Shown: one piece after another, positions 1 through 64,000 of the stretch | Position numbering within the stretch: position 1 is the first letter of the stretch | How the letters are laid out: each line of letters begins with the position of its first letter | Assembly (NCBI GenBank): GCA_009829735.1 | Contig: CM020620.1 | Coordinates: 13,699,420 to 13,763,419, forward strand | Source of the DNA: Pyropia yezoensis | Lineage: Eukaryota; Rhodophyta; Bangiophyceae; Bangiales; Bangiaceae | Length of the DNA: 64,000 bases | Direction: 5' to 3' | Notes under the pieces: generated by a model | Told to the model about the DNA's origin: nothing | Database searches by the model: none | The model's input: only the letters and a program-made list of their open reading frames with translations | Made by a program: the position numbers and the translations under genes

Positions 1-1173
1 CGACGCCACCACCGCCCGGGAGCCGTCGGCGGCGACCAGAGCCGTGCCTGGCTTGACAGACCGCGCGGTAATGAGCGACGGCGCTGTTGCAGACGCACCA
101 TACAGGTGCAGATAGTGGTCCGGGGTCAGCAAGATTGATGCTCCCGCTGTCGACGTGACGTTGACAAATGTGTACGTGACATCTGGCACCGTCAGGCGGT
201 GGGAGAAGACAAACACGTCCGAGTGCGAGACAGTCGACGACGCGACGCTCGAGCCATGAGCCACTCTGACTCGAGAGCCCACGATCAGGTCGCCAACGCT
301 CGTGGACTCGCCCGACTCAAGGGTGACCCGAGCAGACGCTGGGAAGCAGCTGCCCTCACCGTCGTCCTTGGTCTCAGTAGGCGACGGCGTTGGAGTGGCT
401 GTTGGGTCGCCAGAGTTTTGATTTTGCGACCCGCCGCCAGGCGTCACGCTCGCCGGGGTGGCAGAAGGAAGAGCGGGCGGGGACACTTCCGGAAGTCGCT
501 CCGGAGCCGACCGGTAAAGACAGCCCAGCTTCTCGGCCGAATTCCCCAGCGCCATGTACTTGTACTCCTTCCCAAGCAGCAGGTCCTTGAACGTGATGTC
601 CTCGTCCTCAGAAAAAAACACTACCGTCGTGCCAGTTGGGATGATGCGGGTGCCACACGTGCGGGGGGTGGTCTCGACGCCGCGCAGCACGCGCTTAATC
701 TGGTTCTTCAGAGAGTCAATGTCCGAGACCGTGATATCATTGTTGAAGTCCCCTAGCAGTAACCGGACATCGGCCTCAGTCACCTCCGTCTCGGGGACGA
801 GCTCCAGCGGCCCCACCGATGAGCAGCGCACCTTGTCCATCAGGATGGTACTGTGTGCAACAGTAACCTCCCCGTCGGCCGACGCCGGCAGCGTCACATG
901 GCTGATGCTCGATGGACAGCTGTTCCCCGCGTCGGTGGTTGGCAGGATTCGTGAGAAGACGCCGCCCACATCGGCAGCGACAAACGAGCGCACCGAGAGG
1001 GTCACGCTCATCTGTGACGACCGCGACACTGTCGCCCCGAGACAAGGCCAGCACGTGACCAGCGCTACAGCTGACAACACAGCCGCGGCCTTGGCCACCC
1101 GCGCCATCCTCGGCGTGCCCACCACTACCCGGGTGGGCGTGGGCTGTCTCAGCCGCGGCATTGGCGGCGCCAT
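1..1173 (-). CDS. Hint-domain (Hedgehog C-terminal type) secreted protein, 3' end outside window
   Basis: A continuous frame of 391 codons runs from an ATG at 1173 off the left edge; an in-frame TGA lies upstream. Residues 23-47 (from a second Met, codon at 1107) look like a signal peptide with an Ala/Val/Leu core, so that Met may be the true start. Residues 50-230 are an unrecognised, probably extracellular region with several Cys. Residues 231-275 are a Pro/Ser/Thr-rich linker. The Hint domain starts at Cys276 (SCFPASARV), followed by the GDLIVGSRV segment and the LLTPDHYLHLYG block near 349-359 that carries the conserved His. In this family Cys276 would start an N-S acyl shift and self-cleavage that releases the N-terminal part. 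No Hedge signalling domain is seen. The Hint call is strong; the function of the N-terminal part is unknown. Confidence 0.8.
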   Translation of the reverse strand, partial: MAPPMPRLRQPTPTRVVVGTPRMARVAKAAAVLSAVALVTCWPCLGATVSRSSQMSVTLSVRSFVAADVGGVFSRILPTTDAGNSCPSSISHVTLPASADGEVTVAHSTILMDKVRCSSVGPLELVPETEVTEADVRLLLGDFNNDITVSDIDSLKNQIKRVLRGVETTPRTCGTRIIPTGTTVVFFSEDEDITFKDLLLGKEYKYMALGNSAEKLGCLYRSAPERLPEVSPPALPSATPASVTPGGGSQNQNSGDPTATPTPSPTETKDDGEGSCFPASARVTLESGESTSVGDLIVGSRVRVAHGSSVASSTVSHSDVFVFSHRLTVPDVTYTFVNVTSTAGASILLTPDHYLHLYGASATAPSLITARSVKPGTALVAADGSRAVVAS

Positions 1174-1602
1174 GGCGTCCCCACAAAACACTCACCCAAC
1201 AGCCTGACAGAGGCGCACGAGCCAAACCCGGTGGTCGTCAGCCGCCGCGGGTGAGGGTTGCCTCGCGCGAAGAGCGGCTGCACCAAGGATGTGATTTTGG
1301 CGAGAGTGGGCAATGCCCGCGTGGTGTCGCTGTCGCTACCGCCACACTGCCCTGCACGCACACCTCTTCCCAGACAACGCGTGGGGTAATGTACAGAGGC
1401 GACCAAAAGTCAAGGGCGGCGCGGCTAAGCCAAGCCCAGCCGCTTCCACTTCGTCACGGCGCTGGCACCCACTGAAACCCCGCAACCAGGGCTCCCTCCA
1501 CGCGCCCCAGCGACGGCCGCGGCGGCCGGCGCCAGAGCCACACAGCCGCCACCAACGGGAAGAGCCGCCAGCCATTGTTTGCATTTGCGTGGCGGGCGGC
1601 CA

Positions 1603-2181
1603 ATGGCGACGGCGGCGGGGCCTCCCCACCATGCGCCTGCCCGAGGGGAGGCGGGAGGGGGGCGGGGACAACGCCCGCAGACAAGCGCACCGCGTGGCAG
1701 ACGACGTGCTGCCGGTGGGGAGAACAGGGTACGCCCCCACCAACGACCAAGGCCGCGGTGGAGCCACGTGGGTGACACCAGACACGGAGGGAGGAGAGCG
1801 AGACCGAGACACGCGCCGTGCAGGGGAAGAACACGGGGCGTCAGCGTTCGCTCACCAGACAGAGAGGGGGGGAATGCATGGGGTGCAGGTACAGTACATG
1901 GTGCCTGGGACGATGGAGGGCCACCCCCAGACGCACCTGTCCAAGCTGGGCGCGCGGTGCTCCAGCCCGTCCCTCTCCCCGACGGCGACAGCCTGGACGA
2001 CCCAGACCAACGACTCCCGCCCGCTCACGTCACCTCCATCCTCCCCAGCCGCATCGCAAACACCATCGAGAAAATTCATGGTTCAATCTTCGACGCTTCC
2101 ATCCTTTTCGCAACACGACGGAATTCTTCTGCGCATTTCCCTGATGGACGTCGTCTCCTGGTCTTCCTGGAGCACTCTTGA
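1603..2181 (+). CDS. Possible hypothetical protein, weak
   Basis: An ATG-started frame of 192 codons lies divergent to the Hint gene. The first half is Arg/Gly/Pro-rich and typical of random frames in GC-rich DNA. The last 90 residues have a more balanced composition, including a stretch with THVTSILPSR-like character. No domain is recognised and all other frames are also partly open. It could be a first exon or a chance frame. Confidence 0.15.
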   Translation: MATAAGPPHHAPARGEAGGGRGQRPQTSAPRGRRRAAGGENRVRPHQRPRPRWSHVGDTRHGGRRARPRHAPCRGRTRGVSVRSPDREGGNAWGAGTVHGAWDDGGPPPDAPVQAGRAVLQPVPLPDGDSLDDPDQRLPPAHVTSILPSRIANTIEKIHGSIFDASILFATRRNSSAHFPDGRRLLVFLEHS

Positions 2182-3118
2182 GTGTGGCACAAAAAATGGG
2201 GCTTGCCGGCCTTTGGAGAATGCAGTCCCGGAAATTCTTGAGTCCCATTGTAGATCCATTGCTAATCAGGCGGAGGAGAGCGACTCTCTGCGAATGGCTC
2301 GTGATTCGCATGCCGGCATGACTGCGCAGCACTGCTTATCGCCTGTCAAAATTTTCTTGCTTTTTGGGGAAATTCTCGAGCAAAACCCTGCATAAAACCT
2401 GCATCGACCCCCCCTCAAGGCATCATAGACACCGCTTTTACCCCCGTTTCATGCTTTCTGCCTGTAACAGCTCGGGCGATTGGTGGTCGCCACCTCCCTT
2501 GGTATGATCGGAAGCGCACGGGGCAGGAGAGCACTCTCGTGAAGCGCAAAGAAGCGACCGACCATCGCTACGCTTGGGAGCAATGTTTATCCAAACGCCT
2601 TTAAAAACCGCGCAATCTCTCGCACTGGTTAAGCAAAAACCTGCGCGACGACAGCTTTCGAGGGTCTGCACGGAAAAATCTCCCCGCCTTGCTCGACATC
2701 TACGGCGTGAATTCTAACCAATGGAACGCTCCATCCAGCAAACAGCAGCGCCACCACTGTTGTCGTTGGTTGACAAAACATCGACAGCGACCGTCGCGTC
2801 GGTCATCCTGGGGGAGATGCTTAAACCTCAGCCCATCCCGTCGATCAGAAACGCAAAATTCTGCTTGAGCCGTTCATTTTCGTGCTCGAACACTAGGCCA
2901 TACGCCGCCACCGGTGCGCACTCCCCGCTGTGCCATGCACGCTCTCCTCGGACGATCGAAGCCCTACGCTCCATCATCAGGCAGTCTCGCCAAGCGGGAT
3001 CTCACGCGACAACCGCGCACAGTGGCGCCCCCCCTCCCTGCACAACTCACTTCACTCTTCAATCAGACCGCCCGCCACGAACAGGGCATCCTCCTCGACG
3101 CACCCCGATTCACACCGC

Positions 3119-3454
3119 ATGTCTCTCCCCCAGTCAATGCAGGTGCAGCCGTTCCAAGTCCTTTCAGAGGTCAACGTATGCAGTTACCCCTGCAATCAAT
3201 CGCCGGACCCGAAGGAAGACAAGACTGCAGCAGCTGCTGCGGCTGCTGCAGTGACAGGTTCATCCTCAGCAACTCCACCCGCAGCCCCCACGGCACCGAC
3301 CCTGTCCTCTTCCTCGCATGTGGCCGCGCTCGCGTCCGCCGCGCCTGCGCTTAAAACACCGATAGGGCCCGCTGTCCCAGCTACGGAGGGATGCACGGCA
3401 GTAGTGACGAGCGACGGGACCGCATCGGTTCGGTCAACAACCGCTCGGTTCTAG
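3119..3454 (+). CDS. Possible short Ala/Ser-rich protein, weak
   Basis: A frame of 111 codons starts at ATG 3119 and ends 20 bases before element A1. It contains an eight-alanine run encoded by a CTG/CAG-like repeat near 3225-3253 and is then rich in Ala, Pro, Ser and Thr. No domain is recognised. If real, it may be the stump of a gene cut by A1. Confidence 0.15.
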   Translation: MSLPQSMQVQPFQVLSEVNVCSYPCNQSPDPKEDKTAAAAAAAAVTGSSSATPPAAPTAPTLSSSSHVAALASAAPALKTPIGPAVPATEGCTAVVTSDGTASVRSTTARF

Positions 3455-3474
3455 TCGCCCTGGTCAATCAAGAC

Positions 3475-3943
3475 TGTGGCAGTATTGACCCCCAGGTAGG
3501 GGGGCAACACGTGCCATGCAAGGGGCGGCAGGCCACTAGCCTGATCCGTTCCTCCCCCTGCATTTGGGTCCATATTCCCTAAGTTTGGGATAGTTAGCTT
3601 AGTAGTAAATCCAACTTGGATTTGAGGGTTTTCTGCATTTATCGTCTTGAATTTTCGTGTGGCCCGGTGGGCAGGTGCTGGGGTGGGAGATTCTGAGTGG
3701 CGAGATTCTGAGTGGATCCTGGGGGGATAAGGGGAGGGACAGCGGGGCTTGGCCCTGCGTCCCCGTCCCGACCAAGAAACTGTTGGACCACACACCATCC
3801 TCTTGTTTGTCCGTGGGGGGTTTGCCCCACAACAGGGACAGAGTGTGTGCGACTTGCACTTCTTCCGGTTCCCCCGACACGGGAGGCAGCCCTAGCACAC
3901 CGCCCCAACTTGGGTGCCGTGTGTGCTAGTGGTTTTTGCCACA
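3475..3943 (+). repeat. 5' LTR of element A1 (469 bp)
   Basis: It starts TGTGGCA and ends TGCCACA, a perfect terminal inverted repeat. Near-identical copies lie at 27918-28386, 46634-47102, 47388-47855 and 51938-52405. The antisense strand of this LTR is largely open in several copies, but this is not taken as a gene. Confidence 0.9.
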
Positions 3944-3945
3944 TT

Positions 3946-3962
3946 TGGTGGAGCAGCAGGGG
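3946..3962 (+). other. Primer binding site of A1
   Basis: TGGTGGAGCAGCAGGGG begins two bases after the 5' LTR. TGG pairs with the CCA end of a tRNA. The same 17 bases occur in A2, C and D. I cannot name the tRNA. Confidence 0.75.
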
Positions 3963-4291
3963 ACAGAGGTAAACTTTACCTCCGGGTGCACCCGGGTGTA
4001 GGGGGCCCTCTGTCTCGGAGGAACGGTGGTCTTGGACTGTGTCGTGTGGATCGTTAGCCAACACGGCTGGATCGGACCTCCCGACGTTCGGGAAACTCTC
4101 CGGTGACGACTTTACCCCGGCGCCTTTGAATACTGGCCAGACACAGGGTGTACCTGGGGTCGCGGAGGTGCTAGAGGCACTCCAGCCAGCAGGGCCGTGG
4201 GTATCGGTGCGGGCGGTATGCCACCCCGACCCAGTCGGGTGTTCACCCTGAGGGTCTTTCTCGGACCGGTGGTTCGCACTTCGGCCACCGG

Positions 4292-5629
4292 GTGGTACAC
4301 TCAAAGGGAACGTCCCAAGGTGAGAGGACTGTCCCCGCGAGATCCACTCGGGTTGGATTCAACTTCGGCATAGAGCCGTCGCCAACTAGGCGGGTGGAGG
4401 ACGGCGGACCTTCACTCGTCGGTGATGGGCTCGAACCTGTGACAGGGGTCGTAGCAAGTTGCTACCCCCGCCACACTCAAAGAAAGTATCTTTGATCGGG
4501 AGCCAAGTTCGGCTATATCGACCAACATGAGGGACCGGTAGTAGCGGCCACCCTCAACGCGGGCGCGAGTAGCGACCCGAGGTCCGGAAAGGAGAAGCAC
4601 CAAGCCAAGTCGGCCGCCTCTCCTCGTCCCCATGTGAACATGGAGGGTGTTCCACCCAGGTTGAGGGTTCAAGGTGAACGCCTCTTGGACCAATATCACA
4701 AGTTGTGGGATGGTCAATTGGGACTCATGAGAGCCACCCAACACCGGATCGAGTTGAAACCCGGTGTACCCCCTATACGCCAACAACCGTATAGGGGAGG
4801 GCCCCGTTCAAGGGCCCTCGTCAAGGAGCGCTTCAACAAAACTATTGTTAGGCAGCTGCGCCACTATGTGAGTGAGCATGTGAAAACGTGGGACCAATAC
4901 ATTTCTATTCTTACCACTGCCTACAATTCGCAGGTTCACTCATCTACCGGGGAAGTACCCCTCGCTTTTGTGACCCCCCGTCGCGTGCGGTCTATTGCTG
5001 TGCGGCGGTCGCTCCCAACTAGGGAGGATGATGGCAGCACGCCTACTCCTACTGAGAGTAAGGCGGAGTTCGCCGCTAGGCTTGAAAACCTCATCCCTAA
5101 AGTCAGGGCTGAGATGGACAAAGCACAAAAGCGCTACAAGCGTACCTTTGACAAAAAGGTGCGCAATGCTAAACATGTCCCCGAGCAGGGTGACTGGGTG
5201 CTGGTACACTCGCACACCCCAACTGGGGGTAAGCTGGTATTCCAGACGAAGGGACCGTACCAGGTCCTTCGTACTGATGGGCGGCGTTTCACCATCGAAA
5301 GTAACGATGGGGTCCGCACAGTGAACGGACAGGACGTGGTCAAAGTTGCACCACCGCCTGCAGGCGACCCAGCTTGGGCGCGTGCTTTGGAAGCGTGGCG
5401 CCTCCCCTCACTGCCTGCGGCCAAACAGGGCCCGCAGGAGTACGTGTTCGATAAGTTCATCGACCACGGATGGGATGAGGATACTAACCGCCTCATGTTG
5501 AGGGTGCGTTGGTTTGGCTACAAAGCCAAGGATGATACGTGGGAATATGTGGAGGACCTTCCCGCTGAGAAGGTCCGGGCGTACTGTGCCCGGAATGAGA
5601 TAGACCCTAACAGCCCTCCCTCAACGTGA
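4292..5629 (+). pseudogene. Internally deleted pol of A1: RT leader joined to integrase C-terminus and chromodomain
   Basis: The frame from 4496 to 5629 is open; upstream the same frame continues to about 4292 with one TGA at 4493-4495. The N-terminal part matches the linker and first RT residues of element B (KLWDGQLGL, LKPG, PYRGGP). At about 4826 it jumps directly to the end of the integrase core (RFNKTIVRQLRHYV). An integrase C-terminal region and a chromodomain follow (LRVRWFGY, DDTWEYVEDLP). Compared with B, roughly 670 residues covering RT, RNase H and the integrase catalytic core are missing, and gag and protease are absent. The junction and the TGA are identical in A2, so this is an inherited deletion derivative. 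Whether the fusion frame is translated is unknown. Confidence 0.8.
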
Positions 5630-5740
5630 GGGAAGGCCGAGCAACAGTGCCAAGAGAGTGCTTCAAGTCGAAGTGGTACGCAGAGTGGCTTTTAACTACA
5701 GCCCTAACCCTCACACTCTCACAACAAAGGCAGCTGCCAA

Positions 5741-5950
5741 CTAGGCACGCATGCTAGACTCTCCCACTCCGCGGCCCTCGCCCTCACGTGGAGGCGAGCG
5801 GCGAGACCCACGCCGATAACGGTCTCCACTTGTTGGAGGGGGCGGCGGCTCCAAGTCGGAACCGTCGCGCCCCTCACGGTCGCGCAAGTGGCGCCGACCG
5901 TGGCCACTCTTCTGCCTGGTCTTGCGCGCAAGTTTGCGACGCAGACGCTG
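5741..5950 (-). pseudogene. C-terminal piece of the A1 antisense ORF
   Basis: This segment encodes the basic, Arg/Ser-rich C-terminus of the family A antisense protein, ending in GESSMRA. It aligns with 49653-49862 of A2. Element B is inserted immediately to the right (target CGCTG, 5946-5950); the frame resumes at 16187. Confidence 0.8.
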
Positions 5951-6489
5951 TGTAGCAGTACTCCCAAGCACCAACCCCGAGTCAGGGAAGGAAGAGGAGT
6001 ATTGCCGATATCCCAACTTGGGACACCGGAAGCAAGCACCTCCACACAGCCGAACACGGAACTTGCGTGTGGTGAGCGGGTCCACTCACCAAGGCACGAA
6101 CAAGATGTGTCGGAGCCAGACGGTGTTTTCTTGCTTGGCCAGCCAAGGTGGGCCCTCCCCGCCTTGCTGTCCCTCCTTATCAACCCTCCTCACACGCTCA
6201 CGCAACCCCTCAAAACACTCAGAAAATGAACCCTCAAACAAACCAATCATATCACTCCACATGCAAAGAACTCAAAGCGTAGAAATCCGTCTGGCTCCCG
6301 TGCAAAAATCCCAAGAAACAAATACCAGCAGCATTACCCTGCTCTAGTATGTCGGAAGTCCTAGTCGAATTTCCGTCCAGAAGTCAGAAGTTTCACCATC
6401 GTGGGTCGGGTGAATTTCGACTTCCGGTCAGGTCCACTTGACCCGAATCTTCAAAGTATTGGTACCGAATTCCGGCCCAATCTCCCACA
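5951..6489 (-). repeat. 3' LTR of element B (539 bp)
   Basis: In minus orientation it runs from TGTGGGAG to TGCTACA. The copy at 15648-16186 has a constant offset of 9,697 bases throughout, with no indel. Confidence 0.92.
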
Positions 6490-6502
6490 TTTCCCCCTTC
6501 TC
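6490..6502 (-). other. Polypurine tract of element B
   Basis: The minus strand reads GAGAAGGGGGAAA directly before the 3' LTR, the position of the plus-strand primer in LTR elements. Confidence 0.7.
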
Positions 6503-7493
6503 AAAAGTCCAGCCGTCCCGGTGGACGTCCAATCAGCGGCGAGTCGCAGTGACCGGGAGAGGAGGATGCAATTCCCGAGTTGAGATGCAAAGTACGGTGC
6601 ATCGCTGGCGTCTAGCGTGCACCAGGGTTACGCCGGGGTTGCACTCGCGTCCGGCGGGGCCCTCCGGGAGAGGCAGTCCCTCTCCGTGGGGTGCGCTCTC
6701 TGCCCTGACACTGGGTAGAGGAGCCCCCTCCACGCGAAACAGGTGTGGGGGAAAGTCGTCCCCCACCTGGTCAGGGTGCTCCACGGGTGGACTCACGTGT
6801 GGGTGAGCCCCCTAATCTGGGTGTCGGCGTACCTCCGCCACACCCCCTGCCCCTCAACTGGAGGAGTAGGGCGTCGACGTTCTCACTCGGAACGTCGACC
6901 TGCACCTGCCCCTTCAGTTGGGGTACGGTTGCTCTCGGGGGGTCGGGTTGTGTCCCCCCCTTCAGCTCGATCCACCCCCAGCTGGCTCTCTGCGGGGTGT
7001 TCCTCACTCCTTCCCCCCCTTTCTAGTCAGGGTTGAGGGGTGTGCGCACCCCGAGTTGGGGGTGTTGCATTCGGTCGCCGGCGGTGGGACTCGGCCGCCG
7101 GTGCGGGGTCTTCTCTCCCCTTCGTGTGTGCGGGCGGGTGTGTGCCTTCCCGCCGCTGCTCCCTCGCGTCGGCGGGTCTGTCTCTTCCCGCCGTGCGGTT
7201 GGTGTCGTTGGTTGGGGTGGTGTCTTCCCCCTTCCGCCCCTGTGTCGGGCGTCTTCGTTGTCGGTGGGGGGTGTGGGTCGTGTCCCCCCCCTTTGTCCTC
7301 GTTGGCGGGGTTGTGTCTTCCCCGCGCTGCCCCTTGTGTCAGGCTTCTTCGTTGTCGGTGGGGGGTGTGGGTCGTGTCCCCCCCCCTTGCTCTACCTCAC
7401 CGAGTCGGTCAAGGTTGGTTGTCGTCGGAGGGGGAGAGGGTCGTGTCCCCCCCCGTGCTCAACCTCACCGAGTCGGTCAAGGTTGGTCGCGTG
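6503..7493 (+). repeat. GC-rich repetitive leader of the B antisense ORF
   Basis: This 1-kb stretch lies between the LTR and the antisense ORF start. It holds degenerate direct repeats. A block ending in TCGTGTCCCCCCC recurs near 7252-7290 and 7346-7390 (period 94). The phrase CTCACCGAGTCGGTCAAGG occurs near 7396 and again near 7464. The frame of the antisense ORF is open upstream to 6918, but the composition there is biased, so coding is doubtful. Confidence 0.55.
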
Positions 7494-9410
7494 ATGGCGG
7501 GTGAGCCGAGTCGGCCTTTGTCCCCGTCTCCGACGTCTCTGTCGGACAAGCGACGGACGGGAGAGGAGGCCCTCGGGACTGAGGAGTCTCTCAGCCGGGG
7601 GTCGGCCATGGAGACGACTCGTCCCGGGCGAGGGTCGGAGGCGGCCGCCTCAGCCGTCCCCGCCCCATCACCTCCTACTGCCCCCTCGGCCGTGGTCCCA
7701 CCGGGGGATGGGTCTTCCAACCCGGTGGCGGAAGGGGATGTGACTCCCATCCCCCGCCTTCCTGAGTCACGGCTGCTACTCCCGCCGCGGCCCCGTCCTC
7801 CTATGGGGCCCCGAGCCTGGGCGCCTCCCAAGTCAGTCGGGGAGCTTCCCGACTGCAAGCTCAAGGATGTCTACTTGATCATCCCCGAGCCACGGCGGAC
7901 CGACGTATGGTACCGCCGGACTCGTCGGTACCCCAACCAGGTGACTCTACCTGATGGGGTGGTCTGCGACCTACCAGCGCTACTCTGCCTGGCGGACGCG
8001 CCTGAAGTCCAGGCGTTGTCAACCTCCCTCGCCTTGGGGTCGGGCGACGTGGAGATCGACGACACCCACGCGGTTGTGTCTACCGAGTGGTGTGCCCTTC
8101 CCCGTCCCTACCTGGGCGGAGAGGACGCCCACGCCCAACACGGCGTGGTGCGAGAGGAGTTCCGACTCCGGGGCTCCTCGGGCTTCCTCATCCACGGGTC
8201 GCGGGTGGAGTTCACCCACGTACCTCTGGAGGAGCGTGAGCACCAGTACCCTTTTCTCCCAGGGTGGTGGGAGACAGTGGAGGTACCTTGTGGGTTTCCG
8301 GCTCGGATCCCCCTCCTCGTTGCCTACTTTGGCTCCGTGCTACGCTCCAGCTCGGAGGGTAACCGGGTCTTCGCCTACCTCGCCACGCACTGGGTGGTCG
8401 TGGTGGCTCGGGGCTGGTACTCCGATGTAGTCCATCGGGGTTACCTGTGGCACCTCCCACCGGCTCTGGTGGAGGGTATGGAAACCCTTGGCTTCCACTG
8501 GTTAGCCTTGGGCGCGGGGGACCTGGCTCCGTTCCTCCTTAAGGGTATGGTCACCCTGCACAATCGACTCGATTGGGCGCAGCTGGAACCCTTCCTCCGC
8601 CGCAATAAGCGTCCAGAGCCGGGGTTGGAGAGTGAGCCACCCCGGGAGTTCGTCCATGTCACCCATACTCTGGTGCAGGGGCAGCTGCTCTTGCGTGAGG
8701 GGTTGGGGGACTCTTCCCTTCCCTACGCAGAGGGGGTTACTCCCTCTACGTCGCCCCCTGGCTCTGGGTGGGCGACATCATCGGCGACGACTCGTCGTGG
8801 TGCTCATCGAGGAGCCCCTCGAAGCCGCGGGCGAGCTGTGCCGACGCCTTCCCCGCGGGTCGCGACTCCGACCTCGGGGGGTGTGGAGCCGACTCAGGCT
8901 CCACCCTTCCAGTTCCTCGAGCCCTTCCCCGACGTGGCGTTGGGTTCGCTACGGGTCCGAACTCCGGTACCCATGCCGATTGCGCGTGGCGTTGGCGAGA
9001 TGCTTCCCAACTTGGGAGCCATCATGTATGACGCCACGGTGGAGGCCTCACTCGTGGCCTCCCTTGACACGTTGGCTTGGGTCACCCGGCGTGTCAGTCA
9101 CTTCCTCGCGTCGGGCGACTCAGCCACGGCGCGACAGTCATTGGCAGCTGAGGTCACTCGCCTCGCGGTTGGACACGAGTTTGTCCAACGGCTGCTGTCG
9201 ACTCAGCAGCAGCTTCCGCGTCACGGAGGGAGTACCTCCGGACATCTATCTTACGACGGGGATGGGTCCGCGAGTCGGCGGGCCCCTCCCAGTGCTTCCA
9301 CTCCGGGGCCCTCCCGAGTGGGTTACGCCCCTCCGCTACCGGCCTACGACCCTGGGGGTTCGTGGTCGGGCGGTCCCTATAGTGGTGGGGGTGGGCATAT
9401 GGAACGCTAG
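7494..9410 (+). CDS. Antisense accessory protein of element B (638 aa)
   Basis: This ORF reads opposite to gag and pol and ends 128 bases from the pol stop, tail to tail. The start ATG at 7494 gives MAGEPSRPLSP; an open frame extends upstream without clear coding signal. Residues 1-100 are Pro/Ser/Gly-rich. A conserved core spans about 255-400: a Trp-Trp pair, VEVPCGFPARIP, YFGSVL, LATHW and YLWHLPPALVEGMETLG, then a helix-rich part with LREGLG. A second helical domain lies near 500-590. The core is clearly homologous to the antisense ORF of family A. It has no gag, env or transposase motif I can name. Antisense ORFs between pol and 3' LTR are known in some plant Ty3/gypsy elements; homology to those is untested. 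Function unknown. Confidence 0.75.
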   Translation: MAGEPSRPLSPSPTSLSDKRRTGEEALGTEESLSRGSAMETTRPGRGSEAAASAVPAPSPPTAPSAVVPPGDGSSNPVAEGDVTPIPRLPESRLLLPPRPRPPMGPRAWAPPKSVGELPDCKLKDVYLIIPEPRRTDVWYRRTRRYPNQVTLPDGVVCDLPALLCLADAPEVQALSTSLALGSGDVEIDDTHAVVSTEWCALPRPYLGGEDAHAQHGVVREEFRLRGSSGFLIHGSRVEFTHVPLEEREHQYPFLPGWWETVEVPCGFPARIPLLVAYFGSVLRSSSEGNRVFAYLATHWVVVVARGWYSDVVHRGYLWHLPPALVEGMETLGFHWLALGAGDLAPFLLKGMVTLHNRLDWAQLEPFLRRNKRPEPGLESEPPREFVHVTHTLVQGQLLLREGLGDSSLPYAEGVTPSTSPPGSGWATSSATTRRGAHRGAPRSRGRAVPTPSPRVATPTSGGVEPTQAPPFQFLEPFPDVALGSLRVRTPVPMPIARGVGEMLPNLGAIMYDATVEASLVASLDTLAWVTRRVSHFLASGDSATARQSLAAEVTRLAVGHEFVQRLLSTQQQLPRHGGSTSGHLSYDGDGSASRRAPPSASTPGPSRVGYAPPLPAYDPGGSWSGGPYSGGGGHMER

Positions 9411-9538
9411 AGTCAGCGGTCGAACGACTTGTTCTTTCCTTGGTGAGAAGAGTGGTGGGTATTCTTCTCGTTTTGTATTGTGCCATAGTCGGCTTTGTTA
9501 GTAGAGAATCTTTGAAGAACCATGGTATGTGTTTGTAC

Positions 9539-12500
9539 TCATGGTTGGCTTGCCGCTCTGCTCTGACTTGGAGCAGGGACTTCATCCCCCGACGTACGAG
9601 TGCTACGTCGGCGTATAGATATGCCCACAGTCTGGCAGTATCTACGGACCTTCTCTACTGGTAGGTCCTCTACAAACTCCCATGTGTCGGAAGTTGGTCC
9701 ATACCCGAACCACCTGACTCGGAGCATGAGTCGCCCCGACTCATCATATCCGTGCCCGACAAACTTGTCGAACACCGCCTCCAATGGCTTATTGGAAGAG
9801 GTCGGCAAGGATGGGACTTTCCATGCTTGCAAAGCCCTTTCCCAAGCGGGATCTCCCTCTGGGGGTTCGGGTGCGCGAGTCGCGTGATTCCCATTTATTG
9901 TCCGGATACCATCATCACTCTCGATGGTTAACCGACGTCCATCCGTTTTAAGGATGTGATATGGTCCCAGAGTCTTGAAGACCAATTTCCCTCCCTTATT
10001 GTCGTGGGAGTTAACATAAATCCAATCTCCAACTCGGAGCGGATCGCGACGATGTCTGACTCGGACATCGAAGTACCTCTTGTAACGGGCTTGGGCCTTC
10101 TCCATAGTAGCCCGGACAAGGGGTATCATCTCCTCCAGTCTCTGGAGTAGGGAGGCTTTCGCCTGACTCGGTGTTTGAGTCGAAGTCTCACCCTCAGTCT
10201 GGGTGAGACGCTCCACAGCTACTGACGGAAGTCGTCGGGGGCAGACGAAGGCAAACGGTGCCTCTCCCGTACTACTGTGTACCTGGGAGTTGTATGCTGT
10301 CACGAGTAGTGACGCATAACGAGCCCATGTGACTACATGGTCATGGACATAGTGACGCAACTGGCGCACTAGAGTCCTGTTGAATCGTTCCACCTGCCCA
10401 TTAGTCTGGGGATGGTAAGGGGTGGCGAAGTTCGTCTGCACCCCCAACATCTTCATGACTCCCTGATACAGGACGGACGCAAACTGTGGTCCGTTATCCG
10501 AAAGGATAGAGTCGGGGATGCCATAACTGGCAACCCAGACGTCGAGTAACTCACTCAGAACGTCCACGGCTGTGATATCCTTGAGTGGGGATACCCGTGT
10601 GAGCTTAGTGAAGCGATCACACATCACCAGAAGGTACTCATATCCTTCAGGTGTTCGTGGTAGTGGACCGAGTAAGTCCACTGCTATCGCTGCAAACGGC
10701 TCTGTTGCAGGAAAGAGTCTCATGGAAGAAGTCTGCCGGGACTCCATGAGTCTATTCTTTGCGCAAGTCGCGCATGCGGCTACATATCCGTACACATCAG
10801 CCACGAGTGATGGCCAATAGTACTTCTTACGTAGGGTCTGATACATCCTCGTAGACCCTGGGTGTCCACCCAACGGTGAGGAGTGCTCCCGTTGGAGGAT
10901 ACTCTTGCGTAACTCCTTGGGGACGACGACTTGCTTGTCCCCCTGGGTATATCCCTTACGGCAGAGTATGCCGTTGTCATTCAGGAAGAACCGAGTCGGT
11001 TGAGCCTGGTCGAGCTCCTTCCTGAGTCGTCGACAAAGTTTGTCGCTCTCCTGTGCCTGGACAAACTCATCCAAAGACACGGGTAATAATTTGGCCATGC
11101 CAGGCATCCTCGGGTCGAGGACAGTTCCGGAGCGAGTGGTCACTGCCACATGAGGGAGTTCCTCAGGGATAGGGGAAGTGTCTTTCCCATCCGTCGGTAT
11201 GCGAGACAACGCGTCCGCAACCGCATGCTTCGGGCCTGGCCGATATTCAACATCATAATCGAACTCAGCGAGGCAGAGTCGCCATCGATTGAGTCGGTTA
11301 TTCGTACAGGCTGTAGTGGTGAGTATCCACTTCAAAGCCTTGTGGTCACATCGAATGAGGAACTTCCTTCCTTCGATGTATGGCCGTAGCATGGAGACTG
11401 CCCATACCACGCCAAGACCCTCTACCTCCGTCACAGAATAGTTCTTCTGGGCGGGTGAGAGTCCCTTACTGAAATAGCCAACGGGTAAATACTCCCCCGA
11501 AGGCTGTTGTTGGAGTAAGCAACAACCGAGTTGGTCGTAACTTGCGTCCACATCAACGATGTAGTGAGCCCCCGGTCTCGGGATCGCTAACACCGGTGGG
11601 TTGCAGAGGAGCTCTCGCAACCTATCAAACGCTTCTTGCTCCGGGGGTTTGGGAGCATCCAAGCGCTTGGGCATCTTGGAACTTACCAAGTGGTTCAACG
11701 GTGCAGACACTTTGGCATAGTTCGCCACAAAGCGTCTGTATACGTTACACATACCCAGGAAGCTCCTGAGTTGTGTCTGCGTCTGGGGGAACTTCGCCCG
11801 ACGGATGGCCATGAGGTTCTTCTCATTGACCAGAATGCGACCTGGCCGGACTATATGGCCGAGGTACTCCACCTCATTACTAAAGAGGTGACACTTCGTA
11901 GGTTTGAGTGTTACTCCTGCTTCACCCAACAGGGTAAACACTCTGTCCAAGTGGGACAAGTGTTCTTCGGCAGTCCCGGAGAACACAATGATATCGTCCA
12001 GATACACCAGGGCGATCTGCCACTTGACTCCGGCAAGTATCAAGTCAATAGCACGCTGGAAAGTCGCAGGTGCATTGCAAAGCCCAAAAGGGAGCCGTGT
12101 ACACTGATAAACTCCACAGTGACACGTGAAGGTGGTCAAGTGTCTGTCCTCCTTGCGGATGGGTATCTGCCAGTACCCCGCGTTGCAGTCCAACGTGGAA
12201 AAGTACTGTGCCTCACCGAGTGAGTCAAGGCAATCGTCCATACGGGGTAAGGGGTAACTATCCCTTACCGTCCGCTCGTTTAGCTTACGATAATCGATGC
12301 AGAACCGCATCGTGCCGTCTGACTTGGGCACCAAGACTATGGGACTGGCCCACTCACTTGAGCAAGGCTCAATGACACCCATGTCTTGCATCCGTTGGAC
12401 CTGCTCTCGGGTGAGTTCCCGTGAGTCTGGTCCCATACGGTAGGGACTCAGGCGAACTGGCCTAGCCCCTGGCTTCAACACGATTCTGTGTTCGGTGGCC

Positions 12501-13578
12501 TTGATGAGCCCAAGGTCACCATTCCACAACTTGTGATGCTTCTGGATTAACTCATCCAGTCGTCCATGTAAACACTCCGGGATGTTCTCCCGATGTACCG
12601 TCGGCGACTTAGCCGTCGATGAACTCGATTGGTCGGCAGAGCCTGCCATTCCAATATCCTCCCATTGCTGTTGAGTCACAGCAACGACATTCCCCTCAAA
12701 GGTAGAGATCGACGCAATCTTCATGCCTCCGGGGAGTCGTCGAGGTTCCTCCGACGTGTTGAGGACCTCCACCCACCAGGTTTGGTCATCCCCACAAGTC
12801 ATGGGGCCCCAAGCAACTTGCACTTGGTGAGTATAATAGACTCGGTCCACGGGGGAAACAAGTCCATTCCCTCGAAACCGTGTGCGTACTCGCACAAAGG
12901 TCCTTGATCGGGGCGGGACTACCGTACCCTTACATACTCGTACATGGGTCGTAGAGCCTCCACCCTTGGGAGAGTTTTCCCTAGGTTGATGAGTCGTAGG
13001 GGAAACAGTCCTCCCTTTACGCAATATGGGGACAGTCTCTCCATTACGCATTCGGATTATCCCTTCCGGTCCACAGACGGCCGGGACATGGAGGTCCAGA
13101 TAGTCAGTTCCCAGGAGTACGGGGACTGACATATTGGAGACTACTCCAAAGTTCACCTGCGTCTGGTAGAACCCAATGCAAACAGTCAATGCAATAGACC
13201 CAACAATGGGGAGGAGTCCCCCATTGACATCAAACATACGCCACTCGGGTGAGCCGGCGGGGCTCACATCCGTCCCCTCTGGCAATAAGTCTTGCCTAAT
13301 GAGAGAGGCAGCAGAGCCTGTGTCGACTATGACACGAGAGGTAAACTCATATCCATCCTGCAGCCAGAGTCGAGCTGCGACCTGGTAGTTACTCCCTACC
13401 AGCACTGACACAATCCGACTCGGGTCGTGCTTCTGAGGAGGGGCCTTGTCCCTAGGTCTCACCCCTCGAGGTCGAGTCAGGACCTTCACTCTCCCATGGG
13501 TCGGTGAGCGTGAAGCAACCCGCTTCATTACCGCTGGAGCCTTTGGGTCAGTCTTAGTCCCAGCGGCTAGGCGTTTCC
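9539..13578 (-). CDS. pol: Pol polyprotein of element B (protease, RT, RNase H, integrase, chromodomain)
   Basis: The first ATG is at 13528 (1,329 codons), but the frame is open to the gag overlap, where translation is expected to enter by -1 frameshift. Numbered from that ATG: protease DTG at 69-71; RT with LPFGLCNAPATF near 479-490 and YLDD at 509-512; RNase H with Asp661 and Asp728. The integrase zinc finger is His882, His889, Cys919, Cys922, and its catalytic residues are Asp951, Asp1011 and Glu1047. A chromodomain lies near 1250-1303 (LRVRWFGY, SDTWEFVEDLP), followed by a basic tail. All catalytic residues are present, so the element could be active. Chromodomain integrases are thought to direct insertion to particular chromatin. 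Confidence 0.95.
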
Positions 13579-13579
13579 C
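13531..13579 (-). promoter_or_regulatory. -1 ribosomal frameshift signal of element B with stem-loop
   Basis: The heptamer GGGAAAC (13573-13579) is in the gag frame as G GGA AAC, one codon before the gag TAG. A -1 shift enters the open pol frame exactly. Six bases later CCGCTGG (13560-13566) can pair perfectly with CCAGCGG (13531-13537) across a 22-base loop. Slippery site, spacer and stem match the known layout of -1 frameshift signals. Confidence 0.75.
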
Positions 13580-15330
13580 TCATCCGACTCGGATGATGGA
13601 GTATCCTTGCCACTTGAGCTGGGGGAAGAGGTTTCCCCCTTCTCAAGCGTGGACTCATCCTCTGACTTAGGTTGAGTCATGGCCGTCACACGTGTGGTGT
13701 GTGGCCGGGTATCCGAATCAGTCCTCGGAATACCGAGCTTCCCAATACGAGCCAACAGGGCTCTCAAACGAACGTCCAGAGTGGGGCATTGGGCTGCCCA
13801 GTGTCCCGACTTGGAACACTGCCAACACGGCCGATCACTCATCGACGCCGATGGCCCCGCTTTTCCCTGTGACTTATCAGGGATGGCGGCCACCATACCT
13901 TCCGTCTCTCGAGTTGAGGACGAAGGTACTGCAGGGTACGTCCGCATGTAGGAAGGCATCCTTGCAGTTCTGCGGAAGCGACTTGCTTCCATTCCCTTAA
14001 CTTCTTTCTCTCGTTCCTTCCGCTGCTCAGACACGAGCCAGCGGTACTCATCACCCTTTGTCTGGGCGATGCGTGCCAACTCCGCCAGAGTCATGGTCGG
14101 AGTATTACGCTCTCGCACAGTCGCTCGAGCTGCTCGGTGGACACCCTCCACAAAGCGTCCCTTAATGACTCCTTGGGGATATAGGAATCCACAGAGGACG
14201 TTCAGCTGACGGAGTCGTTCAGCGAACTCCCGTTCCTCTTCACCCTTACTCTGGGTGGCGCGGTTGAACTCTTCAACCTGCACAGCCAAGGAAGCCTCGT
14301 CTGCGTGAAGACGAAGGATCCAATTAACCAACTCCAGGTAGGAGGTCACCTCACCCGGATTCCCACCATGCCGACTTGGCATGACGTTCATCACCTCGGA
14401 GCGGAGTGGCTCCTTGGTGAAGTCCTGAAGCATGAAAAACGCTTCAGCTTCAGAGACATCATTGTCATCGCAGGCTTTTGCGAACTTCCGCAAAAACTGG
14501 AAGACCTTCAGGGGTGGAGTCCCGTCCCATTCTGAACGGACCCCGAAGGATTGCGCAACGTGTTTCTTGCGCCGGCCCAGGGTACGGGCCTGGCTATTTG
14601 AGTAGGTCAACGACTTGTTGACCAACCCATATGTCTCACAGTCGAAGACATCCTTGAACAATGGATTATTCACCACGATCTTTCCTGGGACGACTCTAGT
14701 CCCAAGACGGTCCGTGTGAGTCACACGACCATGTCGAGTAAGATCTTCTTCACCCGACTTGCCACTTGCAGAGGACTCAGACTCCGAGTCCACCTCACGA
14801 CGGAGAGTACGTCGAATCTCCCGTCGCTTCTGACGCCTCGAGGCCTGCTCAGGCGGAGGGGTGCTCCCCTTCAACGCCTTCCCCACCTCCTCTCGCACGA
14901 CTTGTGCGATGGCAGTCATCACCGAGTTATCCACGATACCGGATGATCCAGGTGGAGCTTGACTCGAGCTCCCACCCGGTCCTTCCGGCACCAGTCGTGG
15001 CGCGGACCCACCAACCCGGGGTACAGAACTCCCTGTCCCGTCACCTCTGCCGGTCGGCGGTCCCATGCCGAAGTGAGTGTCGTCACTCCCCGAAGAGGTT
15101 GCCGGAGCCTGACGCTGGCTCGGCGCTCCCACCGGAGAAGGGCGAACTCCGCCCGTCTCTTCCGGTGACGGCCTGGGAAGGAACCTGGCCGATCGCCGTC
15201 GGGGTCCAACCTCTGGACCCACCACATCCGCACTGCCCGGCCTGGGTGGTACTCCGCCCGTCGGGGGAGGACTACGCTCCCCCTCCCCAGGTACACTCGG
15301 CGCAATGGGGGGGTCTCCCTCACCAGCCAT
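13567..15330 (-). CDS. gag: Gag of element B (587 aa)
   Basis: The start ATG at 15330 gives MAGEGDPP; the frame extends five codons upstream only from a GTG. The first 150 residues are Pro/Gly/Ser-rich. A capsid-like region in the middle contains FLRKFAKACDDNDVSEAEAF, typical of Ty3/gypsy gag. The zinc knuckle CWQCSKSGHWAAQC (CCHC spacing 2-4-4) lies near the C-terminus and would bind element RNA. An acidic Ser-rich tail ends at TAG 13567-13569, where the frameshift signal overlaps. Gag would form the virus-like particle in which reverse transcription occurs. Confidence 0.92.
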   Translation of the reverse strand: MAGEGDPPIAPSVPGEGERSPPPTGGVPPRPGSADVVGPEVGPRRRSARFLPRPSPEETGGVRPSPVGAPSQRQAPATSSGSDDTHFGMGPPTGRGDGTGSSVPRVGGSAPRLVPEGPGGSSSQAPPGSSGIVDNSVMTAIAQVVREEVGKALKGSTPPPEQASRRQKRREIRRTLRREVDSESESSASGKSGEEDLTRHGRVTHTDRLGTRVVPGKIVVNNPLFKDVFDCETYGLVNKSLTYSNSQARTLGRRKKHVAQSFGVRSEWDGTPPLKVFQFLRKFAKACDDNDVSEAEAFFMLQDFTKEPLRSEVMNVMPSRHGGNPGEVTSYLELVNWILRLHADEASLAVQVEEFNRATQSKGEEEREFAERLRQLNVLCGFLYPQGVIKGRFVEGVHRAARATVRERNTPTMTLAELARIAQTKGDEYRWLVSEQRKEREKEVKGMEASRFRRTARMPSYMRTYPAVPSSSTRETEGMVAAIPDKSQGKAGPSASMSDRPCWQCSKSGHWAAQCPTLDVRLRALLARIGKLGIPRTDSDTRPHTTRVTAMTQPKSEDESTLEKGETSSPSSSGKDTPSSESDEGNA

Positions 15331-15628
15331 CTCCACAAGAGTCACGTGGAGTCAACCAAAACGACCAAACGGTGTCCAGAGTCGGGGATCGTCAGCTAGG
15401 GAGTTCCTAGAGCACGTTCCACCCCTCCACCTGCCTCAAGGAAGGCGGTGAGGTTTCCCGAAACTCCGGGTCTCCCACCAAGACTCACGGTGGCCAACCT
15501 CGTCACCCAGCGAACGCTCGGAACGTAGGCGAGTCGATCGTGTCACCGGAAGTCTCGGTGCCGAAGGGGGAGAGGGGCCAACTTGGTCCCGTCTCCGGTC
15601 AAGGGAGGTACCAAAGTCGATATCCTCT

Positions 15629-15645
15629 CCCCCGCTGATCCACCA
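15629..15645 (-). other. Primer binding site of element B
   Basis: The minus strand reads TGGTGGATCAGCGGGGG two bases inside the 5' LTR. It resembles but differs from the 17-base site shared by A, C and D, suggesting a related tRNA. Confidence 0.7.
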
Positions 15646-15647
15646 AC

Positions 15648-16186
15648 TGTAGCAGTACTCCCAAGCACCAACCCCGAGTCAGGGAAGGAAGAGGAGTATT
15701 GCCGATATCCCAACTTGGGACACCGGAAGCAAGCACCTCCACACAGCCGAACACGGAACTTGCGTGTGGTGAGCGGGTCCACTCACCAAGGCACGAACAA
15801 GATGTGTCGGAGCCAGACGGTGTTTTCTTGCTTGGCCAGCCAAGGTGGGCCCTCCCCGCCTTGCTGTCCCTCCTTATCAACCCTCCTCACACGCTCACGC
15901 AACCCCTCAAAACACTCAGAAAATGAACCCTCAAACAAACCAATCATATCACTCCACATGCAAAGAACTCAAAGCGTAGAAATCCGTCTGGCTCCCGTGC
16001 AAAAATCCCAAGAAACAAATACCAGCAGCATTACCCTGCTCTAGTATGTCGGAAGTCCTAGTCGAATTTCCGTCCAGAAGTCAGAAGTTTCACCATCGTG
16101 GGTCGGGTGAATTTCGACTTCCGGTCAGGTCCACTTGACCCGAATCTTCAAAGTATTGGTACCGAATTCCGGCCCAATCTCCCACA
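15648..16186 (-). repeat. 5' LTR of element B (539 bp)
   Basis: It matches 5951-6489 with no difference seen by eye. A solo copy of the same LTR family lies at 61192-61732. Confidence 0.92.
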
Positions 16187-17356
16187 CGCTGGACAGACTC
16201 CGTCTCCGACGGGGTAGAGGACTCCGAAACGGAGTAAGACAACTCGTCTTCCGATACAGAAGGAGAGCGCCGCGAGTGTCGGCGACGACGGCGAGGAGGC
16301 GAGTATGCCCGGCTCGCGCGACGTTTGCCACGCCCAAGTGGGGCTGGCTGGGGCATAATAGCCCCAATGCGAGCCAACTCGGCTGTCATAAACTCCGCCA
16401 CCGACTCGCAACTCGCGGTCGCCACTGCAGTACGAACGCGCTCCTCAAGTTGAGGAGTCTCGGAACTCTGTAGGGTTGCGGTCTACGCGGCCAACCAGGA
16501 AATGGTGCGCACCAACGTGGTGATCATCATCTCTGAGGTTAGAGGCGTGGGCGGCAACACCAACTTGGGGTATACCGTCAGGAGGGTGGCCCCCAAGTTG
16601 GGGGACACCGGGGTGGAAGACTCCACGGCCACGCTGATCGGGATGTTCCCGTGAGGTTGGAAAGGAACAGGAGGAAGCGGAGGGGCCCGCCGAGGTGGCG
16701 GTACCCGGGTGTAGCTGCGACCCCGACTTGGGGCCCCCGCAGTGGGTTGAGTCATATGGTCATCATAGGACGGCACGGCCATAACTATGGGCTTGTCCGT
16801 GGGTGGCGCAGTGTGGCGATCCACCTCCGGGGCATACGGGTAGTCCCCGATGCCCAACCCCTCTCGTAGGACCACACGGCCGTCGTGAAGTTCACGAGCG
16901 ACCCACACGAACTGGCGAAGTGCGCCATCGTCCTTGGGCCCACGAGTGGGGCGGCGCAACTTATGCTCAATGCTCTCCCACTCGATAAACTTATGGAGCC
17001 GGAGCATCTCCTCAAGTAGAGTGAGTTGTCCTGATGAGCACCCCTCAGCAACTAGCTGAGGGGTGAGCTGTTCCAAACCTTGGAGGAGCCGGAGGGGGAG
17101 ATGCCAGAGCATCCCCCGCCGCTGAACACAGGACACCCAGGTCGACATGACCTCGAGGAGCCACTGGGTGGCCAACATGGCCCACACCAGGTGATCAGGG
17201 GCAGCCGTCAACAGGACGGAGCCGAAGTGGTCAAGCAACCGTGGCAACAACGCCGGGAACCCGTAGGGGACCTCAACTTGAGGCCACCACTCGGGCTTCT
17301 TCGGATAGTACTGCTCCTTACTGGCAGCAGACTGTTGAGGAAACTCAAGTTGAGCC
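16187..17356 (-). pseudogene. Central piece of the A1 antisense ORF, with a nonsense codon
   Basis: This is the middle of the family A antisense ORF between insertions B and C. It contains the conserved core (EVPYGFPALLPRLL, FGSVL, LATQW, MLWHLP). At 16483-16485 A1 has TAG where A2 reads TCG (Ser), so this copy was inactivated independently of the insertions. The frame continues at 27006 on the right and 5950 on the left. Confidence 0.85.
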
Positions 17357-17928
17357 TGTGGTATAAAACTCGATCCTCTCAGACACGTGTCAATATTCCT
17401 CGGGGGAAAGGGACAGGTAACGCAGAAAGGGGAACTACGAGAATGGTATGCCTGTTGCCTCACGTGCCTGCTTGCAGGGCAAACAGATACGCACGGTAGT
17501 GCACACGGGGAAGAGGAAAGCAAACGCGCAGTTGTCTTTTTCCCTGAGGGCGCGGGCCGAGGGCGCCTCGCTGTCCCTCTTAACGTGCATCTGGGGGAAC
17601 CCCGGCACGTTGGCCCGGTAGCCCCCCCATAACCCCGAGTGGCCCCGACCCGAGTCTAACCTCGTCAGGTCGGGGGCCACTATCACTACTAATTCTATTC
17701 CCACTCACTAATCTCACACTCAAATTCTCTCAAATCAAGTCCCTCACAAATATGCAAAAACACATCAGAAATCCCTCTCTCGCGTGTGGATAGCGTAGTC
17801 CACCGCATCCCAGTGCCGGGCACGGGCCACGGCCGCCAACCATCGCCACACGGCGGGCGTGTTCTGGCACCTGGTGCCCTCTGGTTGCAGTCCCGGGTCG
17901 GCGCCAAGTCGGGGCCAGGGATGCTACA
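17357..17928 (-). repeat. 3' LTR of element C (572 bp)
   Basis: On the plus strand it begins TGTGGTATAAAACTCG and ends GGGATGCTACA. The copy at 26434-27005 appears identical. The purine-rich tract GAGGGAGC-like sequence just right of 17928 (minus strand) fits a polypurine tract. Confidence 0.92.
17362..17368 (+). promoter_or_regulatory. TATA-like box in the C LTR, antisense direction
   Basis: TATAAAA lies six bases inside the LTR on the plus strand, pointing towards the antisense ORF that starts at 18113. No comparable box was noticed for the sense direction. Promoter function is inferred from sequence only. Confidence 0.4.
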
Positions 17929-18112
17929 TAGCTCCCTCCCTAGTCCGGCACGTCCTCGGGCCGAACCAGGTGCCACCGTGCACAGCCTCGAGCACGTCCA
18001 CACCGGTGCCGAGGTCGAGCGTCTTCACCCCGGTCACGATCACCTGCCCCGATTCTGCCCCCCCCCTCCGCTCCTTCACCTTGGCCCTCTCGTTCCCCGG
18101 AGTCTGGACGGT

Positions 18113-20230
18113 ATGTCCAGTTCCGAGATCCAAGCTGGGCCCGTGGTTCCGGCGGCGAGTATTGCGGAGGAGAACTCGGGTCGTCGTGCCCCTCTCTTGC
18201 CTCCGGTTCCTCGGATGTCGGTGCCGGCGCCGGTCGCCACGGCGGGGACGGATCGAGTTCCCTCGGCTTCCGCGATGCACCCGGTCGAGGCCCCCCCGGA
18301 GGGTCTCCCGGAGATGCTTCTTGGGCAGGACCCTCTGGCGGCCCGGCGTTACTCCACGGTGGTCGGCAACGCCGGCGCGGCCCAGTGCCAGCAGGATTGC
18401 ATGGACCTCTGGCGCAAGGAACTCCAGCGCGGGGTCTTGACCGAGATGGACAAGGCACGTCTTCACACGGCGGACCAGATGCGCCTGGCACAAGACCGCT
18501 CCCAGAGCTTCTCGGGTTCCTCTTGGGTTGCTCGTCTGGAGGATCTCCCCTTCGCGCTGGTACTGGATCTACCCTTGACCGAGCGTCGCGTGTCCGCGTC
18601 CGTTCTCCGGTGGCCGGAGGAGGAAGGGTACGTCTACCGGGCGCTCAAGGTCTGGGATGAGGCGCTCAAGGGGTCGGGAAGCTTGAACTGCGACCCCCGT
18701 CCGAGTATGGTCGCTCTGGAGCCGCCTTTCTTGACCCGGAAATATTCCAAGTTGTCGCCGGCACGGGAGCAGGGTGAGCGACGCGGGCGTCAGCGTGACT
18801 TCCTTGTGAGCTGCAATCACCAGGAGTTCTGGAAGCTGGACAAGGCTAACCGGGCGGCATACTACCCCAAGGTCATCCCGCAGCAGCAGGAAGTCGAGAT
18901 CCCGGTCGGGTTTGCTCCTTCCAGCATCCCTTGCACCTGGTACTTCTTGGACGCCTTGACTCAGGCGTCGATCAAGGGCTTCTTCCACTCAATCCCGTAC
19001 ATGATGTACACGTCCGAGATGACAGTCTTGGCGGCCAACCACTGGCTTCATGAGGTCTTGGTGTCCAACCGGCTTTGGTTTCTCCCTGACCTCCTGATGG
19101 TCTGGATTGTCGACAAGTTGACCGTCGACTTCCTGTACAGCCAGGACGAGGAGTACAAGGAGCTCTTCCAGGCGATGATCGACTTCCGGCGTCTGGTGCC
19201 GGTGCATGACCGGAACTTCTTGAACGCGATTGCCGACCAGAACCGCCCGCGTCGGGATGGCTTCGGTTGGGCGCAGGTGGTCTACCAGTCTTCTCCGGCC
19301 AAGGTGCAGCTGGCGACGCCGCTTCCGGCGTGGCCGCAGCTAGGTAGCTTTCCTGCTCCGGCCGCCCTTGATCTTCTGCCAGTTGGGCCGCCGGTGCAGG
19401 AGTCGGGATGGGCCGCGGCGGTCGGTCGGGCGTCTGCGGCGGCTCCGCTTCCTCCTGTTGCCCCTGTCGCCCCGGTTGCCTCGCCTGAACCGTCACCGGC
19501 GCGTCCGCGCCCTGTTCCTGCTGTGCCGGTACTTCAAGCTCCTCCGGCACCGCGCTTGTCTGCGGCGAGTCTGGGAGTGGCCGTGCGGTCGCCGATTACT
19601 CCGGTCGCTCTACCCCGGACGCCTTCTTCCAACGCCGGCGGCGCTGTGCCTCCGCTGGAGTTGGGTACTCCGGTCTCGGGGGCCGTTGTGGACCGTCCGG
19701 TAGTGTCATCCTCGGGCCGGTTCGAGATTCCGGCGCCGACTCTGCGCCTTACCCGCTTCCGGGTGCCTGACTGGTACCTGAACCAAGGTGGTCCAACATG
19801 CGACCAGTACGACGTCGGCATGATTGAAGACCAGCTGGGTCGTCTTCCGGTGCAGGTTGAAGGCGTCGGGTCCTCTCTGGTGCTGGGTACTTACGCCAGC
19901 GTCTTGAACGACGTGGTCGACCGGGTGTTTGCTTGCGCGGACAGCGGCCAGATGTCGAACAACCCGGTGGTTGGCGAACTTCTGGCGACTTTGACGCGGC
20001 ATGGCCTGGCCCAGCAGTGGTCAGAGACCTTCACGGGCTTCCAGCGGCGCCGACGGACATATCTGGATGAGCGGGAGCCACCGGCAACTACTGGTACTAC
20101 TCCGATGGCGTCATACCGGGATGCGCCGCGTCCACCGCACTACGTCATCCCGTCTTCCTCCGGTTCCCGTCGTACCGCGGGGGCAGCGCCGGAGGACACT
20201 CCCTCGGCTCAGCGTCCGCGCCGGGAGTAG
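18113..20230 (+). CDS. Antisense accessory protein of element C (705 aa)
   Basis: The ATG at 18113 gives MSSSEIQAGP. The frame is open further upstream into the LTR only from a GTG. The ORF ends 145 bases from the pol stop, convergent with it. Residues 1-120 are Ala/Pro/Ser-rich. The central domain contains EVEIPVGFAPSSIP, ANHWLHEVL and RLWFLPDLL (near 19070), in the same order as the core in A and B. A Pro/Ala/Val-rich linker follows, then a helical C-terminal domain (near 535-640) and a basic end. No known catalytic motif is seen. Length, position and core order match the antisense ORFs of the other families, so I treat it as a divergent homologue. Function unknown. Confidence 0.72.
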   Translation: MSSSEIQAGPVVPAASIAEENSGRRAPLLPPVPRMSVPAPVATAGTDRVPSASAMHPVEAPPEGLPEMLLGQDPLAARRYSTVVGNAGAAQCQQDCMDLWRKELQRGVLTEMDKARLHTADQMRLAQDRSQSFSGSSWVARLEDLPFALVLDLPLTERRVSASVLRWPEEEGYVYRALKVWDEALKGSGSLNCDPRPSMVALEPPFLTRKYSKLSPAREQGERRGRQRDFLVSCNHQEFWKLDKANRAAYYPKVIPQQQEVEIPVGFAPSSIPCTWYFLDALTQASIKGFFHSIPYMMYTSEMTVLAANHWLHEVLVSNRLWFLPDLLMVWIVDKLTVDFLYSQDEEYKELFQAMIDFRRLVPVHDRNFLNAIADQNRPRRDGFGWAQVVYQSSPAKVQLATPLPAWPQLGSFPAPAALDLLPVGPPVQESGWAAAVGRASAAAPLPPVAPVAPVASPEPSPARPRPVPAVPVLQAPPAPRLSAASLGVAVRSPITPVALPRTPSSNAGGAVPPLELGTPVSGAVVDRPVVSSSGRFEIPAPTLRLTRFRVPDWYLNQGGPTCDQYDVGMIEDQLGRLPVQVEGVGSSLVLGTYASVLNDVVDRVFACADSGQMSNNPVVGELLATLTRHGLAQQWSETFTGFQRRRRTYLDEREPPATTGTTPMASYRDAPRPPHYVIPSSSGSRRTAGAAPEDTPSAQRPRRE

Positions 20231-20375
20231 TAGTTGGAGGCAAGGAGGGTGAGGGTCTTGGGAGAAGCGAGGAGGGAAGAGGCGGAGAGAAGGGTTACTC
20301 GAGCGGGTGCTTGTTTTCCTTGATTGCTCCATGTTTGCATTGCGTGTTCTCCTTGATATACCCGTTCCCTTCTTC

Positions 20376-23300
20376 TCAATCCTCTTGTTCCGCATCCGTT
20401 GCGGGTGAGCTCGTCTCGTCCCGAGGGTCTTGGTTGGCCCCGTCCTCTTGGTCCTCCTCCGTGTCCGACTCCAGAATCTTGCCGGCTCTGGCCATTGGAG
20501 TGCCCTCAATCCCGTTCCGTCGCGTGTAGGCACAGACGTCCGCGATGGGTAGCCGGTTTGAGGGTTCCCATGTATCATCTTCCGGGTTAAAACCGAACCA
20601 GCGTACTCGCAGGTACAGGCGTCCATCTCTCCAGGCATGGTCGACAAACTTGACGTAGGCATACTCCCGGCCTTCTTCTGGGGATAGCCAGGGTATCGCA
20701 GTCCGCTTGCGCCGGGTCAAGTCCCGCTGGCTTGGCGGTGGAGCTCGGGTGACATGGTCGCTGCTCACCCGGTACGGAGAGCCATCCACGTCTAGAAGGA
20801 AGGTCCAGCCATCCGTATTGAGAATCTCATAAGGTCCATCCGTCTTAGAGTCCAGCTTCCCCCGGGTCTTGCTATGGTTGTCCACAAAAACCCAGTCGCC
20901 ACCACCCAGTTCCTTGTTCTTTTCCCGGACACCCTTGTCATAGTCCCGCTTGTATCGCTCCTGGGTCTTTGAGATTGACTCCTTGACTCTTGGGAGCAGG
21001 AGCTTTAGTTGTTCCAGGAACTCATCCTTTGCCTTGGGACCTGACTTCAGTGCAGGCTGGAGACCATCCGGTATTCTTTCCAGGGAGAAGTTGGTCAGCC
21101 GCCTTGGGGTGACAAAGTCGAGTGGAGCGACTCCCGTTGTCCGGTGAACTCGGGAGTTGTAGGCTAGAGTGAGGACAGCCAGGAGCTCGTCCCAGTCTTC
21201 TTGGTGCTCCTCCACGTAGTGCCGTAGCATGTCCACTAGGGTCCGGTTAAATCGTTCCACCTGGCCGTTCGTTTGAGGGTGGTACGTCGTGGTGTACAAG
21301 TTCTTGATGCCCATCAGGTCACAGACTCCTTGGAAGAACAGGGATGCAAACTGGGGACCGTTGTCGGTTAAGACGGAGTCTGGAGGGCCATAGGCAGCTA
21401 TCCAGTACTCGCAGAAGGCCGACGTGACATCCAGAGCCGTGATGGTTCTCAACGGGATTGCTCGAGTGAACTTGGAGAACCGGTCACAAATGATGAGCAG
21501 GTATATGTTGCCACTGGAGGTCTCAGGTAGGGGCCCCAGGATGTCCATGCTTAAGCTTGCAAAGGGCTCCGCCGCAGGGAATAGGCGTAGCTTAGAAGTC
21601 TTCTTCCTCTGGGACAACCGGTTCCTTGCACAAGAAATACAAGCCTCCAGGCACTTATGGACGTCACTGGCCATGGTTTCCCAGTAATAATGTCGTCTCA
21701 TGGAAGCATACATCCGATTGATACCAGGATGTCCGGCCTGGGGAGACGAGTGCTCCAGGCGTAGGATGTCAGTCCGTAGGCTCCGGGGTACGTAGACTTG
21801 AGTTGCCCCATCGAAGGGTGACACCCGTACCAGGAGTCCGTCTGTAGACTCGGAGAAGCGACTGTTCCGGTTCAGGTCCATTTGGTGGCGAAGCTCCAAG
21901 CATTGAGGGTCCGTCAATTGTGCCTCCAGCATCCGGTGAATGGTTACCGGTTGATGAGCGTCAGGTGTCTCGTACAGGGGAGCGTGCCAGCCACGTCCGA
22001 CATTCGGGAGGATGAAGCAAGGTATTTCCTCCGGGATAGGACCGGTATCGGCTGCAGGAGTCTCCAGCCGGGACATGGTGTCGGCGCAGTGGTGCTCCCT
22101 CCCTGCTCTGGTGCACACCTTGTACTTGAACTCCGAAAGGCGTAGGCGCCACCGGGCGACCCTTCCTTGACTGCTGTCCATGCATAGCAGCCACCTTAGA
22201 CTGGCGTGGTCCGTCCGGATGAGGAACTCTTGTCCTTCAAGATATGGACGTAATAGGAAGCAAGCCCAGACGACCGCCAAGCACTCGCGCTCGGTCGTGG
22301 AATAGTTCTTCTCGGCTGGAGTCAAGACGCGACTGTAGTAGCCTATCGGGAGGAAGTGCCCATCAGGTTGCTGCTGGAGTAGTGAGCACCCCACCTGGAC
22401 GCCACAGGCATCAGTCTCCAGAACAAACTGGCCCTCCCGCTTGGGTAACGCCAGTACTGGAGTGGTGGTCAGGCGCTTCTTGAGCTCTTCGAAGGCTGCT
22501 GTCTGCTTCTCGTCGAACACCGGGAGTTGTGCTGGAAGCTTCTTGCTAGTAAGCTTGGTCAAGGGCCGGGCAATCAGAGCGTAGTCCCGTACGAACCGGC
22601 GGTAGACGTTGCACATACCCAGGAAGCTCTTGAGTTCCGTCTGGGTTTTAGGTTGCCGTGCATGCCGGAGGGCCTTGATGTTCTTCTCATTGACTCGGAG
22701 CTCCCCCGGACTCAGCACGTGCCCCAGGTACTCCACCTCAGTCTCAAACAGGTGGCACTTCTCGGCCTTGAGGGTAACTCCAGCCTTGGACAGGAGGGCC
22801 AGGACCTCTCGAAGGTGCTCCAGGTGTTCCGCTGGGGTCTTGGAGAAAACAATGATGTCGTCCAGGTAGACCAAACATGTTCTCCACCTTAGCCCCGACA
22901 GGATGATGTCGATGGCTCTCTGGAAGGTTGCCGGAGCATTAGTGAGACCAAAAGGGAGACGCTTGCACCGGAACAGTCCCATGTGGCACGTGAAGGTAGT
23001 CTTGTCCTTGTCTTCGTCAGCCAGAGGGATCTGCCAGTAACCGGCATTACAATCCAGCGTCGAGAAGAGGGTGGCATCACCAAGAAAGTCGAGGCAATCA
23101 TCCATCCGGGGTATCGGGTATACATCCTTGACTGTCATCTCGTTCAGGCGTCTGTAGTCAACGCAGAAACGGAAGTGACCGCCAGGTTTCGGGACGACTA
23201 CCACCGGGAAAGCCCACTCGCCATCAGACGGCTCGATAACATCCATCTTGAGCATCTTGTTAACCTGCTTCTCAATCTCATCCCGGTGATGAGGTCCAGC

Positions 23301-24475
23301 CCGGTATGGGTGCATGTGCACTGGTTTGGCATCTGGCTTGAGTTGAATCCGGTGTAGGGTGGCGTCCATCTTGCCCAGCTCTCCGGACCACAGGTGCCGA
23401 TGTTCCTGGAGAAGCTTCTCCAGTGCCTCCTTCAAGTCGAGAGGGACGTTTTCTTGGTTGACCTTCGGCATCCCGGGCGGTGCTTGTTCGGGCTTCGGAG
23501 TAGTACGGCCAGCCTGCTCTTGTTCCGGAGATACGTCTAGGGCCGTCAAGTTGGATGCCAGCTCTTGTTGCAGGTTGAAGAGGTCTTCCTTGCTCATAGC
23601 GCGGGCGGACCCCCGGTAAGGCTCTGCTGTACCAACTCGAGTGCCCTTGGCGAGGGTTATTGGCTTCCGGCTCACGTTGACGATCAGCACCGAGAACGGG
23701 GTGTGCCTCTCCACCTTCTTGTGGTGTCCGTGGGCTAGGTATAATCGGTGTTTCGCCAGAAATTCCTTGCGTCCGTAGATCAGGCATTGACCTGCAGTCC
23801 GGGTCGTGACTTGAACCTTGGTCTCCGAGCGGGGAGGTAGGAGCACCGGTTTGATGAGGGTCAAGGTAGAGGGTGGGATGCGTTCCTTCTGGTTCTTGGC
23901 CACACGAACCTTGGTGTCCAGGTGCTCCAGCACTGGTGACACAAACCCATGGTTGAACTGCACCTTTCCTTCTCCGGGTAGGATGCTCTTGACATGCTGC
24001 TTCTGGAAGTCCCAGCCTAGGATGAGGGGGACTGATAAGGTCTTGACTACTAGAAAGGGAAAAAGCATTGGTTCATTGTTGACATAGATGGCGACGGGAA
24101 GACGGCCAAGCGGTCGTAGGGTTTGACCTGATGCGTCTACAATCCGGGTCTTGGTAGGCGCTCTCCAGGCATGTCGACGCCAGCCCGGAGGTAACAGGTT
24201 CTCAGTGATGACGCTTGGTCCGGCTCCCGTGTCGACCACCGGCGTAACAGCTTGGGGGAGGCTATCCCCCACACGCATACGAGCATTAATCTTGAGGTTT
24301 TCCTTACGCAGGACGAGCAAGGTCCCCTTGAACAAACAGGGTGTCCAGGCGGCTACCGGTTGAGCAGGTAACTGCCGTCCTTTCTCCCGGCACGCAAGGG
24401 GAGAACAGGTAGAAGTACCCTGCCGTTGGAGATTCGGGAAGACACTTGGGGAGAGCGCCTGCCCTACTCGTTTCC
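20376..24475 (-). CDS. pol: Pol polyprotein of element C
   Basis: The frame is open from the gag overlap to 20376; no ATG opens it, which fits entry by frameshift. Numbered from the TTG codon at 24335: protease DTGAGPS at 35-41 and RT YLDD at 490-493, with PFGLTNAPATF before it. Next come RNase H, the integrase HHCC finger (HSSPQAGHPG, CISCARN), the DDE core (MDILGPLP, TDNGPQFAS, GQVERFNRT) and a C-terminal chromodomain (LRVRWFGFNPEDDTWEP). A strongly acidic tail with SDTEEDQED ends the protein. All motifs are intact. Confidence 0.94.
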
Positions 24476-26224
24476 CGGCTCCGAGGAGTCCTTAGAGGTT
24501 TCGGTCTCCAGGTCAAAGTCCGTAGGAGCTTCCCTTGCCAGAGCCTCCGTGATGCTCTGTAAGGTTGCCACTCGGATGGCATGTACCTGTGCCTTGTCCA
24601 TCTTGGAGGGTGCCCGCCGGTCAGCCCAGTTGACCGCCTTTGCAAACACCAGTCCTTGACGCTTGAGTTTCTCCTGGAGATCCTCGGGAATGGTCGGGCA
24701 CTGGTAGGACATATGATCCTCCTTCTGGCACAGCCAGCAAGACCGGAACCGCTGGTTCCTGATCTGCTTGGGGGCGACCAGGGAAGGTTGCTCCTTAGAA
24801 ACGAAGCCGCCCCACTTGTCCCTTGACTCCATGGGTGAGGCCTCGCCAACTGCGAGTACCGGTACAGGGTTATCACCTCCCTTATACTTGTCGGGTCCGG
24901 GACGAACTCGCGACAACGGCTTGGGGGTTGATACCATAGGAGCCTGGAGGGCCTTGGCTTGCCGGTGCTTGCCCTGGGTATAGGCCATCAACTGCTGGAA
25001 GGTATGTTCTTGATGTTCCTGGTTGTAGTTCTCCGCATCCACTTGAAGATATTCAGGAAGCCCCTCCGAGAAGATCATCTTGAGCCTGTCCTCAGGGTAA
25101 ACGTTGCCACAAGCATCGCTCATCTCCCGGACACGACGGGCGAACGCCTCTGGAGTCTCTTGTCTCTCCATGGTTGCCCGGTTCAGCCTACCGACTGCCT
25201 TACGCAGGGAGTCCGCGTCTGCGTAGTTGGACAGGAGCCAGTTGACCGCCTCCGGATAACTCGCGACGGTACGTCCAACAATGTGCCCGGCAGAGTCTGG
25301 TAGAACCTGTGCAAACCGCTGTTCCGCTTCTCCGGTCATGAAGTTAACCAGGAGATAGAGAGCCTTGCCCTCGGACACATCGTTGTCATTGCATGCCTTG
25401 ACAAACCGGCGCAGGAAGGCAAAGATAAGCGCCGGTCTCTTCCCGGAAAACTTAGGATGCCCCCCAAAGCTCGGCTGCATTCGCCGGTTCAGGGATGCCA
25501 TCTTCTTGGCCATCTTCCGGGTGTAACCTTGGTCTTGGTTCTCCAGCCGGTAGTTACCCCAATACGTGACCTTGTTCAGGGTGGCATCTCCCACTTGGTG
25601 GGCAGGGAAGTCGAACTCGACTAGCCTGCGCCGGGTAGGACCGGGAGATGCATCCCAGTCATATCCCTCCTCAGAGCTGGAGGAACTGGTCTCGCTGGTG
25701 CTAGAGCGGCGGCGACGACGCCGACGCCTACGGCTGCTCCGGTCACCGGTCTTGGAGCTCCCCGCCCCATAGGACGCAAGGGGAGGAAAAGCTTGGCCGG
25801 TCCCAGGAGTCGAAGTCTCAGGAAGACCCGTAGAACCAGTCATAGCGGTGCCTCTGGCACTGCTAGTGCCCACAGGAAGAGGTGTATACACCCAGCTGCC
25901 ATGTGTGGGTCCAGGAGTAAACACACCAGGGGCTATCCCTGGAGGTTGAAGAGTAGAACCGACAGGAGGGAGACGTCTGCTGCGAGCGGACTCAAACGCC
26001 GTTGACCCCGGGGTGGCTCCCACAGGAGGAACAGCCGGAGGAACGGGAGCAGGCGGTACTTGGCCGCCTGTAGACTCCAGTCCACTACCGGATGTCACGC
26101 CCAGGTCTGCTTCACCCGTAGGGAGAACGCCGGGTTGGGCACCGTCCCCCGCGGTGACCAGGGATGCGTCAAGGGACGCGGGGTCTACCCCTTCGGGCAC
26201 CGTCGTGCCAGGGAGGGTAGCCAT
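24464..26224 (-). CDS. gag: Gag of element C (586 aa)
   Basis: It starts at ATG 26224 (MATLPGTTVPEG). A Pro/Gly/Thr-rich N-terminus is followed by an Arg-rich run, then a capsid-like domain with FAFLRRFVKACNDNDVSEGK, close to element B gag. The zinc knuckle CWLCQKEDHMSYQC (spacing 2-4-4) lies near the C-terminus. The last codons before TAG contain the slippery heptamer. It would assemble particles and package element RNA. Confidence 0.92.
   Translation of the reverse strand: MATLPGTTVPEGVDPASLDASLVTAGDGAQPGVLPTGEADLGVTSGSGLESTGGQVPPAPVPPAVPPVGATPGSTAFESARSRRLPPVGSTLQPPGIAPGVFTPGPTHGSWVYTPLPVGTSSARGTAMTGSTGLPETSTPGTGQAFPPLASYGAGSSKTGDRSSRRRRRRRRRSSTSETSSSSSEEGYDWDASPGPTRRRLVEFDFPAHQVGDATLNKVTYWGNYRLENQDQGYTRKMAKKMASLNRRMQPSFGGHPKFSGKRPALIFAFLRRFVKACNDNDVSEGKALYLLVNFMTGEAEQRFAQVLPDSAGHIVGRTVASYPEAVNWLLSNYADADSLRKAVGRLNRATMERQETPEAFARRVREMSDACGNVYPEDRLKMIFSEGLPEYLQVDAENYNQEHQEHTFQQLMAYTQGKHRQAKALQAPMVSTPKPLSRVRPGPDKYKGGDNPVPVLAVGEASPMESRDKWGGFVSKEQPSLVAPKQIRNQRFRSCWLCQKEDHMSYQCPTIPEDLQEKLKRQGLVFAKAVNWADRRAPSKMDKAQVHAIRVATLQSITEALAREAPTDFDLETETSKDSSEPGNE
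24470..24476 (-). promoter_or_regulatory. -1 frameshift heptamer GGGAAAC of element C
   Basis: G GGA AAC sits in the gag frame one codon before TAG. A -1 shift leads into a frame open all the way to the pol domains. I did not find a convincing stem within ten bases downstream. Confidence 0.65.
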
Positions 26225-26412
26225 GTTGGTCTCTTGACAGCCACAGTCCAGTTACCTGCGTGTCCAAAGATCGCAAGACCACAAGAGAGGGGTTGGAGAG
26301 CCAGGAATGGGGTTCCCGTGAACGGGTGCAAATAATTCCCAAACCACAGAAAAAGACAGAACAGGAACAACGCAACCGCTGCTCCCAAATGTCTCTTCTC
26401 AAACACTCCAAT

Positions 26413-26429
26413 CCCCTGCTGCTCCACCA
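26413..26429 (-). other. Primer binding site of element C
   Basis: The minus strand reads TGGTGGAGCAGCAGGGG, identical to families A and D, four bases inside the 5' LTR. Confidence 0.75.
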
Positions 26430-26433
26430 AATA

Positions 26434-27005
26434 TGTGGTATAAAACTCGATCCTCTCAGACACGTGTCAATATTCCTCGGGGGAAAGGGACAGGTAACGC
26501 AGAAAGGGGAACTACGAGAATGGTATGCCTGTTGCCTCACGTGCCTGCTTGCAGGGCAAACAGATACGCACGGTAGTGCACACGGGGAAGAGGAAAGCAA
26601 ACGCGCAGTTGTCTTTTTCCCTGAGGGCGCGGGCCGAGGGCGCCTCGCTGTCCCTCTTAACGTGCATCTGGGGGAACCCCGGCACGTTGGCCCGGTAGCC
26701 CCCCCATAACCCCGAGTGGCCCCGACCCGAGTCTAACCTCGTCAGGTCGGGGGCCACTATCACTACTAATTCTATTCCCACTCACTAATCTCACACTCAA
26801 ATTCTCTCAAATCAAGTCCCTCACAAATATGCAAAAACACATCAGAAATCCCTCTCTCGCGTGTGGATAGCGTAGTCCACCGCATCCCAGTGCCGGGCAC
26901 GGGCCACGGCCGCCAACCATCGCCACACGGCGGGCGTGTTCTGGCACCTGGTGCCCTCTGGTTGCAGTCCCGGGTCGGCGCCAAGTCGGGGCCAGGGATG
27001 CTACA
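26434..27005 (-). repeat. 5' LTR of element C (572 bp)
   Basis: Its sequence matches 17357-17928 along its whole length by eye. It is followed directly by the target duplication GAGCC. Confidence 0.92.
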
Positions 27006-27579
27006 GAGCCGAGGTCACCAAGTAGGGACCTCGCCGGAAGTCTTTCTCCATCCGCACATCAAAGTGATGAGTGTGTGGATCGGCCTCGTGGAGGTACGGT
27101 GGGCGAGTTGCCACAGCGTCCCACGTGAAGTTCGGCAAGTCGCCGGGACCCGGGATAGTTCCCCCGCGGTCCACCATGGCCTTGGCACGCTGAACGTCCT
27201 CAACCTCCTCATCGTCCAGGAAGGCAAACTGGTCCGTCCTGAAGCCGGCAGGGAACCCGACCCTACGGGGATACTTCTCCCGTAGGCGGTCCCATACCCG
27301 ACGCATCGCTGCGCCAAGTCGGCCACAGCGAAGAACAGTCAACCCCTCCTCATAGAGAGGCCAAGCGGGGTAAAACCACCGCCCCAAGGCCTCACGCGGG
27401 ACAACTTGTCCCGCCTCCGGGGGAGACCCCGCCGTCAACCCAAAGCCGGGTGACGCGGGAGTCCCATCCCCCGGAGCGATCGCGGAGCCCCCGCCGGAAG
27501 TCCCGGCGGGTGCTGCACCGTAGCTGGTGTCCTCCATACGCTCATCTAGAGAGTTCGTCTCCACTCCCGGGGTCGCCAT
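27006..27579 (-). pseudogene. N-terminal piece of the A1 antisense ORF
   Basis: It begins at ATG 27579 (MATPGVET), the same start as in A2, and is cut at 27006 by element C. It carries the Gly/Pro-rich start and the REALGRWFYPAW segment. The bases 27580-27904 are the leader between the ORF and the polypurine tract and hold no other gene. Confidence 0.82.
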
Positions 27580-27904
27580 GGCTCTCCCCAAGTTGGGGAG
27601 AGACGCTCTGGCTATCGCGGCACGAGACCCGCCTCGAGTTGAGGGGGACTCGGATCGTGGGTATACGGGTGGCCTCCCCAGCGTGGGGCGGCCCAGTGGA
27701 AGGTGAAGGGGAGGTGGTGGTGATGGTGAAGTGTGAACCGAGGAGAGCAAGCTGCCGAGTGGGCAAGCTTGAGGAGAGGGGCGGTCAACGTGACCGCCTC
27801 CACATCCGCGTTACGTACTCGATGGGGGACAGCAAGTCGCGCCCCCAACGCCGAGACGTGCGTTTACGCACCCCCTCACAGGGCCGACCGGGTCGGTCGG
27901 AACT

Positions 27905-27917
27905 GAGGAGAGGGGAG
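27905..27917 (+). other. Polypurine tract of A1
   Basis: GAGGAGAGGGGAG abuts the 3' LTR; the same bases precede the A2 3' LTR at 51925-51937. Confidence 0.75.
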
Positions 27918-28386
27918 TGTGGCAGTATTGACGCCCAGGTAGGGGGGCAACACGTGCCATGCAAGGGGCGGCAGGCCACTAGCCTGATCCGTTCCTCCCC
28001 CTGCATTTGGGTCCATATTCCCTAAGTTGGGGATAGTTAGCTTAGTAGTAAATCCAACTTGGATTTGAGGGTTTTCTGCATTTATCGTCTTGAATTTTCG
28101 TGTGGCCCGGTGGGCAGGTGCTGGGGTGGGAGATTCTGAGTGGCGAGATTCTGAGTGGACCCTGGGGGGATAAGGGGAGGGACAGCGGGGCTTGGCCCTG
28201 CGTCCCCGTCCCGACCAAGAAACTGTTGGACCACACACCATCCTCTTGTTTGTCCGTGGGGGGTTTGCCCCACAACAGGGACAGAGTGTGTGCGACTTGC
28301 ACTTCTTCCGGTTCCCCCGACACGGGAGGCAGCCCTAGCACACCGCCCCAACTTGGGTGCCGTGTGTGCTAGTGGTTTTTGCCACA
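27918..28386 (+). repeat. 3' LTR of A1 (469 bp)
   Basis: It shares diagnostic variants with the LTR at 3475-3943 (for example GTTGGACC and CCTAGCAC where A2 has GTTGGCCC and CCTCGCAC). It differs from that LTR at about three sites. Confidence 0.88.
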
Positions 28387-28559
28387 GCCACGCAACTGGC
28401 CAGTTGGAGATGTCCCTGGAAGTTCCCAATGCCAATACCTGCTCCAGACACATAAGAGATGAAATGGTGGGTGGCGAGAAAGAATATACCTCGTGCTGTC
28501 AGCCGGCGCCCATGCAGCCAGAGCGCAAGTTGAGTCGCCCCACGTTACGAAACAACACT

Positions 28560-30073
28560 CTATGGCTGCACTGCTCGTGAACGTACGTGAAGACTGTTGA
28601 GACCAAATACTTTGTACGTAATGTAAGGAGGGCTGCCGAGACCAGCTATTGCGGCAAGTGCGGGGGGCAGGGCGTTACAGCTGAGCAACTGGCACAGTCG
28701 GTCGCGCTCACCCGAGCTGCTGCGAGCGTCACTCACACACAGGGCACGCGCGACGAGCATGTCGGTAACAGACCCGACTACATCACGCTCAGCGGCATCA
28801 AGAGCCGGTGCGCTGCCAGCCACATCGAGCTCAGCCATGCAAATGCAGCACAAATGAGCACAACCGACGCCACGAAGACACAGCGCCGCCTGCTTCTCGG
28901 GGTAGTCCGCGCTGTAACAAGCCACCCGCGAGTACGCGTGCCACATACCAAGCAGACCAACAAAGTCGACATCCAAACCATCGTGGCTAGCTTGGATGAC
29001 ATGGCGTGGTGCAACGAAGAGAGCACGCCGAAAACGGTCCCTCCGAGCAACACGAGCCCAGTCAGCACCTCCGGGACCAAGGTCGGCGAACACTTGAGGG
29101 AGCGCGCCAACAGACCCAAGCACACGGCAGTATCCGGGCGGCGAATCTCGCCAGCAGTTCGGACCGGGTGCGCCGTGGCAGCACCAGAGTTCGGCAGCGT
29201 CGTTCCGTCCGAGTGAAGCGTGATCGGAAGAACAAAAGCCCTATGTCCGTGCGACCGCAACACCTATGCCTAGTAGGAGTCAAAAATAGCACCTCTGAAG
29301 GGTCCCACGAGCTCAGCGGGAACGCCGAGAACGCACCAAGAAAGCAGATGCTTCACAGGACTTTGCTCGAGGTCGTCGATGATGAACCGCGGTCCACTGC
29401 GGTAGCCAAGCGGGTCCGCTCCCGAGGGAGACTCCAGAGTGGTCTCTCGCCACCCTGCCAGGTGAACCGACCGCTCCCGCTCATGGTTCACCGCGTCCGA
29501 GAACGCCGTTGAGGACTTGAAGAACGCCGTAACCACGGCTGCCGCCGACGCAGGTGGCGTGCGTCCTTCGCCCGGGCTGGAAGTGAGCAGACGCCAAAGA
29601 TCTTGGCATGCTTCCCGTGGATTCCCCGTCCTGGTCGAAGGCGTGGCGTGGAATAACGCCTGACGCAAAGAAGGCGTCGTGAAGGGACTGGGTTGAGCAC
29701 CACTGCTCGCGTACAACGGGGTAGACCGCGCCACGTCATTGAACATCTCGTAAAACTGCGTCACGCGGGCGGAGATGCTCGAGGTGCCCAAAGAGGCGGC
29801 ATAGGAAGCTGCCCAACGCCCAGCCTCTTCCACCTCGTCAACCGTTGTCGCATCCGCAACTCCGCCGGTAGCATCACCGCCCGCGGCTAATGAAGGGGTA
29901 GATGGGCCGCTCGCAACACCGCTCGCCGCATTGTCAACGGGACACAGGAGCCGCATTGTGTACGTGAGGGGGAGGCCACGATGTGCACGTCGTACGTGCC
30001 GGAGACATATGTTGACGTGCCCAAAGCTCCGGCCACAGTGCGCGCAGTCGTATTTCGCCACTTGGTCAGCCAT
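28560..30073 (-). pseudogene. KDZ-like (Plavaka/Zisupton type) transposase remnant, frameshifted
   Basis: An intact frame from ATG 30073 to 29270 (267 codons) starts with a C2H2 finger: Cys-x2-Cys, 12 residues, His-x4-His in CAHCGRSFGHVNICLRHVRRAH, split here only for description. After its stop, another frame encodes PITLHSDGTTLPNSG followed by AHPV. A third frame (28560-29123) gives YSADYPEKQAALC, a Cys-rich CAHLCCIC piece and a final FGLNSLH. In KDZ transposases an N-terminal finger, a P-x-SD-T-x(n)-HP block, a D-[YF]-PE block with a Cys cluster and a D-x-LH block come in this order. I read this as a decayed transposase with at least two frameshifts, truncated before 28387. Assignment is from memory of the family. 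Confidence 0.5.
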
Positions 30074-30430
30074 CCCCCTGGGGCGTGGAGGTCAGGCACG
30101 AAGTGCACTGTTCGGCACAGCCACTCCACGGCGAGCGCTCCAGCAGGCGGTGGGTAGCGTGGCGTCCCGTAGAACGGGGCCGGGGACGGCACTCAATCGC
30201 CTGCGGGCGTGGAATCTAGCAGAGGCGCCGCAGACGGGCTAAGGTTACGGTGGAGAACCGGCAGGTGACTGCCGTCGACCGAGAGAGAAGGTGATGGGGC
30301 TGCGAGGGCGAGGTGCAGCGTCGAGGAAGGGATGCGTGAGGAGATGGGGGGGTATCGGCAGGTGACAGAGCAGTGACGGAAGCAGTGAAGGGTTGCTGCC
30401 CAGGCCGCGTATCGACCGCTGCGCAGGCTG

Positions 30431-31263
30431 TCAGTGCCGAACGTGCCGTGCTCTGGATGGAGTGACTAATAAACGCTCGTCCCAGCGGCGAGAGCTAGCT
30501 CCGAAGCGAGGGGGGAAGCCAGAAGAAGCACTGTGAGGCGGATGGAAGTCGACCGGAAGAGCACAGGCCACGTCGGCAAGCACGCGAACCGCGGCCCCGT
30601 CGGTTCGGCGGCACATCCAGCCTTGGGTAACTCCTTCGACGAGGTCGGACTTGATTGCCTCCAGCACGAGGTCAGAGTCGACTCTCGCGGGCGCCACCGC
30701 GATGACACGACATGCGTGGCTGTTGCGCCTGTCCGGGAACCGCCACGATAAGTAACTCATGTGGATGCCTCCCAGAGAAATTCTCGTACCGACCCGGGAC
30801 TGAAAGTCGTCTGTGTTAAAACACAGGCTGACAACGATAAATGGAACGCCGTCTTTCATTCCGCTGATGGCCCTCCGCGGACCGCTGGCACTCCCTGCCC
30901 CGCCATGAGCTACGTCACCGCGGAGCACAACACGCAGCTGCTGCAGAACTTGCACTGCTGTGCCGTCTCCCGGGAGCCAGCACAGCGCAGGAAGCTCAGA
31001 GGAAAGCCAATGACGCGCTACCGCCCATCCGGACGCCTGCGTGTTCTCGTCGCCCTTCGTGTCATTGACGCCCTCGCAAATGACGATGAAGTCGCCAGCG
31101 TGCATGCCGTCACCAGGTGCCACGCCAGCCGCATGGGAGCCAAAGTACGCTTTTTGAACCTTGACGCGCTGTGGTAGCTGGCGAGGACCACCGACTGCGC
31201 TGTCGCGACACGCCAGCCAGGCGAGGGGCCCGCGACACGTGCTGGGAGCAGCACCGGCAAGGG
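30431..31263 (-). pseudogene. Second KDZ-like transposase fragment
   Basis: The frame is open to 31468, but convincing composition begins near 31263. Recognisable blocks are VPFIVVSLCFNTDDF, GGIHMSYLSW and RVIAVAPARVDSDLVL, followed by the acidic/aromatic GWMCRRTDG and ADVACALPVDF. This resembles the D-x-F, GG-x-Y-L and ADV-x(n)-D region of KDZ-type transposases of algae and fungi. It lies on the same strand and upstream of the zinc-finger piece at 30073, so two element remnants may sit in tandem. No ends or inverted repeats were found. Confidence 0.42.
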
Positions 31264-34255
31264 GTTGCGTTATTTTGCTATCGCACTCGTGACGTGGCAA
31301 GGACCACTCACTGGTGCAGGGCGGCAAACTTGCCGGGGGACCAGCGACTCCGGGCCGCGGGCGAGGCAGACAACGGCGGCGGGATACGAGTGCAAGCGAC
31401 CACTCGAAGACGGGTGGTGCGAGAGTCAGGTAACGAGTTGGTGGTGGCTCCAAGAAGCGGCCCCACACAGAAGCCTGTGACGACCTCGGGCTACGGCGGC
31501 ACAGGCCTCACATCCGCACCGAGCGCTGCTGTGTGCCAGGTAGAGGGTGTGTAGTGGCTCAGTGGCCGCTCTTCACGGTCGTCGGCGCGGAAACCCAGCG
31601 ATGCAGACGGCGGCCATACGGCACCTCCGGTTGCTGCATCGCGCAGGCGACGGGTGCATATCTGCTGGCAGCTTCTACGGGAGACAGGCGCCAGGGCAAA
31701 GGGACAGTAGCCGGGAAGACACTTATTGATGACGACGCTGCCAGGTTGGTGGCGCGGCGACGCCGGCGAACAAGGAGTGCCGAAGCCAGCCCAGCCCAAC
31801 GACGACGGGACACGGTAGGAAGGGGCGTGACCGACACGCGGGAAAATGGGGCGGGGTGCGGCGAGTACGGCGGCGCTGCGACGGTGGCGAGTGGGGAGTG
31901 ATGCAGCCAGTCAGGGAAGGCGGCTGAAGGAGCAAGCAGGGAGGGTCGCTGCCCGCACGTGGGCGAGTGGCGAGGGGTGCGGCCGCCACGGAAGAGCGGC
32001 GACGGGGGCGAGTAGGTAGAGGCACAGCCAGCCAGGTCACGGGAGCGTGTTGAAAGGGGCGCGAGGCGAGTGAGCTCGCCCCTACAATCGGCTCGTCGCA
32101 ATGCGCGGGTCGAACGAGCCCGACAGACTGCGCTATTGGCCCACGGAATCGTCGTATGGAGGGAAACGAACCCCTCGCATGGACGTGTGGTCCAAGGGGC
32201 GGGAATCACTCGCCTGCGTTGGACCCGACGCAGCCCTGGCCAAGCAGCAGCGAGCGGCTGGGGCATCACTTGCCCCCAGTTGCTGGTTGCTTTTCGACCG
32301 TTGCCGGTAAGCGGTAGCGGAGAACGGGAGCGCGACGAGGACCGACAGAGAATCAGGCCAAGCTTCTACTCGGAGGCGACCGGTCGCGCGTCACGCTGCA
32401 GCTGCGCGAGACACCCCGCCCCTTCGTACTGTGGAATAAGTTTTGATCAGCAATGAGGAAATGGGACCGACCGGCCGGAAGAGCGGAAAGCGACAGCTAT
32501 TACCATGCAGGCAAAGAAGACAGTCCTTTATCGCCCGGACGTTCGATGGGGAGCAAGCCAGCCAGACGGCGGCGGCGTACTCCTCGTCGAAGGTAAGGAC
32601 GAAACATCATGCTGGTCGGTCGACCGAGCGAAGGCCAGACGGCCGATCGCGACGAGCATGGGAAACAATACAAGGATCCCTCCAAAGCAAGGACAGATAA
32701 ACAATGCAAAACAAAAGTAGTCCCCCAAAGGGCAAGCCATAAGAGCTCCCAAACCAACAAGGTTGGGGCCACCAGTCAGGGAGGCTACAAGTATGTAGAT
32801 ACCAAAATTCGGTACGAACGGCGGATATGCTACACGCACGGCTGGCCGCCATCCGTCTCCCGTGAGAGGGGGCCACTTTCTCCTTAGGACTGTGCCAGCT
32901 GGGCACGCTCTTGTCGACCCCTTACGATGCCGGACTTGGGCGGCGGCCTTGTCTCTTGGCCGTGGGGGTGCTTCAAAACAGGCAATTGTCGCCGGCCCCC
33001 CCTCAGACCCCTTCCGAGCACGGTCCGGTGGCGGCGACAACGTATATGTACTGTACGTACATACAGACTGGGGGGCGCCCGAGGTTGCCGCTCCTATCTA
33101 CGCGGTGGTAGTACGTGTGCATCCATATCCACTGCACAGGGGGCAGGTGCCGCCAGTTCGCCCGCCCGCCCACAGTGCCCCTCGCGGGTACGCGCTCAGG
33201 AGCGGCACCGGTGACGCGCCGGCCCAGTTGTGCCACGCACATCCCCCCTCTGAGCGCATCCTGAACAGAGGATGACGCAGCACGGGGGCGTACGATACAC
33301 TACGTGATCCATCCGCCTTCCCCCCTGGGGCAGCACCCCGACTCCGTGATAAATATGTATCATACTTCATGATGATTGTATGTGCTGAGGAGTGGGGCGC
33401 CCCGCTCGCGGGATCATCCCCTATGACAGGGCTGGGCGCGCGTGGAGCGCTTGGACGGCCGGCGCGCGGCGGCACCTGGTGTGCAGCACGCGGCCCCGTC
33501 AGGGCGCGCCTTGCGAGAAGAGCCCCGGCAGAGTGGACGAGCGGGGGGCTGGGCGTCATGGGGGGGGGAGAGTGTGGGCGCTTATGCAACGTTGCGCGTC
33601 GCTCCGGCTGTGATGAAGCCTCGCCTCCGCCAGCCGATGGGGGTGGCGCACGTGTCCCCACTTCTTTGCTCTCTTGCGCATGCCGGGCCTTGGGCGGGGT
33701 GCTTTCAGCGCTTGCTCCAGGGACCGGTCAGGCAGAGATGGGCGGTGAGAGTGACCAGAGCTAGAGCGTATCGGGATACCTACCCGCCGTTGGCGCGGAT
33801 CGAGTGCGGGGGGTCGCTATCGGCGCATGCGCCGCGCCGTGGGAGGCTCGTGTGCTGTTGCAGCTGCCCCACAGAGGTCCCCGCCGTCGACGCTCTGAGG
33901 ACGCGGGGACAGAGGCAACGGCCGTGAGCCGGCCAGGAGGCGCGCCCCAGTCTCAGTGTCGGCGCTTGCTTGTGGGGGTGCGCGCGCACGACGCCCGGCA
34001 TGACGAACGCATCGCCCTGTGTCGAGGGGTCTCTGCCTCTCTACTAAAGCCCACCCGCCGTGGAGTTGGCTAGGTGACGGAGCCGGCCTTACCAGCCCAG
34101 CCATCCCTCCCTCCCTCCTCCCTTTAGCACGTCCGGCAGCCCGCCTCTCCTCGCCACTGCGCCCCTCCCTTGGCCGAGGAGCCATCGACTGAGCCGTCGA
34201 TATCCTCGCTCCCCCCCCCCCCTCCCGCCCCTCCGTCATAGCCCCCTTCCTTGCC
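31264..34255. other. Intergenic region without a supported gene
   Basis: Very GC-rich DNA with many chance frames. A minus-strand frame near 32600-32860 encodes two hydrophobic segments (e.g. GIYILVASLTGGPNLVGLG), but has no start context or domain. A cytosine run lies near 34210. The last 200 bases should hold the promoter and 5' UTR of the gene at 34256. Confidence 0.5.
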
Positions 34256-35962
34256 ATGAGGCCCGCCGCCTTCTGCCGTCTGGCGGCGGCGGTGGTTGTG
34301 GGCACGGCCGCCGCGACGGCGGGTGCGTCCCCCCCCCCGCCCTCCACCGGCATTGGCGGCGGTCAGGGTGTGCCATCCGTGGCGCGCGACGGGGATTCGC
34401 GCGCCAGCTGTGCACCCGCCGTGGAAGACACCTATGCAATGCCGCCCACCCCCCTCCACCTCATCAACAGCTGGCTCGCAACCGACACGCAGGCGATGGC
34501 CCTCCGCGACGCCTCGGCGGCAAACGCCACGGACTGTCACCCCGGCGGGGACAAGCTGGTTCCTTGCTACGACGCGCCCGCCATTGGGAGCGGCGCCGCG
34601 GCGTTAGGAGAGGGGTGGTATGTGGGCCTCACCGACCGAGGGCCCAACCAAGACTGTGAGGACCTTGCGGACTCGGGGCGTCACCCGGCGGCAGAGGGCA
34701 AGAAAGGCAAGGGCTTCCCCATCCCCGCCTTTTCGCCGTCGCTCATCTACTATAAGCTTCGTCACGGGCATTATCAACGCGGCGGCGACCGCCGGGGGGA
34801 GGTGCGGTTTGCCAAGGCGGTGCCCTTCACAGGCACCCGCGGGGAGCGCGTAAGCGGCTTGCCCAACAGCCCCCGCGACGACACCCCCTATGCAGGGAAC
34901 TGTGCGGGAGAGCCGCTGCCCTACAATGTCAGCGGCGTGGACCCCGAGGACGTCGCGCCCATCCCCGGCACGCGCCTGCTCGTGGTGGTGGAGGAGTACG
35001 CACCGTCGGTGATGGTCTTGTCGTCCGTCAGCGGGGAAATTCTGGCCCGCTACGTGCCGGAGTCGGTGGCGCCCAGCCTGGCAGGTGCCCCCTACCCCAT
35101 CATTTCCGGTCTGCCGTCGGTGTTTGCAGGCCGCCGCAAGAACCGGGGCTTTGAGTCCCTCTCTGTGGCCCCGTCGGGCACCCACCTGTACGCGGTGCTT
35201 CAATCGCCGCTGGGGGACAAGAAAGCGCCCGGCCTGGCCACCACCACGCTAGTGCGGGGTCTTAAAATGCGGATCCACGTGACGTCGCGCGACGCGGCCA
35301 CCCTCACCTACGACTCTCAATTTGCCTATGAGGCCTCTGGGCCGGCGGCGTGGACGGTGGCTTCGAAGCAGCCAGTAAAGCCGACGAAAATCAAGCTCTC
35401 TGCCGCTGCTGCGATTGGCGACACCTCGTTCCTGCTGCTGGAGCGGGCCCCAGAGCAGGTGCGGCTGTTCCGGGTGGACATGGCGGCTAACACTACCAAC
35501 CTCGACGACACCCCCTACGCCGCCAGTACGGCTCTGGAAGCAGAGACGGGGGGCACCCGCCGGGCGGCTGCCATGGGCGTGACTCCTGCCCAAAAGCGGC
35601 TGCTGTGGGACTCGGCCGCCACACGCGGTTGGGAGGCGGCCGGTGCGGTCGCCCAGCAGGAGGGCCTGGTGGTGGATCGCAAGGGTAAGCGGGTGCTCAT
35701 GGTGTCGGATAACGACTTTGGTATTGAGGACGGCTCGACCATGGTGACGGCGATTGCGCTGGGGCGGCCCCTGGATGGCTGCACCGCCTGTGCGTCCGAC
35801 GCCAACGGCGCGGCGGGGGTCAACGTGACGCCGGGCTCGTGCCCACGGGCGGCGCCATTCAAGCGGGCCAAGAACGTCATCAATGTCAAGGAGGTTGTAG
35901 GGAAAAAGTCCTGCTGGGGGGTGTTCCGCTGCACGCAAGGAGGGAAGAAGGACGACGACTGA
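34256..35962 (+). CDS. Secreted esterase-like/phytase-like beta-propeller protein (568 aa)
   Basis: A single-exon ORF starts at ATG 34256 with a signal peptide (MRPAAFCRLAAAVVVG to about residue 25). The body matches the 'esterase-like activity of phytase' family: GLTDRGPN at 124-131, SGVDPEDVAPIP at 226-237, KNRGFESLSV at 295-304, and a closing block with EGLVVDRKGKRV and SDNDFGIEDGS near 475-500. Ten or more Cys, several likely N-glycosylation sites and a basic Lys-rich C-terminus are seen. Members are extracellular or periplasmic, form a propeller and may cleave phosphoesters; the substrate is not established. The gene is convergent with the SR protein gene. Codon use is strongly GC-biased like the neighbouring housekeeping genes. 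Confidence 0.85.
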   Translation: MRPAAFCRLAAAVVVGTAAATAGASPPPPSTGIGGGQGVPSVARDGDSRASCAPAVEDTYAMPPTPLHLINSWLATDTQAMALRDASAANATDCHPGGDKLVPCYDAPAIGSGAAALGEGWYVGLTDRGPNQDCEDLADSGRHPAAEGKKGKGFPIPAFSPSLIYYKLRHGHYQRGGDRRGEVRFAKAVPFTGTRGERVSGLPNSPRDDTPYAGNCAGEPLPYNVSGVDPEDVAPIPGTRLLVVVEEYAPSVMVLSSVSGEILARYVPESVAPSLAGAPYPIISGLPSVFAGRRKNRGFESLSVAPSGTHLYAVLQSPLGDKKAPGLATTTLVRGLKMRIHVTSRDAATLTYDSQFAYEASGPAAWTVASKQPVKPTKIKLSAAAAIGDTSFLLLERAPEQVRLFRVDMAANTTNLDDTPYAASTALEAETGGTRRAAAMGVTPAQKRLLWDSAATRGWEAAGAVAQQEGLVVDRKGKRVLMVSDNDFGIEDGSTMVTAIALGRPLDGCTACASDANGAAGVNVTPGSCPRAAPFKRAKNVINVKEVVGKKSCWGVFRCTQGGKKDDD

Positions 35963-37636
35963 GGCCTCGTGAGCGGGGTGCGGGGGTCCGCGCGGACCAG
36001 CCGCGCGGGCTGGGGTGCCGCTGGAGCACCTTGTCTCCAACGACCGCTGGGGGTCAAAGGGATAAATAATGTCGGGTCGGCGGGAGCAAACACGCTGTGA
36101 CGTACCATCACTTCCAGCCACGACAAGGTGCCTGGACTCAGCAGCCCAGCTTGAGAACACAGTATGGGCGCGATGGCGGACGCCGAGATAACCACCCGAG
36201 CCGAAAGGCGTCGCCAGAGGGCAATGAGCTTTTATTACGGAACCAGGAGATGGAAACACCAGGCGTGGGGGGTGAAAACAGAGCAACCACAGCGAGACAA
36301 AATAGTCAACCACCATATCAACCAGAGTCAGATGATGCGCCAAGACCGAGCCAGCACACAAACAACAGGTCTTACCCATAATAGCAGCAGGAGCAGGAGA
36401 AACCGCAGAGTCGAGGGGCCACACAGGCACCCACGCGCCCGAAGAAGCTGGAGGCACGAATACCACCTAGAACAGGGGCGTCAGCGGAAGCAATGCCTGG
36501 TTGTGCTTGGGGGCTTGCGGTGGAGCTTAACGGCACTTGGGGTCTTGGTGTGCCTTGCATGGATGCGCGCTGAGGGAAGAGACAACCGCTTGGGGAGCCC
36601 TCGCTTGGGACGCCACGGGCTGCGGGGGGCGTCGCTTGAGCAGCGCTGGCCGACTGCACTTGAAGGGGGCCCTTGCACGTGTGAATAGGTGTGGCCGTGG
36701 CGGTATCCGATGTGGGCTCGCTCGCCAACTTGGCCAAGACTGGAAGTGGTCGGGCGTGGGGCAACACTGGGCAGCGGCGGCAGCTCAAGGGCCTCCCCGA
36801 GACATGGCCACGGGCACGCCCTCGCCTCTTGTACTGAGAACCAATGGGTTCGCTAGCCATGGAGACCCTGGGTGATGAGAGCTGGGAAGGCATCGGGGAC
36901 CACAAGACGCCGCAGTGTCCCCACCAGTCCCCACGAGGCATGCTCTGCCACCAAGCCCGACGCTGGCACGGCCCTCTGAGGACTGGATACTTGACCAGCG
37001 GGCGCGACGAGTGAAGGAACTTGGGAGCCGCAGCGCAAAACCTTGCGAAGCATCTTGAAAAGGAAAGCACAGCAGCAACCATCGTCCACGGCAACAAAAC
37101 GTCAAGCAAACCATCAATCCAAACCAAAACATACAGCATACGTCGCGACGCCAAAATCACAACATGGCAGACATACACACTCCTCCCGCAACGCAATCCA
37201 AAAGTATACTTCATCATCCCACTCTGGAACCGACACGAGCGGCAGGCGGCGCGTGCGCTCGTCCAAACAATTGGAAACAACCCTCTCAAGCCATCACGTT
37301 AGGATATACGAGGGGTCGCATCGCGCGCGTCATGCATCACGCACGGTCCACACGATCAGACGCTGACAAACTGCAAACCACAGGGAGTGGACACGGATGT
37401 AACCCAATCGCCCCGGCAAGTGTGCCGATAACCAGGGGGGTACGACCAGGTAATCTCCGATGATGCGCGCTTCACGCACAACCACGTGGGCAGTACCATG
37501 CACATAGAGCGCTGCAGCACGCCGGGATGCCACCGAATGCCGCTCGGAGCAGCAAAACGCCGCTCGAAGCCAGATAACGCCGCTCACAGTCACCAAACGC
37601 CACTCGAAGCCACCACAAGACACTCCGAAAGGAGCC
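35963..37636. other. Region between two convergent genes, no supported gene
   Basis: This contains the 3' regions of the phytase-like gene and the SR gene. A minus-strand frame of about 300 codons (36372-37289) exists but has no domain and an uneven composition. AT content rises near 36160-36380 and 37020-37300, typical of untranslated sequence here. Confidence 0.5.
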
Positions 37637-39506
37637 TCACGTGACGATCGGCGAACGAGACCGCCTGGGACTACGAGACCGCCGGCCCCCCGTAGAGCGC
37701 CGAGGGCTCCCACCCGCCCAACGGGGGCTGGGAGGCCGGATGACAGCACCACGAGGGCTCGGTGGCGGCCGCACACCTCCCCCGCGACGCACCGACGGAG
37801 GGGTTTTGCCCCCGCCCATCGCACGACCAGGCGGGGAGCGCACCCCCAATCCACGGCGAGACCCCGCTGGGGACCGAGCGCGACGCGAAAGGGGAGAGGG
37901 AGAGCGACCCCCAGCCCGGCCACGAGGGAGTGGAGACAGAGAACGGGAACGGGAGCGAGAGCTCCCCATCGCCGCCCCCGACCGCCGCCGGCCAGAGGAG
38001 CTACCTCCTACCGGAGGGCCATCGCCCCCATTCCCTGGCCCAAAAAAACGGCGCCGCTGGGGGGACCGAGCAAACGGTGAGCGGCTACGGGAGCGTGAGC
38101 GCTTGCGATCCATCGCATCACCTCGCATCCGGCGGGCGAAAGGAGAGCGCGATCGCGACCGGCTGCAGCTCCGCGAGCGAGGCGACCGAGAGCGTGGCGA
38201 GCGGGACCGTGGCGAGCGGGACAGGGGGGACCGCGAGCGCGGCGACCGGGACCGCGAGCGCGGCGAGTGAGAGCGTGGAGAACGCGAGCGCGGGGAGCGC
38301 GAGAGTGGCGACCGGGAGCGCGACGAAGGCGAACGCGACACTGGCGAACGGGACCGCGGCGACCGTGACCGCGGGGACCGCGACCGCCACCCATTCCCAG
38401 TAGCAGCCGACATGCGCGGAGGCGTTCGCCGGCGCGGCAGGCGCGAACGGCGGCCATAAGGGGAGCGAGAACGCGACCGGATGCTACGCGAGCGCGAGCG
38501 CATCGGTGAGCGCATCCGGGGCCCACCCATCGGCGGGAAGCCACCAACACCCATGGGCGGGCCCTCGGGGCCAGCAAAGGGGGGCGGCCCCCCAGGTGGC
38601 GGGGCCCGCGGGTAGTTGCGCATTGGTGCCGCCCGTGGATAGTCACGACTCGGCATCCGGGCGCCGCGGTCCCGCGGTGACCACGAGCGCGAGCGCCGAG
38701 CGCCGCCGCCACCGGCGCTAGGGCCGGGGCCGGGGCGACCACGAGGTCCCATCACAGGTGAACGGGAACGAGACCGGGACGCGTCACGGTGCTCAAGCGC
38801 CCGCATCTGTTCGGGCCGCTTGCGACTCCCAGCAGCCCACATCACGTTCACAACATTCCCATCACGAAAGAGGTCCTGAAGAAACGAACGAGGAAATGAA
38901 GCACATCCACGAGAAGGTGAAGCACAGCCATGAGGCAGTGAAGCACAGCCACGCGGCAGTGAAGCAAAGCGAAGAGGCAGCCGAGCACAGCCGCATTGCA
39001 CGACAACAAGAAGAAAGAAGCCAACAACTGCGTCAGCAACCACATTCGGCGAGAATAGAGCGTCCGTCACACTGCACAGCATGCCCCGTCCACGTACGTC
39101 TTGTCCAGGAAGCAAGCACCAGCCGACCAACACATGCCAGCACGCCAGCATGCCAAGACCCGCCTCCTCTCCGCGGGCCGCCCTCACGGTGTCCGCCCTT
39201 CGTCTCTACACGTACCGTCCGATCCGTATCCTCCTTCGCCTTCTCCGCCTCCGCGTCGTTCTCAAACTCAATGTAACAAAAGCCCCTCGGCTTCTTTGTG
39301 TAGTAGTCTCGCGGCATGTACACATCCAAGATGTGGCCAAACTTGAGGAACCTGGCCCGCAGCGACTCAGCCGTGGTGCGCACCTGGTCATACCCGCGCA
39401 CGTGGAGGCTGATGGTGCGCTCCCCGCGGCGGTCTCGCATGCCGCTGCCGCCGCCACCACCACCGCCGCCGCCGCCACCACCGCCGCCACCACCGCCGCG
39501 ACGCAT
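37637..39506 (-). CDS. SR-type splicing factor: RRM plus long RS domain, one intron
   Basis: Exon 1 is 39216-39506 and exon 2 is 37637-38875, giving 509 residues. The ATG at 39506 (MRRGGG) is chosen because the frame upstream has only a TTG start. A run of about 16 Gly is followed by an RRM: RNP2 ISLHVRGY, then KFGHILDVYMPRDYY and RNP1 KPRGFCYIEF. The RRM is completed across the intron by NVVNVMWAAGSRKRPEQM, as in SRSF10/SRSF12-type proteins. Then come Pro/Gly-rich sequence and more than 300 residues dense in RS, RSRSP and SPRSRSP repeats. Such proteins bind pre-mRNA and promote spliceosome assembly; the RS repeats are phosphorylated. The gene is divergent from eS21. The exact paralogue is uncertain. 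Confidence 0.88.
38876..39215 (-). other. Intron of the SR gene (340 bp, phase 0)
   Basis: The donor is ACG|GTACGT and the acceptor TTTCTTCAG|GAC. Splicing joins the RRM without frame change; without it the RRM lacks its last strand. Confidence 0.85.
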
Positions 39507-40671
39507 GATAATCGGGGGCGAGAGAGATGGGGGAGAAGCGGCGTGCACGGGCGGGGGTACAGCCTCCAGCGGAAGATGCCCACGAGGGTGCAACAGTCAC
39601 CACCGACAGGGCACGGCGGGGAGAAGGACAAGATAAGAGCAGCCCCCAGACGGGGTCGCACGGACGCGCACAGGCAGAACGCCACGCAGAACCACAGCGA
39701 GACGGGCGCCCCACCCCCGCACAGCCGTGGAGAACGTTACCGCCAGCCAAAACGGTGCGTCGGCCGCGACGGTGCAGTGACGGGCGGTGCCGAACGGCCT
39801 ACTGCACCGACTGTCCACGGACGGTGACGGCTACACGGCAGGCTGGCAGCGCGCGGCGCCGCGTGAGGCACAAGGAACAACACAGGCGGAGGCGGCGGCG
39901 GTGAGCGCGCGCGCGCGCGCGTGACAAACTAGCGTCGGGCTGAGGGGGCGTGGCGGGCGTTGTGCGCACGGGAGCGGCGGCATGGACCAAATATGCGGAC
40001 GCCAGTTGTCAGTTTGACGGGCGGCGGTCGAGCAAGGGCGGGGGGGGGGGCGCGGCTCGCGCCGGCGGCGCCAGCACAGCCTCTGCGAGCGTTGTGCGGC
40101 GCTCCGCGCGCCAAATCGACAGCGGCCGCCGTGGGTGTGCGGCTCCGGGGGACGACGGGTGCGCTCGCCATCTCGCCTATACTATGACCTCTCCTCCCCA
40201 GCGGCCGGAGGTCGCCAATTAGAAAGCGGTCAGCCACAGATTCACAATACACTACTTACGCTCTGCCTCTTAGATAGACTCTCTGTCTCTTAGATTGTTC
40301 CTGGCCGCCTTCCTTGTTTGACGAACATAAACAAGCTTACATGACGAGAAGTGATATTCACAATAAAGTGTTAAGAGCATTGAATGAAGCGACACGCGTC
40401 CGACATCTGAAGCTTACACACGACGATCAAGCGAACGGTCGGTACCGCCGTTGGTGACCCCGACGGTACCCAATTTTGTTCGCAACCGCTTGGATGCTGT
40501 CCTGAAACACACGATCGCCCACGCGCTAGCCCAACCCACGTCGCGACACATCCCCACCCTCGCCTTGCGCGCATCCCCTTCCCCCTCCGCACACCTTCCC
40601 GTTGTTCCTCCCCCGCGTTATTCCTCCCCTGAATTCCTGCAGGACCGGGTGGTCTCTGTCTCGTCGCAATC
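39507..40671. promoter_or_regulatory. Divergent promoter region between the SR gene and eS21
   Basis: About 1.2 kb separates the two start codons. It includes an alternating purine-pyrimidine GC/GT run at about 39905-39922 that could form Z-DNA, and an AT-richer part from 40215 to 40400. No TATA box was assigned. Confidence 0.45.
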
Positions 40672-41257
40672 ATGCAGAACGACAAGAAGGAGGTTGTGGA
40701 CCTCTACATCCCACGCAAGTGGTGCGTTTTTCGGGGGCCGGACGGAAAGCCGTCTGGGTCTTCACGTGTGTATTCATCGTGTGAGAGCCATCGGCATGTC
40801 CGTGCTGCTGCAGATGCGATCCCGTTGCGGTGTCGTGTGGGGCATCTTCAACCATTGGGTGGGGTATTGTCGCTGCGCCGGTCCGTATTGTCGCTCGTCC
40901 GGGTGATGCCTCACACCCACGATTCCGTGCCTTTTTGACTGCTGTTCGTATATGTGCTGACGCTTCGTTGCTTTATTTCGGGTCTTTGTTGTACTGCGGT
41001 TGTTTCTCCTCGCTTCCGGTGCGTGCCTCTTGGTCGTGTCTGGCAGCTCGGCTACCAACCGTCTTGTCACCGCCAAGGACCACGCCGCCGTGCAGCTGAA
41101 CATTGGCAAGGTGGACGACAAGGGCCGCCTGACTGGTGAGGTGGAGACCTTCGCGCTGTGTGGCTTCATTCGCGGCAAGGGTCTCGGCGACGACGCTCTG
41201 AACCGGCTGGTTCGGGAGAGGGGGCTGCTCAGCGACCTCGCGCCGGCGGAGGAGTAG
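40672..41257 (+). CDS. RPS21: Cytosolic small-subunit ribosomal protein eS21, two exons
   Basis: Exons 40672-40721 and 41047-41257 give 86 residues. The start MQNDKKEVVDLYIPRK is the eS21 N-terminus. Exon 1 ends inside the Cys codon (AAG TG|GTGCGT) and exon 2 continues after GGCAG with C TCG GCT ACC AAC (S-A-T-N-R), restoring the conserved PRKCSATNR. KDHAAVQLNIGKVD and FALCGFIRGKG follow. eS21 is a small protein of the 40S body needed for subunit maturation. Length fits the family (about 83-87). The intron is 325 bp with GT-AG ends. Confidence 0.95.
40722..41046 (+). other. Intron of the eS21 gene (325 bp)
   Basis: It starts GTGCGT and ends TGGCAG. It splits a Cys codon after two bases. The intron itself is open in parts but encodes nothing recognised. 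Confidence 0.9.
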
Positions 41258-41337
41258 AGCTGGGGAGTAAAACTTCTTCGCACGCTGTTTTTTTTTGCGC
41301 CTATTGTTTAGGGCTCGGTTTTGATGTGGGTTGACGG

Positions 41338-41545
41338 GCTGCGACGGAGAACACCGACGGTTGAAGTACGTCGTCATGACAGTCGGCCACCCACCATCAC
41401 GGGGATTGTGGTCCAGCTGGAGAAGCCAGCTGGCTTCTCCACTGCTTCTCCAGCTGGCTTCTCCCGCTGGACCACAATCCCCGTGATGGTGGGTGGCCGA
41501 CTGTCATGACGACGTGCTTCAACGGTCGGTGTTCTCCGTCGCAGC
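41338..41545. repeat. 208-bp near-perfect inverted repeat (long hairpin)
   Basis: Arm 41338-41417 pairs with 41466-41545 (80 bp, two mismatches). After one mismatch, 41419-41433 pairs with 41450-41464, leaving a 16-base loop. The inner arm GGAGAAGCCAGCTGGCTTCTCC is itself a palindrome. It lies 80 bases after the eS21 stop. No target duplication or LTR-like end flanks it. It may be a foldback/MITE-like element or a transcribed hairpin. Confidence 0.9.
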
Positions 41546-42553
41546 GAGTGACAGTCTTGCTAGCAATGCCCCCTTGCGGACATTTGAGACATTTCCACCG
41601 CCGTTCCCCTTCGGCCTGTGCGCTCGCATCGCGGTCGGAGCCGCAAGGTTGCGTCCCCGGCGCGCGCCCGTGTCATGTTGAGCCCATCCAGCGTAGCACG
41701 CCTTAGTACGCCTGATCATGACGCCATGCTCTCAAGAGTCCTCTTCTTATGAGTGCTCTTTCGTGTGCAACTGCAGATGAAGTATGAAGTGGAATACGCA
41801 CGACACACCCAGTGCATTCTCAAGGCGGCCTGCGCGAGGTATCTCGTTCGTGCAATTCGCACTCGGAACGAGAGGCGGCTGTCTGAATGCTGCTGAACCG
41901 TTAACGTGGCTGAGATGTGTCACTGCCCGCCTCGCCCGGAAGAGCTTTCCCATCGTACATACGGCAGTACAAACGCGAAGAGAAACAGGGTTGGCCCCCA
42001 CCTTACACCATCGGGTGCGCTGAGCGACAAGCAGTTATCAATCCATGTAGCCATAGCCATGCGTCCGCAGAAAAGAAGCGGCGCCTCAGCGGACGACAAG
42101 CACACCTCACGAAGGGCCCAGAGGCCCACGCAACCCCCTAAGACTAATGCAAAAAAAACTGGTTTCGTCCTAGAGGGCTCCCAGCAAACGGCGCCACCAC
42201 CGCAGCGCGGGATCGCGAGCCGCACCAGCAGCCAACGACACGCCAATACCTGCAGCACAGAGTAAAACAAGGACACCACCCTTGGCAGGCGTCTCCCCTT
42301 CAACCTACACCACCATCGCCGTCGCGCCCCTCACCGTCCGCATTCGCTTAGCTCATCCGCCAAGGTCAACGCAAGCACCTCACCAGCCGACAAGGCCGCC
42401 GCCGCCCCACCCACCAGGGTTCGTGCACAAGGCTCGCCCGACGGCAACACCTCGTAACCGCCGCCGCTGCTCACGAAGACGCCAACACTGGCCACCCCGT
42501 CCAGTCTCGCACACCACGGATGCCCCTCCCCCAACAGGCTTTCAAAGCTTCAT
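41546..42553. other. Intergenic, no supported gene
   Basis: About 1 kb between the hairpin and eL43. Frames are short and inconsistent. The right end should hold the eL43 3' UTR. Confidence 0.5.
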
Positions 42554-42838
42554 TTACAGCTCGGACGTCTCGCGCAGGCGCCGGATGGTTGACCGCATCT
42601 GAACAGCCGCCTGGGTGTTGACCGACCACGCGCCGCCAGCAATGATCTTCCCGCAGGTCTTCGCGGTGCACTTCCAGATGCCAGCGGCCGTGCGCTTGAC
42701 ACTGTTCTTCCCGCAGAAGGAGCAGGTGTACGTCATCCGCTGCGCAATCTCCATGTTCTTGGCCTGCTTCCGCAGCGACGCACCATACCGCGTGCCGTAC
42801 TTGCCCATCAGGCCGGCCTTACGCGTCCGCTTGCCCAT
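42554..42838 (-). CDS. RPL37A: Cytosolic large-subunit ribosomal protein eL43 (L37a)
   Basis: The ORF has 94 residues from ATG 42838. The frame is open upstream but homology starts here ([20 protein letters not shown]). The C4 zinc site is seen as YTCSFCGK (Cys pair 1) and the pair in [11 protein letters not shown]; the second pair has four residues between Cys, where animals have two. [12 protein letters not shown] and the Arg-rich end follow. eL43 binds 28S rRNA near the E site of the 60S subunit. It is single-exon in this window. Confidence 0.95.
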
Positions 42839-45800
42839 GGTGACCGGGGGGGGATGGGGGGAGGCGGAATGGAGGTAACGCCCTTCTGGCGGCCGCACAG
42901 ACAGCGGCGGGGCAGGGCGGGGACGCGACGGCGAAATACGGCCGAGGGTGAGAGAAGGTGAGATGGTCGAGACAAACCGCAGTGTCGTCGACGTCGCCCC
43001 CACGCCGCCACCGTTCGGTGTGGCTGACCGGTCTGTCAATTGGAATGCATCGGATCGGTCGTCCCAACATCAGGAGCGAGTTGGACTTTCGGAAAGCTCA
43101 AGTGACCACAGACAGTCTGTCCGACCGCGTCTGAACCGTAGTCTCACTTCACAACTGATCTACACCACTTTTACGAAACACCTAAAGTTACGAACTTACT
43201 AAACGACCCATCACTTAGATAAGCAGTTTATCGTAAAGGAACCGTGGCCAGTCGCCGGCACGTAACCATTAAGTGCCCATACGGCCTGGAACGGTGGCCA
43301 ATCCAGGCCATAAAGGCCCTTCGGCACGCTAGATCGGCACGGAATCCGTGCCGAAGGCCCCCGTACGTCCTCTCCAGAGGGGGGGGGGGGGGTCCGACCT
43401 CGCCACGCGAGACCTGGTCGCGGGGCTTTTCTCACGCAGATTGACCGCGTTGTGTGGCGAGAGATGACTACTGTACCGGCGCTGTGTGCGAGCCAGTCTA
43501 TTGGCCCATTCTCTATGTAAGGTGGCTATCGCGACCACTAAGACTGCTCGGGTTGTGAACGCCGTATTTTATACGAAGCCGCGTGCATTTTGCACATGTG
43601 AGCAAGGCACCCCTGGGGGGGGCCCGGAGCTGCCATGTGGGTGGGGGGGCGTGGGGCGCCAATACGACGCCGCCGCCGGGCTGCCGCCGTCGGACGGGGT
43701 GGGGGGGCGTGGGGCGCCCGTACCACGCTGCCGCCGGGCTGCCGCCGCCGAACGGCTTCCGCCACTGACTAACTGTCGCAACGGGCAGGGGGGGCGGCGC
43801 CCGCTGCGGGCGCCGCTCGCCAAAGCGCCATCGGAATCAAATCAGTAATGGGAAGGAGGGGGGGGGCTGGCGACGCCGCCCTGCCCCAGGCAGGCAAGAG
43901 CGCTGGAGGAGGGCGCTAAAAAGGAGCGGGTTGGAGTCTGATTTGTGGTGCGGGGGCTGCGTGCGTCCGGGAGAGCTCCGCGGGGGCTGCTTGCAGAAGC
44001 TGGCGTGGTCCCTGGGGGGTGCTGGCGTGAGAGAAGGGAAGTGCTGCGACAGCGACTCTCTAGGGCCGCGGGTGCGGCGGTAGGGACTGTGCCGGTGATG
44101 AGCTGGAAGCAGCAGCGGCGGGGTGGATGCCTCTTCTATCGCCTCTTCCGGGCGTCCTGCGGTACCTCCTGCACGCCACGACCACTTGCGCCGCCTCCCA
44201 AGAAGCACTCCCGGGCTATGATGGCTTTGGCGGCCGGCACGACGGTCACCAGGTCCCCCTCGTCAGGCGGAGGGCCGGGGGGGGCGCAGCCCCGGCCGGT
44301 GGGCTCCAACGCCTGCTCTCTGCTGCAAATATTCTCAGGAAGCAAAGGGGGGCGACGATAGCGCGCCGCGTTCTTCCCGGCGCCAGCAGCGCCTTCAAGG
44401 GGCGCCTGCGAGCACCGCCGGCGCAAGGGGTTGCGGCAGCTCGGCGGGCGGCGCGGGCAGCGACCCTTCACCCGGTGATGGGCCGACCGCGACGAGAAAA
44501 ACGTCGAGTGCGTGTCGTGCGGCGATTTCATCAACAGGCGACAGAGGTCAGACGGGGTTGGTGGCGGGTAAGTGGGCGGGGCGGAGGAGGCCGCGGCAGT
44601 AGGTTGTGGGGGGGGTTGGTGGGCGCGGCGGGGGGGGCGCGCATGTGCGTCAGGCGGGTGGGGGAGGCCGCGGCGGTTGGCGGGGGAGGACGGGGAGGCG
44701 GAGGAAGCGGCGGCGCAGGGAGCATGTCGGGGATCGGGGGAGGGGCGGAAGGCGGCGGTGAGAGGTCATAGTGTCCACGGGCAGGGAAGCTCAGGATCCC
44801 CAGACCCCCCCCCCCCCCCTGAAATGCCGCCAGGGCCCAGTGTTGTCGGCCTCGCTGTCGGGCGCGCAGTGCGATCACGTACCGCCTTAAATCCGGCCGT
44901 CGGCGCAAAGCTCGGCGTCGGCACGATGCTGCGTAAGGCACCGGAGGGAGTCATTCTGGACAAACTCGCCGAGCCGATTCTTGCTCATGCAGTACCCGTA
45001 TCCCCGAACCCGGTGTGAAGTTTTAACGCTCGTTCAGAGATCTTGTGCTCAGCATTTCCCTGAACTTTATGGGCATTCGCGTTTTTGCGCAAGAGCGTGA
45101 TTCGCGTTGGCGCGACGTGGTGTTGGTGTCATCCCTCATTTCGGCACGATAACACACAACGCGCAAGCAACCGGCGGGCCTTGCCAACACTCGCACCGTT
45201 CCGCGGATGGCCCGAAAGGCACCTCACGCAGCGTGTCTCCACGGCGCGGGCGAATTCGCAAAACTCAAGAAACGAGCCTGGCAGGCGTTGCGACGTACGT
45301 TGTTACGCCAGCGGGCTTTAACGCAGGGTCGCCGAATCTCGGAGTGTCGACAGGCGGCGCACCGGCAACGGCGGCGCCTTTGTGTTGCACCGCCACCTCG
45401 GTAGCGGCCACCTCGGTGGTCTCCACGGCTGTCGCTGTCGCCGCTGCCAACGCGGCCGCCGCGTCATGGACTACCGACAGATCTTCTGGTGGTTTCGCCC
45501 ACCATCGCTGCAGGGGTACTTCGTTGCAGGAAGCCCGCAGCGGTCGGCCACCGATGGGACACACAGGCGTGTCAAGCATGGCACAGCCGTCGCGGTGGTG
45601 GGAGTGACCTCAACCATTGTCCTGTCCGGCGCCATATTCGCCCCAGCCCTCGCCGCAGGCACAGGAGCGGCACCTCAACTACAGCAGACGGCGGCCCGGA
45701 GGCCAGCTGCACCTCGGGTGAGGCGACGACGGGAAGTTCGTTGCTGCAGTTATCAGAAGCGATGCAAGCCTACGCTATTGGGGCAGCCTCGTTGGCGGCG

Positions 45801-46633
45801 GCTGCATGCGGACCCGCTCGCCGCGGCGGCGACGACGGCAGCTTGAGCCGCGGAATCGACAAGGCGGCCATCAACCGTTCGTGGAAGAAGGCGGCGTGGC
45901 TGTGCTGCAGGTTCCCATTGAGCAGGTCCCGGTTGACCGCGTAGCATCGCTTCGCGGAGGCGGCGGGTCGCGCCGTGCTGTCAGGCCCGAGGCGGTGCGC
46001 GCCCACACCTGTGAGGTGGCCGTCTTTGCGGCGGTGGCAGCGGTAGCTGCGGTAGCTACGCACGGCAGCGGCGGCAACGGCCGCGGGATCCGCACGATTG
46101 GCACGCCAGCGGCCAAGTCGGCGGTCACTATGGCCGGACAATCCGGCGGAGGCGCGCGACCCAGCATTGCCGGGTGGACAAAAAGTTCTCGTCCTTTCAG
46201 CTTCACACAAGAGAGCCACGAGCGACGGCAGCTCAAGCTGACCATGCGCCATTGCCGCTACATTTCCAACAGCAAGGCCGGTCCGTTCCTGGACCAATCG
46301 GCAGTTCCTTATGAGCGATCTCATTTGCCTCCCGCCGGGTGGATTGCCGCTGTTGATGTTCTCCGAGCTGTCTTCGCCCCCTCGTACGCCGTGATCAGAC
46401 AATACGGTGGCATCGCTGTTGGGGGCTAACAGCTCCTGGGGATGGTGTGGTGGCGACTGGCTCACAAAAGCTCTTTCCCCCCTCCATCCACCCTGTGACT
46501 TGGTGCCGATCTCCTGGGCTGCATCTCCACTGCCCACGCCTGTGCAAAATTTCACAGGGCGGCAGCAATCATGGCCATGATGGCGGCTGTCGCGGCCAGC
46601 GGCAGCTTTTCCGTTTCTTATTGTCTTCATTGC
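42839..46633. other. Long region without a supported gene
   Basis: This 3.8 kb holds the eL43 promoter, a 14-G run near 43380, a two-unit tandem repeat (43641-43756) and a cytosine run near 44803. Many frames are open because of GC bias. One plus-strand snippet near 44490-44530 reads ECVSCGDFINRR, zinc-ribbon-like, but without a start or partner cysteines. From 45100 to 46430 all three plus frames and two minus frames are partly open with Ala-rich composition, and no domain was recognised. Confidence 0.5.
43641..43756. repeat. Tandem duplication, two copies of about 58 bp
   Basis: GTGGGGGGGCGTGGGGCGCC occurs at 43641-43660 and 43699-43718, each followed by a diverged GCCGCCGGGCTGCCGCC block. 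Confidence 0.8.
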
Positions 46634-47102
46634 TGTGGCAGTATTGACCCCCAGGTAGGGGGGCAACACGTGCCATGCGAGGGGCGGCAGGCCACTAGCC
46701 TGACCCGTTCCTCCCCCTGCATTTGGGTCCATATTCCCTAAGTTTGGGATAGTTAGCTGAGTAGTAAATCCAACGTGGATTTGAGGGTTTTCTGCATTTA
46801 TCGTCTTGAATTTTTGTGTGGCCCGGTGGGCAGGTGCTGGGGTCGGAGATTCCGAGTGGCGAGATTCTGAGGGGACCCTGGGGGGATAAGGGGAGGGACA
46901 GCGGGGCTTGGCCTGGCTTCCCCGTCCAGACCAAGAAACTGTTGGCCCACACACCATCTTCTTGTTTGTCAGTGGGGGGATTGCCCCACAACAGGGACAG
47001 AGTGTGTGCGACTTGCACTTCTTCCGGTTCCCCCGACACGGGAGGCAGCCCTTGCGCACCACCCCAACTTGGGGGTAGCGTGTGCGAGTGGTTTTTGCCA
47101 CA
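46634..47102 (+). repeat. Solo LTR of family A (469 bp), old
   Basis: It runs from TGTGGCAG to TTGCCACA and matches the A LTRs over its whole length with many substitutions. No internal element sequence flanks it. The flanking pentamers ATTGC and CTTGT agree at three of five bases, compatible with a mutated target duplication. It probably arose by recombination between the LTRs of one element. Confidence 0.85.
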
Positions 47103-47382
47103 CTTGTGATGCTCTGGCAGATGTCGAAGCCTCCGGTAATGGGCAGACGCGTGCTGATGAAGAGGAAGCTCCCGCCCATTTTGTTCAGCAGTAGGTGAAG
47201 AGCTCTTGCGGCGCCTGTGGCCACAACAGCCTCGGCCGTGCTTGTGTGTCGCTGTGCGTTGGTCCGGTGTGATTAGTTCGATGCAGAGCTTAGCTTGTCT
47301 ACGTTCATGCCATGTCGTGTTGGTCTGTGGTGAGTGGGATATAATGTATGTACGTTTCTCGTTGCGAGCGCATTTCTTGTAC
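47103..47382. other. Short spacer between solo LTR and A2, no gene
   Basis: On the minus strand a frame encodes GGSFLFISTRLPITGG and continues through the solo LTR into 45770. It may be the remnant of a gene entered by the LTR, but nothing is recognised. Confidence 0.4.
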
Positions 47383-47387
47383 CTCTA

Positions 47388-47855
47388 TGTGGCAGTATTG
47401 ACCCCCAGGTAGGGGGCAACACGTGCCATGCAAGGGGCGGCAGGCCACTAGCCTGATCCGTTCCTCCCCCTGCATTTGGGTCCATATTCCCTAAGTTCGG
47501 GATAGTTAGCTTAGTAGTAAATCCAACTTGGATTTGAGGGTTTTCTGCATTTATCGTCTTGAATTTTCGTGTGGCCCGGTGGGCAGGTGCTGGGGTGGGA
47601 GATTCTGAGTGGCGAGATTCTGAGTGGACCCTGGGGGGATAAGGGGAGGGACAGCGGGGCTTGGCCCTGCGTCCCCGTCCCGACCAAGAAACTGTTGGCC
47701 CACACACCATCTTCTTGTTTGTCCGTGGGGGGATTGCCCCACAACAGGGATAGAGTGTGTGCGACTTGCACTTCTTCCGGTTCCCCCGACACGGGAGGCA
47801 GCCCTCGCACACCGCCCCAACTTGGGTGCTGTGTGTGCGAGTGGTTTTTGCCACA
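47388..47855 (+). repeat. 5' LTR of A2 (468 bp)
   Basis: TGTGGCAG to TTGCCACA; no difference from 51938-52405 was found by eye. Confidence 0.93.
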
Positions 47856-47857
47856 TT

Positions 47858-47874
47858 TGGTGGAGCAGCAGGGG
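47858..47874 (+). other. Primer binding site of A2
   Basis: TGGTGGAGCAGCAGGGG two bases after the LTR, identical to A1, C and D. Confidence 0.75.
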
Positions 47875-48203
47875 ACAGAGGTAAACTTTACCTCCGGGTG
47901 CACCCGGGTGTAGGGGGCCCTCTGTCTCAGAGGAACGGTGGTCTTGGACTGTGTCGTGTGGATCGTTAGCCAACACGGCTGGATCGGACCTCCCGACGTT
48001 CGGGAAACTCTCCGGTGACGACTTTACTCCGGCGCCTTTGAATACTGGCCAGACACAGGGTGTACCTGGGGTCGCGGAGGTGCTAGAGGCACTCCAGCCA
48101 GCAGGGCCGTGGGTATCGGTGCGGGCGGTATGCCACCCCGACCCAGTCGGGTGTTCACCCTGAGGGTCTTTCTCGGACCGGTGGTTCGCACTTCGGCCAC
48201 CGG

Positions 48204-49541
48204 GTGGTACACTCAAAGGGAACGTCCCAAGGTGAGAGGACTGTCCCCGCGAGATCCACTCGGGTTGGATTCAACTTCGGCATAGAGCCGTCGCCAACTA
48301 GGCGGGTGGAAGACGGCGGACCTTCACTCGTCGGTGATGGGCTCGAGCCTGTGACAGGGGTCGTAGCAAGTTGCTACCCCCGCCACCCTCAAAGAAAGTA
48401 TCTTTGATCGGGAGCCAAGTTCGGCTATATCGACCAACATGAGGGACCGGTAGTAGCGGCCACCCTCAACGCGGGCGCGAGTAGCGACCCGAGGTCCGGA
48501 AAGGAGAAGCACCAAGCCAAGTCGGCCGCCTCTCCTCGTCCCCATGTGAACATGGAGGGTGTTCCACCCAGGTTGAGAGTTCAAGTTGAACGCCTCTTGG
48601 ACCAATATCACAAGTTGTGGGATGGTCAATTGGGACTCATGAGAGCCACCCAACACCGGATCGAGTTGAAACCCGGTGTACCCCCTATACGCCAACAACC
48701 GTATAGGGGAGGGCCCCGTTCAAGGGCCCTCGTCAAGGAGCGCTTCAACAAAACTATTGTTAGGCAGCTGCGCCACTATGTGAGTGAGCATGTGAAAACG
48801 TGGGACCAATACATTTCTATTCTTACCACTGCCTACAATTCGCAGGTTCACTCATCTACCGGGGAAGTACCCCTCGCTTTTGTGACCCCCCGTCGCGTGC
48901 GGTCTATTGCTGTGCGGCGGTCGCTCCCAACTAGGGAGGATGATGGCAGCACGCCTACTCCTACTGAGAGTAAGGCGGAGTTCGCTGCTAGGCTTGAACA
49001 CCTCATCCCTAAAGTCAGGGCTGAGATGGACAAAGCACAAAAGCGCTACAAGCGTACCTTTGACAAAAAGGGGCGCAATGCTAAGCATGTCCCCGAACAG
49101 GGTGACTGGGTGCTGGTTCACTCACACACCCCAACTGGGGGTAAGTTGGTATTCCAGACGAAGGGGCCGTACCAGGTCCTTCGTACTGATGGGCGGCGTT
49201 TCACCATCGAAAGTGACGATGGGGTCCGCACAGTGAACGGACAGGACGTGGTCAAAGTTGCACCACCGCCTGCAGGCGACCCAGCTTGGGCGCGTGCTTT
49301 GGAAGCGTGGCGCCTCCCCTCACTACCTGCGGCCAAACAGGGCTCGCAGGAGTACGTGTTCGATAAGTTCATCGACCACGGATGGGATGAGGATACTAAC
49401 CGCCTCATGTTGAGGGTGCGTTGGTTTGGCTACAAAGCCAAGGATGATACGTGGGAATATGTGGAGGACCTTCCCGCTGAGAAGGTCCGGGCGTACTGTG
49501 CCCGGAATGAGATAGACCCTAACAGCCCTCCCTCAACGTGA
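48204..49541 (+). pseudogene. Internally deleted pol of A2
   Basis: It has the same structure as 4292-5629 in A1: upstream protease-RT linker with one TGA (48405-48407), RT start, direct jump to RFNKTIVRQL of the integrase end, then chromodomain (LRVRWFGY, DDTWEYVEDLP). The uninterrupted part is over 370 codons. It differs from A1 by a handful of substitutions, for example GRNAKH instead of VRNAKH. If translated, the product would be a chromodomain protein without catalytic domains. Confidence 0.8.
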
Positions 49542-49652
49542 GGGAAGGCCGAGCAACAGTGCCAAGAGAGTGCTTCAAGTCGAAGTGGTACGCAGAGTGG
49601 CTTTAAACTACAGCCCTAACCCTCACACTCTCACAACAAAGGCAACTGCCAA

Positions 49653-51596
49653 CTAGGCACGCATGCTAGACTCTCCCACTCCACGGCCCTCGCCCTCACG
49701 TGGAGGCGAGCGGCGAGACCCACGCCGATAACGGTCTCCACTCGTTGGAAGGGGCGGCGGCTCCAAGTCGGAACCGTCGCGCCCCTCACGGTCGCGCAAG
49801 TGGCGCCGACCGTGGCTACTCTTCTGCCTGGTCTTGCGCGCAAGTTTGCGACGCAGACGCTGGACAGACTCCGTCTCCGATGGGGTAGAGGACTCCGAGA
49901 CGGAGTAAGACAACTCGTCTTCCGACACGGAGGGAGAGCGCCGCGAGTGACGGCGACGACGGCGAGGAGGCGAGTATGCCCGGCTCGCACGACGCTTGCC
50001 ACGCCCAAGTGGGGTTGGCTGGGGCATAATAGCCCCAATGCGAGCCAACTCGGCCGTCATAAACTCCGCCACCGACTCGCAACTCGCGGTCGCCACTGCA
50101 GTACGAACGCGCTCCTCAAGTTGAGGAGTCTCGGAACTTTGGAGGGTTGCGGTCGACGCGGCCAACCAGGAAATGGTGCGCACCAACGTGGTGATCATCA
50201 TCTCTGAGGTTAGAGGCGTGGGCGGTAACACCAACTTGGGGTATACCGTCAGGAGGGTGGCCCCCAAGTTGGGGGACACCGGTGTGGATGACTCCACGGC
50301 CACGCTGATCGGGATGTTCCCGTGAGGCTGGAAAGGAACAGGAGGAAGCGGAGGGGCACGCCGAGGTGGCGGTACCCGGGTGTAACTGCGACCCCGACTT
50401 GGGGCCCCCGCAGTAGGTTGAGTCATATGGTCATCATATGAGGGCACAGCCATAACTATGGGCTTGTCCGGGGGTGGCGCAGTGTGACGATCCACCCCCG
50501 GGGCATACGGGTAGTCCCCGATGCCCAACCCCTCTCGTAGGACCACACGGCCGTCGTGAAGTTCACGAGCGACCCACACGAACTGGCGAAGTGCGCCATC
50601 GTCCTTGGGCCCCCGAGTGGGGCGGCGCAACTTGTGCTCAATGCTCTCCCACTCGATAAACTTGTGGAGGCGGAGCATCTCCTCAAGTAGAGTGAGTTGT
50701 CCTGACGAGCACCCCTCAGCAACTAGCTGAGGGGTGAGCTGTTCCAAACCCTGGATGAGCCGGAGGGGGAGATGCCAGAGCATCCCCCGCCGCTGAACAC
50801 ATGACACCCAGGTCGACATGACCTCGAGGAGCCACTGGGTGGCCAACATGGCCCACACCAGATGATCAGGGCCAGCCGTCAACATGACGGAGCCGAAGTG
50901 GTCAAGCAACCGTGGCAACAATGCCGGGAACCCGTAGGGGACCTCAACTTGAGGCCACCACTCGGGCTTCTTCGGGTAGTATTGCTCCTTACTGGCAGCA
51001 GACTGCTGAGGAAACTCAAGTTGAGCCGAGGTCACCAAGTAGGGACCTCGCCGAAAGTCTTTCTCCATCCGCACATCAAAGTGATGAGTGTGCGGATCGG
51101 CCTCGTGAAGGTACGGGGGGCGAGTTGCCACCGCGTCCCAAGTGAAGGTCGGCAAGTCGCCGGGACCCGGGATAGTTCCCCCGCGGTCCACCATGGCCTT
51201 GGCCCGCTGCACGTCCTCGACCTCCTCGTCGTCCAGGAAGGCAAACTGGTCCGTCCTGAAGCCGGCAGGGAACCCGACCCTACGGGGATACTTCTCCCGT
51301 AGGCGGTCCCATACCCGACCCATCGCTGCGCCAAGTCGGCCACAGCGAAGAACAGTCAACCCCTCCTCATACAGAGGCCAAGCGGGGTAAAACCACCGCC
51401 CCAAGGCCTCACGCGGGACAACTTGTCCCGCATCCGGGGGAGATCCTGCCGTCAACCCAAAGCCGGGTGACGCGGGAGTCCCACCCCCCGGAGCGATCGC
51501 GGAGCCCCCGCCGGAAGTCCCGGCAGGCGCTGCACCGTAGGAGGTGTCCTCCATACGCTCATCGAGAGAGTCCGTCTCCACTCCCGGAGTCGCCAT
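49653..51596 (-). CDS. Antisense accessory protein of element A2 (647 aa)
   Basis: The ATG at 51596 gives MATPGVETDSLDERMED and matches the A1 start; the frame is open 57 codons further upstream. It ends 111 bases from the pol-derived stop, tail to tail. Order: Gly/Pro-rich start; REALGRWFYPAW and a charged region; core with WWPQVEVPYGFPALLPRLL, FGSVML, LATQWLLEVM, GMLWHLPLRLIQGLEQL (near 50771) and VVLREGLGIGDYPYAP; Pro-rich linker; a helical segment near 480-560; and an Arg/Ser-rich basic tail with SRRSPS-like repeats. The core aligns well with element B. It is the only long intact ORF of this young element. Function unknown; nucleic-acid binding by the basic tail is a guess. Confidence 0.75.
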   Translation of the reverse strand: MATPGVETDSLDERMEDTSYGAAPAGTSGGGSAIAPGGGTPASPGFGLTAGSPPDAGQVVPREALGRWFYPAWPLYEEGLTVLRCGRLGAAMGRVWDRLREKYPRRVGFPAGFRTDQFAFLDDEEVEDVQRAKAMVDRGGTIPGPGDLPTFTWDAVATRPPYLHEADPHTHHFDVRMEKDFRRGPYLVTSAQLEFPQQSAASKEQYYPKKPEWWPQVEVPYGFPALLPRLLDHFGSVMLTAGPDHLVWAMLATQWLLEVMSTWVSCVQRRGMLWHLPLRLIQGLEQLTPQLVAEGCSSGQLTLLEEMLRLHKFIEWESIEHKLRRPTRGPKDDGALRQFVWVARELHDGRVVLREGLGIGDYPYAPGVDRHTAPPPDKPIVMAVPSYDDHMTQPTAGAPSRGRSYTRVPPPRRAPPLPPVPFQPHGNIPISVAVESSTPVSPNLGATLLTVYPKLVLPPTPLTSEMMITTLVRTISWLAASTATLQSSETPQLEERVRTAVATASCESVAEFMTAELARIGAIMPQPTPLGRGKRRASRAYSPPRRRRRHSRRSPSVSEDELSYSVSESSTPSETESVQRLRRKLARKTRQKSSHGRRHLRDREGRDGSDLEPPPLPTSGDRYRRGSRRSPPREGEGRGVGESSMRA

Positions 51597-51924
51597 GGCT
51601 CTCCCCAAGTTGGGGAGAGACGTCCTGGCTATCGCGGCACGAGACCCGCCTCGAGTTGAGGGGGACTCGGATCGTGGGTAAACGGGTGGCCTCCCCAGCG
51701 TGGGGTGGCCCCGTGTAAGGTGAAGGAGAAGTGGTGGTGGTGGTGAGGTGTGAACCGAGGAGAGCAAGCTGCCAAGTGGGCAAGCTTGAGGAGAGGGGCG
51801 GCCAACGTGACCGCCTCCACATCCGCGTTACGTACTCAAGGGGGGACAGCAAGTCGCGTCCCCCCCAACGCCGAGACGTGCGTTTACGCACCCCCTCACA
51901 GGGCCGACCGGGTCGGTCGGAACT

Positions 51925-51937
51925 GAGGAGAGGGGAG
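51925..51937 (+). other. Polypurine tract of A2
   Basis: GAGGAGAGGGGAG directly before the 3' LTR. Confidence 0.75.
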
Positions 51938-52405
51938 TGTGGCAGTATTGACCCCCAGGTAGGGGGCAACACGTGCCATGCAAGGGGCGGCAGGCCACTA
52001 GCCTGATCCGTTCCTCCCCCTGCATTTGGGTCCATATTCCCTAAGTTCGGGATAGTTAGCTTAGTAGTAAATCCAACTTGGATTTGAGGGTTTTCTGCAT
52101 TTATCGTCTTGAATTTTCGTGTGGCCCGGTGGGCAGGTGCTGGGGTGGGAGATTCTGAGTGGCGAGATTCTGAGTGGACCCTGGGGGGATAAGGGGAGGG
52201 ACAGCGGGGCTTGGCCCTGCGTCCCCGTCCCGACCAAGAAACTGTTGGCCCACACACCATCTTCTTGTTTGTCCGTGGGGGGATTGCCCCACAACAGGGA
52301 TAGAGTGTGTGCGACTTGCACTTCTTCCGGTTCCCCCGACACGGGAGGCAGCCCTCGCACACCGCCCCAACTTGGGTGCTGTGTGTGCGAGTGGTTTTTG
52401 CCACA
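51938..52405 (+). repeat. 3' LTR of A2 (468 bp)
   Basis: It matches the 5' LTR and is followed directly by the target duplication CTCTA. Confidence 0.93.
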
Positions 52406-52410
52406 CTCTA

Positions 52411-52873
52411 GGGAGGGCGGGTCTGGTCAGTACGCTTTGTGGCATGTACATGTGTTGTCGCGACCGCTTCTAATATGGTCCTAGCGAGGGCAGCTGTCCC
52501 CATTTAAGATGTTGGCGGACGTTCGCTCGTGACCTTCTCTATAAACACTGTGTCACCGCGCCGTAGCACAAGAATTCCAGTACCTCAAGCGCCACAGCAT
52601 TCCGTGAACATAAAAAGGCTGCGCAGCCAGACCTTCTTGTTTTCTGTCCATCAATCTTCTTCTGAGACTTCGCAGCGCTTGGACGACGACGTTTATGACA
52701 GCCGTCCGGCTTTAGCGCACAGGGTGGAGCGTACGAGCCACCCTGTTGTTCTCATTGCTCTCATCCGGCGTGTGAAGAGTTTAAGCACATGCGATATCCG
52801 GCAGTATGTGTACGGAGCTGTTGGTTGTGACGGAGGTGCGTGCGACACTCCCGTCCTCACCGGAGTGGGCCAC
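52411..52873. other. Spacer between A2 and element D, no gene
   Basis: About 460 bp of moderate GC content with no recognisable frame. GCCAC (52869-52873) precedes element D and would be its left target duplication; the right copy is outside the window. Confidence 0.5.
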
Positions 52874-53234
52874 TGTAGCACAATAGGTATCCGCTGCACG
52901 TCCACTCTCAGGGAACACTCACCAAAGGGGATCGGCACCAACGTCACCGGGAGGCCAAGGTTGCTGTCCTTGGAGCGCAAGCCACGGGACCAAGATGGGA
53001 GCCCAAATGGGAGGGGTTTGTTGTTCTACCTTGGCCGGCGGTGGATTCGCCGCCGGCCCCATCGTTATAAACCCTCGGAGACACTACGAACTACCCTCCA
53101 CCCCAAGATGCAAGTCCCTCTGGTCATACGTAACTTATGGATACCGTGACCAGTACGGACTCCCAAATTGAAAGTTAAGGGTTAGAAGTAGCCCCCCTAA
53201 TATTAGGGTCACAATACGGTCATGTATTGCTACA
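52874..53234 (-). repeat. 3' LTR of element D (361 bp)
   Basis: On the plus strand it runs from TGTAGCACAA to TATTGCTACA. The adjoining CTAAGGGGGGGATA on the minus strand is the polypurine tract. Confidence 0.88.
53066..53071 (+). promoter_or_regulatory. TATA-like box in the D LTR, antisense direction
   Basis: TATAAA on the plus strand points towards the antisense ORF at 53822. The same box is present in the other LTR at about 63963. Confidence 0.35.
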
Positions 53235-53821
53235 TATCCCCCCCTTAGATTCGGCCCGTCCTCGGGTCGAGTTGCATTCGGGTTTCCGAATGTAAGTGGG
53301 TCGCGTGACCGTTTACCAGTCGGGTGGGGCTTTGCGCCCTGTCGCGACAGACACCCCTTTTCGAGGTTGTCTGAGGGGGGCGCCCCCCTTTGTGTGGTAC
53401 ACACACGATCCGTTTTCCGGACCGTTGAATTCTCGATGTGGGTTTTTGTTCACGACCCCCCTTTCCGAGGGGTGGTGCAAGCGGATCCGCCACCAGGCGT
53501 CTGGTGGTAGGGGGGCCCCTCTCGCGGGACGATTGAGAGGGTGGCGGGGGCTGCCCGCGTTGCGTGGGGGCGGTTGGGGGTGATCCCCCTTGATTACCCC
53601 GTGTGGGGAGGCGTGGCCCCGATCCAGGTGCCTGGGTAAAGCGCCCTCGTAGCTCGGCTGGCGCGGGTTGTCCCGCGCTGCCGTATCGCTCGTGCTGAGC
53701 TGTCTGGTTATAAGCGCGGGTGCCCGCGCTTCCCTGGCGCGTCCGCGCGAGCGTTCCTTGTACCGGGCCGAGCCGGCTGCGGCTTTTTGGCATGGGGCGC
53801 CCCTGCTACCCCGGCTCCACC

Positions 53822-56194
53822 ATGTCGGACCCCCAGGTACCCGGGGGCGAGGACGACCTCCTGCTTGAGGAGGAGGAGGAGGTGATGGTGGACGACGTTC
53901 CCGTCTCTGCCACTGCTGCCGAGTGCTTCTTGGCGAGCTCGTCGGAGGACGAAGGCGACCGGGTAACCGTCCGTGTGGCCCCGGAAGGCGCGCCGGGCGG
54001 ATTGTCGTCCGTGTGCAGCGGCACGACGGCTCCGTCGGGTGGCGGTCAACCGCATGTAGCGGCTGCCCCTACTCCTACTCCTCCGGCGGCCCGGATGGCT
54101 CCTGCCGCCGGTGCCGGCGCGGCTCTACCTCAAGACGGTGCAGCCAGTGTGTCGGGCGGTCGTGGCGGCACCCCGGCCGGGACGGCGGGTCAAGACGGCG
54201 CGGGTGCCCGCCCGGTTGGTGGTGTGTCCGTGGGGGCGGGTAACGGGTCTGCCCCCTCCGTCCCCGTGGTGCCCACGTCGGGCCCGGGTGGCGGCGATGC
54301 TCTGCCCGCGGTGCCGCGGGCGATTGGTGGTCAAGACGTGTCTTCCCCGATGGCGATGGACTCCGGGAGCTACTCCGGGCGGGCGCCTGCCCTTCTTCTT
54401 CCTCGTCGGCCCCGTGCGCCTACGGCACCGGCCCATCTGCCGGTGGGGCTTCCCCCGGCGCCCCCGATTCTTCCTGGTCCCGCCCGGGTTGCCCCGTTAG
54501 GTGGCGGCGTCGCCTTGGCGGCGGGTCAACCCGCCATGTCGATGTCCGACTTGGTGGCTCGGGTTCGAGGCCTAACTGTGCAGGAGTCCATGGACTCCGC
54601 CGGGCGGATGCGGGTGGACTTCCACCAGCCGCGTCACCGTGGAGAGTCCTCCCGGCGCGTCAAGGTGGACCCAAGTTGGGAGCGGGAATTGATGCGGCTG
54701 GTCAACCAGCCGAACGCGGTCCGGGTGGAACATCATTGAGTCCTGAGTCATCCGGACGACCGGATTGCGCAGCTCTGGCGCACCCGGGTGGGGCGCGGGG
54801 AAGTCTTCCTCGACTCCGCCTTCGGGGTATGCGACTTGGTTGCCCCCGCGTTGCCGCGGGAGGTTGACTACCCGGATAGTGCTCGGGGGGTTGCGGCGGC
54901 GGCGGAGCCGGTGGCGTTTGGGGAGACGGTGGGCGATACTTGCCGGTATCCCGGGTTTGAGTACTTCCCGGGGGTATCCCCGTATCTGACGTTGACGGCT
55001 CCGTACCCGCCTATGGCGGGGTTGAAGTCGGCGTCTAGCTGGCGACGCAACCATGGTGTCATGGCGGATGCGTTCCGCACCGATATAACGTGTGCGTTGC
55101 AGACCGGTAACGGTCGCGCGCCGGTGTACACTCCCGTGCGCCCGCTTCTGTGGCAGGAGGGGTGGGAACCCGCCCCTGCTTTCCGGTTTGACACCGGATC
55201 CTTTCTCCGATACTTCAGGAGTGTGTTGGCATCTCGGCCGGTCCACCCGTTGCAGGGGACCTTCACCCTTGAGGTTACCCTCGGGCAGGCTTCCTCCTTC
55301 TTGCTGTCCGTCCGCCGGGAGGGGCGCCTGTGTCATCTTCCGACGGGTGTCTGTCGGCATATCGGGCAGCTGGGCGTAGACATGGTAGCTGCCAAGACCG
55401 GGTTGGCCCGGGAGTTCGAGGCCCTGCTGGCCGTTCACGATGCCGTGAACTGGGCTGGGGTGTTGGCCCTCCCCCTGTACCGGGACCCGCAGGCTGGGGC
55501 TGCCCCCTTGCCTCGTAACTCCTTGCGTATCCGGCGTACTCAGCTGGGTGAGCCCAATTGCCGTGGGTGGGCGTCCACAGAGGCTGTTTCTGACCTGGGT
55601 ATTCCCATGGTTATCCATGACCCTCTTCAGATCCTCGCCCCGTGGTTCGGTAACCCGATACCGATGGCGGTTGGTCGTCGTCCCCGAGAGTGGGACTCTG
55701 CGGGTGGGGCGCCTGAGGTGTCCCGTCGTCGGGCGGAGCCCCGCCGGGTTTACGGTGGAGCCCCTTCAGTGGGGTCCTACCGGGCCTCGTATCAGGCGCC
55801 ACCGGCTCCGGTAGTAGCCGTGTCGGCTCCGGTGGTTCCTCTGGCTGCGCCAGTGTCACCTTTCGCCCCTGTCATGCGTGACGGGGGTCCCCGTCTATGG
55901 TAAGAGGGCGTTGACGCCCTCATTGCCCGTGAGATGCGGGAGGGTCTCTCTGTTAGCTGGGGGGATATCCCCCCAGGTGCTGCGCTGGTCGGTTCCGCGC
56001 GTTGCTTTGGTGGCGTGTTGGACCGCCTCCAGACAGCTCTGGAGGACGTGGAGGCTGGCCGCAGCACCCTCGTCCAGCTATGCACCGAGGTAACTCGGGC
56101 GATTGACCGTCATGAGATTGCCGACCGGTGGAGCATGGAGGTGTACGCGTTTACGCGTGAGTGGCCTCCCTCGGGCAGCGGGTCTACCCACTGA
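53822..56194 (+). pseudogene. Antisense ORF of element D, broken by two stop codons
   Basis: One frame from ATG 53822 to the stop at 56194 would have 790 codons, but TGA at 54737-54739 and TAA at 55901-55903 interrupt it. The first part begins with an acidic run (MSDPQVPGGEDDLLLEEEEE) and is then Ala/Pro/Gly-rich. The middle carries SFLRYFRSVL, RLCHLPTGVCRHIGQLG (near 55325) and a following helical region, corresponding to FGSVL and LWHLP of A and B. The last part is helical. Position and orientation match the other families. The two stops lie between conserved parts and there is no frameshift, which suggests simple decay after loss of use. Confidence 0.7.
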
Positions 56195-56645
56195 CGAGTG
56201 CTATTGTTTGTGAGGGAGAGGGACCCGGTGACCCTTATAGTGGCCGGGTAGTAGTGAGTATAAACTCATCCCCCGCTGGGGCGTTTGCATGATACCAATG
56301 CCTGCCTTTGGGGAGTGCCCCGTCTGACTTAGCCGTGGCCTGCCTCGGTTCCTTCTCGCGCCCCCCAACCCATCCTGGTTGGTTAATACTCATGAAGGTC
56401 AACCTTCCTTGGTCCGTCACTTGCCCCATGGATGAAGGTGTACATTGGTGTAAGCCTCAGGTTACTTTGAAATTATCGGAGTTAGTCATCTCCTTCAAGT
56501 AAACTTCTAAGAGTCAGTAGCTTACTTAGTTTGCCTAAGTCCGCTCCAACTTAGTGAACCTAAGTCTTGCCGAATCCATGTGACACCCTACTTAGTAGGT
56601 ATAAGCCTCACCCCCCATCAGCCGAAGTCGGTGTCGGTTGGGTTG
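56195..56645. other. Spacer between antisense ORF and pol of D
   Basis: About 450 bp with no frame of interest; in A, B and C the same spacer is only 111-145 bp. Confidence 0.5.
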
Positions 56646-59600
56646 TTACAGTAGGCCTCGTCGCCTCATGTAAGGCATGAGAAGTTGGCGGGGTATATTT
56701 GCCGCTTGTTCCCAGGTGGGTGAGTCGTATCCGACCCACATCACCTTGACGTACCAGGGTCCTGGTAGGTCCGGGTCGGTGTGTCCGACCACGCTCTCTA
56801 CATGGTATGGAATCCCATCCGGTCCCACCAGGTCATCTGACCGGTGGGTTGTAAGAGCTTCATGTAGCAACCCAGCCGGTACCGGCTGAGGCTGCTCCGG
56901 CTTCGGAGCAGGTGTCACATCATCGAGGTTGATGCGTTGTATCTCCGTATCGGAGTGCAGGATGACAGAGTGATCATCTCTGTGTAAGATCTGGTACGGT
57001 CCCTTGACCGGTTGCATAGGCTTGTTCCCTCGGAACTTCTGGTGTCTGATGTAGACCCAGTCACCTGTTACCAGGGTTGCGTTGCGTACTCGTAGCCGGG
57101 CGTCAAATTTCTTCTTATATCGAAGTTGTGTACGGTCAAGGGCACCCTTGAGCTTGGGTATCATCCACGATAGCTTGGCCAACCAAGCTAAGTGGATCCG
57201 TTCGGCCGGTCGGCCCTTCGGTATATCATACGGAGTGCATCTACCCGGTGGCAGCGTCAGGTTACCGACGCCTATCGGCATGACCCATTCCAGTGGGGCA
57301 ATGCTGGTACTCCGGTGGGGCCTGGCATTGTATGCCAGGGTCAAGACGGACAGAAGCCTGTCCCACGTTTTCGTGTGCTCTGCCACATAGCATTGGAGCA
57401 TCTTGACGATGGTGCGGTTGAACCGCTCCACTTGCCCGTTGGATTGCGGGTGGTAGTCGGATGCCCGTCGGGGTTCGATGCCGAGCATGCCCAGGACCTT
57501 AGTGCAGAATGCTGACGTAAGGTTTGCTCCGTTATCGGACAGGAGTTGCTTCATTACTCCGTAAGCACTGATCCAGTAGTCAACCACTGCGTTCATGATG
57601 GTGTAGGCCGTATCGTTCGGGATTGCTACTGCCCGTGACAGCTTAGTAAAGCGATCCGACATGACCAGGATGTGCCTGTTCCCTTCTTCCGTTACCGGAA
57701 GCGGCCCGAGTATGTCGATAGCGACTTGCTCGTTGGGCCCATCCGGGGGGAACAATTTCATAGCGGATGCCCGCCTATGAAGACTCATACGATTCCGTGC
57801 ACACAGGTGGCATCCCCGCACGTGGTCGATTACGTCGACGGCCATTGCTGGCCAGAAGAAGAACCTTCGCATTGCTGCGAACATGCGTGAACCCCCCGGG
57901 TATCCGGCTGTGGGGTTCTCGTGTTCTCGTTCCATGACGGCTTGCCGTAAGGACACGGGAACCACGACTTGATGCCGTCCATCGGCGGGTGCCCGCCGGT
58001 ATATGAGTCCGTCCTCGTTCTCGGAGAAGATGCCGGCCGTGCCGGCCAGGAGGTAAGCACGATGGCGTGTACAGTCATCGTCATTGGCCTGTGCCTCGCG
58101 GAAGTCCGCGAGGGTCAATGGGCACGCACGGTGTGCCATGGTATGGTCAACCATACCCTGGGTAGCATTACACACCATGCAAACTGGTACAACTGGGATG
58201 TCCTCGTCCACCTCTCGGGTATCCCCGCTCGGTGTATCGAGTCGCGACAGCGCGTCTGCCAGATGATGGGTAGAGCCGGCCTTATATATGGTCCGGTAGT
58301 CGTGCTCGGCCATCTTCAGCCTCCACCGGGCTAGCCGACCGTGGCTGTCGGAATCCTTGTCACCAAGGTTGAGAAGCCATCGCAAAGATTCGTGGTCGGA
58401 CCTCACGATGAACCTGGAACCTTCCAGGTATGGCCGGAGCAGTTGCACTGCCCATATGACTCCGAGGCACTCGCGCTCGGTGGCACTATAGTTACGCTCA
58501 GCCAGGTTGAGTATCCGGCTGAAGTACCCTCCCGGATGTAGGTCCGGGATAGCACTATCGGTACCGATGATAGTCTCTCCCTGTGACAGGGTGCATCCCA
58601 CTTGGGTATCGCAGGCATCGACGTCGATGACGAAGGTCCCGCGTCTATGCGGCAACGCAAGCACGGGTGGGGCTAGCAGAGCTTGCTTGAGCAGCTCGAA
58701 TGCCTCTCCCTCGCTGGGCGAGGGAGGTTGGAGTACCTTTGGCAAGGCGCTGCTCGTCAGAACCGTTAACGGTTTGGCTATACGAGTAAAGTCCTTGACG
58801 AACCGTCGGTATACGTTGCACATTCCCAGGAAGCTTTTCAGCTGTGTCTGGGTGGTCGGGTATCGCGCATCCCGGAGTGCCCGGGTATTAGCTTCGAGCA
58901 CTCCCAGTTTACCTGGTGTGATCTGGAGACCCAGATACTCGACGGTCTGCTGGAAGAAGGCGCACTTCTTGAGGCGCAGGGTTACCCCGGCGTTCCGCAA
59001 GACGGTGAGTACCTCGTCGACATGTTGCACATGGTCATCCATGTTACGCGAGAAGATGATGACGTCGTCCGAGTACACCAGGCAGTTACGCCACTTGACT
59101 CCCGACAGTATAATGCCGATGGCCCGCTGGAGCGTGGCGGGGGCGTTGGACAATCCGAAGGGCATCCTTAGGAACTCGTACCTGCCACTGTGACAGACGA
59201 ACGCCGTCTTGGGGATATCCTCCTCCGCAACGGGGATCTGCCAGTACCCGGCATTGCAGTCGATAGTGGTAAACACTGTGGCTTCCCCCAGCGAGTCGAT
59301 GCACTCGTCCATCCTTGGTAAAGGGTATGAGTCTTTCTTGGTAACCAAGTTGAGGCGGCGATAATCGATGCAGAACCGAGGGGTTTGATCCTTCTTCGGT
59401 ACGATAACGACTGGGGCGCCCCACTCCGACATCGAAGGTCGGATCACTTTAGCTTCGCTCATCCTCTTCACTTCTCCATCAACAATCTCTCGTTGCATAG
59501 GTCCCGCGCGATGCGGTTGCGACCGGGCTGGTCGAGCACCTGGTACCAGGTCTATACGGTGGTGGGTTGCCCCAATGGTACCCAGGGCTCCGCCGGTCCA

Positions 59601-60832
59601 CATGACGTCATGCTTTCGTAGCATCCGTCGTACCCCTTCAGCTACCGAAGGGGGAAGGTGGTCGAGGTCAGCCTCGGCCAGTGCCTTCAAGGCTTCTTGG
59701 TCCTTTGGCGGAATGTCCGCCGGAGCTGTCGATGGGTTAGGCTTCCCGTCATCGGGTTGCTGCCGCTCGGTGGTCTCGGCGACCGCCAGGACCTCAAGTG
59801 GTTCCACTTGACCTTTCTTGTCAGGGGTAAGGATATCTCCTTCGTAGAGCTCGGCGATCCCGAGGATAGTTCCCTTCGGAAGGGTGACTGCCTTACGGCG
59901 ATTGCTCGCCATCACGAGTAGTGATGACCCCCCCGCTGGGAGGTCTACGATACCGTTGGCCACGGTCAACCCATGGCGCTTGTAGGTTCGTAGGTTGGAC
60001 TGGACTCTGGAGATGCCTACGAGGTCACAGTTAACCGGGAGGACGGTCTCCGATAACGGCTCAAAGCGAGTCCGCTTGGCCAGCCGGGGTGTCTTCGGTT
60101 CTACGCTGGCGTATACCTCAGCCACGTTAACATGGCTCCCTTGTAGCGTCAGGTCCCTGACGATAGCTGTCTGTCCTCTCTTCGTCCCGTCGGCCTCTTG
60201 CAGCTCGACGGTCCTCCGGCCCGGCCGGATTGCATCAACTTGAACGTTGATGAAGGTGCACCCCAGTATGCAGGGCACAGATAGAGTCTCACACACCAGG
60301 AAGTCAACTTCCGTACTGAGCTCCCCGATGGTGACCCGCAGCGACATCGCTGCGGTCGTACGAATGAGACGACCATTCGCATCCTTGATCGTGGGTCCCC
60401 GAGAAACTCTGACTCGCGGAAGCCACTTGTCCGGGAGGGTATCCTGCCGGATCAGGTTAGGTCCAGCCCCTGTATCCAGTACAGGGTAATACGATCGGGT
60501 CGACTGGGGGTCAACCCCCAGTGTGGCTGATACCTTGAAGTTCTCCAAGGTGAACAGTACATGGCCTACACCGATATCCGGTGTAGCTCGGGCATCCTGG
60601 ACAGGGCCCTTGTCTGGTTCCCTGTGACGGGGCTTCCCGTCTTCTTCTCCCAACCTTGGTGGTTGGTCATCAATCCCCTGACGCCGTATCGTCGGGGCCG
60701 GAAGGTGTACCCGGGCGTTGATGCGGCGTCGGCTCAACCGCGCTCTCCGAGGGGCTTTCCCCGCAGCAGGCCGGGGTGGCTTGCTAGGGTCACCCCAGAG
60801 ACCCCGTGTCGTTCTTCCTCTTACTAGTTTCC
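56646..60832 (-). CDS. pol: Pol polyprotein of element D
   Basis: The frame is open from the gag overlap to 56646. Numbered from the TTG at 60737 (1,363 codons): protease LDTGAGPN with DTG at 88-90; RT with LRMPFGLSNAPAT and then VYSDDVIIFS. The active-site Leu is replaced by Ser at residue 556 (codon TCG, 59070-59072). RNase H (DVDACDTQVG) and an integrase HHCC finger (EHENPTAGYPG has Tyr at the second His position; CHLCARN) follow, then a DDE core (AIDILGPLP, SDNGANLTS, GQVERFNRT). The C-terminal chromodomain is MWVGYDSPTWEQAANIP. The Ser in YSDD and the missing His suggest a damaged copy despite the open frame. Confidence 0.9.
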
Positions 60833-61191
60833 CGTGCTCGGCCGGGTACTATCTTCCGGGACATCCGGGAGAGGATGTGCCTCCTCGACTGCCAGTACTC
60901 CCCCTGGAGCTTGCTGCCTACCCGGTGCCGGGCCTCTGGCGGGATACCCCCCAATGGATGCCTTGCGTTGCGCCGCTGCCCGTCGAGACTCCTCCGGGAC
61001 GAGCGGGCATGAGGACACCCAGTGTTGGGGGTCTCCGCACAACATACATCCGGACGTGCCGGCCGTCCCGGGCGTCCGCGTCGGGTTGGATCCATAGGTC
61101 CGGTTGCCTGCCTCGGGCGCCCGAGTGCCTGCCCATTTGGTAGGCCTTGGGTCCCGGTGCCAACCGGAACATGGACTCCCCCAGCCGGTTG
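60824..61191 (-). pseudogene. gag: C-terminal gag piece of element D with zinc knuckle
   Basis: It encodes CMLCGDPQHWVSSC (CCHC spacing 2-4-4), then ends STGN-stop at 60824. It is separated from the rest of gag by the solo LTR at 61192-61732 and is also out of frame with the N-terminal part once the insert is discounted. Confidence 0.75.
60827..60833 (-). promoter_or_regulatory. -1 frameshift heptamer GGGAAAC of element D
   Basis: G GGA AAC is in the zinc-knuckle frame and is followed directly by TAG. A -1 shift enters the pol frame, open from here. A short GGGTC/GACCC stem lies about 22 bases downstream, further than usual. Confidence 0.6.
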
Positions 61192-61732
61192 TGTGGGAGA
61201 TTGGGCCGGAATTCGGTACCAATACTTTGAAGATTCGGGTCAAGTGGACCTGACCGGAAGTCGAAATTCACCCGACCCACGATGGTGAAACTTCTGACTT
61301 CTGGACGGAAATTCGACTAGGACTTCCGACATACTAGAGCAGGGTAATGCTGCTGGTATTTGTTTCTTGGGATTTTTGCACGGGAGCCAGACGGATTTCT
61401 ACGCTTTGAGTTCTTTGCATGTGGAGTGATATGATTGGTTTGTTTGAGGGTTCATTTTCTGAGTGTTTTGAGGGGTTGCGTGAGCGTGTGAGGAGGGTTG
61501 ATAAGGAGGGACAGCAAGGCGGGGAGGGCCCACCTTGGCTGGCCAAGCAAGAAAACACCGTCTGGCTCCGACACATCTTGTTCGTGCCTTGGTGAGTGAA
61601 CCCGCTCACCACACGCAAGAAGCGTTGTCCGGTTGTTTGGAGGTGCTTGCTTCCGGTGTCCCAAGTTGGGATATCGGCAGTTCTCCCTCTTCCTTCCCTG
61701 ACTCGGGGTTGGTGCTTGGGAGTACTGCTACA
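61192..61732 (+). repeat. Solo LTR of family B (541 bp) inserted in gag of D
   Basis: It runs from TGTGGGAG to TGCTACA in plus orientation. The target duplication GGTTG occurs at 61187-61191 and 61733-61737. It is diverged at scattered sites from the LTRs of element B. No internal sequence remains, so it formed by LTR-LTR recombination after insertion. Confidence 0.92.
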
Positions 61733-63431
61733 GGTTGGTTCTACCAGCGATGTGCGGAGGTGCCTTCGTACGCACTGCCCATGTCAACAGGGGTTGGTGG
61801 GGGTTACCCGTAACCGGGGCATACCCCGTAGTCCGCACATACGGGACGCGCCGTCCCGCTCCCTCGTTGACCTGGAACTGGGTCCCAGCCGGGGCGATGT
61901 GCGCTACCGTCCCATGCTCATCGATCACCGGCATCGCCGGTTGCAACAGGTGGCCCTGTCAGTCGACTAGAGGTTCATCCTCACCCGTCGGGGTATGTTC
62001 GGTCGCCACCAGTACTAATGCGGCCTTACGTTCCACCTTCTCTTGCTTCGGTACCGGGGTAAGACTGGGCTTGCCTCCCTCACCCTTGGGCTTCGGGGCC
62101 AAGGCGCATTCCGGGTGTAGCACCCGGTAGGCGTCCCATAGGGACTTGTACTTATGCATCAGTCGACTGAAGTTCGTCCGGGCCGTATTGGCTCCCCGTG
62201 CGGATATCCGCACGTAGTTGGGTACTCCTTCGAACAGGATGGCCCGTAGTTCCCCTTCGCCGAGGAGCTTCCCCAGCTCGTAGTCGAGCTCTTGGATCCG
62301 GCGTCCAAACATCTCCTCATCCTCCCAGGACTGGGCGGTGGCGGTGCGAAGGGCCCGATAGTGGTCTTCACACTTGTCCTCACTGAGGTAGCTGCTAAGC
62401 AGCTCCTTCAGAATACCACGGTAATCCATGGGGGTGGCTGCGACCCTCCTTCCCGGCATCGAAGATGCCTGGCGGAGGATGCCTCGGACCTGTTCATCAA
62501 CAAAGAACGGGAGGATCTCCAGTGCCAGCCCCTCGTTGACGAGTGCCTTGTCCGCGGCTGCCTTGAAGCTAGTCAAGAAGCCAATGACCGCCAACGGGCG
62601 TCCGTTAGGGCCCCCAAACACAGGGACTCCCTTCATAAAGGTCTGCATAGAGCGGATCGCTCGGTGCGAGGTCGTACGCATCGATTCCGATATGGTAGTG
62701 GATCGGTCCTCCAAACGATAACGTTCAGGAGTAGGTACCGACCTGAAAACTTCGTTGACAATCTCCGTGTCCGCGTCCTGGATGTCCAGTCGCTTGGCCA
62801 ATTGATGAGTAAACTCATCGGACTCCATCCGCTTCAGTAAGCTCGCAGTAACCTGCGCTGTCATCGCTTGCACCAATGACGCTGGAACCTCCGGCGTCGG
62901 CGCCTCGTGTACCCGAGTTGCCTGGCTTCCGTCGTCGAGGGGGTAATGGGAGACGGTACCGTCTCCCCCCATCGCCGACTCTGTTCCGGCGTAAGTATCC
63001 GCCGGACCATGTCCGCGGAGCCCGCTCTGGGTGCTCCGAGCGTAGCGCTCCGTGTGGCTACGCTCCAACTCAGCCAACGAGTCGGATCCATAACCCGCCG
63101 TTTCCGGGGGTTGTCCAGGAGTAGCAACACCGGGGTTGACCCTGGTGGACCCCGAAAGTAGTCCGGCCGGTTCGAACCGTACCGGTGTGGGAGGGCCCCG
63201 ACGGGGTACCGTCGTATGGCGTGCTGACATCAGCACAGCCATTGCGTCCTCTGTACGCTCTTGACGGGCGTCGAGCCCGGTGAACCGGGCCTCGATGCGA
63301 GCCAATGATGCCATCAGGGAGTCCTCTGGTGAAGGTGGCGGCGGCGTGAGGTCGGCAGAGGACAGTTGCGGCGGTTCACCGCCCCCGGCCGTCCGTGCCG
63401 TACCAAGCGTCGATCCGGCACCGGAAAGCAT
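61733..63431 (-). pseudogene. gag: N-terminal and central gag of element D
   Basis: The frame starts at ATG 63431 (MLSGAGSTLG) and is open for 490 codons to a TAG at 61959-61961. The same frame continues another 70 codons up to the solo LTR, so the TAG is probably a nonsense mutation. A Pro/Ser-rich N-terminus and ARIEARFTGLDARQERTE are followed by a capsid-like region (PVFGGPNGRPLAVIGFLTSF, EEMFGRRIQELDYELG). It is equivalent in place to gag of B and C but clearly diverged. Confidence 0.8.
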
Positions 63432-63752
63432 TGGCGTCTCAATGTTGTCGATCGGGTTACCGATCCCGGTTCCCGGGTTCAGCTCCGGGGTCGGCGTCGA
63501 CGCCGATCCGTCATCTTAAACGTTCCCCGTCTCTTGGTTAGACATAGTCTCAATCAGTCAACCGACGTAACAGTCACCACGAATAAGAGAGCGAGGGGGT
63601 AGTTGGGGGAGAGTAACCGTAGATCGCAGCCAAACGCAACCACTCAAAACAATCAAACAGATCGCAGCACCACGAGTACAAGAAAAGGACTGGATCCCTA
63701 TCCGTGTGCCAGGGCCGAAGACAGCGTCACCACAAGTGTGACGGAAACCCGT
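63432..63752 (-). other. Gag leader of element D
   Basis: About 320 bp between primer site and gag start, no ORF of note. Confidence 0.5.
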
Positions 63753-63769
63753 CCCCTGCTGCTCCACCA
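63753..63769 (-). other. Primer binding site of element D
   Basis: The minus strand reads TGGTGGAGCAGCAGGGG, one base inside the LTR; identical to A and C. Confidence 0.75.
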
Positions 63770-63770
63770 A

Positions 63771-64000
63771 TGTAGCACAATAGGTATCCGCTGCACGTCC
63801 ACTCTCAGGGAACACTCACGAAAGGGGATCGGCACCAACGTCACCAGGAGGCCAAGGTTGCTGTCCTTGGGGCGCAAGCCACGGAACCAAGAAGGGAGCC
63901 GAAATGGGAGGGGTTTGTTGTTCTACCTTGGCCGGCGGTGGATTCGCCGCCGGCCCCATCGTTATAAACCCTCGGAGACACTACGAACTACCCTCCACCC
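63771..64000 (-). repeat. 5' LTR of element D, partial
   Basis: It aligns with 52874-53103 with about six substitutions and no indel; the remaining 131 bases should lie to the right of the window. Confidence 0.88.

Follow-up and report, generated by a model that had tools for sequence, protein, structure and literature searches.

A conserved antisense reading frame between pol and the 3′ LTR in four Ty3/gypsy families of the red alga Pyropia yezoensis

Open reading frames lying antisense between pol and the 3′ LTR have been described for Ty3/gypsy elements of maize (Grande), rice (RIRE2) and Silene (Retand) and for the fungal element Boty, and their role is posed as an open question in the passages of the plant papers used here (PMC7264820, PMC11963269). 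The Retand lineage is non-chromovirus and its antisense ORF carries the TRP28 domain (PF04195; passages of PMC11963269), whereas the elements reported here come from a red-algal host, have a pol ending in chromodomain-like sequence and encode antisense products without a PF04195 match at HMMER level. Grande, RIRE2 and PvRetro13 of bean were compared with the algal elements by position and orientation alone, in which they are alike. The Grande product (gene23) is described as a nuclear protein whose gene has a promoter of its own upstream, and that of PvRetro13 as having an SMC domain, which Pfam did not find in the algal proteins (passages of PMC7264820). Outside plants, Boty of Botrytis cinerea and Sclerotinia sclerotiorum is similar in the position of its antisense ORF (same passages). 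HBZ of HTLV-1 and APH-2 of HTLV-2 are likewise antisense genes at the 3′ end, and an antisense promoter is reported in the HTLV 3′ LTR; they belong to a primate retrovirus, unlike the algal gypsy elements, and the comparison concerns only how they work (passages of PMC7264820 and PMC11963269).

For red-algal gypsy elements, we found no antisense ORF in the titles and abstract openings of the open-licence papers that our searches listed. Porphyra yezoensis is presumably the present alga under a synonym. The LTR retrotransposons described from it, PyRE10G and other copia-like elements, are not gypsy, and the passages of PMC2806351 on which this statement rests make no mention of an antisense ORF.

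In a window of 64,000 nucleotides, the whole stretch of DNA analysed, four Ty3/gypsy families (A, B, C and D) each have a long antisense ORF (asORF) between pol and the 3′ LTR, on the strand opposite to pol (Table 1). An earlier sequence-only reading had proposed these frames as convergent with pol, with 111–145 bp between the two stops in A, B and C; our check of the frames and their coordinates confirms this, with gaps of 111 bp in A2, 128 bp in B and 145 bp in C, and of 451 bp in D. The asORF of A1 lies in pieces, as had been noticed, with both B and C inserted within it, and that of D is broken, as had also been said, its reading frame holding two stops. Of 12 sister copies of the D asORF that were fetched, 9 are open across 800–801 codons. 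The asORF start codon lies about 180 bp from the 3′ LTR in C and 1005 bp from it in B.

Table 1 Features of the four element families, in window positions.
Feature	Position	Strand	Remarks
B asORF	7494..9410	+	638 codons, intact
B asORF conserved core, predicted helical	8061..8651	+	WW..VEVPCGFPAR ... YLWHLP ... LHN.LDW
B pol: RT, RNase H, integrase, weak chromodomain	9539..13528	-	
B gag-like ORF	13567..15345	-	zinc knuckle match slightly under Pfam cut-off
B 3′ LTR	5951..6489	-	100% identity with B 5′ LTR
B 5′ LTR	15648..16186	-	
C asORF	17921..20230	+	intact; ATG at 17921 (within LTR end) or 18113
C pol with chromodomain	20376..24335	-	
C gag-like ORF	24464..26224	-	profile match to B gag
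C 3′ LTR	17357..17928	-	preceded directly by target duplication GAGCC
C 5′ LTR	26434..27005	-	followed by target duplication GAGCC
A2 asORF	49653..51596	-	647 codons, intact
A2 pol remnant	48546..49541	+	RT start fused to integrase end and chromodomain
A2 5′ LTR	47388..47855	+	100% identity with A2 3′ LTR; target duplication CTCTA
A2 3′ LTR	51938..52405	+	
A1 asORF piece 1, before B insertion	5741..5950	-	start set by alignment to A2
A1 asORF piece 2, between B and C	16183..17356	-	
A1 asORF piece 3, after C insertion	27006..27579	-	end set by alignment to A2
D asORF, two in-frame stops	53792 (or 53822)..56194	+	
D pol: RT, RNase H, integrase, very weak chromodomain match	56646..60737	-	
D gag-like ORF	61959..63431	-	profile match to B and C gag

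Assignment to Ty3/gypsy follows from the LTRs, whose pairs are 97–100% identical (D over 234 bp, its LTR being cut by the window end), from 5-bp target duplications (CTCTA for A2, CGCTG for B and GAGCC for C) and from the order of pol domains, which in B, C and D is RVT_1, RNase H, H2C2 and rve in Pfam; the A copies in the window have a large pol deletion and lack most of these domains. The chromodomain assignment is close to threshold: with the C-terminal piece searched alone, Pfam Chromo scored 25.7 bits in A and 25.3 bits in C, barely above the cut-off of 25.1, and 21.0 bits in B and 14.9 bits in D, under it, while on whole ORFs A, B and C fell under the cut-off and D was unlisted. The feature that defines the antisense additional ORF class (aORF-3R) of LTR retrotransposons, a conserved frame opposite to gag-pol and located between pol and the 3′ LTR, is present in all four families. 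Many open asORF copies were present in each family among the best-scored candidates examined (68 of 3673 for A, 69 of 2554 for B, 63 of 22002 for C and 110 of 2254 for D).

At a G+C content of 61% across the window, random frames are lengthened, and such frames might stay open by chance or base bias, with their similarity reflecting only the DNA relatedness of the elements. In 500 order-1 simulations per region, however, the longest run reached at most 461 codons for A2, 456 for B and 595 for C, whereas the observed stop-free runs were 724, 846 and 765 codons, longer than in every simulated region; in the sense direction these regions gave longest runs of 195, 153 and 234 codons. With selection visible at the codon level and protein similarity spanning four families and two species, as described below, we regard this explanation as already refuted.

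The asORF proteins were compared in a set of seven sequences by BLASTP (A–B, E = 4e-44; A–C, 3e-7; B–C, 3e-8; A–D, 5e-6; B–D, 0.04), in which C and D did not match each other significantly (E = 0.27). An A/B profile aligned by hhalign to C at 92.3% (E = 5.6e-7) and to D at 94.4% (E = 9.3e-8), against a best of 1.4% among 80 column-shuffled controls, while eight profile comparisons of asORF with gag or pol gave at most 1.7%. The good A/B core alignment and the common L-[WC]-[HF]-L-P block (LWHLP, LWHLP, LWFLP and LCHLP in A, B, C and D) that had first been noticed in the sequence alone are borne out, and A/B is linked to C and to D by profile. Identity between asORFs is 37% for A–B and 23–27% for other pairs; for pol it is 61% over the integrase end for A–B and 31–44% for other pairs (38–44% among B, C and D), and the order of relatedness is the same. 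Very probably, then, the asORF protein is homologous across the four families, and we infer that their common ancestor carried it. 'Ancient' in this sense means that the gene predates the divergence of families with pol proteins 38–44% identical (B, C and D).

We asked of the fetched copies how their asORFs had changed. In B, changes common to at least two copies were 18 nonsynonymous to 43 synonymous, against 70.7:32.9 expected (binomial p = 6e-10), and in D 29:50 against 97.5:41.6 (p = 9e-10), corresponding to dN/dS of about 0.19 and 0.25 for these older changes; single-copy changes were nearer neutral (0.68 in B and 0.60 in D, values that the picking of open copies may have lowered), as expected if selection acts on spreading lineages. 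The B sample comprised 47 of 50 fetched copies including that of the window (the 30 best-scored and 20 picked from weaker rows, mostly stop-free; three with stops were dropped); 83 codons in more than two states, and multi-change codons, were excluded. For D, 10 of 12 fetched copies, picked among stop-free rows, were used, L060, L066 and the window copy being dropped and 112 codons of more than two states set aside. An earlier count of all 49 distinct B copies gave 38N:74S for shared changes (84.4:38.7 expected) and 206N:129S for single-copy changes (242.8:111.3 expected). For A, dN/dS was 0.06–0.25 against 17 of 20 fetched relatives (three with indels were left out, and a stop is present in one of the 17). 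When B was read in wrong frames, four showed no silent bias, and one opposite-strand frame whose third positions coincide did (56S:46N), as expected from shared wobble positions.

Values far below one in A, B and D, together with the profile matches, uphold the claim of a conserved and ancient antisense gene. The earlier reading had named two outcomes as refuting it, lack of a profile match of A/B with C/D and dN/dS near 1 within each family, and neither was seen in the profiles and the three families covered. The asORF is almost certainly a real protein under selection, and its codons indicate that it was kept by selection in the three families tested. The antisense RNA rather than a protein might still be what matters, pairing with genomic RNA and feeding or dampening silencing: the arrangement is convergent in all four families, and dsRNA is named as a possible role in passages of a plant review (PMC7264820). 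Pairing alone would not preserve amino acids, so the constraint on codons (shared B changes fall 29/12/65 on positions 1/2/3) counts against RNA alone, as does the alignment of the proteins between families; we consider it quite improbable, though pairing may act in addition to the protein.

Searches of Pfam, PDB, PHROGs and of viral and prokaryotic contigs gave no convincing match to the asORF proteins, consistent with the suggestion that the protein was undescribed. At HMMER level TRP28, the plant gypsy antisense domain, matched none of seven asORF proteins (PF04195, E up to 10) and nothing in the alga's own genome (E up to 10; the control genomes, none of a plant, gave one sub-threshold match, in E. 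coli); a more distant kinship may escape a search of this kind. Relatives of the B protein, 50–57% identical, are annotated in Pyropia vietnamensis. With no convincing match in these searches and an architecture already described, we take the asORF proteins to form a new family, set in an arrangement familiar from other elements and carried by elements whose pol ends are chromodomain-like, Grande and Boty being compared by position only.

The protein has a core of about 200 residues, for which a mostly helical structure is predicted; its flanking ends are rich in Pro, Gly and Ser. Capsid proteins are mostly helical. This predicted likeness, and the fact that in B, C and D the asORF adjoins gag-pol, would suit a particle or assembly factor, such as a second capsid-like or RNA-packaging protein made from antisense mRNA. 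Yet the asORF has no profile similarity to its elements' own gags, although the gags of B, C and D match one another at 96–99.7%; no capsid was seen among the fold matches of a predicted model that is too weak to exclude one; and in the pol-deleted A2 the sense strand offers no ORF of 200 codons from the 5′ LTR to the pol remnant, yet the asORF is intact. We find such a role as improbable as one of RNA alone.

The exact pol-deletion junction of A occurs at 27 sites, 25 of them outside the window, and these copies depend on others to spread. Among 20 of those 25 (the first in list order), the asORF was fully open in 16, had a stop in one and was indel-shifted in three. Pol remnants of six of the seven diverged ungapped copies (the one with an asORF stop was left out) had changed 43N:76S, two of them with a stop, against 85N:313S in their asORFs (Fisher p = 0.0016, the comparisons sharing one reference copy and so not being independent). 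That asORFs stay open in such copies, that dozens of near-identical asORF copies exist and that the families seem to have been active recently (the LTRs of B, and those of A2, are 100% identical) could mean that the protein counters host silencing without regulating transcription directly. It has, however, no sequence relation that we found to any described anti-silencing factor, and its retention in deleted copies could be due to their young age or to recombination with intact elements. Remnant and asORF differ in divergence, in one element by 7 mismatches in 1105 against 64 in 1944, so that the elements look mosaic, and selection on the asORF may therefore have acted in intact relatives. We hold an anti-silencing role to be unlikely, if less so than the particle or RNA readings.

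Overall, the explanation that we moderately favour is a shared antisense gene acting as a nuclear accessory regulator with its own antisense promoter. Transcription would start in or just inside the 3′ LTR and converge on pol; a promoter there would let integrated copies express the gene independently of the 5′ LTR promoter and would remove any need to translate genomic RNA. In the nucleus, the protein might control LTR transcription, relieve host silencing, or handle element RNA or the pre-integration complex. The nuclear, regulatory part is drawn by analogy with the nuclear Grande protein and its own promoter and with the antisense promoter of the HTLV 3′ LTR (passages of PMC7264820), and taken separately, against a structural or other role, we give it slightly less than an even chance.

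A bolder reading, possible but in our judgement rather doubtful, takes the asORF proteins as a separate family with no relation to TRP28, which a red-algal gypsy lineage of chromodomain type gained before its families diverged. The protein would act in trans as an antisense-expressed regulator or anti-silencing factor, useful enough to be kept even in copies that have lost reverse transcriptase. If true, plant, fungal and red-algal gypsy elements would each have gained antisense accessory genes independently. That a protein family with no detectable kinship to TRP28 occupies the same position in so distant a lineage, under purifying selection in A, B and D and in elements that seem recently active, suggests some benefit in the arrangement itself, and the alga, with its compact 107-Mb genome, offers a second system for testing why it persists.

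The window holds five LTR retrotransposons, complete or partial, from four Ty3/gypsy families, A–D. Reverse transcriptase (RT), RNase H, H2C2 and integrase core were all present in pol of B, C and D. Scanning of the C-terminal piece placed a weak chromodomain after the integrase core, barely above the Pfam cut-off in A and C and below it in B and D.

Elements and other genes in the window.
Feature	Position (strand)	Remarks
Hint (hedgehog/intein-type) module ORF	1-1173 (-)	Red-algal; Pfam E 7.6e-12; continues past window edge
A1, copy of family A	LTRs 3472-3943 and 27915-28386	Interrupted twice, by B and by C
B	5951-16186	Inserted in A1; flanked by 5-bp target duplication
C	17357-27005	Inserted in A1; flanked by 5-bp target duplication
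Phytase-like esterase gene	34256-35962 (+)	568 codons; Pfam E 1.2e-29
Ser/Arg-rich ORF	37637-39187 (-)	~500 codons; resembles a splicing factor by eye; Pfam gave no match (E up to 0.01)
Lone A-type LTR	46633-47106	Directly upstream of A2
A2, copy of family A	47388-52405	LTRs identical; target duplication CTCTA
A2 pol remnant with junction	48546-49541	26 further exact genome sites
D	52870 to window end or beyond	gag and pol split by lone LTR
Lone B-family LTR	61191-61739	Between gag and pol of D

Every family carried a long opposite-strand frame (asORF) between pol and the 3' LTR, confirming the sequence-only reading; those of A2, B and C were longer than any frame in 500 order-1 simulations of their own regions. 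The sense strand of these regions was open over at most 234 codons. The asORF ATG lay internal to the 3' LTR, at a distance from it of 342 bp in A2, 1005 bp in B and ~180 bp in C, and of at most 689 bp in D, whose LTR is known only in part. The window copy of D had two in-frame stops in its asORF; among 12 sister stretches retrieved, each 801 codons long, nine were open over 800–801 codons, two more over 749 and 766, and the last over just 418. Across the alga's own genome, internal stops were absent from 68/68 (A), 59/70 (B), 63/63 (C) and, over 371 residues, 89/110 (D) asORF rows, counts that are lower bounds from the best-scored of 2254-22002 candidates per family, with a bias towards intact copies. 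B and C, although from separate gypsy families, had both inserted into the one asORF of A1 (5951-27010).

BLASTP linked the asORF proteins of A and B (4e-44), A and C (3e-7), B and C (3e-8) and A and D (5e-6), with B–D (0.04) and C–D (0.27) unconvincing, all E-values being within a seven-sequence set. Profile comparison matched A/B to C (92.3%, E 5.6e-7) and to D (94.4%, E 9.3e-8), against at best 1.4% and 0.8%, respectively, for column-shuffled profiles (n = 40 each) and 1.7% for eight comparisons of asORF with gag or pol profiles; C against D directly was not significant (0.4%). The match spanned a core of ~200 residues, comprising a WW-x-x-VEVP-x-GFPA segment, a long helix, an LWHLP block and an LHN-x-LDW segment, while C-terminal parts gave no significant match between families.

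Selection was counted in A, B and D. For B (the window copy plus 49 fetched copies, 94–100% protein identity; 47 without stops counted), changes common to at least two copies were 18 nonsynonymous to 43 synonymous versus 70.7:32.9 predicted from the mutation spectrum alone, giving a dN/dS of ~0.19, compared with 0.68 for single-copy changes. D (10 copies) gave 0.25 and 0.60, and old and young changes differed significantly in both families (Fisher p = 8e-5 for B, 0.003 for D). Counter to this, silent bias was absent when the 30 most similar B copies were taken by themselves (shared changes 7N:8S, single-copy 21N:23S), a set with few changes. For A, dN/dS was 0.06–0.25 for 17 relatives, fetched for another purpose, with the window copy as reference and an assumed transition weight of 4. 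As far as it could be tested, the earlier proposal of a conserved antisense gene is thus supported by the profile matches and low dN/dS: judged by its sequence, the asORF is a conserved gene that codes for protein and converges on pol.

Among 5.8 billion predicted proteins, a search in which 8000 candidates were scored yielded eight relatives of the B asORF. Four are Pyropia vietnamensis gene models (50–57% identity); the other four had 35–99% identity. A nine-sequence profile retrieved 13 relatives among predicted proteins, none from a further named organism, and C as sole query retrieved one. Relatives were confirmed in neither viral nor prokaryotic contigs, nor in PDB sequences, PHROGs or Pfam; the Pfam search included the plant antisense domain.

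In plants, elements with an antisense ORF between pol and the 3' LTR form an established class, and one fungal element, Boty, is cited (PMC7264820). TRP28 (PF04195), the antisense-ORF domain of the plant Retand lineage, is encoded by 97% of Retand clusters and apparently restricted to flowering plants (PMC11963269). At HMMER level no match to TRP28 was obtained with the algal asORF proteins or in a search of the genome, the latter run without a plant positive control, and the spacing of the best-conserved TRP28 residues given in that paper was, by eye, not apparent in the algal core. The red-algal protein is accordingly a new family in a known arrangement, set apart from TRP28 at HMMER level.

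In both A1 and A2 most of pol is missing, with the beginning of RT fused to the end of integrase. This exact junction occurred at 27 genome sites, two of them inside the window; at seven further A loci selected through their asORF matches, integrase sequence was intact at the junction point in six (L002-L006, L008), and L007 had a variant junction. The asORF was fully open in 16 of 20 fetched junction-bearing copies. In six diverged copies, selected from those whose asORF is open, it was under more constraint than the adjoining pol remnant. Because asORF and remnant differ in divergence, leaving the elements looking mosaic, recombination of pol-deleted copies with intact elements is likely. 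These data are compatible with the asORF being useful to non-autonomous A copies, but fall short of showing it.

The core was modelled as mostly helical with moderate confidence (pLDDT 65.7 overall, 80–93 over residues 111–170), and no fold match was convincing. An antisense promoter of its own is reported for Grande and HTLV, other antisense-ORF elements (PMC7264820); the algal asORF would likewise have its own, and would therefore not depend on the 5' LTR for its expression from integrated DNA. More tentatively, its product may be a nuclear accessory factor.
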